In this document: positions 1 to 64,000 of the stretch, in pieces
Layout: each line of letters begins with the position of its first letter
Position numbering within the stretch: position 1 is the stretch's first letter
From: Trebouxia sp. TZW2008
Taxonomy: Eukaryota; Chlorophyta; Trebouxiophyceae; Trebouxiales; Trebouxiaceae
DNA length: 64,000 bases
Reading direction: 5' to 3'
Assembly (NCBI GenBank): GCA_002118135.1
Contig: BDIU01000010.1
Location: 124,001 to 188,000, forward strand
Program-made: the position numbers and the translations under genes
Notes under the pieces: generated by a model
The model's input: only the letters and a program-made list of their open reading frames with translations
What the model was told of the DNA's origin: nothing
The model's database searches: none

Positions 1-172
1 CTGCCAGCTCACTGGCATATGCGGCTTCCAACTCTGTTTTGCTGACCTTCCACCTGCACGCGTCAACAGTTCAAGTCAGGCGCCAGAAACTTGTATAGCT
101 GACGGCTGATTCTGGCTTCTGCCAGAGCATTGGCATAAGCTGCCTCCAACTCTGCTGTGCTGGCCTTCCACC
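1..172 (-). repeat. Two acceptor-side copies of the last VWA3 exon in the window
   Basis: Minus-strand copies lie at about 58-1 and 172-109. Each has an AG acceptor followed by codons for RWK(V/A)S(K/T)(T/A)ELEAAYA. By the rule seen elsewhere, the 3'-most copy (58-1) is the true exon and the upstream one is intronic. The exon continues beyond the window. Confidence 0.6.
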
Positions 173-3100
173 TTCATAAGTTGGAGTAAGAGTTCAGATG
201 GCCCAAAAATACATAATTGAGACTTAGTGCAGGCCTACAACACAAGGAACCATCAAACAGCAGTGTATGGGGCTATGTAGGTAGGTCCTGAGACAGACGC
301 TTTTCAATAGACAGATTGAAAACAGAAATGTTCGACAGCAGACATCTTCAGGTGTAGGTCAAAATCTCTTAATGAGTCAAGTTGCTGGCAACATTGTCAG
401 GTGAGTCACAAAGCTGCCATTGCTGGCTCACCCAGCGGACCACACGTCTACTGGCATGCTGCAACACAGTAAGGGTAGCGTGCACCTTTGAACTTGGCAG
501 CTGCAACAGAAAGGGTGCAGCCTTATGCACAATGGTGTTGATGACAGCAAAACTGCATGTCCACAACGATCGGCCCCCAAGCCTATCATTGCATCTTCTG
601 CCATGGTGATAAGTGCAACCTATCATGGTCACGATGAGATACCATTATAATGGACGTCCTCGAAATGTCTACTACGCTGTGACATACCTTTTGACATTGG
701 CTTCGTGCTCTTCCCAAGCAGCCCTCTCAGCCTTCACTTCCTCAAGATGCTGCTGCCTGGTGTCAGCATTGCGTTGCTGCACCTGTGCCACTGCTGCTTC
801 ATGCTGCTCCCTCACCACAGCTGTGGCTGCAGCCGGCAAGGCCTGCTGCATCATGGCTTCCGCCACAAAGCTGCTGACATAGGCTTGGACCACATCTGCT
901 TCGTACTGCTCCAGAACAGTCAGATCGCGTGCTGCATAGACTGATGCCTCTGGCCTGCTCCGGCCTGCAGCTGTGGCGCTGCTGCTGGATGCATCTGGCT
1001 CAGAAGCAGGGGTTTCAGCCTCATCATGCTGTGCCTGCTGTGGTCCAGAATTCAAACGCTGCGAAGCCAACAGGCCAGTGCCTTGCTGCACCTGCTGGTC
1101 ATGCTGTGCCTGCTGAGCGCCAAGGTTCAAACTTTGAACTTGCTCCTGAAGCTGCTGGGACTGCTGCCTGCTTGACAACTGGCTGAAGGTATGGCTGACC
1201 TGCTGCACATCCGCGAAGATAGCATCAGAAGCCTGAGACTCGGCTCCAGCGGCGCCTTCCAGGTCTACAGACTGCCTCCCTCCTTGCATCTGTACTGCAG
1301 GCTGGTCCGCACCACTGTTTGGAGCTCCCACCTGGTCTGCACTTTGAACTGAGGCAGGCTCACGGAGTGACATAGCAGAAGCTCGCTTTGCAGACACAGG
1401 TCCGCTCACTGCAGCTGCCTGATGTCCAGGCACAGCTTGACCAAGCTGTGACGGCGTTGATGCTGTGCTTGGAGCTGTGCTGGTAAGCGGGTCTCTGTCT
1501 TGTTGAGCAGGCTGCGGTGGTGGAGCAGCCACAGCTGTGGGCCTGGCCTGGGAGGTGGGCAAGAAGGAGCTGCTGAGCTGCTCAGCTGAGTCCTCTGGCT
1601 GCAGCGTGGAGAGCCTGAGCTTGGGTATCCTCGCTTTACTGCCTGACAGTGGCTCTTCAGTTGGCAACTGCACCCACACAACTAACATTTATGGCTGTCA
1701 AAGGAAGTACATCATGTATATGACTCTAAAGATACTCAGAGCTGCTGCAAAGCTGTTGAGGTTCCAACATTGTCGAGGCCAAATGCGTTTACACTGCTTT
1801 CATAGCATTCTATGGGAAATGATCCTGAACTCTACCTCACATATCCTTGTCATATTTGCTCAAGGCAAGATGCAACAGGACGGGCACAGCAAAAGAAACA
1901 GGCTGCGTATAGCACTATAATGTATATGTCAAGTGCATGACTGCCCTACCTGCATTGACTCCCATTCCATGATGGCTAGTTGGTACTGCTTCTGCCACTG
2001 CTGCAGGGCCAGGTCATGCTGATGCCGTGCAGCAGCCATCAGTTGGGCATTATGCTCCCGCAGAGGCTCTGTTAGCCTGTCGTATTCTTCGTCACTCCGC
2101 CTAACAGGAAGAATGACAAAGTTGAGCTTGCCATTGCTTGTGATACTGATCCAGAATGCCGATTGCCTGCGTCAGTGGCATTGCAATTGCGAATGCAATG
2201 CCAAATGTACCAATGTACAACCAGGATGCGCGCAATGCACTACAGGCAGCTTTCTTGCGCTTCAAAATAGATTGCGACTGTATAGCAGGTGAGCGCATGG
2301 CAAGGTTGTGGAAATTTAAGGTTGTTGCCAAAGCTTTCAGGAGTTCAAGCTCACCAGCACAGTGCTCCATGCATTAAAATGTGCTTTGCTGCAGCCTGCA
2401 TACTGTTGCCCCTGGACGTCAACTGTTCCCTCTACATCGCTGTGTTCTGACTGTCAACGATGTTCGCAGCTACCAATGAGTAGAGCTCACTGTCTTAATG
2501 ATTGGTTCATTACAGCAGGTTTCACTGCAGCATGCATGCTGTTGCACTTAGACATCACAGTAGGTACCTTTGTATTTCGGCATTCAGGTTGTCAACAATG
2601 GCACATTCAGCTGCATGGGCAGCTTCCAGGGTGACAGTCTCCTGCTGGTAAGCAGCTGCCTGTGCAGCCACCCTCTCAGCATGCAGCTTGGGTAACTGAG
2701 CCATCAACTCAGCAAAGCTTTGCTCCAACCCCAGTCTGCACATCAACCAAAGTGGGTTTTGGACTGTTTTATTTGCTGCAGTCACAGGAAGTTGATGAAG
2801 GCCCTGTGCAAAGATGGTCAAACATGAACAGTCGCGACAAAGCCGCAAATCAAGCTGCTGCACTCAAGACAGCACTGAAGGCAGCGAGCCATCAGCTAAG
2901 CAAAGCTCTGCTCCACCCCAGTCTGCACCAAGCAGCAAAAGTTGATTGCCAGCTTGATCAACAGGTCTGTGATGCAAAGGCTGATGAGGAGGCTTGACAT
3001 GCAGCTGAAGTGGCTGAGCCATCAGCTCAGCAAAGCTCTGCTCCAACCCCAGTCTGCACCAAGCAGCAACAGTTGATTGCCAGCTTGATCAACAGGTCTG

Positions 3101-6100
3101 TGATGCGAAGGCTGATGAGGAGGCTTGACGTGCAGCTGAAGTAGCTGAGCCATCAGCTAAGCAAAGCTCTGCTACAGTCTGCATCAAGCAACAACATTGT
3201 TTGCTATCTTGAAAAAGTCATAACGCCTTGCATACGTAGCCAGTTTCCCTCCAAGAAGGCGTTTGAGTCAGGAAACAAAGAAGATAACTTGGCATGCAAG
3301 GGACAGCAAGTCAGGCTGCTGCATGAGCACCACAAGTGCTGAATGACACAGTGCGATTCTTGATTGTCGTCAGGACCAGGTCCAATGTCAGCCGTCCATG
3401 CATGGTGCATATACCAAAAGGCTGTTCAGCCTTGTTCTGTATCAAGGCATGCCATATGGCCGTACGCCTTACATCAGGGCAAAGCCACTGTCTGCAAGAG
3501 TTGCAGCATCTGTATCATACACCTGGTGTTGTTGCGGCACTGCGCCATCAGCTGTCCATGCATGCTGCTCACATCATGCCATACTGCCTTGTTATTGCTA
3601 AGGCATGGTATATGGGCTGCTCACTGATTCTACATTAAGGCAGAGCCACTGAGCCAACGGCTGCAGCATCTGTGCCCCACACCTTGTGTTGTTGCGGCGC
3701 TGAGCCTGCAATGTGGCCTCTGACCACAATCTCTCAGTCTGCACTGCCTCGGTCTCACCCTGCAGGTTATACTCCACCCACTGCCCATTACTCCACACCC
3801 TCCATACATCTGGTCTGTACTCCTGCATGAAGGCAAGCATGCTTTCAGTGTACACTGCATCAGTCTCACCCTGGAGGTCATACTCCACCCACTGCCCATT
3901 ACTCCACACCCTCCCAACATTTGGTCTGTACTCCTACGTGAAGGCAAGCATCCTTTCAGTGTACACTGCCTCAGTCTCACACTTGTCGCTCCACACCCTC
4001 CATAGATCTGGTCGGAATTTCTGCATGGCGGCAAATATTCTTTCAGTGTGCACTGGCTTAGCCTCATGCTGCAGGTTACACTCCACCCACTGCCCATTGC
4101 TCCACAACCCCCTTGCATCTGGTGGGGGCAATGGGCATGTATAATGTTGCAGAATTCAATGACTTTGCACGACTACATGACCCTTGAAGTCTCTATGTTA
4201 CTCTTGATGCTTTTGTGGGTGAGTGTTTCTGAACCTTGCAAGAATGATGAGCATGCTGACTTCACGCTTTTCTGCACTTTCCATCTGTACTATTGGGTCT
4301 TGCATGCTTCGGTAATCATCTCTGTGAGTCATGTTCCTGTCTTGCTCTGACAGAAACAAGACTCTCAAGTCATGTTCATGACATATTAGGAGCGTCGTGC
4401 TTGCAAAGCTACCTGGAAGGTGCCGCCAGTGAGGGCTGACAGCTGGCGCAGGAAGCGCTCGCCAGGGCCGCCCCGTTGCTCTTCAGCAAAGAAGCCTACA
4501 GTGTGGATAACAGGCACCCGCTCTCCTTGCATCAGCCTGTTCCTTAGCTTCTGCAAAAGGATAACAACAGATGCCGTTTACAAAAGATGTAAAGCATAAA
4601 GTGTCTGCGTATGGTCCGTGGTGCTTGTTGACGTTTTTCTTTTGGCCTCAGGGGTACAACCCCTGACATGCTGTGGCATGCTGTGGTAGTCAGCTTGCTA
4701 TGGTCATGCACTACAGTGATTCCATACATGCAGCAACAGAAGAACTGTAGACATCATGCATCAAGGACGATTATTGCAGACATGATGTTGGCAACCTGCT
4801 TGAACGCAAATGCATGGAGCCTGGCAAGCGCAGCAAGCCCACTGCACACACAGCCGTTGCTCACGCGCCAAAAGCTGCATAGTGACATGCATTGACAAGC
4901 TAGTGCTTGCCACCATGGCTGGCTTCCATACACACATTAGAGTACACCAGCAGCATGCATAGGTCATGTTTCCCTGGTACGAGATTGACAGCACAGCAGC
5001 TACCTCCAATAGTACAATGGCGTAGTCTGACAGGCCATCTGAGAAGATGTATGCGCAGTCAGCTTCCAGGTACTGCTCGGCCAGCTGCAAGGCAGCTTCA
5101 TAGTTGGTGTGGCCAACAGGCTCCTGCCAGCTGTCCACCCAGCGCGCTGCCTCTGCTAACAACCCAGGTTCAGCAGGCACCAGCTTTGTATGCTGCCCCT
5201 TCTGCAACATGCAGTACTGTGTCAGAAGATGTGAGCTGCTTGAAGGTGCTTGGCAAGAGAAGTGCAGCAGAAAAAGCTGTGGCCAACAGGCTTTTGCCAG
5301 CTGTCTACACAGTGTGCTGCCTCTGCCAATACCCCAGGTTCAGCAGGCACCTCTTTTGTGTGCTGCACCTTCTGCAGCAAGCAGCATTCCGCATCTAGTT
5401 GCCATGACAGTAGTATGTTGCTTGAAACGGCGGGACAAGAGCAAGTGTGCCTTTCTGCCAGTAAAGCGGGCACCAGCTTTGTGTGCTGCCCCTTCTGCAA
5501 GAGGCAGCACTCTAAGCCTGGCTCCATGGTATTAGCAAGATACCATAACATTTTGTAAGCGTACAATGTCTGCGTCGCCCCAGAGCAACAAAACAACGGC
5601 AAGACAGATGAGATAAAGATGGCAGAAGCCAGCTTACCAGCTGACGCATGCAGCCAGTGCTGGCAGAGTTGGGCCGATACGCCCTTCTGCCATTCTGACG
5701 CCCACTCAAGGGCCTGCTGGCCGTCTCCAGCAGGTGCAGGTGGCCCTCATAGCAGGCGGCCCAGCTAGTGGCCGCACTGCTGAAGGCTATCACGTCAAAG
5801 CCATGGGCCACTGCTGCTAGCTCGCCTGATGGCTGCAGCAATTGCAGTGCACAAGCCTGCACCACACATGCCAGCATGAGTGTGAGTTTATGGAACAGCA
5901 GGTGCCGATGGCCTCATAGCAAGCTGCCCAGCTGGTGGCCGCACTGCTGAAGACTATCACATCAAAGTCATGGGCCACTGCTGCCAGTTCGCCTGAGGGC
6001 TGCAGCAGCTGCAATGCACAAGCCTGCACCACATGCCAGCCAACGTCAGCAGGCCTGGAGCAGCAGGCCTGGCCTAGGATGATGTCTCTGCACACTAGAC

Positions 6101-9100
6101 AGAACAGAACCAAAACGCCATGTCCCTTTTTACATGGCTATATTGTGCAGCAGCTGCAGCTGCCAGTCCTAAGGAGGAGAAGCAGGTGTAGCAGCATCTG
6201 CAAACACAGCAGCAGCACTCCAGCAGCAGCAGTTGTTACAATGCTGGCAGAAACAGCGGTCTGCACCTTCATGTTGAAGCATGAGCAGCGACAGGACAGC
6301 AGAAGCAGCCAAAGCAACAGCAGGTACAATGACCAGTACCTTCATGTCAAAGAATCTGCCGCCCTTGCTGGGGTGCATTGTGCCGCTCATGTCCAGCAGC
6401 AGCAGGGGAGCATAGCCTGCCAGGAACCCAATAGGCCGGGGGGCGCACGGGGGGGCAAAGGCTGGGGCTACGAAGGGTGTCCTCTCAAAGGCTGGCAAAG
6501 GATGAAGCCCTGGGTGGTCCCTTTCCGGCAGCTCATCCAGTTGGGGTGGAATAAACTCTGGCATTGGGCCCTGCAAGTAAATTGCTGGCTTTTCAGTTGA
6601 CAGAAAATGAGAAAGACCAGATTTGTTGAGGTTGGAGTCATGCACGGAAGGAAACAGAAGACAGGCAGGCAGGCAAACAGGCATGCAAGCAGGCAGGCAG
6701 GCAGGTAGATTGATAGGCAGACAGACAGACAGACAAGGCCCATGCAGAGCTGAGATGTATTCAACTCGGCAACGCCAACTCATGCTGGGCAAGGCTTTCA
6801 TACAGGCTTGCATGACAGGGAGTGCAATGCTTGTCTTCACATTGTCTGCATGGTGCCTCTTCATTGCACAACGCTATGACGTGCATGTCCTGGCAGATTT
6901 GTTTTGCTGAGTAAGCACATGAGCAGAAGCCTGACCTGAGTCGGTCTTGGCAACAGGCCGCCAGGAAATCTTGCAACTGCGAATGGTATTGCTGACCCAT
7001 CATCCCCTGTGGGTCCTTGATCCCAGAAAGCTGCAGAGCTGCCAACATCACCTTTTGCATTTCTGCCTGCGTTGCTCTCTGCATCGCTGCCTAGCCCAGC
7101 CTGCCCTGCATCTGCTGGACTTCTCACCCCACCCATGCCCTGACTTGTACCAACCTGACCACCAGTGTTGTCAGCTGGTCCATATGCTGCAATGCTGCTG
7201 GCACCTTCTGCATTTCCTGATACATCTGGTGCTGATGTAGCACTGCCAGGGCGGTCAGACATACCAGCACCACCACTGCTAGGTCTGCTCCCAGCAGCGG
7301 TGGTACGCCTGCCAAGGCCTTGCGTGTCAGCCTGGGCAAGAGCATTGCTTCCCCCAGCGCCATCACCAGCATCAGCAGCTGCATTTGCTGCACCAGAGGC
7401 AGTCCGCCTGAAAGGCTGAACCGCTGACTGATTCCCAGCAGCCTTAACAGCCTGTCTGAATTGCCCAGGTCCTTCTGACCCTGCCTGTGTGCTGCCAAGC
7501 ATGCTGTCATCATACAGCTGGGCTGCATCCTTTGCTGCAGTTTGGCCACCGTCAGGCCACTGCTCTGCTGCACCTGCACTAGCATTGGAGACAGCACCCT
7601 CCTGGCCTGCCACTGCTGTTGGAATATGCCCAAGGCTACTGCTAGGAGACGAAGGGAGAAAGCTGCCAGGCTGGAGGCCTGCAGTGTGAGAATGGGCGCA
7701 CTTTGGTGTTTTGGGCTGGTCTGTAACTGCTGCAGTGGTGCCTGCTAGGGCCAGGCTGCCAATCATGCGTGCCAGGCTGGCTGCTGAGCTGTCAGAGGGC
7801 CTGCTAAGATCCTGCAAGGTCAACAAGACTGTCATGCAGAGGACGTCAGGTGTTGGCCTTCTATGCTGCACAGCATTCTCAGGCAAGGATTGTGAGCACA
7901 ATGAGACAATAAAACGGCTGTACATGCACTTCTTCATATGCTAGGCAGCTTGAAAAACCCGCATCTGCTAATGCTGCACTGTTGCTTGTATAGCTTGTAT
8001 AGCTTGTATGCATGCCAAGCACTCAAAGCATACACCTTGCTTATCATTCCTGTTGTAGCATTGTTTGCTATTTTGTACACAATGCTTCTGACATGGATTT
8101 ACTGGGCCGCTAGAAGTGACAAAAATAGCACATGCTACAGTCCCATGATGCTCCAGACAGCATGCACGTGCTGCACATAGCACTGCGAAAGCCTCGGTCA
8201 ATCTTCAGAGCAACAGTTCTCCCAAAATGCATATCTTGCAGCATACAGTGCTGCCAAAGGCAAGCCGCAAGCTTACCCCACGAGGTGGCTTTGGCAGGTT
8301 AGCAGGAGGATGTTGCCACTCCACCACTGGTATGACTGCATCTGGTGGCAGCACTGGTTCATCTTCCTGCAAGTCAGACTACTGATCAATGCCTGCTTTG
8401 CCTGTGTGTGTCGTGTCCAATCTCTGCCTTGAAACTCAAACACTGCATGCAGAGATGATTGGTGTCTTCAGATGGGGACACTTAGGTTATGACTGCTGCT
8501 TCTTGTTGCTGCCACAGTTGCAAAGCTTGAACAAAGCACAAGGCACAGAGACAGAGTCAAGCATAGAATGTTGCTGCAGGGCTGACCTGCAAGGGCTTGT
8601 TGCCAGTCCAGTCAGCACCATACAGGGGCTTGTCATAGGGTGGGGCGGCTGGCTGCAGGGGATATGAAGGGGGTAGTGGGGGGTCAAAGGGGGTGTCATC
8701 TGGCTGCACACCCAGCCCCTTGGGCTTGAGCCCATCAGGCAGAACCATCGGCGGCACTACCTCTTCCTGCACCACAGTTTGCTTGTTGCCAGCGAGTTGT
8801 TGCAGAAACCAGTATCATTTTCTGTCGGCAAATGTTGTTGTGACTTTGTCTTGCACAGGCTTTACTTTGCTGATGTCAGCTGGGTACAGTGATATCCCAT
8901 TTACAGTGGGATCAATGCAATTGATGGTCTGTACTGCTGTGGTGTAAGCGCAGTGACAATTGCCATGAGATCATCGCAAATTTGGGACTGCAATTATTTG
9001 TCTGTGACTGCGTGTGCAGAGGCTCACGACATGCGATGTATAATAAATAATGCTGCCGTCAGACTTTCACACCAGCTGCTATGGACCGCTTTGGGCTGAA

Positions 9101-10611
9101 CGCAGCACAACACAACACCCAGGCATTGCCGAATGCCAAGGCACAGTCTTTTGTGTCTGTGCTATGGCATGAAGAAATGTAGACGTCATTAGGAATGGCT
9201 GATTAGGCTGAAAGCATCAGAAGGTTTTACCTTGTCCTCAAGCAGCCCAGGCAATGGCAGCAACTGAGGGGCTTGGTAATCCACAATCCCCACTTTAGGG
9301 GGCTTGAATGGAGGGAGGTGGACAGGCATATCCAGCAACTGCAGACAACCAGACACGCTCATAGGCAATGACCATGACACACATCAGAGCATGGCAACAG
9401 CTTTTTGCCTCATGACAGTGTTGGGTTCCACTGAATCTCATTGCGTTCTCTAATTGAGCAATGTATGGCATCCAGCAGAAGCTGCTGACAATGGAAGCAC
9501 AGCACAGCATGGCACAGCATTGCATGGCATGACCTGGTGCAGCACAGGGAGCACACAGCCCAGCGCAGCACAGCACAGCACAGCACAGCACAGCACCATA
9601 CCTGAGGCAAGGGGGGCGGAGGCTGCAGAACAGGCTTAAAGCTGTCCCAGCTAGGTAGACTGGGTGAAGGCGGCAGCTGCAAACTTGGCTCCTCTAACAC
9701 GGCCGGGCCCACTGACATCTGGTTGAGAGCCTCTGTTAGCTCACCAAGGTTTCCCAACAGATCCCAGTAGGTGCCCTCGTATACACCATGAGCCTGCAAA
9801 TTGTCTCGTTGTTCACAGATGTGTGATGTCATTCACCCTCTGCCGGTACACGACATCCAAATTTCCTGAGCCTGTGACTGGTTGTGTGGCGTGTCAAGTT
9901 GGTATTCCCTGTGTTATTACCACCAGCTGGCGTGCTGACTTGAGTTTCAATAAACGCAAATGCATGGTATCCTAGTGTTCACTGCTTCATGGACACTTGC
10001 AAGGGGGTTGCATGAATGTATTGTGTATGCAGGCTGCCATCACGTACCCTGCCGCCACCTTTGTGGTATCCTTCAAAGAACATGCCCTGGCAATATTGTG
10101 ACTCTGCATACTGTCCCCTGCAGCTTGCCTGCATTGCACCAATGTTAGAGACTTTTCACATTAGCAATGTTAGCTCCTGCTGATGCTGCTTAGAAGAAGT
10201 AAAGAGTGAATACCTTTGCATGAGCAAAAACAATCTTCGGCTCTAGTAGCCAGAGCAGACGTGGTATACTCTCTAGATTGTTGCCTTTGATTTTCTGCTT
10301 CCAGCTTGAGTCTGTCTTGAGAGGGTCACCAGTGCTTTGAAGCAAGACTGAGCCTCGAATGACAAGACTGACTCGTTCGCGCTGTGGAGCCTGTAACAAG
10401 AAAGCAGGTCACAAGACATGACTGGACTGGCATGCATCTTCTGCTACTTGACCTATTGAGTGCGAGCTAGATAGAGCCACAATTGTCACAACACTCAGAG
10501 GGTCAAAGGCTGTCGCACCTGGTGCGGAACCGCACTGAGCTGTCTGTTAGCGGCCTTTTGCTCTACAGTCTCGTAAAAGTGCTGTCTTACAAACTTAGTG
10601 CTTCCTGGCAT
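1..10611 (-). CDS. VWA3-type von Willebrand factor A domain protein (multi-exon, 3' end outside window)
   Basis: The ATG at 10611-10609 has a gccgcc context. Phase-consistent exons (minus strand): 10611-10519, 10390-10214, 9793-9602, 9338-9231, 8766-8587, 8366-8277, 7811-6936, 6570-6340, 5856-5638, 5201-5004, 4550-4413, probably 4284-4235, 3799-3683, 2735-2568, 2100-1950, 1667-688 and 58-1. That gives more than 1,320 residues, incomplete. The N-terminus is followed by Pro-rich linkers and a 292-residue low-complexity exon. A VWA domain then spans exons 8-11: MIDAS-like DMSGT, then FDVIAFSSAATSW, then GHTNYEAALQLAEQYL (MIDAS Thr), FSDG, and a closing ERFLRQLSALTGGTF. Downstream are Glu/Gln/Ala-rich coiled-coil exons and a long disordered exon. 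The VWA3A/B family is associated with cilia in animals; a scaffold role here is inference. The canonical DxSxS has Thr in the last place. Several boundaries carry tandem copies, listed separately. Confidence 0.75.
2870..3190 (-). repeat. Acceptor-side tandem copies upstream of VWA3 exon 2735-2568
   Basis: Segments of about 128 bases repeat here, with acceptors near 2927, 3055 and 3183. Each holds a CTGCAG-type acceptor plus the start of the exon that begins LGLEQSFAELMAQ at 2735. Later parts of the copies lose the coiled-coil reading frame, so only the 2735-2568 copy gives the full exon with its donor. Confidence 0.65.
3683..4119 (-). repeat. Four-unit tandem array encoding a WSNGQWVEYNLQGE motif
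   Basis: The units are about 111 bases, so the period keeps the reading frame. On the minus strand each reads approximately R-V-W-S-N-G-Q-W-V-E-Y-N-L-Q-G-E-T-E-A-V-Y-T. The second unit lacks the central part and has an in-frame TAG at 3936-3934, where the other units have Met-Gln. Each unit starts with an AG acceptor context. The last unit alone (3799-3683) joins its neighbours in phase and has a GTGTGG donor. I therefore read the upstream units as acceptor-side copies rather than translated repeats. A second minus-strand frame is open through the whole array, but its Cys/Gly/Arg/Ser-rich composition looks like a shadow. Confidence 0.6.
5004..5500 (-). repeat. Three acceptor-side copies of a VWA-domain exon
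   Basis: The true exon is 5201-5004. Upstream copies start near 5373 and 5494, each with a TTGCAG-type acceptor followed by K(G/V)QHTK(L/E)VPA. The middle copy extends to about 5280 and resembles the exon through the segment VDSWQKPVGH, then diverges. The third is shorter still. Neither upstream copy keeps a usable donor. Confidence 0.7.
5740..6045 (-). repeat. Two acceptor-side copies of the VWA exon containing FDVIAFSSAATSW
   Basis: The true exon is 5856-5638. A copy with acceptor at 6022 runs to about 5900, 166 bases upstream, and encodes ACALQLLQPSGELAAVAH and F-D-V-I-V-F-S-S. It stops resembling the exon after Y-E and has no donor. If its acceptor were used without removing the rest, the frame would shift. 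Confidence 0.75.
6655..6738. repeat. Tetranucleotide microsatellite (GCAG/CAGA)
   Basis: Runs of aggc/gcag followed by cagacaga lie inside an intron of the VWA3 gene. The Cys/Leu/Pro-rich open frames over it are artefacts of the repeat. Confidence 0.85.
9495..9600. repeat. CACAG/CAGCA pentanucleotide repeat
   Basis: Degenerate, then perfect, cagca/cacag units abut the donor of VWA3 exon 9793-9602, so the microsatellite sits at the start of the intron. Confidence 0.8.
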
Positions 10612-12869
10612 GGCGGCGAGCTTGTCAACGATCACAAGCGCTGTCTAATAGCGCTGTGAGCATATGCGGCATTCATCCGAGCGAGTGCCTCGGAGTCGTC
10701 CTTGCCAAGCGACACAAGCTCGGTCAATGACGATTGCCAGGTGCATGGAAATCAAAATGGTTCATCTGCACAAGCTGGTGCTTGTGAGGGAGGCCTAAGA
10801 CCTCCCTGCTGCGCTTTTTTGGAGCTGAGGCAAGTTTCTCTCGACATATGTTGCATTCTGCACTTGCAGGAGCCAGCTTGCTGCTTGCTGTCATGAGGGC
10901 AAGTGCAGTGTATGCAGCCAGCACTTGGACGCATGACATTGTATGTTCAGCATTTGAGTGTCAACAGGCCATGGCAATGTTTGTGGCACAGATTATGGAT
11001 CCTCAAACAGCAGGTGCTTGGAAGAGAAGTGGCTTGTCCCTCTTGTCGACAGCATAAAGTACAGGAATGATCGCATTCTTGATGAGTCTGCAGACCAGCT
11101 GGTGCGCTTTGCTATGAATGCATGTTGGTCAAATGAGCTCTCATAACGCTGCGCCCATCGATTGACAGCTATGCTTTGCTTTGACAGTGTTTGACTAGTT
11201 GAGCCAGTCTACAGCATTGACCACATTTGCATTCACATGTACTTGTCTGGATCTACTGACTGCATCTTGATACTGAAGTCAAAATGTCTGCTCATCAAAA
11301 CAACCGGGAGGATGGACTTTTTGCCTGCAGTCCTGTCAACTGATGACCAGATCAACCAACAAAAGATGGGACAAGATCTTGAATGAGTCTGCACAGTCAG
11401 AGCCACATGCAAGGCAGGTCTGCTTCAACCAAAAAGCTAAAATATCTGGGCTCAAGTCAGAAACAAGCCAAATGCATTTGCAGGATATAAACTGGAGAAA
11501 GTCAGGCTGAAATCATCATCTCAGAAACTGTAATCGATGTCTTCTAAAGGAACAGGCCAAATGAGCTAGTCAATCCATTTGAGAGCCAAAGTGCTGTGGG
11601 ATTGTCACAAGCCTACAAAAGCCATAGCCATTGGACATGGCATGCAAGATCTGTATATGACTTGCAAGATGTGCGATACATCTTGCATTGAGTATTGCAC
11701 AGCATAGTCCTTCTGGTTCTTGAACCAGTTTTGCATGTGCAGCTTCACATGGCAGCCATGTGCCTGCCTATCAGCTGTGCCTGCTATGCCTGCTGTGCTA
11801 TGTTTGACCAGCTTGAATCTGCATGCCACACGGCATTTCAGGACAAGCTCAACTGCAGGTTTGCAGTACTGCAGTTCCAACAAAACACAAATGGGCACTG
11901 TAACATCTTTCTGCAGATGAACACGGGGTATGAATGCAGGTGCGGCATGCATGCAAGCATCACAAGAGTCATGGATTGCACTGTCAGCCTCAAAGGGTGA
12001 CTTGTTCAGAGCAAAGTCCCAGGGCATGTTGTTGCCAGCTGCATTGAAAAGCATTAGCTTTGCATGATTTGCTCATTGCCATCAAATAAACGGGGCATGC
12101 TAGCTCATACCTTTTTGGCTGCTGCCAAACTGGACCAATGTCTCTATGGATGCTGTTGCATGCGCACGGTTTCCGCTTGCATTGCAATCACGGCAGCTGC
12201 AGAGGGTGCTATTGTTCCTGCAGCAGACTTGCAAATATTACTGAGCTGTCAGACAGGCGTCAAACACATGCACAATGGGCACTCAGCAGGAGCAGGAGAC
12301 TAATCTCACAGGCAACATTCTGACCAGTATCTGACAGTGGCACAGGTATGTACGGTAACTTCTTTTGTAAGGACACTCGATGTAAGGACATCCCCGATGC
12401 AAGGACAGTGCAAATGGTAATCAAGCACTGCATTCTGACTGCAGTGGCACATCTGAGGAAAAACAATTCGACATAAGGACAGCTTTCTTGGGAACCAATG
12501 CAGTCTTTACAAAGAAAAATAACTGTACACAGCTGGTAGGGATTGCTGACAGCAGCGATCAGCAGTGCTTGCGTTGTCTTATGCATAAGCAAAACAAGTC
12601 ATGCACTGCTGCAGCAATTGCTGCACATTCAACAAATTTGAGGTGACGCACCAATAGTTCTGCCCGACAAACAGCTGATCTTGAGTATCAGCTATGATAC
12701 GTAGACAGTGCTACCGACGTGCATTATTGCTTCAATGACTTGTTGATGTTGGGCAATTTAACGCAAAAGTCGCAACATAACTGCACGCATGCAATGTGCC
12801 TAACACCTGCATGAGATACAAAGCATGAGCAGTAAGCTGAATGTGGGCATTCAAGGCAGGCACAATTAC
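10612..12869. other. Intergenic region between two minus-strand genes
   Basis: It holds the promoter and 5' leader of the VWA3 gene (its start is at 10611) and the 3' end of the PiT-like gene, including probably its last few codons. Open frames here, such as 12054-11605 (minus) and 11695-12000 (plus), have Cys/His/Met-rich compositions, no recognisable domain and no convincing splice context. I annotate none. Confidence 0.5.
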
Positions 12870-15800
12870 CTTGCCAGTTGAGAAACGCTGAGACCAAGCA
12901 AACAGGTATGCAACCCAGGTACCACCACATCGCCATCTTGAAGAAAAGCCGCCAGTTGGCATGACTTAGGCCCTCCACAGACCCAACAGCCACTATGGCC
13001 GAAATCTGCATCATGGCACAGAAGACAAATAGCTCCTGGGAACTACAGTTCCTGATCTCAACAAGATTTGTCATACTATTTTTGCAGGAATATAAGTATC
13101 AGTAGAAGCTTTCTTATGTAACAGCTCTGCTGCCCATGCCACACAGCTACTGCAAAGTCCTTAGCTCCTTGAAGCACTGATGCTTGCCATCAAGCCAGGC
13201 ATGAACTCTCACTGCTCTGAGAGTCTAGCAAGTACACAACTGCATGATTCAAAGGAGTGGCATGTCTGCAAGCAAATTGAGCTGCCTCTGATTTGATTGA
13301 AGGCATCAGCAAAGCCGTTGTGGCACATGATCAAGGATACAGAGCAGCAATCAACAGCTATGACCAGCGCGGGCCCATGCAGCTCAAGCAGTTTGCCTTG
13401 CATTGATCATGATCAGCACAAGCCCATGTAGACAGATCAGGCTGCCCTATGCTGATGTAGGCATGAAGGATGACATGCAGATAGATCAGGCTGCCTTACA
13501 CTGATGTAGACATGAGGAATGGCCATGCCAAGAGCTCTGCCGACAATGGCAGCTATGCCAGCAGCATACATGACCACGCCTGCTCTCACAGGCGTCAGCT
13601 TACACAAATGAACACCTGCAGACAACCTTGCTGCTTGGCTTCGCTTGTCACCGCCCGAAGCAGCTGAAGGACACCATAGCACTGGCTGGAGCGGGTAGCT
13701 TACACCATGGATCACACACTATGTATCATCGTAGTGTCTGGCAACGTTCCCAACAAAGGGCAATGTTGATGCTTGTAGCCTATTGCCACCTCTTGAGATG
13801 GGTGGCAGTAGGTGTGCCAAAGGGGAAAATGTCTGCCCATTTCACACGTACTGCATATTGGGTAGCTCCAGGTGACTTCAGATACATGGCAGTGGCTTGG
13901 CAGACTGGGCTTTTGCTTCAATGTCATGTGATCTTATGTGACATGGTGACGTTTTCAAGGAAGATAAGACAGGCATGGTCTGCTGGAATTGTGTCGTATT
14001 GAGCTAGCTGCACAGCAGCAATCATTGCATGCTTCAACGCCTAGCTCATAACTGCGTCAGACACTCTATCAATGCAATGCGCAAGGCACAGCGCAAAACA
14101 CTTTTTTGCCACGGTATGCATGCATTGACATGAGCCATAGATGCAGAGGCGAGCAAAGCACATACCTGTTACAGGCATCAACCGTTGCCCAGCCAAGACA
14201 GCGCCAAGGGACGTACAGACTGCAGTAGCGCATCGTATGTAGATGGGCACTGAAAACGTCACTGGCACCTCCCCAGTGAGGTATATGTTGAGCATGCTGG
14301 CAAACAGGCCCCCTGCTGAGCTGAACATGCTGCCACTATACGACATCGACAGCAGGATGCACTGGAACAACTGCACACAACACACAAAGCGTCTTTGTGG
14401 CTGCTGCTATAGGACATCGACAGCAATATACACTGAAACAAGTGCACACAACAGACAAAGCACCTTCGTGGCTGCTGCTATTGGGCATCCACAGCAGGAT
14501 ACACCGTAACAACTGAAAATTCTGCTACTATAGGACATTGACGGCAGGATGCACTGTAACAACTGCACAAAACAGACGAACCATCTTTGTGGCTGCTGCT
14601 ATAGGACATTGACAGCAGGATACACTGGAACAACTGCACAAAACAGACGAAACAACTGTGTGGCTGCTGCTATAGGACATCCATAGCAAGATGCACTGGA
14701 ACAACTGCACACAACAGACAAAGCACCTTGTGGCTGCTGCTATTGGGCATCCACAGCTGAATGCACTGGAACAAATGTGCACAACAGACGCAACATCCTT
14801 CTGGCTGTTGAATTCAGGCACATTAGCAAGGCAATCGCACACTGCTGTAGCCTGGCTATACTGCAGGTGCTGAGGGACTGGTCCAGCAGCAATACCATTT
14901 CCCATATGCTCTTGCATGGTTCAGAGATTGCCCCAGTATGTATGTAGCTGGGCTGGCTGAGCCTGCCTAGCATACTTTTAGATGAATACATGAAAGGATA
15001 TGCTCTTGCATGGTGCAGCAACTCACAGGTCAAAAGGGACCGAGCGCCACATACATTGTATGGTCCTTGACTGACGTATGCATAAGATAACACAGAAGCG
15101 GACTGGTTGAAGACATTTGATTGCTCCAGTACATACCTAGCTGGGCCTGCTGAGCCTGCCTGGCACACGTCTGGAATGAATGCATGAAAACGATGTATGC
15201 AGGACTTGGACACAGTGACAGAAGTTTAGGAGGTCAGGAAGCACACACCACTGACTGGTGAAAAAGTCCTTCTGAAGTTATGTCAAGCTGCTCAGCTGTG
15301 GAGTGGATCTGAATGAGCGTGTCATCTTTGCTGATGTCAGCAAAGATGTCCTTTTGCAGGAAATGATTCCAGAAGATGTTGAACCAGCTCATGTCATGAG
15401 TTGATGCGGAGCTAGCTGCCAGATCCTTCACCACATCCTCTGGCTGCAGAAAAGTTCATGAATTCAAGTCCAATACAAGTGACTCGGGTTAGCACAAGAC
15501 CAAACTGGTTGGAGACAGTTGATTGCTCCAGTACGTACCTAGCTGGGCCTGCTGAGCCTGTCTAGCACGCGCTATGAATGATTGAACAAACTCATTGATG
15601 ACATTAACGTGACATTTATGCATTCATCCAAGATCACGTTGTCAACATTACTGTTGTAACTTGCAGATCCACATCTTCAGTGTGATGTTGCAACGTGCAA
15701 TACCCATGGCAGCCCTGACGTGGCAGGATGGATGCAGTGCCTACCAGGTATCAACTGTGTGTCGTCCAACAGCAGCAACAACAGAATAGTGCTGTCACTC

Positions 15801-16955
15801 ACAAACAAAGTGCAAAAAATCATGGCAGCTTACCAATCCTAGCAGGCTCATGCGCCGGATCTGCACTTCAGGGCGGATGGCATACCCAAAGCGTCTGATT
15901 GAACAGGGTGCCACCAGGCATGTGTAGACACAGATGAGGGTGCCACACCCACAGATGACTATAACGGCTGCTTGAGGCGGCAAACTATGGATCTTGATGC
16001 CCTGAGGGTCTGCTAGGGCATACAGTATGTAGGCTATAGCCACGACTGTTGCTATACAGCCTATCCCTGGTAATCTCTGCAGCACCAGGCAGAAAATCAG
16101 CTAAGGATAGTTGTTGCACAAATTACAGCCTCATTGCACAGCAGGATTGGGAGATGCAAGGTCGCTTACCCATATGATCTGATGGAAAGGGTCTTCCTTC
16201 CTAAGGATGTTTCTGAAGCTGAGCATGACTAGAGCTCCACAGACAAACGATATCAACGGCGTGATGAACCAAGCTGAGTATATTGGTCCCAACCCTGACA
16301 CAAAGGGGGGCTTCCTCAGAAGCTGGGAACCTAGATCTATGGCATTTTTGCCTGGAAAGACTAATGCTGCCCCTGTAAGGCCCATTGCTGCAGCAAAACA
16401 AGCACAAATCACACCAGCTTTTGGACAAAACTGGCTGCTGATTGCAGGTGCTACAACGCTTTGCTCAGAGAATCTGTGCTCTCACCTAGACCTGTGAATG
16501 GAGAAAGAGGCACTCGCTGCCAGAAAGCTAACAAGTGCCATATTGGCAAGACTACTGCCACACAGAGCAGGCCGTACAGCACTAACTCTGGTGAATATGT
16601 GACAGAAGTCCTACTCTTGAGCACCCCAGCATAAGGTGTCAGCTGGGTAGGCCCGAAGGCGATGCTGCCGACAAGTTGGCAACCAATCTCCAGAAACACT
16701 GCCGTGCGATACGTGACAACTTTAGCGCCAACGACTGGTCCCCAGAAGACGCAAAGGCTAACAGCGCCTGCACGCCAAGTCTTGTCACATCGTCAGCGTG
16801 CTGTTGCAAGGGCAAAAGCAGCGACGGCTGCAAAAGTACGTAGCGCGCACGATGAGTACTGCATGATCCGCTTGCGGTCATATACCTAGCACAAACGCCT
16901 GCGTGAAGCAGCACACTGCTCCAAGCACCAGGACCCCAAGATAGTTCGCCATCAT
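12870..16955 (-). CDS. PiT/PHO4-family phosphate transporter homologue lacking signature motifs
   Basis: Eight exons join without a phase conflict: 16955-16886, 16767-16486, 16387-16170, 16076-15834, 15443-15249, 14370-14166, 13615-13500 and 13035-12870. A few C-terminal codons follow beyond 12870. About 500 residues, the usual PiT length. Homology shows in GPVVGAKVVTYRTAVFLEIG, in SPELVLYGLLCV, in the SAWFITPLISF helix, in the loop ending HSTAEQLDITSEGLFHQ, in LNIYLTGEVP and in the C-terminal AVGSVEGLSHANW. Known members carry two G(A/S)NDVAN repeats and P(V/L)STTH motifs. Here the first repeat reads GAVSLCVFWGP, the second YSGSMFSSAGGL, and the STTH sites read PLSPFT and IPHVYIS. Transport of phosphate is therefore doubtful. 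A regulatory or scaffold role, or altered substrate, is inference. It shares a 499-base divergent promoter with the channel gene. Confidence 0.75.
13436..13530 (-). repeat. Donor-side duplication after PiT-like exon 13615-13500
   Basis: The segment around the donor (exon end coding VYIS plus GTAAGG) is followed about 50 bases downstream on the minus strand by a diverged copy (13436-13470). The copy is wholly intronic if the upstream donor is used. Confidence 0.5.
14335..14812 (-). repeat. Array of 71-base units repeating the acceptor of PiT-like exon 6
   Basis: Seven units start near 14335, 14404, 14475 (shortened), 14524, 14595, 14666 and 14736. On the minus strand each has a pyrimidine-rich tract, GTGTGCAG or a close form, and the exon start coding approximately LFQCILLSMSYS. 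Only the unit nearest the rest of the exon, with its acceptor after 14371, continues into the transporter sequence. The others lie upstream in the intron and offer competing acceptors. Confidence 0.8.
14925..15595 (-). repeat. Three copies of an approximately 70-85 base intronic segment
   Basis: Copies lie at about 14925-14995, 15105-15190 and 15515-15595, either side of PiT-like exon 5. They share a core (minus strand) of aggctcagcaggcccagc followed by TAG and a GTATGT- or GTACGT-like donor. A related core appears at 44650-44680 in the LysM gene, which suggests a dispersed repeat family as well as local duplication. Confidence 0.6.
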
Positions 16956-17454
16956 GCTCGCATGCTTGGCTCACCCGTGCGTGCAACCCCTTCGCCAGTC
17001 TAACATTGTGACGCATGCTACTGACGCGGTCTCAACATGATCGAACCGGGCCTGCGCTAGCGTGTATTGCCTTTTGTGTCAATCAGCTGCTTTGATGAGT
17101 CCGATCATCCTCTTGATCAGTGGACTGATCCCATCGGTGGTTACTAACGATGTTCAGGCAACGCGCTGAAATGGGGTCAGGGGAGTTGTTTGATCTGAGG
17201 CGCTTGCTTCGTCCCGTGTGTGCACGCTGCGCTTTCAGCACGTATTTGAAGGCGACAAGCGCTCCATCTACATGACCATAGCTTGCTGCATCTGATCGGA
17301 AAGCGTCTGCCATCAAGCACACTGAATGACTGTATAGCAGACCAACACTTTGATCTGAGGTCAGAACAAACCGAGCGACCTTTGATGGCAACAGCACACG
17401 ACTTGCCTTTGATTTGCAGCACATGAATTCCAGGAGCAACTTGACAACCCGTGC
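16956..17454. promoter_or_regulatory. Divergent (bidirectional) promoter region
   Basis: The 499 bases between the start codons of the PiT-like gene (16955, minus) and the channel gene (17455, plus) must hold both promoters and leaders. I see no TATA box or other defined element; an upstream ATG on the minus strand ends at once. Coregulation of the two membrane proteins is possible but not shown. Confidence 0.6.
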
Positions 17455-20400
17455 ATGGTGAGGTCCAATCAGATTGTCAGTGAGCCCTCAGATAGTAAGC
17501 TTGCACCACAAGACAGCCTGGTCTCAGCTTTGAACACAGATGCCACTCCATTACTTGGGGACGACACTGACCAGCCAATCAGGAAGCAAAACAGCTTTCC
17601 TAAACGCAAGAAGAAGACAAACAGGCGTAGAAAGTCAGCTGAACCTGAAGAAGAGGAAACAGATGCTTCAGCAGCCAGCTTGCAGCTCATACTTGAGGAA
17701 TATGAACCTCCTGATGATCAAGCTGCCAAGTTGGCACACGTCAAGACACACTATCACCACGAACTGTTCAGTCTGTCAGACACCAAAACTGACGACCTTG
17801 CAGAATTTGGGCAGGGGCTAGCCTTGTACTTCTATTTCCTAAAATGGATTGCCATGCTCTTGGCAGGTATGTCAGTTGTTGTCCTGCCAAACATGGTGTG
17901 GAGCATCATGGCACGACGCAGTGGCACAAGCACTACAGGTATCCAAGCAACTTCCTTTGTGCAAGCTCATGGCCAGCAACCCCAATTGCACTTTAGCATG
18001 CGCATGGTGGTGTTGCATGAACCCTGCTGCCATGCGCAAAAGCAACAGATGCATTCAACACTGAGCATGACAGGCATGAAACATGTTGCTGTGAACGTGC
18101 TGACCATATGGACTAGCAACAACCACTTTGTAAGACAGGTATAAGCTTATCATTCTGCAGGTGTGTTGGTATCTACAAGCCTTGGGGCTTATGGCCAGCT
18201 TTTTGGCAGTAGCTATGTGTACGACGCAGATGCACTTGGCAGCACCCTTTCATCACTAGGAGTCACCTTCCCAAATTACCAACTGGCAAGAGGTGAGTAC
18301 AAGTCACTGGTACTAAAGTGCATGGGTGGGGAGCTTTGACTCAAACCTCAAGATCTGGGAAGATTTCCTTGAAGTCCTGTACTTGCTGAATTGTAGAGTG
18401 CGCGTGCTGAAGATGACATGACAGCGACTCTCAAGTGGGCCCTTGAATGCGAACAGTTGTCGCGCCGTAAAGTGCATGAAGCGACTAGTGACATGGTGTA
18501 GCCTGTTGCATGCACCAATCAGGTCCACTACAGCTGCATGAAGCGCTTGTCATGTATCAGCGTAGCATTGGCGCAATGCTGTGCAAGCAGCATTCATTAA
18601 GATGCAATGCACTATATTTCAGCTATAGCCTGGCTCTGCTGCACAGCATACCAAGGCTGACATTTCATATGCAGCAACTGCAGCGACGATGTGATGGAAT
18701 GACCCAACTGTATTCTAACCTCATCTTCTACACTAGGGCAGCATCTGTCAGCTCAGCATGCCCCACACCAGCAAACACTCCTCCTCTCTCCTCCCCGCCG
18801 TTGAGCTCCTGCCTTTCATATAAGGAACCAATCAACCAGCCAATCTAGGCCAACTGATCAGATGTACTGTCTGTACTTTTGGCACATTGCCTGCCTGCAG
18901 TTTGTAGTTTCTGCACATTGTTTTCCTGCAGAGCTGGAGCTAGAATTCTACTACCAGAACGCCAGCACAGCAGATGCAACCCTGCAGCTGGCGCCTGGGC
19001 ACACCATCACAAAGCAGCGCCTGCAGCTGATTGCTTCCTGGCTGGACCTGGCAGCTGTGCTGCTGTACCTGGCTGCAGTCCTGTTCATCATCCTGTACCA
19101 GCAGCGTGTCATTGATGAAGTGGCTGACAAGACTGTCACTGTCACAGACTACTCTGTGCAAGTGTGGGATCTGCCTAAGGTGGGTGCTGCCTTCACCAGG
19201 ATGTGCAAGCGCTATGTCACTTCAACATCCTATCCAGCGCTGCCTTTGTCCTTCAGGCCCCATTGCTCAGCATACAGCAGCTGAAGTGCAAAAGTGGCTT
19301 ATCACTGAAGTGGCATTCCATTACATGCCTCACTGAGCTTTGTACAAATCATACTGCTCGTTGGATAGCAGCTGATGGTCACAGCATCATCTTCCATACC
19401 CTTGGCTTGCAATGCACGAGCATGCTCAAGAAAATGCCTTTGGTACACCATCTCCTTTGTCTAGGCAGCATGCTTGTGTGGTCATCAATCAGGCAATCAG
19501 AAGACCGCATTGGGCATTGCTGTGGTGCAGGATGCACAGAAAGAGGAGGCTCAGGCCTACTTCAGCCAGTGGGGCCCTGTCAGTTGCTGCCAGCTGGCGC
19601 ACAATGACTCATCGCTCATTGCGCTGATCTCACAGCAAGGCAGAGCACAGGTAAGTATGCATCAGTGTCTTGTCATGTGCTCGCCATGGGGTGCTGACAG
19701 TGCGTGAACAGGCACCAAGTCACATGCAGAGCTTGGCTTGCAACGCTCAAGTTTAGTGCTTTTAATCTAGTTCATGTCGATTTAAGGCTTGCTGCGCAGC
19801 TTGCTGTAGAATGAGCATCTCGTTGACGACAATCACGTGCTTTGGCTTCACATTTTCAGGATCACATGTCCTGCCTCTGCAGCCTTCTGGGTTCATATTT
19901 CTAGCGCATAAAGGGACGCGATCCGAGGCCTCTCAAACACGCCTAACAGCGCAGAGTTTTTCCCCCCTTTTCTGTTGCATGACAGCAAGCATGTGAATGC
20001 AGGCAAAGTATGAGCATGCTGTTGCAGCTGCCCAGAAGAGCATGTCAAAGCACAAGAGCTCATCTGACAGCGACAACGACTCTGACGAGGAAGAAGACAG
20101 CGATGAAGACGGCCAGGACGCAAAGAAGGAGAAGCAGAAAAAGTCTGAAGAGTCAGCACTGCAGAGAGCATCAGAAGCTGCAGACCACATTCAATCAGTC
20201 CTGGCAGCTCAACGGAAGCTGCAGCAGCTGCAGGAAGCCATCACAAAAAAGCGGGAAGACTCAGCGCAGAGGCGATGCGTATGCGCCTTTGTCACATTCA
20301 AGACTGAAGAGGCCAGACTGAAGTGCATGCAAGCAAATCCTTCAAGCAGAGGTAGGGCAGCAAATGCAATTGTGGCAGTGCTTCCAATTGCCCATGCTGA

Positions 20401-23400
20401 ATCTGTCTGGACGCAGCACCCGCCCATGTGCCTTGGGGAGGCACACACAGTACAGTCATTGCATCCATGAATTGCTGTCTGACAATGCCTCTATCTCTTC
20501 CCTTGTGCCATCAGCATGCACATCTGCCTGATTCGTTATTGTGCGTGTCCATGCTGTCGCACAGGTCACAGGCTTTTTGATTGTACACCAACAGACGGGT
20601 AAGTATTCAGTACTTCTGCAAAGACCGCCTGTGTGTGCCAAGCTAGTGCATGATGTGCAGTCACAAAGACGAGTGAGCAGGCACAGACAAGTGTGTGCTG
20701 CTGCAGGCAAGCGGTGGGCCCAACGCAGGGACAAGCGCTTCCGGTAGGCCCTGAGCACACTAAATGATGCTGCGCTGGCAAACTGAATGATGCAGGCATT
20801 TGAATTGCACACACTGCCCTTGTCCTGCTTTTTGAAAAAGATTTGCCTCTTGCCTTCGAGCAAAGATTTGGCAGGAATTCATGTCTCTGGCATGTAAGGC
20901 TCTGTTGCACGGTCTGAACACAAGATTTACTCAGCTGCAAGCTCATTCTACGCAGTCTCTAGCTGCGCACATAAGCTGCAACCAAATCAGGGATTGACCG
21001 CTGTGCAGGAAGCGGCATGCATTGTTGGTGTTGGCAGCGCCTGAGCCTTCAGATGTGATCTGGGAGAACCTGGAGTTCAGCGGCATGCAGCGCCTGCAGC
21101 GCCGCTTCATCATCCTCTTGCTCAACCTCTTCATCATCTTCATTGGTAGACACTGATATTGAAGCGCTGATGCAGCATTGCTTGCTTCATCATCTTCGTG
21201 CTCAACCTGCTCATCATGTATGTTGGTACATCTGCTCTGATGTCTTGATGATCCTAGAGGGATGCAGCCAGTATTTTGGTCACCATACTCAGCATGGAGA
21301 CATCGTCAAATATTGGCAGCATCCTTGTGCTCGACCTGCTCATCATCTTTATGGGTACATGCTGCTGCCCTGGTCTCTCTGTGATGGCACAGTGACAGCA
21401 TTCCTGTCTGCTGCAGCAAGATGTGCTGATCTTGAGCAAACTTGTGCCTAATGCAGGCACCTGATTTCAAGCATGTGCTGGGTTGCTTCTAGCCATTGAT
21501 GTCCTGCATTGCCTCGCAGGCTTCATTCTGGTCAACTTGTCTGCCAGCTGACGGCACAACATCAGCAAGCTGGCATCAGATCCACCCGCTTGTGCCCACG
21601 GCTGATGGCATTGGGGATAGTGTACCCTTACCTATGTGACAGCTGCAGCCTGCAGAGTTGCCATGTTGAGCGGTCCCTGTGAAATCCTGCAGGCTTCATC
21701 TTGGTGAATCTGTCAGCAAGCTGGCGCCACAACAGCAGCAACCTGGCGTCAGATCCACCCGCTTGTGCCACCAGCTGTGGGTTGCTGTCTAGCACCAGTG
21801 CCCTCAACCTCACCACCACATCCTCCCTGGCTCTCAGGTTGCCCCCTGTTGTCTGTCTGTGCGTGCATTCCATATGCAGTACTGCCTCACTACCAGACCT
21901 CCCTGGTCCTCACATTACATGTCATCTGACTGTGTGTGCATTTCAAGTGTACATGATCAAAGTCTGCGCCAGCCTGTGCCACTACCTGTGGATTGCTGTC
22001 CAACACCAGCGCCCTCAACCTCACTACCACATCCTCCCTTGCCCTCAGGTTGGCCCCTTTCCCCTCCTGCCATCTGACTGTATGTGCGGTCCCTGTGCAC
22101 AATATTCTTTTCATGACAAGCCTGCTGGCCCTCATGTTGCCGCTGCATTGAGCACATTCTGATTCACTGCGTTCAGCTGCTGTTTCTGACGCTTGCATTT
22201 TGCTGTTGGTGTGAAGCAATACTGGAGTTTGTTAATCTTGCATGCTGTGACATACCTGAAACCAATTCAGCATGCTACCGACATGCTAGAGGTCTGCTGC
22301 CCACAGTCGCTGTGTTCAAAGCTGCACGGAGGTGCTGAGGCACAGCTGTACTGTGCAGGTATAAGGGGTGCCATAATGCCCTCACCTACAACGGCACTGA
22401 CTGCAGCAGCCAGGAGCAGACCTGCTTTGCCTGCTACTGCTCTGTAGCTGTTGAGGAGTTCAGCAGTTTCACTTACTGTCAAGGGTACTGGGCCAAGTAC
22501 ATCATTCAGGTGGGTCCACGCTTGGAAAGCAGTTGAGTGACTAAAAGAAGGGCCACATCTGCAGCTGCTGCTCTGAATGTCTTGCCTTGTCATCAATCAT
22601 TGAATACATGCAAACAGGAAGCCATTAATCATCTTTTGGATTCACATGTCTTCTGGGCCCCTTATGCTGGTCCTGTGGTGGTAGGCTGTTTCTCTTTGGC
22701 TACAAGGCAAATGTTAAGCATTATGAGTGTGACTGAACGGTGCTGACGATCTGATGCAATTGTCAGACAGGGGCAATGTGCATGCAGGCGCTGATCCTGG
22801 TGGCAGCTGCCCTGATCACCACAGCCACCAACAAGCTGCTGTACTACTTTGCTCTGTATACCAACCCCCTCGAAAGGTCTGCGCCCTGGCTTCCCTGGCT
22901 TGAATATGCATGCCTGCAACACTTGCCATGCTGCATGCATGCCACATGGTCAAGCTACTATCAGCGTCATACTTTTCTGATTGGTAGCTCTGTGTAGGGC
23001 AAGGACTGGACAACATTACGATGCTGCTTTTCATGATGCCACTGAAGCATAATGTGCTTGCATTGCCAGCAGCTGCCTGTGGACTTGCAAGGCTTGCAGA
23101 CTTGTGACGCAACTTCTGTCTCAACAGCATTCAAAGGCTCGCTACTGACTTTCTGGGACCTGACTAGATGCACATAGAACCAGTGATCTTTGCTGCCTCA
23201 GTGAAAGGGGATGATCTGTTCGCAAACGTCACAAATTGAGTGAAGAGGCCTGACTACCAAGTGAATTGTACATCATTGCAGGCATCACACAGTGAGTGCT
23301 GAGACGCAGAGCCTCACCATGAAGCTGTTCATGGCGCAGTTTGTGAACACTGCGCTGTCTAGTCTGGTGGCCAACATGTACATCCCTGCCCTGTACAGGC

Positions 23401-26400
23401 GCCTGCAGGATACCTTCCTAGGCCATCTGATCTTCCAGGTATTGACTACACATTAGTTCTGATGCACAGTCATGCATCATGAAATCAGCGCTAAGCCTGA
23501 AGTGGCCTTTGTCCACGGTAAGGGCAATTGGCTGTTCTTGGATCAGCTCATTTCGCCTCCTATTTTGGCCAGAAGAGCAGTTCTCATGTGCTGAACATGA
23601 TACCCACGCAACCGATTTGAAGCCTGGACACCTGTCTGGGCTACCTCGGGTGTCTGTTGCAAGCTGCTGCACCATCTTGTATCCATCCTGAGCTCCAAGT
23701 GCCCTTTGTCAATGTCATCACGCTGTTGCCTGCATTGAAGCAGCTGATTGCAATGGCAGCTGCTCTGACCCTGGTTGACACAATGACACCTGTACTCAAA
23801 GCCACACTGTGCATCTGACCAGTGCATTTGTTCAATGCATGATCTACGAGACTGACCTTGGCAAGTCTGGTGGTGCAGGGCATATATGGGGACTTGGTGC
23901 CGGCATGGTATGCACAAGTGGGACAGAGCCTCACCATTGTCATTGTCTTCACTGTGGGCCTGCCGCACCCTGCTTATGTCCTCTACAGGTGTGGGATCTT
24001 CCCGGGCTCTCAAACCCTCTGAGTACAGTCTGTGTGTAGCTCATGCAAAGGGGCCAATGGCATCCTTGGCGGCAAACTGACCGCAAGTCTGCACTGAGTC
24101 TGAGATGAAAGCATGGCTTACACAGGACCTTTCTGTTTTTTAGAGTTACAGTGTGTTTTTTGTTGTCCCCAAACATTTGCCTCACCAGCATGCCACTGCC
24201 TGTAGACATCGGACTGCCTACATGCTGGTTGCATCAGTGAAAGAAGTCTGCCTGCTTGGATTTCTGGTTTTCAACGTCATGGTCATGCATCAGGTCATGT
24301 CATCTTTTGCATGCTTTGTGAAAGGCGGCGTGATGACATGTGAACATCATGCTATAGTCCTGAAAGCGCAGCACGTAATAGCAAAGACTGAGCTCCATAC
24401 GCGCCAGCAAATGCAAACAGCATTAGAATGAGTAATAATTTATCATAAATAATTCAGAATAAATGTGACTTTCTGTCATGTGACACGCTGCGCCTGTTGT
24501 GTGCAGGCTGCTGATGTACAAGTGGCAGCTGAGGCGGCGCAAGTCATGTGTGACTCAGGAGGAGCTGGTGAAGGCGTATGAAGGGCCTGTCTTTGACCTA
24601 GCTGACCGCTATGGGGAGGTAAGCTACACCTGTGCTGCTGACGCCTCTGTCTTCTATTTGCTTAATGCTGAATTGTTCGCCATGTTCAAGCAGCAGACCA
24701 AGCTTACCGTATACAGACCTTGTCTTTGACCTGGCTGATCGCTATGAGGAGGTAAGCTACAGCTGTGTTTGAGCTGGCTTGACTCATGTGTAGAGAGATT
24801 AACAGGTAAGTATGACTTCGGCCTGCTAGCTTGTGTGTCTGCATATTTCGTAATATCTGCTGTGTCACACCCGAGTCAGACAGTGGCATTGGATTGTATG
24901 CCATGGTGCAGCAGCAAACCAAGCTTGTCCTATCAGGTGCCTGTCTTTGACCTGGGTGACCTCTTCGGGACGGTCATAAGGTCATGTACATGTGTGCTGC
25001 CGATGCTTTGGTCTGTGTGCCTCGTGACACCTGCCATGACTTGAGTCAAGTACTTTACTTACATTGCATGCCGTGTTGAAGAAGTATCACATCCTGGGCA
25101 GACAAGCTGGAGTTGCCTGCTGCCACTGCTGCTGACATGGCCTGCTGAACAGCATAGCCATACTATCTGCTCAACAAGCTGAACATCACACCGACACAAC
25201 CACAAGGCTGCTGCATGCTCCTTCAATTCACAGCTGATTTGCCTGCCGCTGCTGAACATCCTGTTCTGCACCCCGATCTCCTCTGGCAGCCTGCAGCTGC
25301 TGCTGCCCTGTCAGTCAGTAAGGGTCATCCAGTTGTTTGCTGCAATTCATTGACTGAGAGCCAGTGTGCCTGCAGCTGCTGAACATCCTGTTCTGCACTC
25401 TGTTGTTCTCTGACGGGCTGCCGCTGCTGCTGCCCTGCGTCTCCATCACCTTTGGCATCGCATATTGGGCAGAGAAGTGGGAGTATTGCAGCATGTCATC
25501 TACAGAAATGTCACATAGGCATGCCTGTGTCCTTGATGCACATTGTTGGCTCAGGATTGATGTGTGTGCAGCTGCTGAACATCCTATTCTGCACCCTGAT
25601 GTTTTCTGGAGGGCTGCCGCTGCTGCTGCCCTGCGTCTCCATCATCTTTGGCATCACATACTGGGCAGAGAAGTGGGAGCTGCTGAAGCTGAGCCGAGTG
25701 CCCAGCCCCTATGCTGCAGACCTGGCAGCCCTTACAGGCAAGTCAGTGTCACAGCACTGGCTATTCTGACAGTGGTGGCAAACTGGCATGCTTGCAGAAT
25801 TGTCATAGTGCCATTCTTTTGCGATGGCGCTGTTGCCATACATGAGAAGCATAAGCTTTGCGGCAAGCAGAAGTGGCTGCTGGCAGCTCTCACATGCAAG
25901 CCAGCACCCTACTGCTTGTTTGTGTCCTGTGACTTAGAGCACAACAACATGCAGACATCAGCGCTTGAGCTGAGGAACTCCCAATCTGTTCACAACAGTA
26001 TGGGATGAACAATTAGCGTCTGGAAGGTGCATGCACAGAGCATGACATCATGTGAAGCCAACTAGATGCAAATGACTCAACATAGCCTCTCAGCATTCAG
26101 GCAAAGCTCTTGCTGTGTCATGAGGTCACTGCTGCAACAGCAATTGCCCAGATGGCCTAACACAATCAACTCATACCTGTTGTATCGTACACACATGCCT
26201 TCAGCAAGTTGACACTGCCATGGTGCACGTGCCTGAAGCCACTCATGCTACACAGAGGAAGTCGACATGATCAATCGATTACAATGTGTGTGTCTGCACG
26301 CATGTGCACTGCCAGAGCATCCTAGCAAACCACTTGGTGCTGCAGAAGACAGGTACTAACAGGTGCTGTACAGTGTGTCACAAGCGTGTCTGAGATGCAG

Positions 26401-27369
26401 ATAACCTCTTGCCTTGGGTTGAGCTGAGTCACCTGATCATCGGTGTGTTTTGAGTGCAGGCAGTTTGCTGCCCTGGGCTGCGCTGTTTCATTTGATGTTC
26501 AGCGTGTGGGCCTTCTCTTGGGCTAAGTGGCCAAACACCACTGATTCAAGGCTCACCAGTAGCATCTTTGGCACATATGTCAGGACAGTTGGTGAGTGCA
26601 TGACTGACCTTTGACTCAAGTGTTGTCAGCCAGATCTGTCCTGCACTTTGACTTTTTGTCTTTATTTGCTGCTGAGGATCATGCATCACTCACATGCGCC
26701 ACTGGAGTCATACTGTCTGTAGCAGCTTTCTTGGCATGGCTAGTGCATGGTGCACAGACCATGCCTAACGAGAATCCCACCTGATTGACTTGCACAGCGC
26801 TTTGTGTGAAGCTGTAGCTGATCAAAGACGTGCCTCCTGCTGCAGCAGACAGTGACTAAAGCACACACTGGTGCAGATGAGATCTTTTTCCAGTCTCAAC
26901 AACAGCCACCAAAACTCTGTTTTGTGAAGGAACGGGCATCAGGCAGGTCTTGTTTGAAGGCAAACCAACTCAGGACTTTGGCAACAGGGTTTTACAGCCC
27001 AATGCAGTGCAGCATGCCCTGGCCTTGGTCATTCTGCTAGCGCTACTGCTGATGCGCCTCTTTGGAGCGCAGCTGCTGCGTCTGGTCTCACAAGCCTTTG
27101 CTGTGCTGGGCATGGGACGGTCCAATCAATTCAAGCTGACAAACCTGCCCTCTCTTGCAATTGCTGTGCGGTCACGGCTGCTCATTGGACCTGGGTCGTA
27201 TTCCATGGAGCAGCATGAGAAGTATGCTGCAGTCTTTGCAGCAGCCTCAAGCAGCACTGCAAAAGCTGCCCCAACAAAGCCCAAGTCAAAGAAAGAGGCC
27301 AAGCAGAAGGCCAGGGAAAAACAGGTGCGCAATGCATGCAGTTCAGGACACCATTTGTGCTTGATGTAA
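17455..27369 (+). CDS. OSCA/TMEM63/CSC1-type cation channel (17 exons)
   Basis: Exons: 17455-17866, 18161-18292, 18932-19179, 19531-19650, 20003-20351, 20572-20598, 20707-20743, 21009-21145, 21693-21837, 22359-22509, 22782-22876, 23282-23438, 23879-23988, 24507-24618, 25572-25737, 26460-26591 and 26894-27369. They sum to exactly 1,002 codons with every phase matching. Family marks in order: VTDYSVQVWDLPK ending the second membrane segment, FSQWGPV, an acidic-Ser insert, AFVTF, APEPSDVIWENLE before the core, a Cys-rich loop (CFACYC), HHTVSAETQSLTMKLFMAQF, GIYGDLVPAWYAQVG, EGPVFDLADRYGE, and SGGLPLLLPCVSI. Relatives are osmo- or mechanically gated Ca2+-permeable channels in plants and fungi; that function here is by family. 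Exon 15 appears to use a GC donor (gcaagt). The last exon might instead splice at 27324. Four exons have boundary copies. Confidence 0.8.
21100..21355 (+). repeat. Donor-side copies of channel exon 8
   Basis: The true exon ends at 21145 (coding LNLFIIFI, donor GTAGAC). Copies of the exon end plus donor follow at about 21173-21226 (FIIFVLNLLIMYV, GTACAT) and 21305-21355 (LVLDLLIIFM, GTACAT). Both lie within intron 8 when the first donor is used. Confidence 0.75.
21520..22046 (+). repeat. Copies on both sides of channel exon 9
   Basis: The true exon is 21693-21837. An acceptor-side copy at about 21515-21600 starts GFILVNLSAS, then meets an in-frame TGA where the exon has TGG. A donor-side copy at about 21960-22046 repeats the second half (CGLL then STSALNLTTTSSLAL-like) with its GT. 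The middle exon alone is intact at both ends. Confidence 0.75.
24575..24975 (+). repeat. Donor-side copies of channel exon 14
   Basis: The true exon ends at 24618 (PVFDLADRYGE, donor GTAAGC). Copies follow at about 24713-24753 (VFDLADRYEE, GTAAGC kept) and 24934-24975 (PVFDLGDLFGT, donor changed to GTCATA). Confidence 0.75.
25240..25740 (+). repeat. Three copies of the exon encoding the SGGLPLLLP helix
   Basis: Copy 1 (about 25245-25320) has lost its acceptor. Copy 2 (25374-25490) has a good acceptor and encodes LLNILFCTLLFSDGLPLLLP onward to AEKWE, but has no GT donor. Copy 3 (25572-25737) has acceptor and donor and is the exon used in the model. Copy 2 is the longest near-exon duplicate in the window and the best candidate for residual alternative use. 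Confidence 0.8.
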
Positions 27370-28217
27370 GCGTTCAATTGCAAAACATCACAGTCCACAG
27401 CAGTCTGAGACCGTACACATGCCAAGAAGTTTTCAGTACAGTTTTGCTGACACAAGACTGGCTTGCCAGGTTGCATGTTCCAGTCATGTACAGTACATGA
27501 TTGTACAAGCAGTCAGCGCTTACACTGTGGTCATTGCAATGCATGCATTGCACTGCAATGACCGACTGGAAGTATGTGCTGTAGGATTCAAGATCAGAGG
27601 ATAGCTCTGATATGGCTATGCAGCAAGCTTAATACAACATAGCTGGTTCTCTACAAGTGTATGCTGCTCAGTGTAAACACTATCTGCCATATGCAATGCA
27701 CATAGCGGTGATGTGTTTTGTACACTAATGAGGGTATTTACAGAGTTGAGAAGAACACAAAATTATCACAATATATGTGAAAGCCATGTGCAGAAAAAGA
27801 GTCTTGTTGCAGCACATGTTTGGCCACATTGCTAGAGCTTAAGCTGAAATCAACAGTACAGCTGCTGAAGTAAGTGAAGTGTAGGCCACTGATTGAAAGC
27901 AAAATCAAAGCGTGCTGAAATGTCTTGTCAAGGCTGTCAGAGGCAAAGAAAAGCACGTAACTTACTTCCTAGCAAGCAAAACCATTATTGTCTGCAAAAT
28001 CTATGCTAGCCACACTGTGACACCCACTTTCAATCAAAATGCAGGCATGCTGTGCAACATGCGCCCCTGACCACTCCTGCTGTGCTAGACTGCAGTCAAC
28101 ATACACACTCAACACTACCCAGGCCACGGGACTTTCAGCACAGGTACAGCCTGCCTAAGACAGCTAGATGCATGCACCCCACGTGCATGCATGCTGGTCT
28201 GCCGTTGATTTCTATGC
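27370..28217. other. Intergenic region between convergent genes
   Basis: It contains the 3' ends of the channel gene and the hexose transporter gene. I see no coding signal, RNA gene or repeat. Confidence 0.5.
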
Positions 28218-31200
28218 TTAACGGCGCTCGGCACCGTTGACATTGCCGCCCTGCTGTGTGGCAGGATCAACGCTCAGGCGCTGCATCTGTGTGACAATCT
28301 CACTCTGTGGTACAACACCGCCTGGGTAGGTGACGTGCCTCCAGACCTTGTGGGCGCGCACAAAGTTGGCACACTGCACATACCAAGTCACTGTCAGCCT
28401 TGAGTAAGCAAAAGAAACCTCCAAAGTTACTAAGCCCAGAGCAAACATAAGTTTCAACAAGTCACAGTGCGCCTGAGTGCACAGCATGGAAGCCACAGCA
28501 CTGCACAAAACCAGCAATAAAGAGTACAAGGTCCATTGATTGATTGCTGTGACAAGGACTCATGCAAGCATGCCTGTATGCAAAATGCAACCCATATCAG
28601 GTCTACAAAGCAACAGTAAGTTTCTCAAACACAGTAGTCTCACCTCCTCAATGGCCACTCCACGGGTCTCAGGGACAAGGAAGTAGGTGAAGAAGATAGC
28701 AACGAACTGCCAGGCACCAAAGAAGATGTAGATGCCAAACTTCAGGGAGCACAGCATGTTCAGGAAAGCTGCAGCACAAATATACACCATCAGTATAACA
28801 GTAACAACCACTTCAACAACCTTCAAGCACAAAACAACAGGCAAACCCACATCAGCTACAGACGAAACAGACAAGATAGCGTACAGCTGCTCTAGATAGC
28901 AGTTAACACAACCAAATAGCATGGGAAGCACATACTGCTGTCATCAGTAGCAAAGCACTAGGCACCAGGTAAGTCGACACACCAATGCACAAACATGGAC
29001 AACACACACGTCGCAGAGTCTTACTTTGCGTGACAGTTGCTCCAGACACAAGCTGTGTAAACACAGTGATACTCTGGCCAGCCGCACGGGTGTTCAGGTC
29101 ATGAATCTCTGATGGGATCAACCATCCAATGGGTCCCCAGGCAAAACCAAAGGAAATGGAGTACAGACCGATCTGCAAGTGAAAACAACCTCAGCAAAGC
29201 GAAATAGAAACCTCATCAGAATATCCTCAGCTGACCAAAAAGACACCTTGGCAGTGAAGCAGCTTGTGTCAGGAAACTTTGCTTCACGCAAGACAGCATA
29301 CATGCAGGCAAAAGCAACAACAGGCAGACGACAACTGGAAAAAGGGGCTTGACGCCGCTTCATATCCAATGCATCTCTGTTCAATGCTTAGTCAACATGG
29401 TCAAACATAGCTTGTGCACAACATAGCTTGTGTGCAACATAGCTTTGAATACGATAAGGAGCTCACCAGCACAATAGCTGCGATGGAGGCTCCAAATGGC
29501 AGGTTGGCTGATGTGTCGCTGGCAGCGACAGCGAACACAATGGCAACAGCAATCTCAGCAGCGAAACCCAGGATTGATCCACTGATCAACAGCACACGGC
29601 GACCAATTCTGTCCACAATCATGACGGTGATGATGGTGGCAATCAGCTGGACACCGTTGACAATGACAGCAGCAATCAGGGAGCCCTCATTGCCAGATCC
29701 TAGTGCATTGACACCAGCAAAGATCTGTGGGGCAAAGAAGGACACTCCATTCACACCAGACCACTGCCTGCACAGCACCAGGCACTTGTCAGGAACTAAT
29801 CAGCCTGCGCTTTACGTACCGGAATGCCACATCTATAGCGCCACTTCCATGGTGACAATGTGTATGTGATGCAAGCTGCACACTTCAAGCCCAAAGACTA
29901 TACAAAATACTGCTACAGAAGCAATGCACAGAGAAGCTCAGCCTGTGTAACCATCTGTATAAATTGGTATCTCTGCAGATGCAGGAGCACATTTGATGCA
30001 ATGCAGGAAGCTTAAAATCATGATCTTTGAGTTTTTGAGCTTACTGGAAGAAGGGCATGGCAATGGCAAGAATGAGCTGGGGCCTGTTCCTCCTTCTGAA
30101 AATAGCCCTCCAGGGGTTCTCCATGCCCTTCAGAGCCTCATTGGCCAACACAATGGTGTCAAACTCCACATCAACATCCTTGGTGCCACGAACCTTCTGG
30201 AGCACGTTCTTGGCCTCTGACAGGTAACCACGCTCTACCAGACTGTTCGGAGTTTCAGGCAAGAACAGACCACCTGGAAAGGGTATTGAACAATGTTGTC
30301 AGCTCAACTTCCAAACTCTTTATTGGGTTGTCAGGGAATGCTGTCAATGATGCAGCAAAGCATTCATTGAAGCACATGTGGCAGCACAAGCATGAGGTGT
30401 TGACATGCACAACCAAGTTGCAGGTTGACAACAAGCATATTTGAAGCAGGCGACCAGTAAATAGCGTGTTGGATGAAACAAACAGTCAAAGCATGCATGA
30501 CAGGCAGCGCTCACCTAGCAGCAAGATGGAGCCTGGTACAGCAGCAAGGCCCAGAGAGATCCTCCAGCCAGCAATCCATCTGTTGGTGCCAATGTTGATT
30601 GCATTGGCAACCACAATGCCACCCACAGTGCCGAGCTGGACAATGGTGTTCAGACGACCTCTCCACCTGCAGCATTGGCCATTCTCAATGCAAAACTCAA
30701 AACAACTTCTCAAGACCCAAACTTCAACCGCCACACATCTTCATGCACTCATCACCATGCACATGGCAAATGCATGGTACAGGTGACATAAATCATGTGC
30801 AGGGGACTTGCAACAAGCGCCAGCCTTGTTGCCAAAGACAGAACTCAGAACTGAACTCATGTGCTGCATGGACTCTTGCAGTGATGACCATGCACATCAA
30901 AAAGGCAGAACAAAGGCGTGGTCAACCATCACAAGATTTAGCAGGGCATACCTGGGTGGAGCCATCTCTGCTGTATAGATGAAGGCACAGTGGTCACCAA
31001 ATCCAACACCTGCAGCAACAGCAGTGCTGAGCATGCAGCAACTGCTAGCAAGCACTTACATTGAGCTGCATTTGAGATGAGTCAGCCTTCAAAAGACTGT
31101 AGGCTTACCAATGCCCCAGAAGATACGGCCCAGAAACAATGGAGCAAAAGTGTTCTTGGCTGAAGCTTGGCACACTGCTCCAATGCAGAAGGCTGTTCCA

Positions 31201-31792
31201 GCAATGATCATAGAGCTGCAGTGCAACATGGAAAAGTCAGGCGTCGGTCCCAGGATGCAAGGCCGTTACGGCAACGACCGCCTCTATCACGTACCCTTTG
31301 CGGCCCCAATGCTGGGTGAAGTACGACGCTGGAATGGACGCCAAGGCGCCGGTAAAGTGCATAAGCGCTGAGTACGCTTGCAGAGCCTTGTCATTGTATT
31401 TGCAGTAAAAGCTGCTAACACTGGTTGTTGCCGGGAAGAACCACCTGCCAAACTGTGCCATCGACTCGACACCACCTGTAGCGCCGAACGCAGGTTGAAG
31501 GCTGCGACGATACAAACAGGTGACGCAACTGCCGGAGGAGGGTGTCTGCAGACATGACATCTGCGACGGCTTAAGGCGCACCAGTGACACCGCCATCGTA
31601 TCCGAACAACACTCCTCCGCTGGCGGCGATGACGCAAGCCAGCACAACATATGTTGTTGTCTTGGCATCGACATCAATGACACCGGCTGCTGCACGCTCG
31701 ATATCTGCTGCAGATCTTAGCTTAGACGAAGGCACATACTCCTCTCCAGTCTTTGACACAATGCTAGGGCGCTCGATGCCAGGCTTCGACAT
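28218..31792 (-). CDS. H+/hexose cotransporter of the HUP/STP type (10 exons, complete)
   Basis: Exons 31792-31582, 31475-31295, 31215-31109, 31009-30952, 30666-30515, 30273-30045, 29767-29467, 29172-29025, 28768-28644 and 28373-28218 give 555 residues, close to Chlorella HUP proteins and plant STPs. This is a 12-helix major facilitator protein, expected in the plasma membrane and importing hexose with protons. Visible marks: FGYDGGVTGG in helix 1, GRKGSM after helix 2, GRIFWGIGVGFGD, EMAPPRWRGRLN, FLPETPNSL before the central loop, QQWSGVNGVSFFAPQIF in helix 7, DRIGRRVLL, GFAWGPIGWLIPSEI in helix 10 and PETRGVAIEE after helix 12. The start has a gccacgATG context. Its nine introns are free of boundary copies, unlike neighbouring genes. 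Substrate range cannot be read from sequence. Confidence 0.92.
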
Positions 31793-32124
31793 CGTGGCGC
31801 TTCAAAATTAGCAACCCCACAACAACGGAGTCTGCAGTCACTGAACAAATAAGCAGGACCTGCCTGACCGTGCCGTTGACTCAAAGATTTGTCGGACCTG
31901 CAAGGAAGGAAGAAATCTGCCCACATGATCAGCGTAACTGTACCAAAGTCTACCAATGTTACCTAATCGAAGACCACGTGCCTTAGTAGCAGTACCAGAG
32001 TCAGCACGGAAAGCGGCAAAATGCTCCCGCGCCTACCAATGGTTGCTGTATTCGTAACCCTTATGACACATTCGTAAAGATATCGTCCTATCCACAAATC
32101 GTCTAGACCACAATCTGCAGATTG

Positions 32125-33321
32125 ACCAAGCTTAAAGAATCAGGCCTCACAATCAGAGGTGGCACAGCAGATGTCACAAATCTAGAAGCTGCCCAGATGC
32201 AGGGCCAATCACTCGAGCAAGGTCAGTTGCACAAAAACAAGCAAAGTTCTCAGCATTGTGCTTGATTCATGATCAGAATGCATTTTCCTGGCTGTGTCCC
32301 TTGGTCAATGGCAACCTCCTGCTCCCAACGATCACGAAAATGTGTTGACATGAATGCTGAGAGCGCTATGTTGGCAGCTTGACAAGTCACAGGATTGACA
32401 TGTGTTCCATGTTGTTTTCAATTGACCAAGTTGCGTTTGTGCCGTCATCCCTTTGAAATCAGCCGAGTTGAGCAGCATTGTGAGAGTGATGTGCAAGACC
32501 TGCACCTAGCTTGTCAGTCACCCAATGGAACGCTGACACGTCGCTCAGTCATAATCTGTCCACTCACCAACACTGACTACAATGAACGAAGACAAACAAA
32601 GCAGATGAGACAAGCACCGGCAGCAATGCTCCTGCAGAAATGTACAGAGGTCAACAAAATAGCAAAGCAAGCTGATGCTGATGCTGATGCTGGTCGCTGA
32701 GCTATACTAGCTGGTGCTGTAAACGAGCTGCTACTGTGCAATCTGAGTCGTCGCTGAAGGTGGAGGTGAGAGCCGGTCACGAGGTCAGCAGACACACGCA
32801 GAGCGCATCAAGTCTCACAATCACGTTATGCCTGAAGCCAGACAAGCACAAGCGGTCTCGTATCGGAAGAGGGTGAGTAGCTTCAACAAGGATAGGGTTG
32901 AGGCATACTCGCAGGCACAGGCCACCCAATGACAGCCTCACTTCTTCACCTTGACCATTCACCTCCTGCTGCTTCCGGGCTGATCCCATAGCATGCATGT
33001 GAAAGCACATCAGCTTCTAAGGTGGTTGCTGCGCTTGGTGCTTGTAGTCAAAGAGTCTGTTGTTGTGGAAAACAGCAACTGGCAGATGTCACTCTGGGCT
33101 GCTCCAAGAATCAGCTGTGACTGTTGCTGATGCATGACAGGCCCTGAGCAACTGAAACAGGTTAGGAATCTATTCATTGTGTCACCAGCATGTTGCTATA
33201 CCTTCTCAACAGACCTGAGCTGATGTATTGGCTGAGGCAGAAGCTCAATCTCGCCTTGTCAACAAGAATCTGCTGATGACTATTTTGCAGAAGACACTCC
33301 TCGACCAACCAACTTGATGAC
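32125..33321 (+). CDS. Possible small plus-strand gene, two exon blocks, unidentified
   Basis: Block 1 (about 32121-32221) codes LTKLKESGLTIRGGTADVTN, then Glu/Gln-rich residues, ending at a GTCAGT donor. Block 2 (about 33217-33321) can join in phase and codes a helical stretch (DVLAEAEAQSRLVNKNLLMT), then a stop after DQPT. The combined sequence looks like a coiled coil. The 5' end and start codon are not found. It could be the end of a protein starting near 32020 or a pseudogene. Confidence 0.3.
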
Positions 33322-33401
33322 GTCTGCATATGAACTTCTGTAAAGCCAAGTCTGAAGACAGGTGATGGTTGTGGGTGCTTGTTGACGGCTCTTTTGCAGG
33401 T

Positions 33402-33707
33402 GAACCACAAGCAGATCAGCTGTCTGCTCTTAGCAGCAAGCTCGCTGCTTTGTCCTATGTGGCTGTTTTGACAAGTGCTGCTCTTAAAAGTATGCTTGCC
33501 TTGGGGAAATGCCTTCACCAGACAGGCAACATAATCTCAACAGTCAAGCAGTCTGCCAAGCATGCTCCAGTGAATGCTTTTGTTGTCATTGCCGGCTCCC
33601 CTTGGCAACCACAAACAGCACCTTGTACTGTACAGTGGACTTCCACTGATGCTGAGTGTAGACTGGACCACATGCAGGCCATCAGCGGACTGCTGTTCAT
33701 GCAATGA
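33402..33707 (+). CDS. Possible coding block, unidentified
   Basis: After a TTTTGCAG acceptor the frame is open to 33707 and codes GEPQADQLSALSSKLAALSY and further small helical residues. No family is recognised. It may be an exon of the same unit as the neighbouring blocks, or noise; its last third loses protein-like composition. Confidence 0.25.
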   Translation, partial: EPQADQLSALSSKLAALSYVAVLTSAALKSMLALGKCLHQTGNIISTVKQSAKHAPVNAFVVIAGSPWQPQTAPCTVQWTSTDAECRLDHMQAISGLLFMQ

Positions 33708-34415
33708 CTGCATGACCAATCACATAATTCACGATCATTGGAATTTTGACATCAAACACCTTCATGGGCCTCAAGATTGGGATTTTGGCAGATAGGCAGC
33801 TGATGAAGTAGGTGCCTCCTGCAATCTATGTTGCAGCACACGCTCTGAAACGCCATTCGAAACCGGTGGGACATGCCTTCACAGGTTTACTTGGCTAACA
33901 AGCACGCAAGCTAGACTTTTTCGAGGAATGGACTGCTACTTGATCTCTGCCAAGGCAGAGAAACAGGAGCTTGTGCTGTTGCGAATTGAGCTGTGGCACG
34001 CACAGGCAGCTTGCTGACCACAAGCTGTGGGTATGGTCAGCAAAAGCACCGTCTCTTGAAGGGTCGCTTGTACAGGAGCAGAACAAAGGATGACCTGATG
34101 AGTTGTGCTGCAGAGCTGATCTTACACCGTACACAGGCATACAGAGAATCTGAATGACATACCTGCGGCGCCAATTATGCTGCTTGATTGCAGTGCATTG
34201 GCAGGCCTCGTTCAGCTACAAAAGGCGACACACAGGACAGAAAATTCTCCGCAGGACGGATCAGGCCTAGGACCGAGGTTTACTAACATCTCTAAGAGAT
34301 TACTCATTTTGTTACTCAGCTGCATGGCCAGCCGTATGAGCAACAGCAAAGCGCAAGCTGACGCTTCGTGTTTGTCATCAGGGTATGACCAAGGTCACGC
34401 AATGCCCCTCTACAG

Positions 34416-34541
34416 GTGGAAATGCTCTCTTCCACAGAAGTTAGGAAGAGGTTTGACACGGTGCGCCATGGAGCGATCGGTACAAGCTTGTTCTGGCTTT
34501 TCTGTCTGAACCCAGAATTTGCCCCAGCCCCAAGTACTTAA
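34416..34541 (+). CDS. Possible terminal exon, unidentified
   Basis: After a CTCTACAG acceptor the frame codes VEMLSSTEVRKRFDTVRHGA followed by a hydrophobic stretch, and stops with TAA at 34539-34541. The composition is convincingly protein-like, but the upstream exon it joins is not established. Confidence 0.35.
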   Translation: MEMLSSTEVRKRFDTVRHGAIGTSLFWLFCLNPEFAPAPST

Positions 34542-35295
34542 GCAGGAGGGCTCTCGACAGCTTTCGCCGTGCGCATACTGGAACCAGGCACAGCAGAGTG
34601 TTGAAACTATGAACAGATAAGCTTGTCACAGGAAGAATTCCATATTGCAAAGAGGTGAGCACACAAAGCGTCACATCAGCGTGTGCTGTAAACGCGATGT
34701 TAACTCACTCTAGTGCTGTTGACATCCTGGAACATCCATATGGCCTACGACCTGTAACTTTCCTTAGCGTGTGCAAGCCTTGCGTCAGCTTGATAGGCGA
34801 GGTCTGTTGAGGTTCAAGTTCTGCAGCACGCCATGGATCGACGTCAGGCAGATGTATGCACCATCCATGGAGAGCGTGCAAGCAACATACAGACTCTCAA
34901 TGTCTGTCAGGAAATGACGATGCTCATACAATGTCCAAGACTCGCTTGTTTCATGTCAAGTCAAGGGACTTCAAAAGCCTTTCTGAAGCGGCCAGTCGAG
35001 CATGAGGCAAGAATTTATGCACTGTCTGAATGCTACAACTGCAAGGCAATGCATCATTGTAGCAGACAGTGCTGAAGATGCCTTACACTTGCGCAAGCCT
35101 TGCTGTTTTGCCACGAAACATAATAGTGTGTATAACGGAGTTGAGTCTATGCGCAAGAAGGTCGTATGGAAATCACACGAGTGGCGTTGGTTGCAGTGCC
35201 TATATGCCGGTTCGTAACTCCTAAAGGACGTTACAACCTAGGACTGGTATTGTAACGCACGCAGCCGTTACAGTGTGTGCTGAATATATAAGTAC

Positions 35296-35409
35296 CTTGC
35301 TGACTGCTGACTCTGATCCAGCTTGCAAAAGATCAAGCATTATCCTGATTACGTCACGCCACGTGATCTGTGAGTCATCTGTGAGGTTCTGCAGAAGCTT
35401 TTGCAAACC
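35296..35409 (-). CDS. Probable internal exon of an unidentified minus-strand gene
   Basis: Exactly 38 codons lie between a TTCCACAG acceptor and a GTACTT donor, coding GLQKLLQNLTDDSQITWRDV, then a Leu/Ile-rich helix. A possible 3' exon near 34905-34785 on the same strand ends in a stop, but the phases I tried do not join. No family is recognised. Confidence 0.4.
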
Positions 35410-35749
35410 CTGTGGAATGTAAATATTCATGACATCCACATGCGAAAAACCCTGTGATTATGTCATGGTGCACGCGGTAGCCTTGTGTAGTCATCAGGCC
35501 CTTTTCTTACAATATTACTACAGCTTTATTTACTTAAAAGATTAGTAAGTTCACAGATTTATAGGAGGGTTTAGGGTGCCCATTATGAAGATCAGCAGTA
35601 TACAGCATGAAGGGCCCAACAGCAGCTTGAGAATACCTGGAGAGTACTAGCTTTGTGGCTATTATTGGTATCTCACATTGCAATATAATGTAGCTGGAAA
35701 CTCCCTTGGCTGTTATCTGCACTGGACTGCAAAGCTAGACACTCTGACT

Positions 35750-36019
35750 GAGTTCTCGCCGTCAGAAGCATTTGTTCTGGCGTCCGTGAGTGTGAGCTTG
35801 AAGAATGAGAGATGGGGTCCAGATTTTCAACAAGTGGCTGCGATGAAGAAGGAGCACAGCCTTGGAGGCGGCCTAGGTATGGGTTGGGGAAGTCCTTTCA
35901 GGGTTAGCCGCAGGGATGACGAACATGAGTCAGATCTTGCACAACATCTAGATCTTGCTGATTATGTCACAGAAGGCTTTCTAGATGTGCAATTCATTGT
36001 TGATAGAGTAGACCAATAA
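35750..36019 (+). CDS. Possible coding block, unidentified
   Basis: An open frame from about 35678 to a TAA at 36017-36019 codes a Ser/Glu-rich stretch with FSPSEAFVLASVSVSLKNER and a Gly-rich GGGLGMGWGSPF segment. There is no domain I recognise, and an aataaa-like string overlaps the stop. It could be a short gene or a terminal exon. Confidence 0.3.
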   Translation, partial: EFSPSEAFVLASVSVSLKNERWGPDFQQVAAMKKEHSLGGGLGMGWGSPFRVSRRDDEHESDLAQHLDLADYVTEGFLDVQFIVDRVDQ

Positions 36020-36400
36020 AGCATTGCTGGTAGCGCTGCAGAAGGTTGCTTGCAAGGTGTCTTGCATAGGGTTGCAGCATTTGTCAAGCAGCAAATCATT
36101 GGCTGTGCAGAGTGTTGCATGTGCGTCATTGCCTTCTTGTGTACTTTGCAGCTCAGTTTCAACCAGCAAGCTTTCATTGATTAGCTTTGAACTGCTTTGT
36201 GTAGCTATGTTTTTAGGACTGAATGTCAAATAGGCCTCGCTGCGCTGCTGCACTCTGCACTGCACTTTGGAAACAGTTTAGCAGCTTAGTTTTGGTAGCT
36301 TCTATAACTACTAGCTAGCATAAGCAAGTGATTCGTGAAATCCTTCATGTTCAACAGGATCCTAAGATCCTAGGCAGTGTTGCTTGAGCAGCATGACATC

Positions 36401-36493
36401 ATGGAGAGGACCCGAACTCCTGCTCTTAGCACCTTTCTTGTGCGCAAAAGTCCGAATCTAAGTGCCGACATGTTAATTCCTGGATCTGAAGAC
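36401..36493 (+). CDS. Possible exon ending at a GTAAGT donor, unidentified
   Basis: The frame from ATG 36401 codes MERTRTPALSTFLVRKSPN and ends at a consensus GTAAGT. It is also open upstream to about 36375. I could not connect it to a following exon. Confidence 0.3.
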
Positions 36494-36907
36494 GTAAGTC
36501 TGTTACATTGATGTTGCACTGATGGGTGAGCACACCTTGTAATGATTGCAAGAATTGCTTCAGATGCTGGCATGACCGAGATCGCGTACTCGTCATTGCC
36601 TGGGAGACCTGTTCAAGCAGTCAATCATCTGTGCATTATTTGCTTGGCAAGATTGCTGTCATAAGCCCTTTGAACCTGAATTGCATTGTCAGCCCCTGTG
36701 CTCCAAGCAAGTCAGTGCGCAATGATTTTGCCAGCAGGCACCTAGAAAGCTGTCGAGATGGCAAAATCCGCAGATGTGATAGATCTAAGCCCGTGTCCAT
36801 ATGAGGAGTACTAGTGCTGGCTCATCAATGGTAGCAGCTGCTGCAACATTGTGTGATCATGAGCTCTAGTTCACCTTCCAAGATGCGTTGCATGAGACTT
36901 ATGTTTG

Positions 36908-37471
36908 TCAAGTGATGTGCAACTCAGGAACCTTTACAGAGTCGAAACTTTTTGAAATGCTGCTGCACCTATGCTTTTGAACACGGCGCAGTTGCAAGAC
37001 AGGTGGAAAATTTTCTGGCTGTTTAGTCCAGAGCTTGTGCGCAATTTGATTTTCTTTCAGCCGATTAGCAAGACTGTGTAGCTGCTGCTCACCCTTCACT
37101 TCTAAACCTACCTTCACAGACAGCATGGCGTGATATGTAGCTTGCTGTGGCAAAGTGTTGCTTTTTTTAGACGAATCTAAAGAAATGCTTTGTTTGGCAG
37201 GGACCTTGTGCATGTGTTCCAGATTGTGGCCAGCACAATAGGCATTGGCTGCTGCGTTGTCTTTGCTGAGCCACAAAGCAGCTGTCGATGCGTGGCAGGC
37301 TTGGGCAATGATGCTTCCCAGCGGCCAATTCAAACTAGTCCACAGGTCTTTCCTGAGCACAAGGTGTTGAACAAGATCCTCCGGGGGAGCAGCTTCCGGA
37401 TTGCGACTGTCAATTGTGTCGGGTGTCTGCCACACTGTGTCCTTTGTTGCAGCCGCAGGTGCTGTTGACAT
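36908..37471 (-). CDS. PTRHD1: PTRHD1-like putative peptidyl-tRNA hydrolase
   Basis: The 187-residue frame is related to PTRHD1, which belongs to the Pth2 fold. Marks: LVQHLVLRKDLW (core strand 1), NWPLGSIIAQACHAS (the helix with the family's Gly and conserved Gln/Ala/Cys), LANRLKENQIAHKLW and TKQPENFP. About 31 codons between MHK and VGLEVKGEQQL have no counterpart in the family. They are bounded by GT (from 37204) and AG (to 37112) and are best read as a 93-base intron; the spliced protein would be about 156 residues. Hydrolase activity of PTRHD1 itself is not well established, so the product name is by family. The start at 37471 gives a Ser/Ala/Pro-rich leader of about 30 residues. Confidence 0.8.
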   Translation of the reverse strand: MSTAPAAATKDTVWQTPDTIDSRNPEAAPPEDLVQHLVLRKDLWTSLNWPLGSIIAQACHASTAALWLSKDNAAANAYCAGHNLEHMHKVPAKQSISLDSSKKSNTLPQQATYHAMLSVKVGLEVKGEQQLHSLANRLKENQIAHKLWTKQPENFPPVLQLRRVQKHRCSSISKSFDSVKVPELHIT

Positions 37472-39085
37472 ATATTGCCGGTGTCCAACAACTTTTCGGA
37501 CCCCTGCCGACGCACACTATATGTGAACCGGCAGGCCGAAATCCAAGAAAGGCGCGCGTGATTTGGGCAGCCGAGGTTATTTTGTAGTGCATGTGTCCGT
37601 AGCCGATGGCCCTCTGCGACAGCAATCGCTAAGCAGCAAATGGCCTGGCTGGTGAAAGCAGGAAAAGGAGACCAATCGTCGCAACATGGTGTGCTCATGC
37701 TTAACAGGTCAGCCTTTCCGCCGTGATACTTGTGTGGCTACCTGTTCTGTTGTGCTTGTTGCCGATGCCATTTGATTGAGCTGAACACAGCAAAGTTGTG
37801 TGGAATTTGTTGGGAACATGCGTGTATTGCATGACACGCAACAATGTTGCAAGCTAGCTATGCACTTTTGAGCGGTAAACAAATATATATATTTACAACA
37901 CTTACCACTGACCATAGGGTTATTTACAGTGTTCCATAGGGTTTTTTCATGATTTGTCATGCTGCAGCAGTCTGTGAGAGTGTGCATGATCCTTACATAA
38001 TGCTGCAAATTCAAACCATGGGTTTTGTGAAACTCAAAAGCAACAGCCATCTGTCAGCATTTCAAACCCTCCAGCAGGCACACTGGAACAGTGAATAACC
38101 TTATTTTTCAAATTATAATGCCTGGTAGTACTTAGTGCAGTACATCTGGGATACTGAATGTGCTGTTCCACTGTTCCACTGTTCTGAAATTTCTAAGAGA
38201 ATACAAAGATGCCTAGAAAACTGGATTTCAGCAGGGATGTGCAGCAACAGCGGAACAGCAGGCACAGCAGCTACAGCACAGCATGATGTATTGGCCCACA
38301 CACACGACCACCCCTGCCGCTACAGATCCCGCCGGGGTCTGGCACACTCGCGCAAAACAACCTGATTCTATCAGATACTTGCAGTTCAATGATACCTGGC
38401 TCGTGGGCGAGAATGAGCTCAAAAATGCTGTTGCTCACCCTGCTTTCACTGAACTGGCAAATTTAGCGTCTCGATTCACGCTTGCAAAGGTCACACAGCG
38501 AAAGGGCTTTGCTTGCGTCTGTAAGAACTGCCAAAATCGAACAGCTGTAACAGTTGTCATTCCATTCACTATGCCGCCAACAGGTGTTCGACAGGAGCAG
38601 ATGATCACTAAGTTGTCAGGAGCCTGTGTCATGATCGCCGTCAGCACCTCGAGCAGTCAGCACTCAAGTAATCACCCACGTTCCTGTCAAGGGTCATGTT
38701 TGACACGTTCTCCTTGTCACATGAGTGCGCCGAAACCCTTAAAGTACGTCGAAGGCGTTTGACGCATTATGGGAATCATTGAGTCAAACCCCCTTGAAAG
38801 GCATCTGCGGTCTTCTTGACATCGTCAGCCATAGTAGATCCTTGAGCTTGAGATAAGGTGGGTGTCACCGTCCAGGCGCTCAGTACGCTTGCGTCAGTGC
38901 CGGCAATGCCAGGCGCTGCATCCGAGACAGCAAGACGCAAGAAACAGGTCAGACTGGTGAGTCGCCTGCATGCTTTGGTCGCATGCATCCAGGCATAAAC
39001 GGTCGCGGATTGCTGTCTTGTTGACCGACATCTATGTTACGGCTGTCTTCAGTGATCAATTGTTTTGCTGCAGAAGTCACAAGCG
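37472..39085. other. Intergenic region upstream of PTRHD1-like and LysM genes
   Basis: These two genes diverge, so both promoters lie here. A 159-codon plus-strand frame at 38283-38762 and a shorter minus frame at 38988-38776 have no recognisable motif and no supporting splice context. I leave them unannotated, though a short gene cannot be excluded. Confidence 0.4.
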
Positions 39086-42000
39086 ATGGCCAAATCGAGC
39101 TCCTCGTTCTTTCCTGTGAGCCTACTGCAGCTGTGCACTGTCCTTCTAGTGAGCCGAGCGCCCGGCGTGCTGGCACAGGCAGCGACCAACGCGACAAACT
39201 CTGCAAATCAGAACAACCCGGTGGCAGTGCAGCCTTCGCCAGCTGCCGCGGCCGTACAGGCCATGGGCATCACCCCGACCTCGACTGCACCCGCCACGCC
39301 AGCTTTGCCAACAGTCACGGCTGCAAACTCTGTCGGCAGCACCCCAACTCGCTGGTGAGATGCATCTGCCGTGTGCTGCTGAAAGCCTCGTTGCGTTTGG
39401 AGTACAGGTACACAGATGACATGAGCAGAATGCATAGCTTTGCTCATTTTTGAAATTGAAGCAATCGTTGTGGTCACATGCAGGTATACCATCCGCCATC
39501 AGTCTGCTGTTGGCACTCAGCTGTGCTTACAGAGAAGTGGAACCACTGTTGGCAGTACCACTACCCTATTGGCCACCAATAGCGCTACAGACCCTACATG
39601 TGCCTCACCAGCGCCACCCTCTACACAAGGATTGACCAACTTCTTTTTTCAACAGCTGCCAGGATCATCAACGCTGTAAGCACAGGCATCTGCATCCCTG
39701 CCAATTCATACTATTGCACACTTCAAGCTTGCAGCATTCTGGGACTGCGGCCATTGGCTGAGTGCTTTAAAACATAAATTTGTTGTCTTGAGTCGCTACA
39801 AACAAGAATCAATGCTAATGTCAATGCATATGGACAGTGATGAAGTGCTGCAGCGCTCTTTTGTTTGCCTTGTGAAGCCTGGCCGATGAGACCCCTTATC
39901 TGTGCAGCGTGACTGTCATCGAACCATGCTCTACCACATACCCACTTGATCAGCATTGTATTGCATAGACAACATGCTCTGTACTGCCTGCTACAGTCAG
40001 CATACATGGAACAATCTGCCTCAACCTTGCTGTTGTAACACATCAAGCTGCAGTGCAGCTCTGGGATTCCTCAGCTGCAGACAGCTTCAGATCTACTCAA
40101 TTTGACTCGACTCAAATGCTGAGGCATACATTGTTCGCAGGTTTTGACATCGATGCATCAAAGATGCCTTTCCTTTGCTTTTCAGAGGGGGGCACTGGTG
40201 GAGATGCACACCAGCGCTTGGGCTTTGTGCCAGGGAGTACCGTTATGCAGATTGTCAATGTTGATGTTGCAACGCATCAAATACATCCTCCTTTGCCTTC
40301 GGAGGAGTGATCAGCACTGGTGGAGATGCACTTCAGTGCGTGGGCTTTGTGCCAGGGAGCAGCAGTATGCAGATTGTCAATTTCAATGTTGCAGCGCAAA
40401 GGACATGCCTTTCCTTTGCCTTTCAGAGGAGTGCTCAGCACTGCTGGAAATGTGCCCCAGTGTTTGGGCTTGGCGCCAGGGAGTTACAGCATGCAGAGTG
40501 TCAATTTCACTGTTGTAACACGTTCAATATGCTTTTTTTGGGCCTTTCAGAGGAGTGCTCAGCACTGGTGGAAATGTGCCCCAGTGCTTGGGCTTGGCGC
40601 CAGGGAGTTACAGCATGCAGAGTGTCAATTTCACTGTTGTAACACGTTCAATATGCTTTTTTTGGGCCTTTCAGAGGAGTGCTCAGCACTGGTGGAGATG
40701 CACCCCAGTGCTTGGGTTTTGTGCCTGGGAGCACCAGCTTGCAGATTGTCCCCGGTGGACCGGACTCAGCCAGCCAATCACTGTACTGTGGTTTCAATCC
40801 TGCAACCTTGCTTGCTGGAGCTCAGCCCCAGATTGTCTTTAGCATCCAGTCGCTCGACGGCATGTTTTCCACTATCAAGACTGGCTTTGGCGAGACAGCA
40901 CCATCCATAACCAGGTGAGACGCTAGTGCACGTTTTGTCGAAGCATTGCAAACATTTGTGTTTTTGCATATGTAAGGGAAGCTGTCAATTGCGGCATTTT
41001 GAATGTTTGTGTAGCAGATTGGTACACATCAGCACGATAGCATGTAGTACACACTGTTCAAGTCTTTTCTTGTAAGCACAGCCGCTGCTGGCAGCATTCC
41101 TCTTCCCCACATGACTCATCCTGCTCCATGCGCAGCAGCATTGACCACTCAGCGCTTCAGACTGTTATAATTTGCGCAATCCCACAATGTCACACCTGTA
41201 TGCAGATGCTTGCAGATCTCGGCAGCAGGAGGTCAAACAACCCTCACCAGTCCCGACACCACTGGCAAAAATCTGTGCGGTAAATTATTCAGTTCTACAT
41301 GTTCTATATGCTCAGTATATATGTTGTATTCATCATTTGTCCTGCTGTTGCCATGTGACAATTTACCGCATGATGCCTGCTGTAAGCATGCTGTTGTATT
41401 TGAATGGTTTGTGGAGAGTAACAGGGTCTTTGACCTTCTTATTGGTTATTGACGCTGCTGGACTGTTGTTCTCCAGCATCAGTCAGCCCTAGCACAATTG
41501 TTGAGCGATGTGCACGCAGAGCTTATTTATACCATGTCTATCATTTGCAGTCTTCCATGTTCAGCCTCTCAAAGAAGACATGCAGGCATTGTGAAATCAC
41601 CCTGACTTTGCTTTTGAGAATCTTGAAACTGACTTGAGATCCCGTTTTGAGACTTGACTTGAAGACCATGAGCTTGACTTGCATTGAGAACTTGACTTGA
41701 GGACTGGACTTGAGAACCTTGAGCTTGATTGAGCTTCAATGCTGACTGACTCAGACATGCCTAAGAGTTGACACACAGTGAACGACCCTGAGTCTCGATT
41801 CACTCAGTGAGCGACCCTGAGTCTCGATCCACTCAGTGAGCAACCCTGAGTCTCGATTGCCTCAGTGACTAACCCCCATTGACTAAGTGACTCACCTAAG
41901 TGTTGACTGACTCAGTGACTCACCCTAAGTGCCTGACTGACTCAGTGACTCACCCTAAGGGTTGACTAACTCAGTGACTTACACTATATTTGCTGAACCA

Positions 42001-45000
42001 GACATGCTTGAGTGCAGAATACTCCAGTGCAGCCAGTCTGATTGCTGACAACCAGGCAAACTTCATCATAGCAGCTGCAGCATCCAACCAACCTGCTACT
42101 GCTGATAGTGTGTCTAGCACAGTAACACCTTCTTGTCATCACTGCAAGCATTTCACAAAACATGACTGTGGCCTTGAGCTTGAATGTTGACTGACTCAAG
42201 ATGCCTGAGTGCAGGATATTCAAGTGCAGCCAGCTTGATTGCTGACAACCAGGCAAACTTCATCATCGCTGCTGCAGCAGCCAACCCACCTGCTACTGCC
42301 ACTAGTGTGCCTAGCCCAGTCACGCCTCCACCTCCTGTCATTACTCCTCAACCTACCGTCATTACTCCTAACATTACACCAAACGCAATTGTGATCAGCC
42401 CAGCTGCTGTCGTCACTTCCCCTAGCATCCCACCAAACACAACTGTGACCAGCCCAGCCCCTGTCGTCACACCTGTGCCCGCCAATGTCACTGCCACTCC
42501 CACCCCGCAGCTGAGTCAAGCTGCAATCAACAGCAACAGCAGCAACAGTACCACTGTTAGCCCTGTTGCAGCATCCCCTCCAGTTGTTGCCAACTCCACA
42601 GCTAACACCACTGCCTCTCCCAACACGCAATTGAGTCCGACTGCAAACAACAGCAGCAGCAGCAATGTCACTGTTAGTCCTGCTGCAGCACCTGCTCCAG
42701 CTGTTGCCCCCTCCACAGCCAATGCTACTGCAAGCGGCACAGTTGCAAATGTCAACAGCACAAATGCACTGACAGCAGCTGCTGCCCGTGCCCAGTTGAC
42801 CCCTGCACAAAATATAGGCAGCTATAACGCCTCGTTCCCAAGGATTGCGCTACCAGAACTTAGCCCTCAAGCCTTGCAACAACTGAATGACGTTGTTGCT
42901 GTGGCGCCTCTGAGGCCACCACGAATCTACACTCCACAGGAGGTAAGTAATACTTGCACTGTAGTGGCTGCACATGCAGTGACTACACTGTATAGGTAGT
43001 GACTGCATTGATGACTGCACAGTGACTGCACAGCTAGTGCCTGCATTTGTGTAGTGACTGCACTGCAGTGACTGCTTTGCTTGTGATTGCAACTGCCGGT
43101 CTGTGTGTGCATTGCATTATGTGTCTATGCACTGCATCGACAATCTACGAAATCAAGTGCCCATAATGTATGGCAGGGTCTGGCTCATCTGTTTGTTGGT
43201 CAAGCACGCGTGCAATTCCAACTGCCTGTCTGTGTGTGCACTGCATCAGCATTTTACCGAAGCAGATGCCCTTGAGGCATGGCCAAATCTGGAACAAACA
43301 TCGTTGTGCAGATTGCACCAGCTGTCGCCAACAGCAGCAACCCTGGAGCAACCTTAGGCTGCCTGCAACCTTAGGCTGCCTGCATCATTCCAAATGCACT
43401 GATCAAGACTGCATTATGCCCTTGTACAGATTGCACCAGCGATTGCCAACAGCACAGGGTTCATGGCAAATGCTCTTCATGTATTACTGAATAAATGCCA
43501 CTATGGAGGTTGCACAAGCTACTGACAACAGCAGCAACCCTGAGGCAACCTTGGGCTACCTGCTGCATCATTTCAAATGCACTGCTCAAGACTGCACCAC
43601 GTCACTGTGCGGATTGCAGCAGCCACTGCCAACAGCAGCAGCCATGGAGCAATCTTGGGCTTCCTGCTGAATCATTCAAGCGCATTGATCAAGACTGCAT
43701 TATGCCCTTATGCAGATTACACAAGCTACTGCCAACAGCAGCAACCCTAGAGCAACCTTGGGCTACCTGCTGAATCATGACAAATGCATTGATCAAGACT
43801 GCATTATGCCCTTGTGCAGATCGCACCAGCCATTGTCAACAGCACCAACCCTTGAGCAACCCTGGGCTTCCTGCTGGATCAGATCAACATAGCAGCTACA
43901 AACAGCACCTCTCAAGCAGCAGCTCAAAGGACAGGCTTCATAGTAAATGCTCTTCATGTATGACTGAATGAGTGCCACTGTGCAGATGAAACAAGCTACT
44001 GACAACAGCAGCAACCCTGGAGCAACCTTGGGAAACCTGCTGAATCATGTCAAATGCATTGATCAAGACTGCATTATGCCCTTGTGCAGATCGCACCAGC
44101 CATTGTCAACAGCACCAACCCTGGAGCAACCCTGGGCTTCCTGCTGGATCAGACCATCATAGCATCCACAAACAGCAGCTCTCAAGCGGCTGCTGTAAGG
44201 ACAGGTTTCCTAGCAAATGTTTCCACAGCGCTGTCACAGAATGAGGGCGTTTGTGTCAACAACCAGACGCAGATCAGCTCATCACCTAGTGCGACTGGGA
44301 CATTGCTGAATGGGGTGGTGTGTCAGTTGACTCACAATCTGCCCGCTGGTGCAAGCATGAACACAGGTGTTGTGAGCAACCTCTCTCAGCCACAGCGACA
44401 GGTACAGCTTCTGCTTCCACTACTGCTTGTCCTCCAATGCTGGCTTTGTGAAACAGATATTTTCTTCGTTGCTGAGTCTGTTTGCTTGACACCACAGGCA
44501 CAGGTATAGCGTTTGCTGTAGAGGTTGCCTCTGTACACTACATTTTGTTCCTGTGAGTCTGTTTGCTTGGCGCTACTTGCTTGCCTGCCTGTGGAGATTG
44601 TTGTCAATCTTACCATGGGTTTCATTCATCCACTGACTGGAATCGCATGCTGGACAGGCTCAGCAGGCCCAGCTAGATTCATTGTTAGCTCTCAGACTAA
44701 GTTTGCATGCTGTAGACAAGGCTGACCGCATGTGCCACAAAATGGCAATGACTACATGTCCAGGAAGTTGGGGCAGTCTATGACATAGTGAAACAGCCCC
44801 CCAGATAAATATCTTGCGCAAAGAAAGCATGCATGGCGTGACCACAGCCTTCAAACAAATGAGCGTTCTCGGCCCGCAACTCAGCTGATGCCATAGACTC
44901 AAGCACCAATGCCTTGTGTTACAGGGTAGATTTGGTAATGTGGTCCTGGATGCAGCAACAGTAGCGAATGCTACATTGCCGGCTGGATTCAATGCTACCG

Positions 45001-48000
45001 AGACCTTTTCTCTAGCCAATCTGACCGCCCTGAACATCTCTGCAAACTCCCTTCTTGGAGTGACCCTAGGTAACCATTCCCGATCTAGCCTGAACCAGCT
45101 GCATTGCATTAGCCGCAAGATGTTCAAGTTGCTGATGACACCCAAAAAGCGTACTGAACATCTCTGCCAACTATCTGATTGGAGTGGCCGTATGTAAGCC
45201 CGATGCAGGTCAGCGTCTCAGACACTCTTGTGCTCAAGCTTTCATTCCCAATCTAGCCTGAATCCGCTGCAGTAGTCACAAGATGTCCAACTTGCTGATA
45301 AACCCCAAAAAGCATCCTGACTATTGTTACAATTCCACTGTTCAAGAGTGTTGCGCCTTCTATGCCTCTAGGGGAGTGTGGCATAGGCACACTCCCCTGG
45401 CAATGTATGCGAAAAGGTGTAATGTGTCGTAACCATAATACACGTATTCATACATGATTTTTGTGAATGCCTTTCAGGCCACATCGCTCCACGGCTACAA
45501 TTACCTTTGCCTGGCAATACCTCAGGTTTGGGGCGACCCAGGTGCACCTTGGACAGACAGTACATGCTCAAGGTACCTGTTCCTGTCCACAATATTTGAT
45601 GCGTTTTTCTTCTTGCATGCATTTGGAGAGACTTTGCTTGACACTTGTCTGTCATATAGGCATTCCTGTTCCTGTCCAGATTGAGCTTGATATACGGCAT
45701 GTACTTGGAGAGAGTACTAACATTTGTCTGTCATATTTTTGTGTATTCATAAGCTTGTGTCCGCAACACAACTCGGAGTGAAACAGAGATTTGTGACAGC
45801 GCACTCATGCATCAACTCAACAAGTGCATCTGCCCAGAAAGGTATCGTTGACAAAGTATCCAAAAAGCTGACGAGCAAAGTGGCCAAGCACAATCTGACA
45901 AACTAAGGAGGAAGTAAAATTGAACAGCATGCGCAGTTTCTGGTTGCAGGGACACAGCAGGCGGTCATACAGACAGGGTCAGAGTATTGTCAATGTTACT
46001 CTACTGCAAGTGACAGCCTAGCTTGCTGTGTTGATGCCCTGCGGCAGTAAGAGTTGTCACTTAGTGGGTTGCGCAAACATACTTCCATCGAGACAGCATT
46101 TTCCTAAGGTACCTGTGAAAAAAGTTGTGCTTGGCTCAGGCTGGAGACACGTGCCAAGCTCTTGCACAGTTGCTGGGAGTGACAGAAGATGCTCTGGCTG
46201 AAGCCAACCAGGGCAACGACTTTGACTGCAGATCGTAAGATGCCTACTTTGGCGCATTTTTGAGTTCTGAGTTCTTGACTTGAGTTGTGTTGAGATGCGC
46301 TGTGCGTTTGTTGAGCAGGCGTTGAGCTTGAAGTGAGTTGAGCTTGCATTGATCTGAGTTGTGGTTGTGTTCTTACCCCACTCTCCCTCCCGCCCACCCA
46401 CCCGCCCACTCGCCCACCCACCCATTGACCTGCCCATCCACCCTGCGATTGACCCGCCCACCCACCTGCCCAAGCACTCACTACAGCATGCTCTACTACT
46501 GCACTTGCGCAAGCAGACGGCACATGACAATTTGTGATTGCATGCTGTCGCTATCTTCCTGCTCAGCAACAAACATGGGATGCTCTTGCAGGCAAATGAA
46601 CGCTGGCAAATTTGTTTGCCTGCCAGAGAGGACGTGTAACCAGACACATTTCACCACAGTGGACGACACCTGTCAACGCGTGTTGTATGCTTATGGTCTA
46701 ACAATGGACGTGTTCTCAGCCAACAACCCCACCCTTGACTGCAGCGCTACTGGGCTGCCATCTGGCAGATTTGTGTGCGTCGACGGGGCCACAGGTAAAC
46801 GATTAGTTTGTTGCATGACACTGATGCTGTGATGTGCACATCAGAAGGTTTGCGTTGACGATAGACAAATGGGGCAAAGTTCAGCAGCACACTTACTTCA
46901 AATCTTGTGTTGCTATGCTGTGTCCAGAACGAGTCAATTTCTTGCAGCACCACATGGCCAATGGAGGTATGTGACATCTGTTACGATCTGGTGAGTTGTT
47001 TTGAATCTTGGTGCAGGCACTGGCTTTCCAAGACACACACCACTGTACGCACTAAAAGCTGACATTGTTCCTGCTACATCAGGGTTGAGTGCTGCTTCGT
47101 GGCAGGACTACTCTGACCAGTGTCTCTTGTGCACTAATGAGGGAGCAACAGGCAAGCTTGCAGTGCGGTGATCCAGAAGTCACTAAATAGTCATTTTTGC
47201 ACCTAAATGCAGGCACTGGCTTTCAGAAGCACACACCAAGAGAGAGAAGATCTACATCCCTTGGCCAGTCGACCAGCCTGATTGCATGTACTGAGGTGAA
47301 TGCCCCATTGGAGCTGAATGAGTCATGAACAAGCAAGCTTGCACTGCAGGTGGTCCAGAAGTCACATATTCTACCCTTGAAGTCAACCTAATCGTGCTGG
47401 GAGCAATCAATCAAGTGCATCCAGGTCTTGTTCCCACCAGCGTCATCAATGCAGCGCATGATGGATCCTTGTATGCGGTAAGGCCCACTTCTGCATGACT
47501 ACATGTGGCAAGATTGGCTATTTTCCCATGGGGTCCTGTGGAACAACAGCAAGCTTGCAGCCACGTGTTTGTATGCTCTTTATATGCAATGTACAAAGTG
47601 TATAGCATGTATATCAGCTTGTGCATGCATTTACACATGCACACATGAGCTTATGCTCTTACCAACCAGGAGATCATGCATGATCTTCACAAGAGCCAGC
47701 ATTGGGAGTTTGATCTGTCGGTGCTTCCATATGCTGGATGTTGTTCCCCGGACTGCTCTCGAAATGCTCCCTTTTCATGAGAAAAGCTTTGCAGCATAGC
47801 TGATTAGAATTTGCAATGAATGCAACACTGAACAAGCTGAAGTTCACTTGAAGCTGCGTCTGCTTACACGACCAGAAGCCAGCTTGAATGTGCCATAGTG
47901 CTGCTGCTGACATGAGTCCTCTCAGATGGGACAAAGCCATTACCTGAACCCCCCTCCCACTGCCACCCATCCTCCCACACACACCCCCGCCTGATTTGCA

Positions 48001-51000
48001 ATCAATGCAGCTGGGCACCAAATCTACTCGACCTTCGCCCCTTGCCACCCGCACCCTCATGCATTCACCCACCTGATGCGCAATCAATGCAGCTGGGAGT
48101 TGGCACTGAACTCCAATCCCCTTGCCACGCACACCTCCACCCAACTGACGCGCAATCAATGCAGCTGGGAGCCCACAGCTGACTCCCTCCCCTGGCCTCC
48201 CACCCTCCCACCCGCCTAATGTGCAGTCAACGCAGCTGGGAGCCCATAAGTAACCCCCCTCCCCTTGCCATTCACCCTCCCGCGCCCCCGATGTGCAAGC
48301 AGTGCAGCCGGGGAGCCCAAAGGTTTACCCTTTCCCCTTGCCACCCACCCGTTCACCCGCCTGCTGCGCAATCAATGCAGCTGGGAGCCAGCGCCTGACC
48401 CCCTTCCCCTTGCCACCCCGCCCTCCTGCCATTCAGCCACCCGCCTGATCTGCAATCAATGCAGCTGGTAACCAGCACCTCAACTCCCCTTGCCGCCCAC
48501 CCTCCCTCCCACCCACCCCTCCGCCTGATGCGCAGTCAATGCAGCTGACACAGCCAAAACATGCTTTACGCAGTCGTTTGATGCTGGAGCACCTCCTCCT
48601 GTTCAAGTGGCCTACACCAATGTGTTGGCAAGCACAGCAGCCAGGGATGCGCTCCTCCAGTCTGCACAGTCGTACACAGTTGGCTCAGTCCTGGCACAGC
48701 TGAATGTTGGCAGGTGAACCTGCCTGCCTGCCTGCCTGCCTGTCCGTCCGTCTGTCCGTCTGTCTGTCTGTCTGTCCGTCCGTCTGTCTGTCTGTCTGCA
48801 TGCTAGTCAGGCTCTGAGGCCTTGCTAGGTACATACAGCCACCAAGCAATTGTCCTTGCATAACTCATTCTGTTCACATGCTGAATCTGTAAACTGCATT
48901 GATCAGGAGTGATGGACATGTTCTCTGGCAAGTCACGTATGTGACTTCGAATTCATCAAACGGCACATATGATGCATCAGCTGTGTCCTGTAGTATAGGA
49001 AACAATACTAGTTTGATTCTATGTTGCCATGTCTATCGTCTCCGCTACTAGTTTGATTCTATGTTGCCATGTCTATCGTCTCCGCTCTGACGTCAAACTA
49101 GTGCGCAAATGACACATATGGTGCATCAGCTGTGTCCTGCATGTTGTTGCTCTAATCTTGTTGCCCTGCTGACTTGCAATGTATAACTGTCAGTGATAGG
49201 TCCAGGGTTCAATTCCCAATCTGTCACCACCGCAGGAAAAAGTGTGCTGTTGTTAATATTTGGTCTATCAGTGGCTGCAGGGCAGAGCAGTGTTCCAGTC
49301 CTCCTCCTCATCATCGCCATCATTATTGTTGTTGTAATGATTGCTGTTTGCTTCGTTGCTTCAGGGCAGAGCAGTGTCCTAGTCCTCTTTCTCATCATCA
49401 TCATCAGTGTGGTTGTTGTGATGATTGATGATTGCCTCGTTGCTTCAGGGCAGAGCAGTGTTCCAGTCCTCCTCGCTTCCAAAGCTCGGCCACCACTGGA
49501 TGCTTCTGCAGCAGTGACCCCGTGCCGCACTGCAACGGCTTGCAGCGCTTGGACTTCTTTGCTCTCTTTGCCAGACACAGCAGCACTCCCAGCCAACCAA
49601 GCTCGGTATGCATCGCTCACCTAGTTGCTGCTTGCCAGTTACAGCAGTACTCCCAGTCGATCAGGCTCAGAATGCATGGCTCATATAGCTGCTGCTTGCG
49701 AGCACTAGTACTTCTTGAGTCTTCTAGCCAGTTACAGCAGTTGGCCCAGTCAAGCAGGCTCAGAATGCATGGCTCATATAGTTTCCGCTTGCTAGTCACA
49801 GCAGTATTGCCAGTCAACCAGGCCCAAAACATACCCTTGATATAGATGCTGCTTGCTTGCGCTTCTTTGCTCAATTGGGCTATCCAAAGCTCTCCCAGTC
49901 AACCAGGCTTGGTATGCATTGTTCGCATAGTTGCTGCTTGCTAGCATTTGTGCAATGCAGAAAAAGCCGCAGCCTCAAGTCTCATCACTCTTGTTATGCA
50001 TACATCATGATGTATGCATATTACCTGGCAGTATAATCAGAGCTAACAGAATGAACGCTTGCAACAGTCAAACATCAGACATTCTTATCTTGGCACTCAA
50101 GCCAAGCCTGCCTGGTGAGACAGCATTTGGGCCACACACATTAAGCAATATACTAGAGAAGCGTCAGTCGTTATATAATGAGCAAACAAATAATATATCA
50201 TACCTCTCACATAAACTACAGCTCAACGTAACATAATCACAGAATGATTGGACTGCAGGCTTCTGCTGGCCAACGCCGGCTACAGGACTTGGGGCCTGTC
50301 ATGATGACTACAACCAAAGAAATTTGTTAGACAACATTCAAAGCTTCGATAGTAGCGTGTGCATAACCCCCGGAAGCCTGATCCAGAATGACAAACATAA
50401 TGACTCAACAGAATGACCCAGAATGACTCAAACAGAATGAGTTGACCATGACTCACAGGATGCTACAAAACTCAATGACTCAGAATGACAGAGTGATTTG
50501 GCTGTAGGCTACTGCTGGACGGTGCATGCTACAAGATCTGGAACCTGTCATGATGGCTGCGACGAAGAAGTTTGCCAAGAAAGATTTAGCTCAAGAGCGA
50601 TACATGCACAACATCCCGCGACACAATTTACAGCAAACATAATGACTTGGCTGCAGGCTACTGCTGGCCGACGCATGCTACAAGATTTGGAACCTGTCAT
50701 GATGGCTGCGACAAAGAAGTTTGCCAGAAAGCTGGCAGCCCATGCGCCTCCTGCGGCTGACAAGCAGACTGCAAGCACACGGCGGACACTCAAGGACGAC
50801 AACAGTAAGTTTCAAAACTTGACCATCACTGCTTGTATATGAACGCATTAGCCTTTGCCAATTTGACAAAAGCTGGCAGCCCAAGTGCCTCATGCAACAA
50901 GCACACAGATTGCCACCACTCAATGGACACCCAAGGATGACAACAGTAAATTGCAAACCTTGATCATCACTGCTGAAATGAAAGCATTAGACTTTGCCAA

Positions 51001-54000
51001 TTTGCCGGAAAGCTGGCAGCCCATGCGCCTCCTGCGGCTGACAAGCAGATTGCAAATACTTGGTGGACACTCAAGGATGACAATAGTGAGTTTCAGGCCT
51101 TGATCATCACTGCATCAGATATTGCCAATTTGCCACAAGCTGGCAGTCCAAATGCCTCATGCAACAGGCAAGCAGACTGCCACTATTCAATGGACACTTA
51201 AGGATGACAACATGTACAGTAAGTTTCAGGCCTTGGTCATAATCTTTGTACGTTAACTCTCTTTGATCTGCAACTGCTTTGATAACCAGGAAAGCTGTCC
51301 TTATATCCAAATTGTCCTCACTCAGAGGTACAATTGGAGTCAGCATGCAGATTGGTTCCCACTTGCATTGTGCCTATATCAAGCAAGTCCTTGTAGCAAT
51401 CATCTTTATACAAGAGAGTCTGTTTTGCCCTGGTCACTTACACTCGAGAAGATCATCATCTGAGCTGGAGACATTCACCCAGCACATCCACATGGGCACC
51501 AATCATTCCTGCTGCAAATTCTGTTCCTGCAGCAAATATGCAATCAAAGGCAGTGCGGCACCTGCAGCCAAGGGCGGCCTTGCAATGCCTCTTTTAGGGT
51601 TGAGACCATGCAATGCAAAGTTGCTGATCAGAAGGTTGTTTGCTGCAGGCTTGACAACAAGAGGCATGCAGAACAGGGTTGAAGGCAGTTTATTGTAATG
51701 CAATCATAGGCAGCTTTGCAAGGGTGCATATGCATGTTTAGACTGTGGGCATGTATCCAAGACACTCACCCAGCACATAGGCACCTTTCAGCCCTATTGC
51801 TTTGCAAGGGTGCATATGAATGTGTAGACTGTGTGCATGTATCAATGACAATCACCCACCACATGGGGACCAATCAATTCTGTTGATTTGCAAAAGTGAA
51901 TGCGCATGCGTAGACTATGTACCAGAGAGACTGCAGGATGCTCCACCAAACATGCTGCAAAGTTCATGCAGCAATCAAGTTATGCGCAAATTTGCACTGT
52001 TAACTGTGAGCTATGTTGTTGCGGCCAATTTGCAGAACATGGCAGCCAAAAGTGAACTCATGTGCAAGTTTGCTTTACTCTTTGTGTGCCATACTGCTGC
52101 AGCCTATACGCAAAACAGAAGTGACCTTCTGCGCAAGATTGCACTCCTGACTGTGTGCTATGTTGCTGCAGCCGTGTTGCAGAGCGTAGCAGCTGCAGTC
52201 AACGCTAGCATCAATGCTTGCTGCAAAATATAAGCAGAAATGAACTTCCGCGCAAGTTTGCACTGCTGACTGCGGGCTATATTGCTGCAGCCATTGTGCA
52301 TAATGTGGCAGCTGGGGTCAACGCCAGCATCAATGCGTGCTGATACATTCAGACAGAAATGAGGTTCTGCGCGAGATGGCACTGCTGATTACAGCTGTTT
52401 GTCATGTTGCTGCAGCCATTGTGCATAATGTGGCAGCTGGGGGTCAGCGCCAGCATCAATGCATGCTACAAAACTCAGGCAGGAGCCCTCTTCTGTGCAA
52501 GTTTGCAGCACTAACTGTGTGCTATGTTGGTGCAGCCATTGCGCAGAATTTTGCAGCGGGGGTCAATGACAGCGTCAATGCAGGAAGTGCCTTGCAAAAT
52601 GGCGACCTTGGAGGTAAGCTAATTTGACTGCAGTGCATTGCATGATTGCACTGCTTGATCCTAGCAAACAGTGGTAATGTATCTAGCAAGAAGCCATACC
52701 ACAAGTGCATACGTTCTGTGAGCCTTGCATGCTGCCTGCAACTGCCGCAACAAATGTAGAGTCACACGGCAGTACATGATAATATACATAAAAACGCACT
52801 ACTTGGGCTCAAAAGCCTTGCTAGGTACACATAGTCACCATGGCAGTAAGCACTGAAAAACAAACATTTGCAGACTGCCATGTGATAGGCACGTGTCCTG
52901 CAATGACTGAAATGGCATAGCATACAGCAAGCACTGCCGGCTTCACCTTACACACACAGCTTCCTTTGCATATCCACTTTGCATATAACATGACTGGTTA
53001 AATGTAATGTAGATCTTTTCAGAAACCCGACAGGGGGCGGACACAGGGCACTACTCCTGATTACAGTACAACAGTCTTTGGTGATAAAAAATAGCCCTGT
53101 TACCTGAAACGGCCCTGTATATGGAGAACAGCCCTGTCACCTGAAACGCACTTGCTTATGGAGAATAAGAATTTGAATGCACCAGTCAGCAACAACAAGA
53201 TTCTCATCCTTCTTTGGTGTTCAAGACTGTGCGGCGTGTTTGCAGGTGCTTACACATACGCCAATCAGACATACCAAACAGTCAATAGCGTGCTTGGTCA
53301 AATTAACAAGACAGGCACAGCTATCACCACGCTATACGGCAACTATGAGAATCCTGAAGCAGCTGAAGAAGAGGATTCGTGCGAGGGGTCTTGGAAAGGA
53401 TGGTAAAGCCTAGCTGTTGTGAGATGCACGCCTGACTGTTCCATCTTTCCATATGTATGGTTCAGGGTTTTAAACCCTGAACCCATAAGTGATGTCAGGT
53501 GTCTGCATCACTGATAACACCTGCATCAGTGTCATGATCGCAGAAATGGCAGGAGCCATATATGCACTGTCTATGCCATGGTTCCTCTGCTCACTACCCT
53601 CAACGTTCTTTTTGCTGTGACTTTGATGGTCTTGATCTCTGACTGTGCATTCAAATTGCAGTCCTCACTCCCCTTGGAAACGGCTGTTAATTGTGTAGCA
53701 CCTGAAGCTGTCCTGAAAGCGCTGTTCAGTTTCTTCTCTGCATGACAAGAGAAGAGAAGACACTGCATATTTGCTGTGCTTTCCTTCCTTTGCTTATCAA
53801 GAAGGTTGTCCTTACACCAAATTGTCCTCACTCAGAGACACCACCACAGTCAGAATGAAGTGCTTGGCTCCCAATTGCCTTCACGATTCTCCTTATATCA
53901 GTGTGCTTGTCAAGAGAACTCATGTGTGCTGTCAGGAGCCCAATTCCCCGTGAGGATTCAGAAGACCATGACCCCCACTCTCCTTATTGTGCTGTTCTGA

Positions 54001-57000
54001 ATTGCTGCTTCACAGAAGAGGTGGTAGATGTGTAAGGGCTTCTCTCCACCTTGTCTCCACATGCTCGCTGCTGCGTAGACCTATGCCTGTCATGCTATTG
54101 CTTCCAACTTCTGTGGGAGGCTGTTTACGTGTTTGGCACACCAGCACGCCAACTGCTCTTGCATGCAGCAGCGACCGCATGCATGCCTGCTCTGTCTGTC
54201 AAGCCCTATCTACACAGCTGGTAACGTCTATTTACAGCAGAGGTGGTGCATGTGTATGGCCTTATTTCCAAACGTGCTTGCTGCTGCATGGACTTGTGCA
54301 TGTGATGTAGTCCCACTCTTCAGATTTGCTGTATTGCATCAACAGCTACTTTTGCCTCAGCCAAGAGCTGAAACCCCTGAGGCAGTGGGATGCGTAAGGC
54401 CTTCTCTTCACACATGCTTGCTGCTGCCTGGACTATTGCATGCTTGTGTATGCAGCGGGTGCATATCCTGTTTATGTATACAAACTTGCTCTCTGGAACT
54501 GATATAGGCACTGTTTCATGCACGTGCATCGACTAGGCGCATACCCTGCACACATTTGAACAATATGAAGTTTATGCTGGCTTGCTGGCGGGCGCTTGAC
54601 TGTCTTCCCTGCTGCTGCAGATGCATTGAGGGGGACCTCTGCACTTCCAGTGCTTATGACTTAGGGTCAGGGGTGAGTTGATGCATGTGTCTTGCCTGTT
54701 CTGCTTTTTACAACATGAATGCAAGCTTGCTGAAGCAATAGTAAGCATGGAAATTGCTGTGCATGCAAGCCATGTGTGCACTTTCATGTTTTCGCATAGA
54801 TGTCACCTGTGCATATGCTATGTCATGCTTAGATCATCACCATCACGTGACTCGTCCATATGTTTACGTACCACAGTGTATGCATGCTGTCACAAAGTGG
54901 TCATTAGGGAGCTCTGCAGTGAATTTTGAGTTGTTTCCGGCCACACCATTCAGAGTGCTCACATGTTGTTGAACTGCAGTTGTTGACCACATTTGGTGGT
55001 GGAGCCGTCAACCCCCACACTCTTCAGGAGGGCATACTAGCTCCTATCATCCTAGACACACGGGTAAGCCTGTGCACACACCCTCTGACATAGAAATTTT
55101 AGCTCAGAAGAGCACTTGATGTTTCCTGAGAAAAAAAAACCAAAATTTTGCAATATGGCTGTGTCTGCCGGGTACTGGAGCATTTGAAAACACATAATCA
55201 GTTTCATGCAAAGTCTGCACGATGAGATGAACAGTGTGGTGTGCCATGTGGGTTTGTCAGGGGCACTTCACTATGTCATAGACTGCCTGAGCTTGATGTC
55301 CACATAGTCATTGCCACTGTATGGCACATTCAATCAGCCTTATTAGCTGGCTCAAGCAGGTACAGTTACTCTCTTCCTCTCTCATGCAGGTTCATGCCAC
55401 CATCCGGCTGTGCCTGCCATTCACTGGAGCCCTTGAGGATACCTTCGTTGGGGACCTAGGCATTGAGCCATGTGGCCTGCACATGGACATGACGTAAGTT
55501 TGTCAACCCCATGACGCAACTTGTGACTCAGAGATTGAGCCATGTGGCTTGCACATGGACATGACATCAGGTCGTCAACCCCACAGCGCATTTTGTGACC
55601 TGGGCATTGAGTCATGTGGCTTGCACATGGGCGTGACATAAGACTGTGACATGACGTAGAAGTGTGCAGTGTTGAAAATCTGAATACCTGTCAATGACGT
55701 GCATGCTGCCTTCACAAGCTTGTGGTCCACTGCATGAGACAGATGTTTCAGGTCATGGTAAACGCACCACTGCTTGTTTGTGAGTTTGCTGCGAGACAGT
55801 TGTTGAAAACCATGGCAAATGCATCGCAGATTGTTCGTGGATTTGCTGCGTGAGACGCTTGTTTCATTTTCATGGTCATTCAGCACTGATTGTTTTTGAA
55901 TGTGCAGGTTCTGGTCCCTGCAGATGCTGTCGCAAGCTTGTGGTCTGCTGCACGAGACAGAAGTTTGATTTCGTAACAAGAGCACCACTATTATTTTTGG
56001 ATTTGCAGGTTCTGGCCTCTGCAGATGCTGTTGCGAGCCACTGCCAATTTACAGTTGGGGGCTGCTGAAGTGGTGAGACTATTCTGTTTGCTTTCTCCCC
56101 ACCTTGCTCACTGTTCCTCATCCCCCCAACCTCCCCCCCCCCCACAGCCCAAATGCATACCGTCTGTACAGTTGGGGGCTGCTGAAGCGGTGCGACTATT
56201 CTATTTTGCCTTTTCCCCACCTTGCCCTGTGCTTTTTCCCCACTGCCCTCCGCCAGACTGCGCATCTTGCAGTGTCATGTTAAGCGCCAAGCATCGTAGG
56301 ACCCAGAAGCTGACCTTAGTCCTGCTACAGGAGGGATGAGTGCTGCTGTTCAGCAGGTCTACTCCATACCAGTGTCTGTTGCAATGTAGCTGTATGTGCA
56401 TTGATTGCCAATTTCTGTATTGTATATCTGTACACACTAGTATTGCCCTGCTGCTGGGGCATATACAAGCCAAATGGCAGTCATGCAACAGTGTTTATAG
56501 TGGCCACTGCTGATGTACGTGATTGATGCGAGAATGTGCATTGCTTCTTGTGACCATGGCGTATGCACTTCGTTGATGTGACAAAATGCACCTGCTACCT
56601 TGCTACAGTGTACAACTGTGCCATTGCAATTGTGCCAGCATTGAGTACCATAGAACATGTATACAGTGCGTTGTTGTGCCATGGACTGGTCCCAAACAAA
56701 AGATGTTTGAGCCAGGTCATCACTTGCAACACAGGCTGAGCACATGATGTGTCATGCTTTGCTGAACTGTGTGCTGCCTGTTGTACATATACATGCATGC
56801 ATGCATACATGTATATGCGCCAACTTAGGCTCAAAGGCCTGGCTAGGTACGCATACTCGCCAAGCAACTGTCGGTAAGCAGCCCAGTGTATTTAAACTGC
56901 ACTGATCAAGAGTGTCACGGCTTCTGTTACAGCAGCAGCAATTGTATGCCTTTTGCGCAACGTAAATGAACCTCATGAGCAGGGTTTCTGCCCTGTCTTG

Positions 57001-58914
57001 TATGCCTGGGCTCATGCTCAAAGTGAACGTCTGACTAGATTGCATAGTGGTTTCAACAATCATAGCCATTACACTTTCTAGCATACATTGCTAGGTGTGT
57101 ACGGCACAAGTCCTGTCTCGCCGGGTTGCGTACTCACTGACAACTGGCAACATGGAGTGCTCACGCATGTGTTGTTCAGTGTGATTTCTTGGACTCTGCA
57201 ACACAGAGATGATACACCTTCAGCATTGGGTGTTATAATGCTGGTGCTGCTGCAGACAGCCTCGCTGTTCTACCAGACTTTGGACGTCTACGATTTTGCA
57301 AAGGTGCCGTCGCTGAAATGTGAGCCCTATCAGCGACTCGCCACTCAGAATGCATGGTCCTTCCAAGTGGGCATTGGGTTCAGCACAACATTGAAAGGTA
57401 GGCTCCTGGGAATCTGTGTGGTTGTACTGGTGCACTGCAAAGCCGGTTTTGTCTGACTTGGTCGTATTGGCCCATTAGACCTGCTATCAGCTCGTTGCAA
57501 TGTTCACACGAAGTAGCATGAGCCTCACAGACTAAGGCTGTTTGCTTTTCCAGATGTGGTGTCTAGCACTCATGTTACATGTATTGCTCAATGTCGTCTT
57601 CGACGGTTTGATGGATCTGAAAGTAGCCTTGGCATGCAATCAACATGTGCAAAGCAATCTGCACTCGTCAACATAGTAGTCTGCTAATCTTTGGAATTGT
57701 GTGAGCTGCCATTGCATCCATCTGCACTCAGTGTGCCACATCGCCGACAGCATGGTTGTCATTGTCAGAATGTGTGCTAAGTTGCCGACAGTATGATTGT
57801 CACTGTCAAAGCTGTTGTGGCTGGTCAACATGGCAATTGACTCATTGATGTAGGGATCATGACTGGTCTTGAAGAACTGTCAGATTGTCATGGGACTTGC
57901 ATGACTCACTCGCTCCCTCGCTCTCTTGCTCTCTCACTCAGTTGCCAAGTTGCTCAATTGCTCGCCCACCCACCTGCCCACCAATGCACTCCCTCCCCCC
58001 CTCCCTCCCTCCCTCCCTCACTCACTCACTCACTCACTCACTCGCTCACTCACTCGCTCACTCACTCACTCACTCACTCACTCACTCACTCACTCACTCA
58101 CTCACTCACACACTCACTCACTCATTCTGAATGACGTGTTTGCGCAGGCATTGTAGCAGATGTGGAAGGTGTGGCAACTGCAGTGGACAGCATCATCAAC
58201 TCTGGCGTCCCCCTTCTAGTAGCTGGAGCAAACTCTTTAGCTCAGGAGGGAGTTGACCTTGGACAAGACTTCAGTGAACTGGGCAATGCTCTTGGTCACC
58301 TAGGAAGTTCATCGCTTCACGATCTCACCACAGCCGCCCTCACTGCTGGTGCACAGATAGGAGGCGCTGCATCCGCAGGTGCACAAGCAGTAGTGAATGC
58401 AATCCCAGCTGTAGCACAAGATGTCGCCAGCGTAGTGGCGCCTGTGGCTCAAGCTGCTGCCAGCACTGTAACAACTGTAGCAAATGAGGCGGCAGACGCA
58501 ATCAATGATGTTCTCCACTTTAGAAGGCGACTCCTGACCCATCCAAACTACCTCAGTGACTTGGACCTTGTTCATGAGCTGAGTCTTACCTCTGAGGGTA
58601 AGGAGACCTTGGCACAGGCCGAGAAAATGTTGCGTCACATTGCGCAGCTCAAGCAGCAGGGTTGGGATGGCACCCATGACCATGCACTTCTGAAGGCAGT
58701 GGACATTGACACAAGCAACATTGTGTTGGACAGGCTGTTCATCGGGCATGACGGCAAGCGCCGCGCGCTACTTGACATTTATGATGATGCTGTTGGTGGT
58801 ATCACAACTGCTATCAACACGGTGGCGTCTGGTGTATTGTACCAACACAACAATCCTCTTGCCTCAGCAGGTTGCGATGACATTGATGTATCTGATGCAT
58901 ACCCAAGCATGTGA
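39086..58914 (+). CDS. Giant secreted LysM-domain glycoprotein (about 26 exons)
   Basis: ATG 39086 starts a signal peptide (hydrophobic SLLQLCTVLLVS, cleavage likely after GVLA). Well-phased exons: 39086-39354, 39484-39675, 40675-40914, 41206-41279, 42215-42942, 44090-44401, 44925-45069. Exon 42215-42942 encodes a long Pro/Thr/Ser/Ala stretch with many N-x-S/T sites. Two LysM domains lie in 46140-46234 (AGDTCQALAQLLGVTEDAL) and 46592-46794 (VDDTCQRVLYAYGL, ending FVCVDG). Later exons include 47017-47151, 47350-47477, about 48545-48716, 48907-48992, 49458-49610, 50659-50804, 52536-52613, 53246-53402, 54980-55063, 55390-55493, 56009-56072, 57256-57397 and 58148-58914, where the stop is. LysM binds GlcNAc-type glycans; the protein probably acts in the wall or matrix. 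Phases are not resolved around 45478-46140, 47477-48545 and 49000-50650, nor between 53402 and 54980, so two genes remain possible. Confidence 0.65.
40184..40745 (+). repeat. Five acceptor-side copies of LysM-gene exon 3
   Basis: Units of about 122 bases have acceptors near 40184, 40306, 40429, 40552 and 40674. Each holds a TTTCAG-type acceptor and the exon start coding approximately STGGDAPQCLGFVPGSTS. Only the last unit continues into the full exon (to 40914). The upstream four continue into an unrelated intronic tail shared among themselves. Confidence 0.85.
41600..41990. repeat. Degenerate gactca/acttga minisatellite
   Basis: Two runs lie within an intron: gacttgagaactt-like (41630-41745), then units of about 25-40 bases containing ctgactcagtgactcaccctaag (41750-41985). 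They are too diverged for a clean period and have no coding potential. Confidence 0.75.
41995..42300 (+). repeat. Two acceptor-side copies of LysM-gene exon 5
   Basis: A GAGTGCAG acceptor followed by codons for YSSAASLIADNQANFIIAAA occurs at about 42010 and again at 42215. The second copy continues into the 728-base exon. The first, with its downstream tail, stays in the intron. Confidence 0.8.
43285..44165 (+). repeat. Eight-copy acceptor array before LysM-gene exon 6
   Basis: Copies start near 43305, 43415, 43505, 43610, 43705, 43815, 43985 and 44078. Each contains a cttgtgcag-like acceptor and the exon start coding approximately IAPA(V/I)xNS(S/T)NPGATLG. Some have lost the AG or gained stops. 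Copies at 43705-43970 and 43975-44160 suggest a second-order duplication of a two-unit block. Only the last (exon from 44090) leads into the full 104-codon exon. Confidence 0.8.
44725..44840 (-). repeat. Dispersed repeat, copy 1
   Basis: This is the reverse complement of the sequence family at 55235-55390 and 61333-61400, sharing the strings ctatgtcatagactgcc and gtcattgcca. It lies in an intron of the LysM gene. Confidence 0.6.
45010..45320 (+). repeat. Donor-side copies of LysM-gene exon 7
   Basis: The exon ends at 45069 (LNISANSLLGVTL, donor GTAACC). A copy of the end plus a GTAAGC donor follows at about 45150-45200 (LNISANYLIGVAV). Flanking intron sequence (aagatgt..aacccca aaaagc) is repeated again near 45245-45320. 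Confidence 0.7.
47950..48560 (+). repeat. Acceptor minisatellite before the exon at 48545
   Basis: About nine units of 60-80 bases lie here. Each has C-rich tract, a gcaatcaatgcag-like acceptor, then ctgggagcc. AG sites fall near 48008, 48090, 48162, 48233, 48304, 48379, 48463 and 48544. The final AG leads into the exon coding AKTCFTQSFDAGAPPP. The pyrimidine-rich strand is the sense strand, as expected for functional branch and acceptor regions. Confidence 0.75.
48720..48800. repeat. Tetranucleotide microsatellite (CTGC then TGTC/CGTC)
   Basis: Uninterrupted ctgc units, then tgtc/cgtc units, begin a few bases after the GTGAAC donor of the exon ending at 48716. Confidence 0.9.
48805..48912 (+). 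repeat. Intronic repeat with ggccttgctaggta core, copy 1
   Basis: Related to 52797-52850 and, over nearly 100 bases, to 56824-56915. The copies share a gaggccttgctaggtac-like core, caccaagcaa, and (48 kb and 56 kb copies) a tail aaactgcaYtgatcaRgagtg. In this copy that tail forms the acceptor of the exon at 48907. Confidence 0.6.
49006..49085 (+). repeat. Perfect 40-base tandem duplication
   Basis: A 40-base unit containing tagtttgattctatgttgcc and gtctatcgtctccgc is present twice, head to tail, with no visible difference. This points to a recent event in an intron. Confidence 0.85.
49270..49925 (+). repeat. Acceptor- and donor-side copies around LysM-gene exon 49458-49610
   Basis: Upstream, a gcttcag-type acceptor plus ggcagagcagtgt occurs at about 49276, 49365 and 49448; the third opens the exon. 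Downstream, the exon end (agcactcccagccaaccaagctcg then GTATGC) is copied near 49635, 49730, 49795 and 49885, with most donors mutated. The exon frame is uncertain: two frames are open across it. Confidence 0.65.
50255..51220 (+). repeat. Copies on both sides of LysM-gene exon 50659-50804
   Basis: Acceptor-side: gcag or gtag, then gctactgctgg, at about 50262, 50503 and 50653. Donor-side: the exon end coding LAAHAPPAADKQ and TLKDDN, then a GTAAGT-like donor, is repeated at about 50870-50946, 51003-51086 and 51131-51219. The true exon is the only stretch with both intact halves. Confidence 0.75.
51970..52560 (+). repeat. Multi-copy acceptor array before LysM-gene exon 52536-52613
   Basis: Units of about 80-120 bases contain gctatgttgctgcag, then ccattgtgcaTaatgtggcagc. 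AGs fall near 52023, 52100, 52170, 52288, 52412 and 52535. The last opens the exon coding IAQNFAAGVNDSVNAGSA. A related but separate repeat (gcaagggtgcatatg with cacccagcacat) occurs at 51700-51870. Confidence 0.75.
52797..52850 (+). repeat. Intronic repeat with ggccttgctaggta core, copy 2
   Basis: A short copy of the family at 48805 and 56824: ggctcaaaagccttgctagg followed by tacacatagtcacca. Confidence 0.55.
55235..55390 (+). repeat. Dispersed repeat, copy 2
   Basis: The longest complete copy of the family also seen at 44725-44840 (minus) and 61333-61412 (plus). It lies in a LysM-gene intron, directly before the exon at 55390, and ends in a ct-rich tract that now serves as the polypyrimidine tract. 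Confidence 0.6.
55430..55645 (+). repeat. Donor-side copies of LysM-gene exon 55390-55493
   Basis: The exon end coding GIEPCGLHMDMT with donor GTAAGT is followed by copies at about 55528-55570 and 55597-55642 (cattgagYcatgtggcttgc cacatgg-like), the last with a GACATAAG remnant. Confidence 0.75.
55690..56190 (+). repeat. Copies on both sides of LysM-gene exon 56009-56072
   Basis: Upstream, ggttctggYccctgcagatg with its acceptor is present at about 55910 and 56009, and the sequence gcaagcttgtggtc..gcacgagacag recurs from 55715. Downstream, the exon end (cagttgggggctgctgaag then GTG) is repeated near 56168-56192. Confidence 0.65.
56824..56920 (+). repeat. Intronic repeat with ggcctggctaggta core, copy 3
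   Basis: Homologous over about 95 bases to 48805-48912, ending actgatcaagagtg. Here the tail does not open an exon. Confidence 0.55.
58009..58127. repeat. (ACTC)n microsatellite, about 115 bases
   Basis: Nearly perfect ctca tetranucleotides sit about 20 bases before the acceptor of the last LysM-gene exon (58148), in the polypyrimidine position. The repeated Ser-Leu-Thr-His open frames across it are artefacts. Confidence 0.95.
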
Positions 58915-59870
58915 ACTCATCATGTGTCAGTAGACGTGATGACCAAAGAGAGCGCCATTCAACCCAGGAGACTAGCAGCGCAATTCCGTGACAGTAGCAA
59001 CATTGTCTGCTTGGTTTTGTCATTGTATATAGCAGCTGGTGTGATATTGCAGTATGGAACAACAGGTACAGCAGCACTGTTGCCTGCATTTCTGCCTCTG
59101 CGCATTTCGGGCTCTGACAGACAGCAATGACTATATTCTTCACAAACCAAGTATACATTGCTGAGTTGGCAGAGTCAGTGCTTTAGCTCTGTATGCATTG
59201 TAGTTAGGCTGAGTCAGTACTCAGTGCAGAGCGCTTTCACGCTTTAGCGCGTGCCACTGGTCACGTTACTGGCCGTCCTCCTTGACAGTATTTAGGCTTT
59301 TGCCAGCAGTGTCTGCTTTTCACAGCTACTGTCATTTGGTAATCTATGCAGTAGAGACGCCTGATAAGGGAGTAGCACAGACAACCCAGCAACATCACCA
59401 GAGCCACATATCCTTGTAAATATCACTTTCACGCAGAAAGTCTCTGTTGCGCTACTCTGAGTCACACTGTGGCAGAGCAAGGTCAGGTTGTTGCAATGTA
59501 CAGCTGTGGCAGAAAGTCTGCACTCAGAAACGATGCTTGCTCAGCAGAACGGCTCGCATGTCATGCATACGCCGAACCGTCGGCGGTGCGGCCACACAGG
59601 ATTAGCCAGGCCTGAAAAGCATACGATCAAAGTGACCGCTACAGCATATAATGTCTGTAGCGCTTGCAGCAATGCGTTGACTGGCATGTCTCTTTAACCT
59701 AGAAAACCTGCTTCAGGGAGGGTGCCCACTTTGCAGCTGTGTGGCACACAAGCAGCATAGGCAAGCAGTCATGGAAGGATGGTCTATGTATACGGCACTA
59801 AGCAGAGCTGCTTCAGATCTCAGCTTAGGCTTCCAGACTTGCCCTGCAGCCATGCATGCATGCATGACAC
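58915..59870. other. Intergenic region after the LysM gene
   Basis: No coding signal or RNA gene is seen. A short frame at 58924-59130 is not protein-like. Confidence 0.5.
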
Positions 59871-60686
59871 ATGCACAGGCACCGCAGGGCCCCATTGCAC
59901 CTGTGCTTTGTGGATCTCAAGTCTGCTTATGACAAGGTGCAGTGGCAGTTGCTGTGGAGCACTCTACATCGGTTGGGCATCCACGCCCAGATGTCAGGCG
60001 CCATCCGATCCCTGTACTCAGACTGCTTGCTGTCCATGAGGATTGCTGGGACGTGTGGAGAGGCGCAGTCCCCAGCCATGGGGCTGCGCCAGGGTTGCCC
60101 TCTCAGCGCAACCCTATTCGGTCTGTTCATTGATGGCCTGCATCATCACCTGGAGTCTTGTGTGCCTTCTGCTGGAATTGAGCTTCGCGGCATGCGCCTC
60201 AGGGAGCTCGTCTATGCTGATGACATTTGCTTGCTGGCAGCCAGTGCTGAGGATCTGCAAGCTTTGGTTGATGCTTTGGCTGCTTACCTTGGCGCATTGC
60301 GCATGGAGGTCAGCGCCCCAAAAAGCAAGGTCATGTCACTTTTCACCGAGGAGGTCGCAGTCACCTCAATCACATTTGGGGTGAGGAGGTTGACACTTCC
60401 AAGTACCTGGGCTTGCACTTTCATGCCTCTGGAGACATTGTACACCTGATCCGGCCTATCAAAGAAAAAGCAGCTGGCTCTTGGGCGGCTGTACAGCGCC
60501 GTCACTCCCTCTTGCAGTGCAGGGAAACACTGTCAACATCCAGTTGCAACTGTTGCAATCTATGTTGGTACCTGCCTTGCACTATGGCTGTGAGATTTGG
60601 GGTATGCACAGTCCTAGCGGGCTCAGCTCAGCAAGCTCGTCTTGACATGCAACAGCTTTATGATTATTATCTTAGGGCCATTTGCG
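59871..60686 (+). mobile_element. Broken non-LTR retrotransposon reverse transcriptase fragment
   Basis: The plus-strand frame contains reverse transcriptase blocks in order: CFVDLKSAYDKVQW (first catalytic Asp), GLRQGCPLSATLFGLF, LVYADDICLLA (catalytic YADD) and SAPKSKVMS. Near 60378 the frame shifts; the next frame continues with DTSKYLGLHF. A second shift near 60520 is needed to reach LVPALHYGCEIWG, the usual block after the palm. The endonuclease end and 3' end are absent, and the fragment enters the N gap. This is a LINE-type element by these motifs; the clade cannot be assigned. Confidence 0.85.
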
Positions 60687-61332
60687 NNNNNNNNNNNNNN
60701 NNNNNNNNNNNNNNNNNNNNNNNNNNNNNNNNNNNNNNNNNNNNNNNNNNNNNNNNNNNNNNNNNNNNNNNNNNNNNNNNNNNNNNNNNNNNNNNNNNNN
60801 NNNNNNNNNNNNNNNNNNNNNNNNNNNNNNNNNNNNNNNNNNNNNNNNNNNNNNNNNNNNNNNNNNNNNNNNNNNNNNNNNNNNNNNNNNNNNNNNNNNN
60901 NNNNNNNNNNNNNNNNNNNNNNNNNNNNNNNNNNNNNNNNNNNNNNNNNNNNNNNNNNNNNNNNNNNNNNNNNNNNNNNNNNNNNNNNNNNNNNNNNNNN
61001 NNNNNNNNNNNNNNNNNNNNNNNNNNNNNNNNNNNNNNNNNNNNNNNNNNNNNNNNNNNNNNNNNNNNNNNNNNNNNNNNNNNNNNNNNNNNNNNNNNNN
61101 NNNNNNNNNNNNNNNNNNNNNNNNNNNNNNNNNNNNNNNNNNNNNNNNNNNNNNNNNNNNNNNNNNNNNNNNNNNNNNNNNNNNNNNNNNNNNNNNNNNN
61201 NNNNNNNNNNNNNNNNNNNNNNNNNNNNNNNNNNNNNNNNNNNNNNNNNNNNNNNNNNNNNNNNNNNNNNNNNNNNNNNNNNNNNNNNNNNNNNNNNNNN
61301 NNNNNNNNNNNNNNNNNNNNNNNNNNNNNNNN
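60687..61332. other. Assembly gap (646 N)
   Basis: A run of N interrupts the retroelement. Flanking repeats suggest that repeat collapse or ambiguity caused the gap. Frames drawn through it are meaningless. Confidence 0.99.
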
Positions 61333-61412
61333 AGTCATTGCCACAGTGTGGCACATGTGATCAGCCTTGTTGGCTGGCTAAAGCATGTAAAATTACTCTC
61401 TCTCTCTCTCTC
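61333..61412 (+). repeat. Dispersed repeat, copy 3, at the gap edge
   Basis: The strings agtcattgccacagtgtggc and gatcagccttgttggctggc match 55308-55350, and a ct run follows in both places. Its other end is hidden in the gap. Confidence 0.65.
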
Positions 61413-61742
61413 TGACTGTCAAGGCCCCTTGCCAAAGGGAGCCCAGCATGCCTTGAACTCTGTCAGCCCAGGGCAAAATTACCATATTCTTCATCAAGTT
61501 AATCGGAATAATTTGTACAGTCAAAATCATGCTCGTTTAAACGACAACTTTGCTCGTAGCACGATGCCGACAATTGCCTGTCCGGTCGCCGTGGAGCACT
61601 TGCTGCTTTCGCTCCGCATGGGAGTCTGACATTGCTCTGTGTCGTCGCGAAAACGTTGCGCCCGGCGGCGAGATACCTGGACTGATAAACGAGTGATCAG
61701 CTCAATCGGCTTGCGTTCCGTGTCCGCAGCTGTCGCAGCAAA

Positions 61743-62741
61743 ATGCGAGCAGTAGGTTCAGCATACATGTCCAAGCGCCAGAAAGCGATCCTGGTGGAAC
61801 CTCAAACATTGCAGGAGGCCAGACAGACCATGCATGCTGCCAAGGTTCAAAAGTTCTTTCCTGCAAACGATGACTTTGCTGGTGGTACCTTCAACGGCGT
61901 TGTCGAAGGCGTGGATGGCAAGATTGCTCAAGAAGATGGCAGCATTCTGTCTGGCGTATTCTACCGCATCAGGCATGTCAAGCTGAGCACTCACCAGGAA
62001 GATAGTGACACAGGTGCACCATTAGTCAAACCCACTGCATTTGCAGGTACGAAGATGGTGATGGAGAGCATCTGCAATGGGCAGACTTGAAGAAGATTCT
62101 GCTCAGCTTGCCAGCAAAAGGAGATGCTGAAGCAGTTGTCACACCCGCCGTTGCAGCCAAGCCAAAGCGTGCCGCAGCTAAACAAGGTGGGATTGCAGCA
62201 TTATTGAACCAGCAACTTTTACTTGCGTACCTACCAACAGCATCCTGTTGTGATTACTTTCACCATGCAGGCAGTGCTGAAGGTGATACAGCAAAGAAGC
62301 AGAAGCTCTCGCCTGCTGAAGACGCACGCATTGCAAGCCCAGAGGAGCCACTGACTGACAAGGGTAAGACTGTCCTTGACGTGCTACAGATACAGCCAAT
62401 TTTTTGCTGCGTCAAACAGCTCACACTCACTGACTGTTACCTTGGCAGCAGGCAATTCTGTTGATGGACCGCTTCCTACCGCAACCAAGGGTACTCGCAG
62501 CAAGCGTCACAGAGCAGTCAAGTCCTGGGCACACATACTTGAGAACAATGAAAATGACGAAAACGACGCCCAGGCTGCAAACACACCCACAGTCCCGCCA
62601 ACAACCAACAAGAAGCTGCGCATTGCTGCACCGACGCCATTTGGCAGCAAGTGCTCTGGCAAACCACCACTGGCAAAATCTACTGTCAAAAAGGAGTTCA
62701 GCAAGTCTGCCGTCAAGAAGGAGATCAAACCTTTTCCCCTG
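61743..62741 (+). CDS. Tudor-like domain coding segment (own gene or 5' part of SMC6)
   Basis: Exons 61743-61972, 62047-62186, 62271-62363 and 62452-62741 join in phase. The first two form a Tudor-like module: KFFPANDDFAGG, FNGVVEGV, then SGVFYRIR joined to YEDGDGEHLQWADL. This Y-x-I/V-x-YEDGD-x-E-x-L pattern is common in plant and algal chromatin proteins. The remainder is Lys/Ala/Pro-rich and disordered, with KR- and KK-rich nuclear-signal-like clusters. The first intron appears to start with GC (gcatgt). Either the frame reads through to a TGA near 62815 (own gene), or the donor at 62742 joins, in phase 0, an exon at 62823 that runs into SMC6. Function is inferred as chromatin reading only. 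Confidence 0.55.
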
Positions 62742-62822
62742 GTGCGCATGCAATGTTTGCCATTGCCTAAGCTTTCAATACATGGAGTGGATGTTGTTCA
62801 TGACCCTTTCACGTGATCACAG

Positions 62823-64000
62823 CAGAGCAGCTGCCTCAGATCATTGAATATGACCAGCCTTGTTCTTGCTGTCCAGGAGGAGAGGTTGCCTGAGGATGGG
62901 TCACCAGGACAGCTGCAGAAAGTCAAGCTTGTCAACTTCATGTGTCATGAGCACTTTGAGATGGACTTCTGGTAGATTTGTTGCCTGCCTGTTTATTTGC
63001 TGCTGGCATATGCAGTCACACGATGTATTGACGCACTCAAAATGCACCTACCTGACTTAAACAGTGCTTTTGGACACAGTAGGTGCAAAGCAAACATCTG
63101 CTTCAAAGTGACTCCGTCATGCATGCACCAGCTGCGGCTTGCTTGAGCCACTAGCTCCTTGTTTATGCTGCACAGATCTTGTGTCCAACACAGGTTTGTC
63201 TGCTGATAGCGTATCACACAGGCTTGTCTGCTGCAGTCCCCACATCAACTTTGTGTCTGGCACCAATGGCAGTGGCAAGAGCGCTGTGCTGCAAGCCATT
63301 CAGCAGGTGTTGGGTGTGAGGGCATCTGCGACCAACAGAGCCAGCACTCAGAAGGAGTTCATCAGGAAAGGTGCTACTGAAGCCGTCATCTCTGTCACCC
63401 TGTGGAATAAAGGCGAGGATTCATACCAGCCAGAGAAGTGGGGCAGTTTCATCACCATTGATAGGCGCATTGGCAACAGCTGCAGCTGGTCCTTGAAGGA
63501 CGCCCAGTAAGCAGCTACAACCTTTTGCGTGGACCCACTTGCGACCTGTATCTCTTTGAGATGCACATACCCTTTGCAATCATACCTCGTGTTTGCTGCC
63601 TTACCCATGTTGTGTGCAGTATGCTCAGTCATTCTGAGCATTTAGAGCACACCCAATTGCCACTTGGACCCAGGGCATTGCAGATGCTTCAGCAGGACAG
63701 AACTGCAAAATATGCTTTCATCCAGTCATCAACCCCTTCTGCATACAAGTTGCATGGCAGGATGAATCAAGGATGTTGCTTGTCATGCATGATGTGTGAT
63801 GCTGCAGGGGCCGGAAGCGTGAGGACACTAGGTCCCAGCTGGATGGCATTCTGGATGCGCTCAACCTGAACGGCGCCAACCCCATTGCTGTCATGACCCA
63901 GGACATCACTCGCAGCTTCCTGGCAGGGAGCAATGAGAAGTCAGATCGCAAGAAATTTGACATCTACATGGAGGCTACCCTGCTTGCACAGTCTCAGGAG
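62823..64000 (+). CDS. SMC6: SMC6 N-terminal ATPase head (partial, continues past window)
   Basis: Exons 62823-62971, 63237-63506 and 63808-64000 match the start of SMC6, the SMC5/6 complex ATPase used in DNA repair and chromosome maintenance. Visible: KVKLVNFMCHEHFEMDF, then the Walker A loop SGTNGSGKSAVLQAIQQV, the family's RASATNRASTQKEFI with KGATEAVISVTLWNKGED, IDRRIGNS, and, after the next intron, NPIAVMTQDITRSFLAGSN followed by KKFDIYMEATLL. A start at ATG 62849 would give the short N-terminus normal for SMC6 (MTSLVLAVQEERLPEDG). The in-phase upstream extension is the alternative. Before exon 2 the 3' splice site region is duplicated on a small scale (63190-63236). Coiled coils, hinge and the C-terminal head lie beyond the window. 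Confidence 0.9.

Follow-up and report, generated by a model that had tools for sequence, protein, structure and literature searches.

Half-exon copies in the CSC1/TMEM63-like gene and elsewhere in the window

The window, a 64-kb stretch of DNA from the 68.5-Mb genome of a green alga close to Trebouxia, contains a CSC1/TMEM63-like gene at 17455–27623 on the plus strand. The 17 exons and 16 introns of this gene were aligned by spliced alignment to residues 1–1006 of the orthologue P0121 from Trebouxia sp. C0005, making it the only window gene with verified exons, and its product matches Pfam PHM7_cyt (E value 1.6e-16). Copies of half exons are found at 5 of its 32 splice boundaries, namely the donors of exons 7, 8, and 13 and the acceptors of exons 8 and 14, and they sit within introns flanked by verified exons. 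At the donor of exon 7 (21009–21145), the array at 21104–21366 comprises the real exon end and two downstream copies (21184–21228 and 21317–21357). Exon 8 (21693–21837) is copied on both sides: the acceptor array (21516–21777) has an upstream copy at 21516–21604 of the source 21689–21777, with an in-frame stop, and the donor array (21758–22058) has a downstream copy at 21969–22058 with GT retained. The donor array of exon 13 (24507–24618) at 24575–24959 contains copies at 24708–24767 and 24890–24959. The acceptor array of exon 14 (25572–25741) at 25235–25679 contains copies at 25235–25310, in which AG is lost, and 25365–25483, in which AG is retained. Donor copies lie downstream and acceptor copies upstream of the exon at all five boundaries, in agreement with the original prediction. 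The roughly twenty boundaries in four genes given there hold for these five, while the exons of the other genes are ab initio or unmodelled.

Local direct copies were sought in the window by a blastn self-comparison and a sensitive local self-comparison, which together gave 31 arrays with a smallest spacing per array of 64–193 bp and a best pair identity of 71–94%. Some lie on the minus strand in the gene or genes at 0–15.8 kb, for which exons were predicted ab initio. They include an array of acceptor-like units of ~130 bp (2680–3212), two copies on the predicted donor side with 160-bp spacing and 71% identity (3388–3706), acceptor-like units of ~111 bp (3730–4123), three acceptor-like copies each with CAG (5108–5512), two acceptor-like copies with 168-bp spacing and 88.5% identity (5728–6040), seven acceptor-like units of ~71 bp (14321–14810), and three copies in a predicted gene (14926–15586). 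The seven-unit array, with CAG at the would-be acceptor in 5 of 7 units, is intron-only in the ab initio gene models.

On the plus strand, a gene at ~39–57 kb yielded no homologue in a protein search. Its array at 40161–40750 consists of about five contiguous acceptor-like units of ~122 bp (4.8 copies by TRF; four motif matches, three with CAG), the final one starting a presumed exon near 40674. Acceptor-like units of ~104 bp with eight motif matches follow at 43304–44219, where the final unit is the presumed exon start near 44090. Arrays of 2–9 copies had been predicted, and the existence of multi-copy arrays is confirmed by these two together with the seven units at 14.3–14.8 kb. Further along are units of ~72–84 bp with 68–79% identity (47935–48547), a 34-bp copy pair spaced by 149 bp (48957–49139) whose spacer holds an exact 40-bp tandem duplication (49006–49086), and three adjoining arrays (50232–51240, 51713–51920, and 51951–52582) with presumed exons. 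Near presumed exons also lie three donor-like 72-bp units at 55453–55642, with GT only in the first (ATGACGTAAG / ATGACATCAG / GTGACATAAG), and two copies at 56050–56225 with 117-bp spacing and 90% identity. With neither a homologue from that search nor a full model for this gene, predicted gene spans do not cover 15 of the 31 arrays in the window. No array was detected by the same window search at 25.7–40.1 kb, a region with a sugar transporter inside, and arrays are therefore absent from some genes. Searches of the PDB retrieved relatives for the models of the sugar transporter, a protease, and a malic enzyme, none of which contributed to any count; a search with a WD40-like model at 1e-40 gave no match.

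Prevalence, intron length, and position relative to exon boundaries

Together with two further contigs (C80 and C119), which are roughly as array-rich as the window, the sample of 264 kb contains 114 arrays, or 4.3 per 10 kb. The sensitive local search on a dinucleotide shuffle of C80 (100 kb) gave 0 pairs. Of 23 exon loci anchored by homology, which are spread over 17 contigs and in part overlap one another, 5 had an array, with 10.3 pairs per 10 kb. The copies are overwhelmingly direct (299 pairs vs 19 inverted matches), and 16 of the 17 inverted matches listed are self-complementary hairpins. Copy spacing is ~65–210 nt and independent of the reading frame, with unit lengths leaving remainders of 0, 1, and 2 on division by three in 37, 36, and 41 cases. 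Copies derived from exons occur near 57 of 233 exons and far from 7 of 233. The best pair is at least 95% identical in only 4 of the 114 arrays, indicating few young events. The junctions of two clean young two-copy cases have 1 nt of microhomology each, too few for a conclusion. Pair density was higher in genic than in intergenic DNA in C80 (11.7 vs 2.9 per 10 kb) and C119 (10.4 vs 2.5), and the reverse was found in the window (10.1 vs 21.8), where the large gene is unmodelled; enrichment in genes is therefore not claimed.

An artefact of assembly or gene models is scarcely credible as the source of the arrays. Most exons used in the analysis are ab initio predictions, and the gene finder called some half-exon copies exons in this genome. 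However, the exons of CSC1 and CDC48 were set by orthologues and those of ABC by HMM matches, and the arrays are not assembly doublings, since 110 of the 114 best pairs are less than 95% identical.

Predicted gene spans contain 91 arrays, of which 49 straddle an exon boundary, 28 are intron-only, 12 have both copies partly exonic, and 2 are exon-internal. The purely intronic arrays contradict the original prediction that the duplications always straddle splice sites. A strong straddling excess over all predicted genes under uniform placement (49/77 vs 0.25–0.32 expected) was set aside in favor of a high-confidence set, because exon predictions tend to gather at arrays and intergenic DNA has been merged into some of the "introns". 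This set comprises 126 introns between high-confidence exons, with introns longer than 1500 nt dropped. It contains seven donor, seven acceptor, and six intron-only arrays, a straddling fraction of 0.70. The fraction expected by geometry alone is 0.41 (P = 0.008), and it rises to 0.51–0.58 (P = 0.07–0.19) when detectability is assumed to be 1.5–2 times greater. When tandem duplication places exon sequence in an intron, the duplicated segment necessarily includes the boundary, for geometric reasons. The boundary bias can thus mostly be ascribed to geometry and to an "exon shadow", by which a constrained exon copy keeps a pair recognisable longer. High-confidence introns with arrays have a median length of 541 nt (n = 16) compared with 351 nt for those without (n = 110; P = 1.5e-5). 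After collapsing the arrays the median is still 490 nt (P = 9e-4), so the larger target size of long introns contributes.

Extent of the homologous blocks and state of the copies

Copies are contiguous in multi-copy arrays, and in the 51 single-pair arrays the homologous block has a median of 0.52 of the copy spacing (1.0 for a fresh tandem duplication). Residual flank homology is present in 11 of 38 single-pair arrays tested, compared with 1.9 expected. For 23 of 38 copies (10/15 in the high-confidence and 5/6 in the verified subset), the block ends on its intron side within −5 to +20 nt of the splice site. Across all pairs, which are non-independent within one array, 62 block ends lie within this distance of a boundary compared with 13.6 ± 4.4 after shifting the boundaries (maximum 27 in 200 trials); the corresponding values for the high-confidence set are 13 and 2.1 ± 1.6 (maximum 7).

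Such edges would be expected if copying were anchored at splice sites, starting or ending near the junction and inserting a half exon and a spacer into the intron. The trigger could be the edge of a nucleosome, the end of an R-loop, or template switching at the shared CAG|G motif. A process of this kind would repeatedly copy a half exon with 0–20 nt of intron, and introns would grow outward from their splice sites. In line with it, intron flank homology past the blocks is weak (3/30 at P ≤ 0.05, 0/11 for high confidence; 5/30 at P ≤ 0.05 in a second test of the spacers), and several pairs are 86–90% alike yet have blocks far shorter than their spacing. However, TGCAG is not clearly enriched at the edges of intron-only blocks (0.108 left and 0.041 right, background 0.070), and some spacers appear homologous with indels, as at the CSC1 exon 8 donor (P = 0.046). 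Old tandem copies that have decayed also look much like this in simulation. Neutral tandem duplications simulated at an age of 0.2–0.3 substitutions per site gave a detected straddling fraction of 0.70, a block-to-spacing ratio of 0.66, and splice-site edges in 0.41. The subset detected at 80–92% identity (n = 31) gave a ratio of 0.49 and edges of 0.58, compared with 0.46 and 0.61 observed. No simulated model matched the observed median identity (82.5%) jointly with the edge fraction, which was 0.03–0.30 at a median identity of 80–95% and 0.18–0.56 at 74–79%. In these models, the edge clustering near splice sites is approached only for old events or the best-preserved subset. We consider anchored copying unlikely.

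Alternatively, complete exons may have been duplicated, each copy then losing one end. CSC1 exon 8, whose 5' half is copied upstream and whose 3' half is copied downstream, fits this history. So do 7 of 30 cases with homology past the far edge of the block (P ≤ 0.05). A second splice site, however, is untraceable at the far edges of 37 copies: a score of at least 4 was reached in 5 of 37, indistinguishable from random intron positions (KS P = 0.47). Whole-exon decay thus has a low probability, and the half-exon copies agree with the prediction that the exon used is alone intact at both ends.

The splice dinucleotide (GT or AG) is kept in 34 of 47 unused copies at 35 boundaries, which matches drift (0.713 expected, P = 1.0). 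Two unused copies share 78.1% identity over their exon-derived parts and 76.1% over those intron-derived parts that can be aligned (P = 0.43), where intron divergence is perhaps understated because only alignable intron parts are covered. Differences between real exon and copy at the three codon positions are 12, 14, and 20%, a third-position excess that is absent between copies (17, 25, and 24%), and 7 of the 47 copies are frameshifted. These results support the view that the copies drift at about the neutral rate as dead remnants. Selection maintaining the copies as decoy splice sites, or as alternative sites or exons, could be read from the retained dinucleotides and from well-conserved cases such as the CSC1 exon 8 donor copy (86.7% identical). 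This reading is very improbable given retention at the drift rate, the lack of codon-position constraint, the frameshifts, the stop in one CSC1 copy, spacing that is no multiple of three, and the missing opposite splice site. Retention at the drift rate and the lack of coding constraint likewise lend no support to the suggestion that duplicated acceptors are used, although low-level use may occur. Transcriptomic data have been described for Trebouxia sp. A48 (PMC12712428).

Probable neutral growth of introns through small tandem duplications

The best account, to which we assign a probability of about 0.62, is neutral lengthening of introns by small tandem duplications. Blocks much shorter than the copy spacing, block ends concentrated near splice sites, weak homology of the intron flanks, and the scarcity of young events weigh against it. 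Head-to-tail duplications of ~60–210 bp would arise within genes. Those fully inside exons would mostly break the protein and be lost, while intron-only or one-boundary duplications would leave one exon whole, which splicing would keep using as the intron lengthens. The surplus half exon would be dead and drift, as site retention, copy-to-copy divergence, and the codon-position pattern suggest. Boundary-covering pairs would stay recognisable longer than intron-only pairs, as in the simulations, because one member is a slowly changing, constrained exon. Visible homology would contract to the exon side, and surviving copies would appear to hug splice sites. Large arrays would then expand, probably by unequal exchange. 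It had been proposed that purifying selection filters for near-silent events; the neutral drift of the half exons agrees with near-silence, but the straddling needs no special filter.

To our knowledge, transposon-free intron lengthening is poorly documented. Tandem exon duplication, including mutually exclusive exons, gives head-to-tail exon-derived copies, but those found here are without one splice site. NAGNAG tandem acceptors are repeated 3 nt apart; acceptors are repeated here too, but ~65–210 nt apart and with exon sequence included. Introner elements place one element in many genes, in contrast to the exon-derived copies described above, which occur mainly near their source. In plants, paired nicks reportedly yield small tandem duplications from break repair.

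A study of double-strand break repair describes small tandem duplications that are short and direct (PMC8355091); those found here are likewise short and direct, but old copies are parted by non-matching spacers. A review on intron gain by tandem duplication states that a small in-gene duplication is tolerated since splicing removes the extra sequence (PMC3443670); in contrast to the cases covered there, existing introns appear to be lengthened here, with no new ones created. A report on the potato RdRp gives a single duplicated segment of intron-exon structure (PMC4974935), whereas such events are common across the 264 kb. Near intron pairs in Drosophila (PMC2891723) arise by exonic tandem duplication and intronisation of one copy, which shifts or creates intron positions, while the verified copies here lie inside introns.

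For gene annotation, the arrays carry a warning, since half-exon copies in genomes of this kind can be mistaken for exons by gene finders. As datable tags in introns, exon-derived copies allow growth through small duplications to be counted. How well duplicated splice sites are tolerated may be read from the decay rate of the decoys, which here appears approximately neutral.

Abundance of local direct copies and their host genes

The genome comprises 68.5 Mb in 527 contigs, and the window lies at C10:124001–188000. Self-comparison detected 31 arrays of local direct (head-to-tail) copies in the 64-kb window. Stretches of 100 kb from two further contigs (C80 and C119) contained 43 and 40, and dinucleotide-shuffled C80 contained none. 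The pattern of local direct copies in the window is real. The best pair was at least 95% identical in only 4 of the 114 arrays, and this scarcity may reflect an old wave of duplication or a collapse of young copies in the assembly. Among the few young events is an exact 40-bp tandem duplication at window 49006–49086, with a junction homology of 1 nt.

The exons of the CSC1/TMEM63-like gene (17455–27623, plus strand) were fixed by spliced alignment of P0121, a Trebouxia sp. C0005 protein. The gene has 17 exons with GT..AG at 16 of 16 introns, which is no independent check as the aligner accepts GT/GC..AG only. A 637-residue part of the encoded protein is 67% identical, over the full length of that part, to a Trebouxia C0005 protein. 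Copies of exon ends were present inside introns at 5 of its 32 splice boundaries. The CDC48 gene (contig C119; 15 exons, fixed by the orthologue P0003), whose top-scoring algal homologues are from Trebouxia sp. C0005 and A1-2, has copies at one acceptor and one intron-only pair elsewhere. By the CSC1 and CDC48 homologies, the genome is probably that of Trebouxia or a close relative. Among 23 ABC-transporter exon loci on 17 contigs, found by HMM search and partly overlapping, 5 had an exon-derived copy nearby. The same pattern was seen in passing on contig C73, where two adjoining kinase HMM matches both begin at model position 118. The array search found none in the sugar-transporter gene (28218–32989, minus strand; Pfam Sugar_tr, E 6.8e-44) adjoining the array-rich CSC1 gene; thus arrays are uneven across genes. 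An ABC-transporter open frame at C17:29831–30268 (L002), which by eye we take to be cysA-like on a presumably chloroplast contig, was excluded from training.

A gene with dense arrays at 39000–58914 is secreted-looking and possibly lineage-specific: it has a signal-like start, is rich in Ser/Thr/Pro/Asn and contains, by eye, a LysM-like stretch, and a protein search found no homologue. A tandem duplication of ~117–120 bp within a long open frame (42489–42731) encodes a Pro/Asn/Ser-rich repeat, and two 29-bp minisatellites adjoin at 41772–41986. A short dispersed repeat in both orientations (44694–44792, 55267–55383 and 61333–61410; 76–83% identical) is perhaps a transposon remnant. The reverse-transcriptase-like open frame at 59868–61415, presumably of a LINE, runs into a stretch of N (646 N in the window).

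Position relative to splice boundaries

A home-made HMM gene finder predicted 28 genes with 312 introns (314 after insertion of the two verified genes). The original prediction held that duplications always straddle splice sites; this was not borne out, since the 91 arrays in gene spans included 49 straddling and 28 intron-only arrays; in another 12 each copy was partly exonic, and 2 lay within exons. A further 23 arrays, 15 of them in the window, lay outside predicted gene spans. At 126 introns with high-confidence flanking exons (donor 7, acceptor 7, intron-only 6), the straddling fraction was 0.70 versus 0.41 from geometry alone (P 0.008). When pairs with a slow-changing exon copy were allowed an assumed 1.5–2-fold detectability, 0.51–0.58 was expected (P 0.07–0.19). 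Tandem duplication can place exon sequence in an intron only if the duplicated segment includes the boundary, so the straddling form is largely geometric, to which a loss of exon-breaking events would add.

Short blocks and the fate of the copies

In 51 arrays with one detected pair, the homologous block spanned about half the distance between copies (median 0.52). For 23 of 38 copies its intron-side end fell between −5 and +20 nt relative to the splice site, and 62 block ends lay near a splice boundary versus 13.6 ± 4.4 with shifted boundaries. Such blocks can arise through an exon shadow, whereby boundary-covering pairs stay recognisable longer as one copy is constrained exon: in old events chiefly the exon side would remain alignable, leaving short blocks that end at splice sites. 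Simulated neutral contiguous duplications with 0.2–0.3 substitutions per site per copy gave a straddling fraction of 0.70, a block/spacing ratio of 0.66 and an edge fraction of 0.41, at a median identity of 76.6% versus 82.5% observed. Simulated pairs at 80–92% identity (n = 31) gave 0.49 and 0.58 for the latter two parameters (observed, 0.46 and 0.61). Younger or evenly spread ages produced long intron overhangs, which were absent from the observed pairs, and edge fractions of 0.03–0.27. Models with frequent large insertions matched the identity, and the block length in 2 of 3 settings, with edge fractions of only 0.19–0.30 and straddling fractions of 0.39–0.43. Spacer homology was significant in 5 of 30 cases. 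Given the identity mismatch, the sparse spacer homology and the poor fit of the other models, the exon shadow is the best available account and its fit is incomplete; the remainder may come from nested later insertions, from exon-to-copy gene conversion or from copying that is truly anchored at splice sites.

The copies are half exons: across 37 of them, the opposite splice site at the far edge was no better than at positions chosen at random within introns (KS P 0.47). Drift was examined in 47 unused copies at 35 boundaries, most derived from ab initio models, with copies taken for exons by the gene finder excluded. The splice dinucleotide was kept in 34 of 47 versus 0.713 expected under drift, and 7 of 47 carried a frameshift. 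Unused copies were 78.1% alike in exon-derived (n = 716) and 76.1% in alignable intron-derived sequence (n = 447), and thus differ equally in both. Third codon positions were the most different between exon and copy, with no such excess between copies, and array unit lengths were even across remainders modulo 3. From dinucleotide retention, copy-to-copy divergence, codon positions and unit lengths, the copies are being neither preserved nor eliminated, with occasional use possible.

Relation to known duplications

Introns arising by tandem duplication are established (PMC3443670, PMC4974935, PMC2891723), and small tandem duplications arise where breaks are filled in ahead of end joining (PMC8355091). 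The paper on the Trebouxia 'A48' genome (69.1 Mb, 49.7% G+C) does not use the word 'tandem' in its main text (PMC12712428). Among the matches listed from the open-access literature for tandem duplication together with Trebouxia, duplicated splice sites or longer introns, none described the combination as a genome-wide trait, which is no proof of absence. Tandem duplication spanning a splice junction is already known; the variant seen here lies in how abundant such duplications are and in what looks like a lengthening of introns that already existed.
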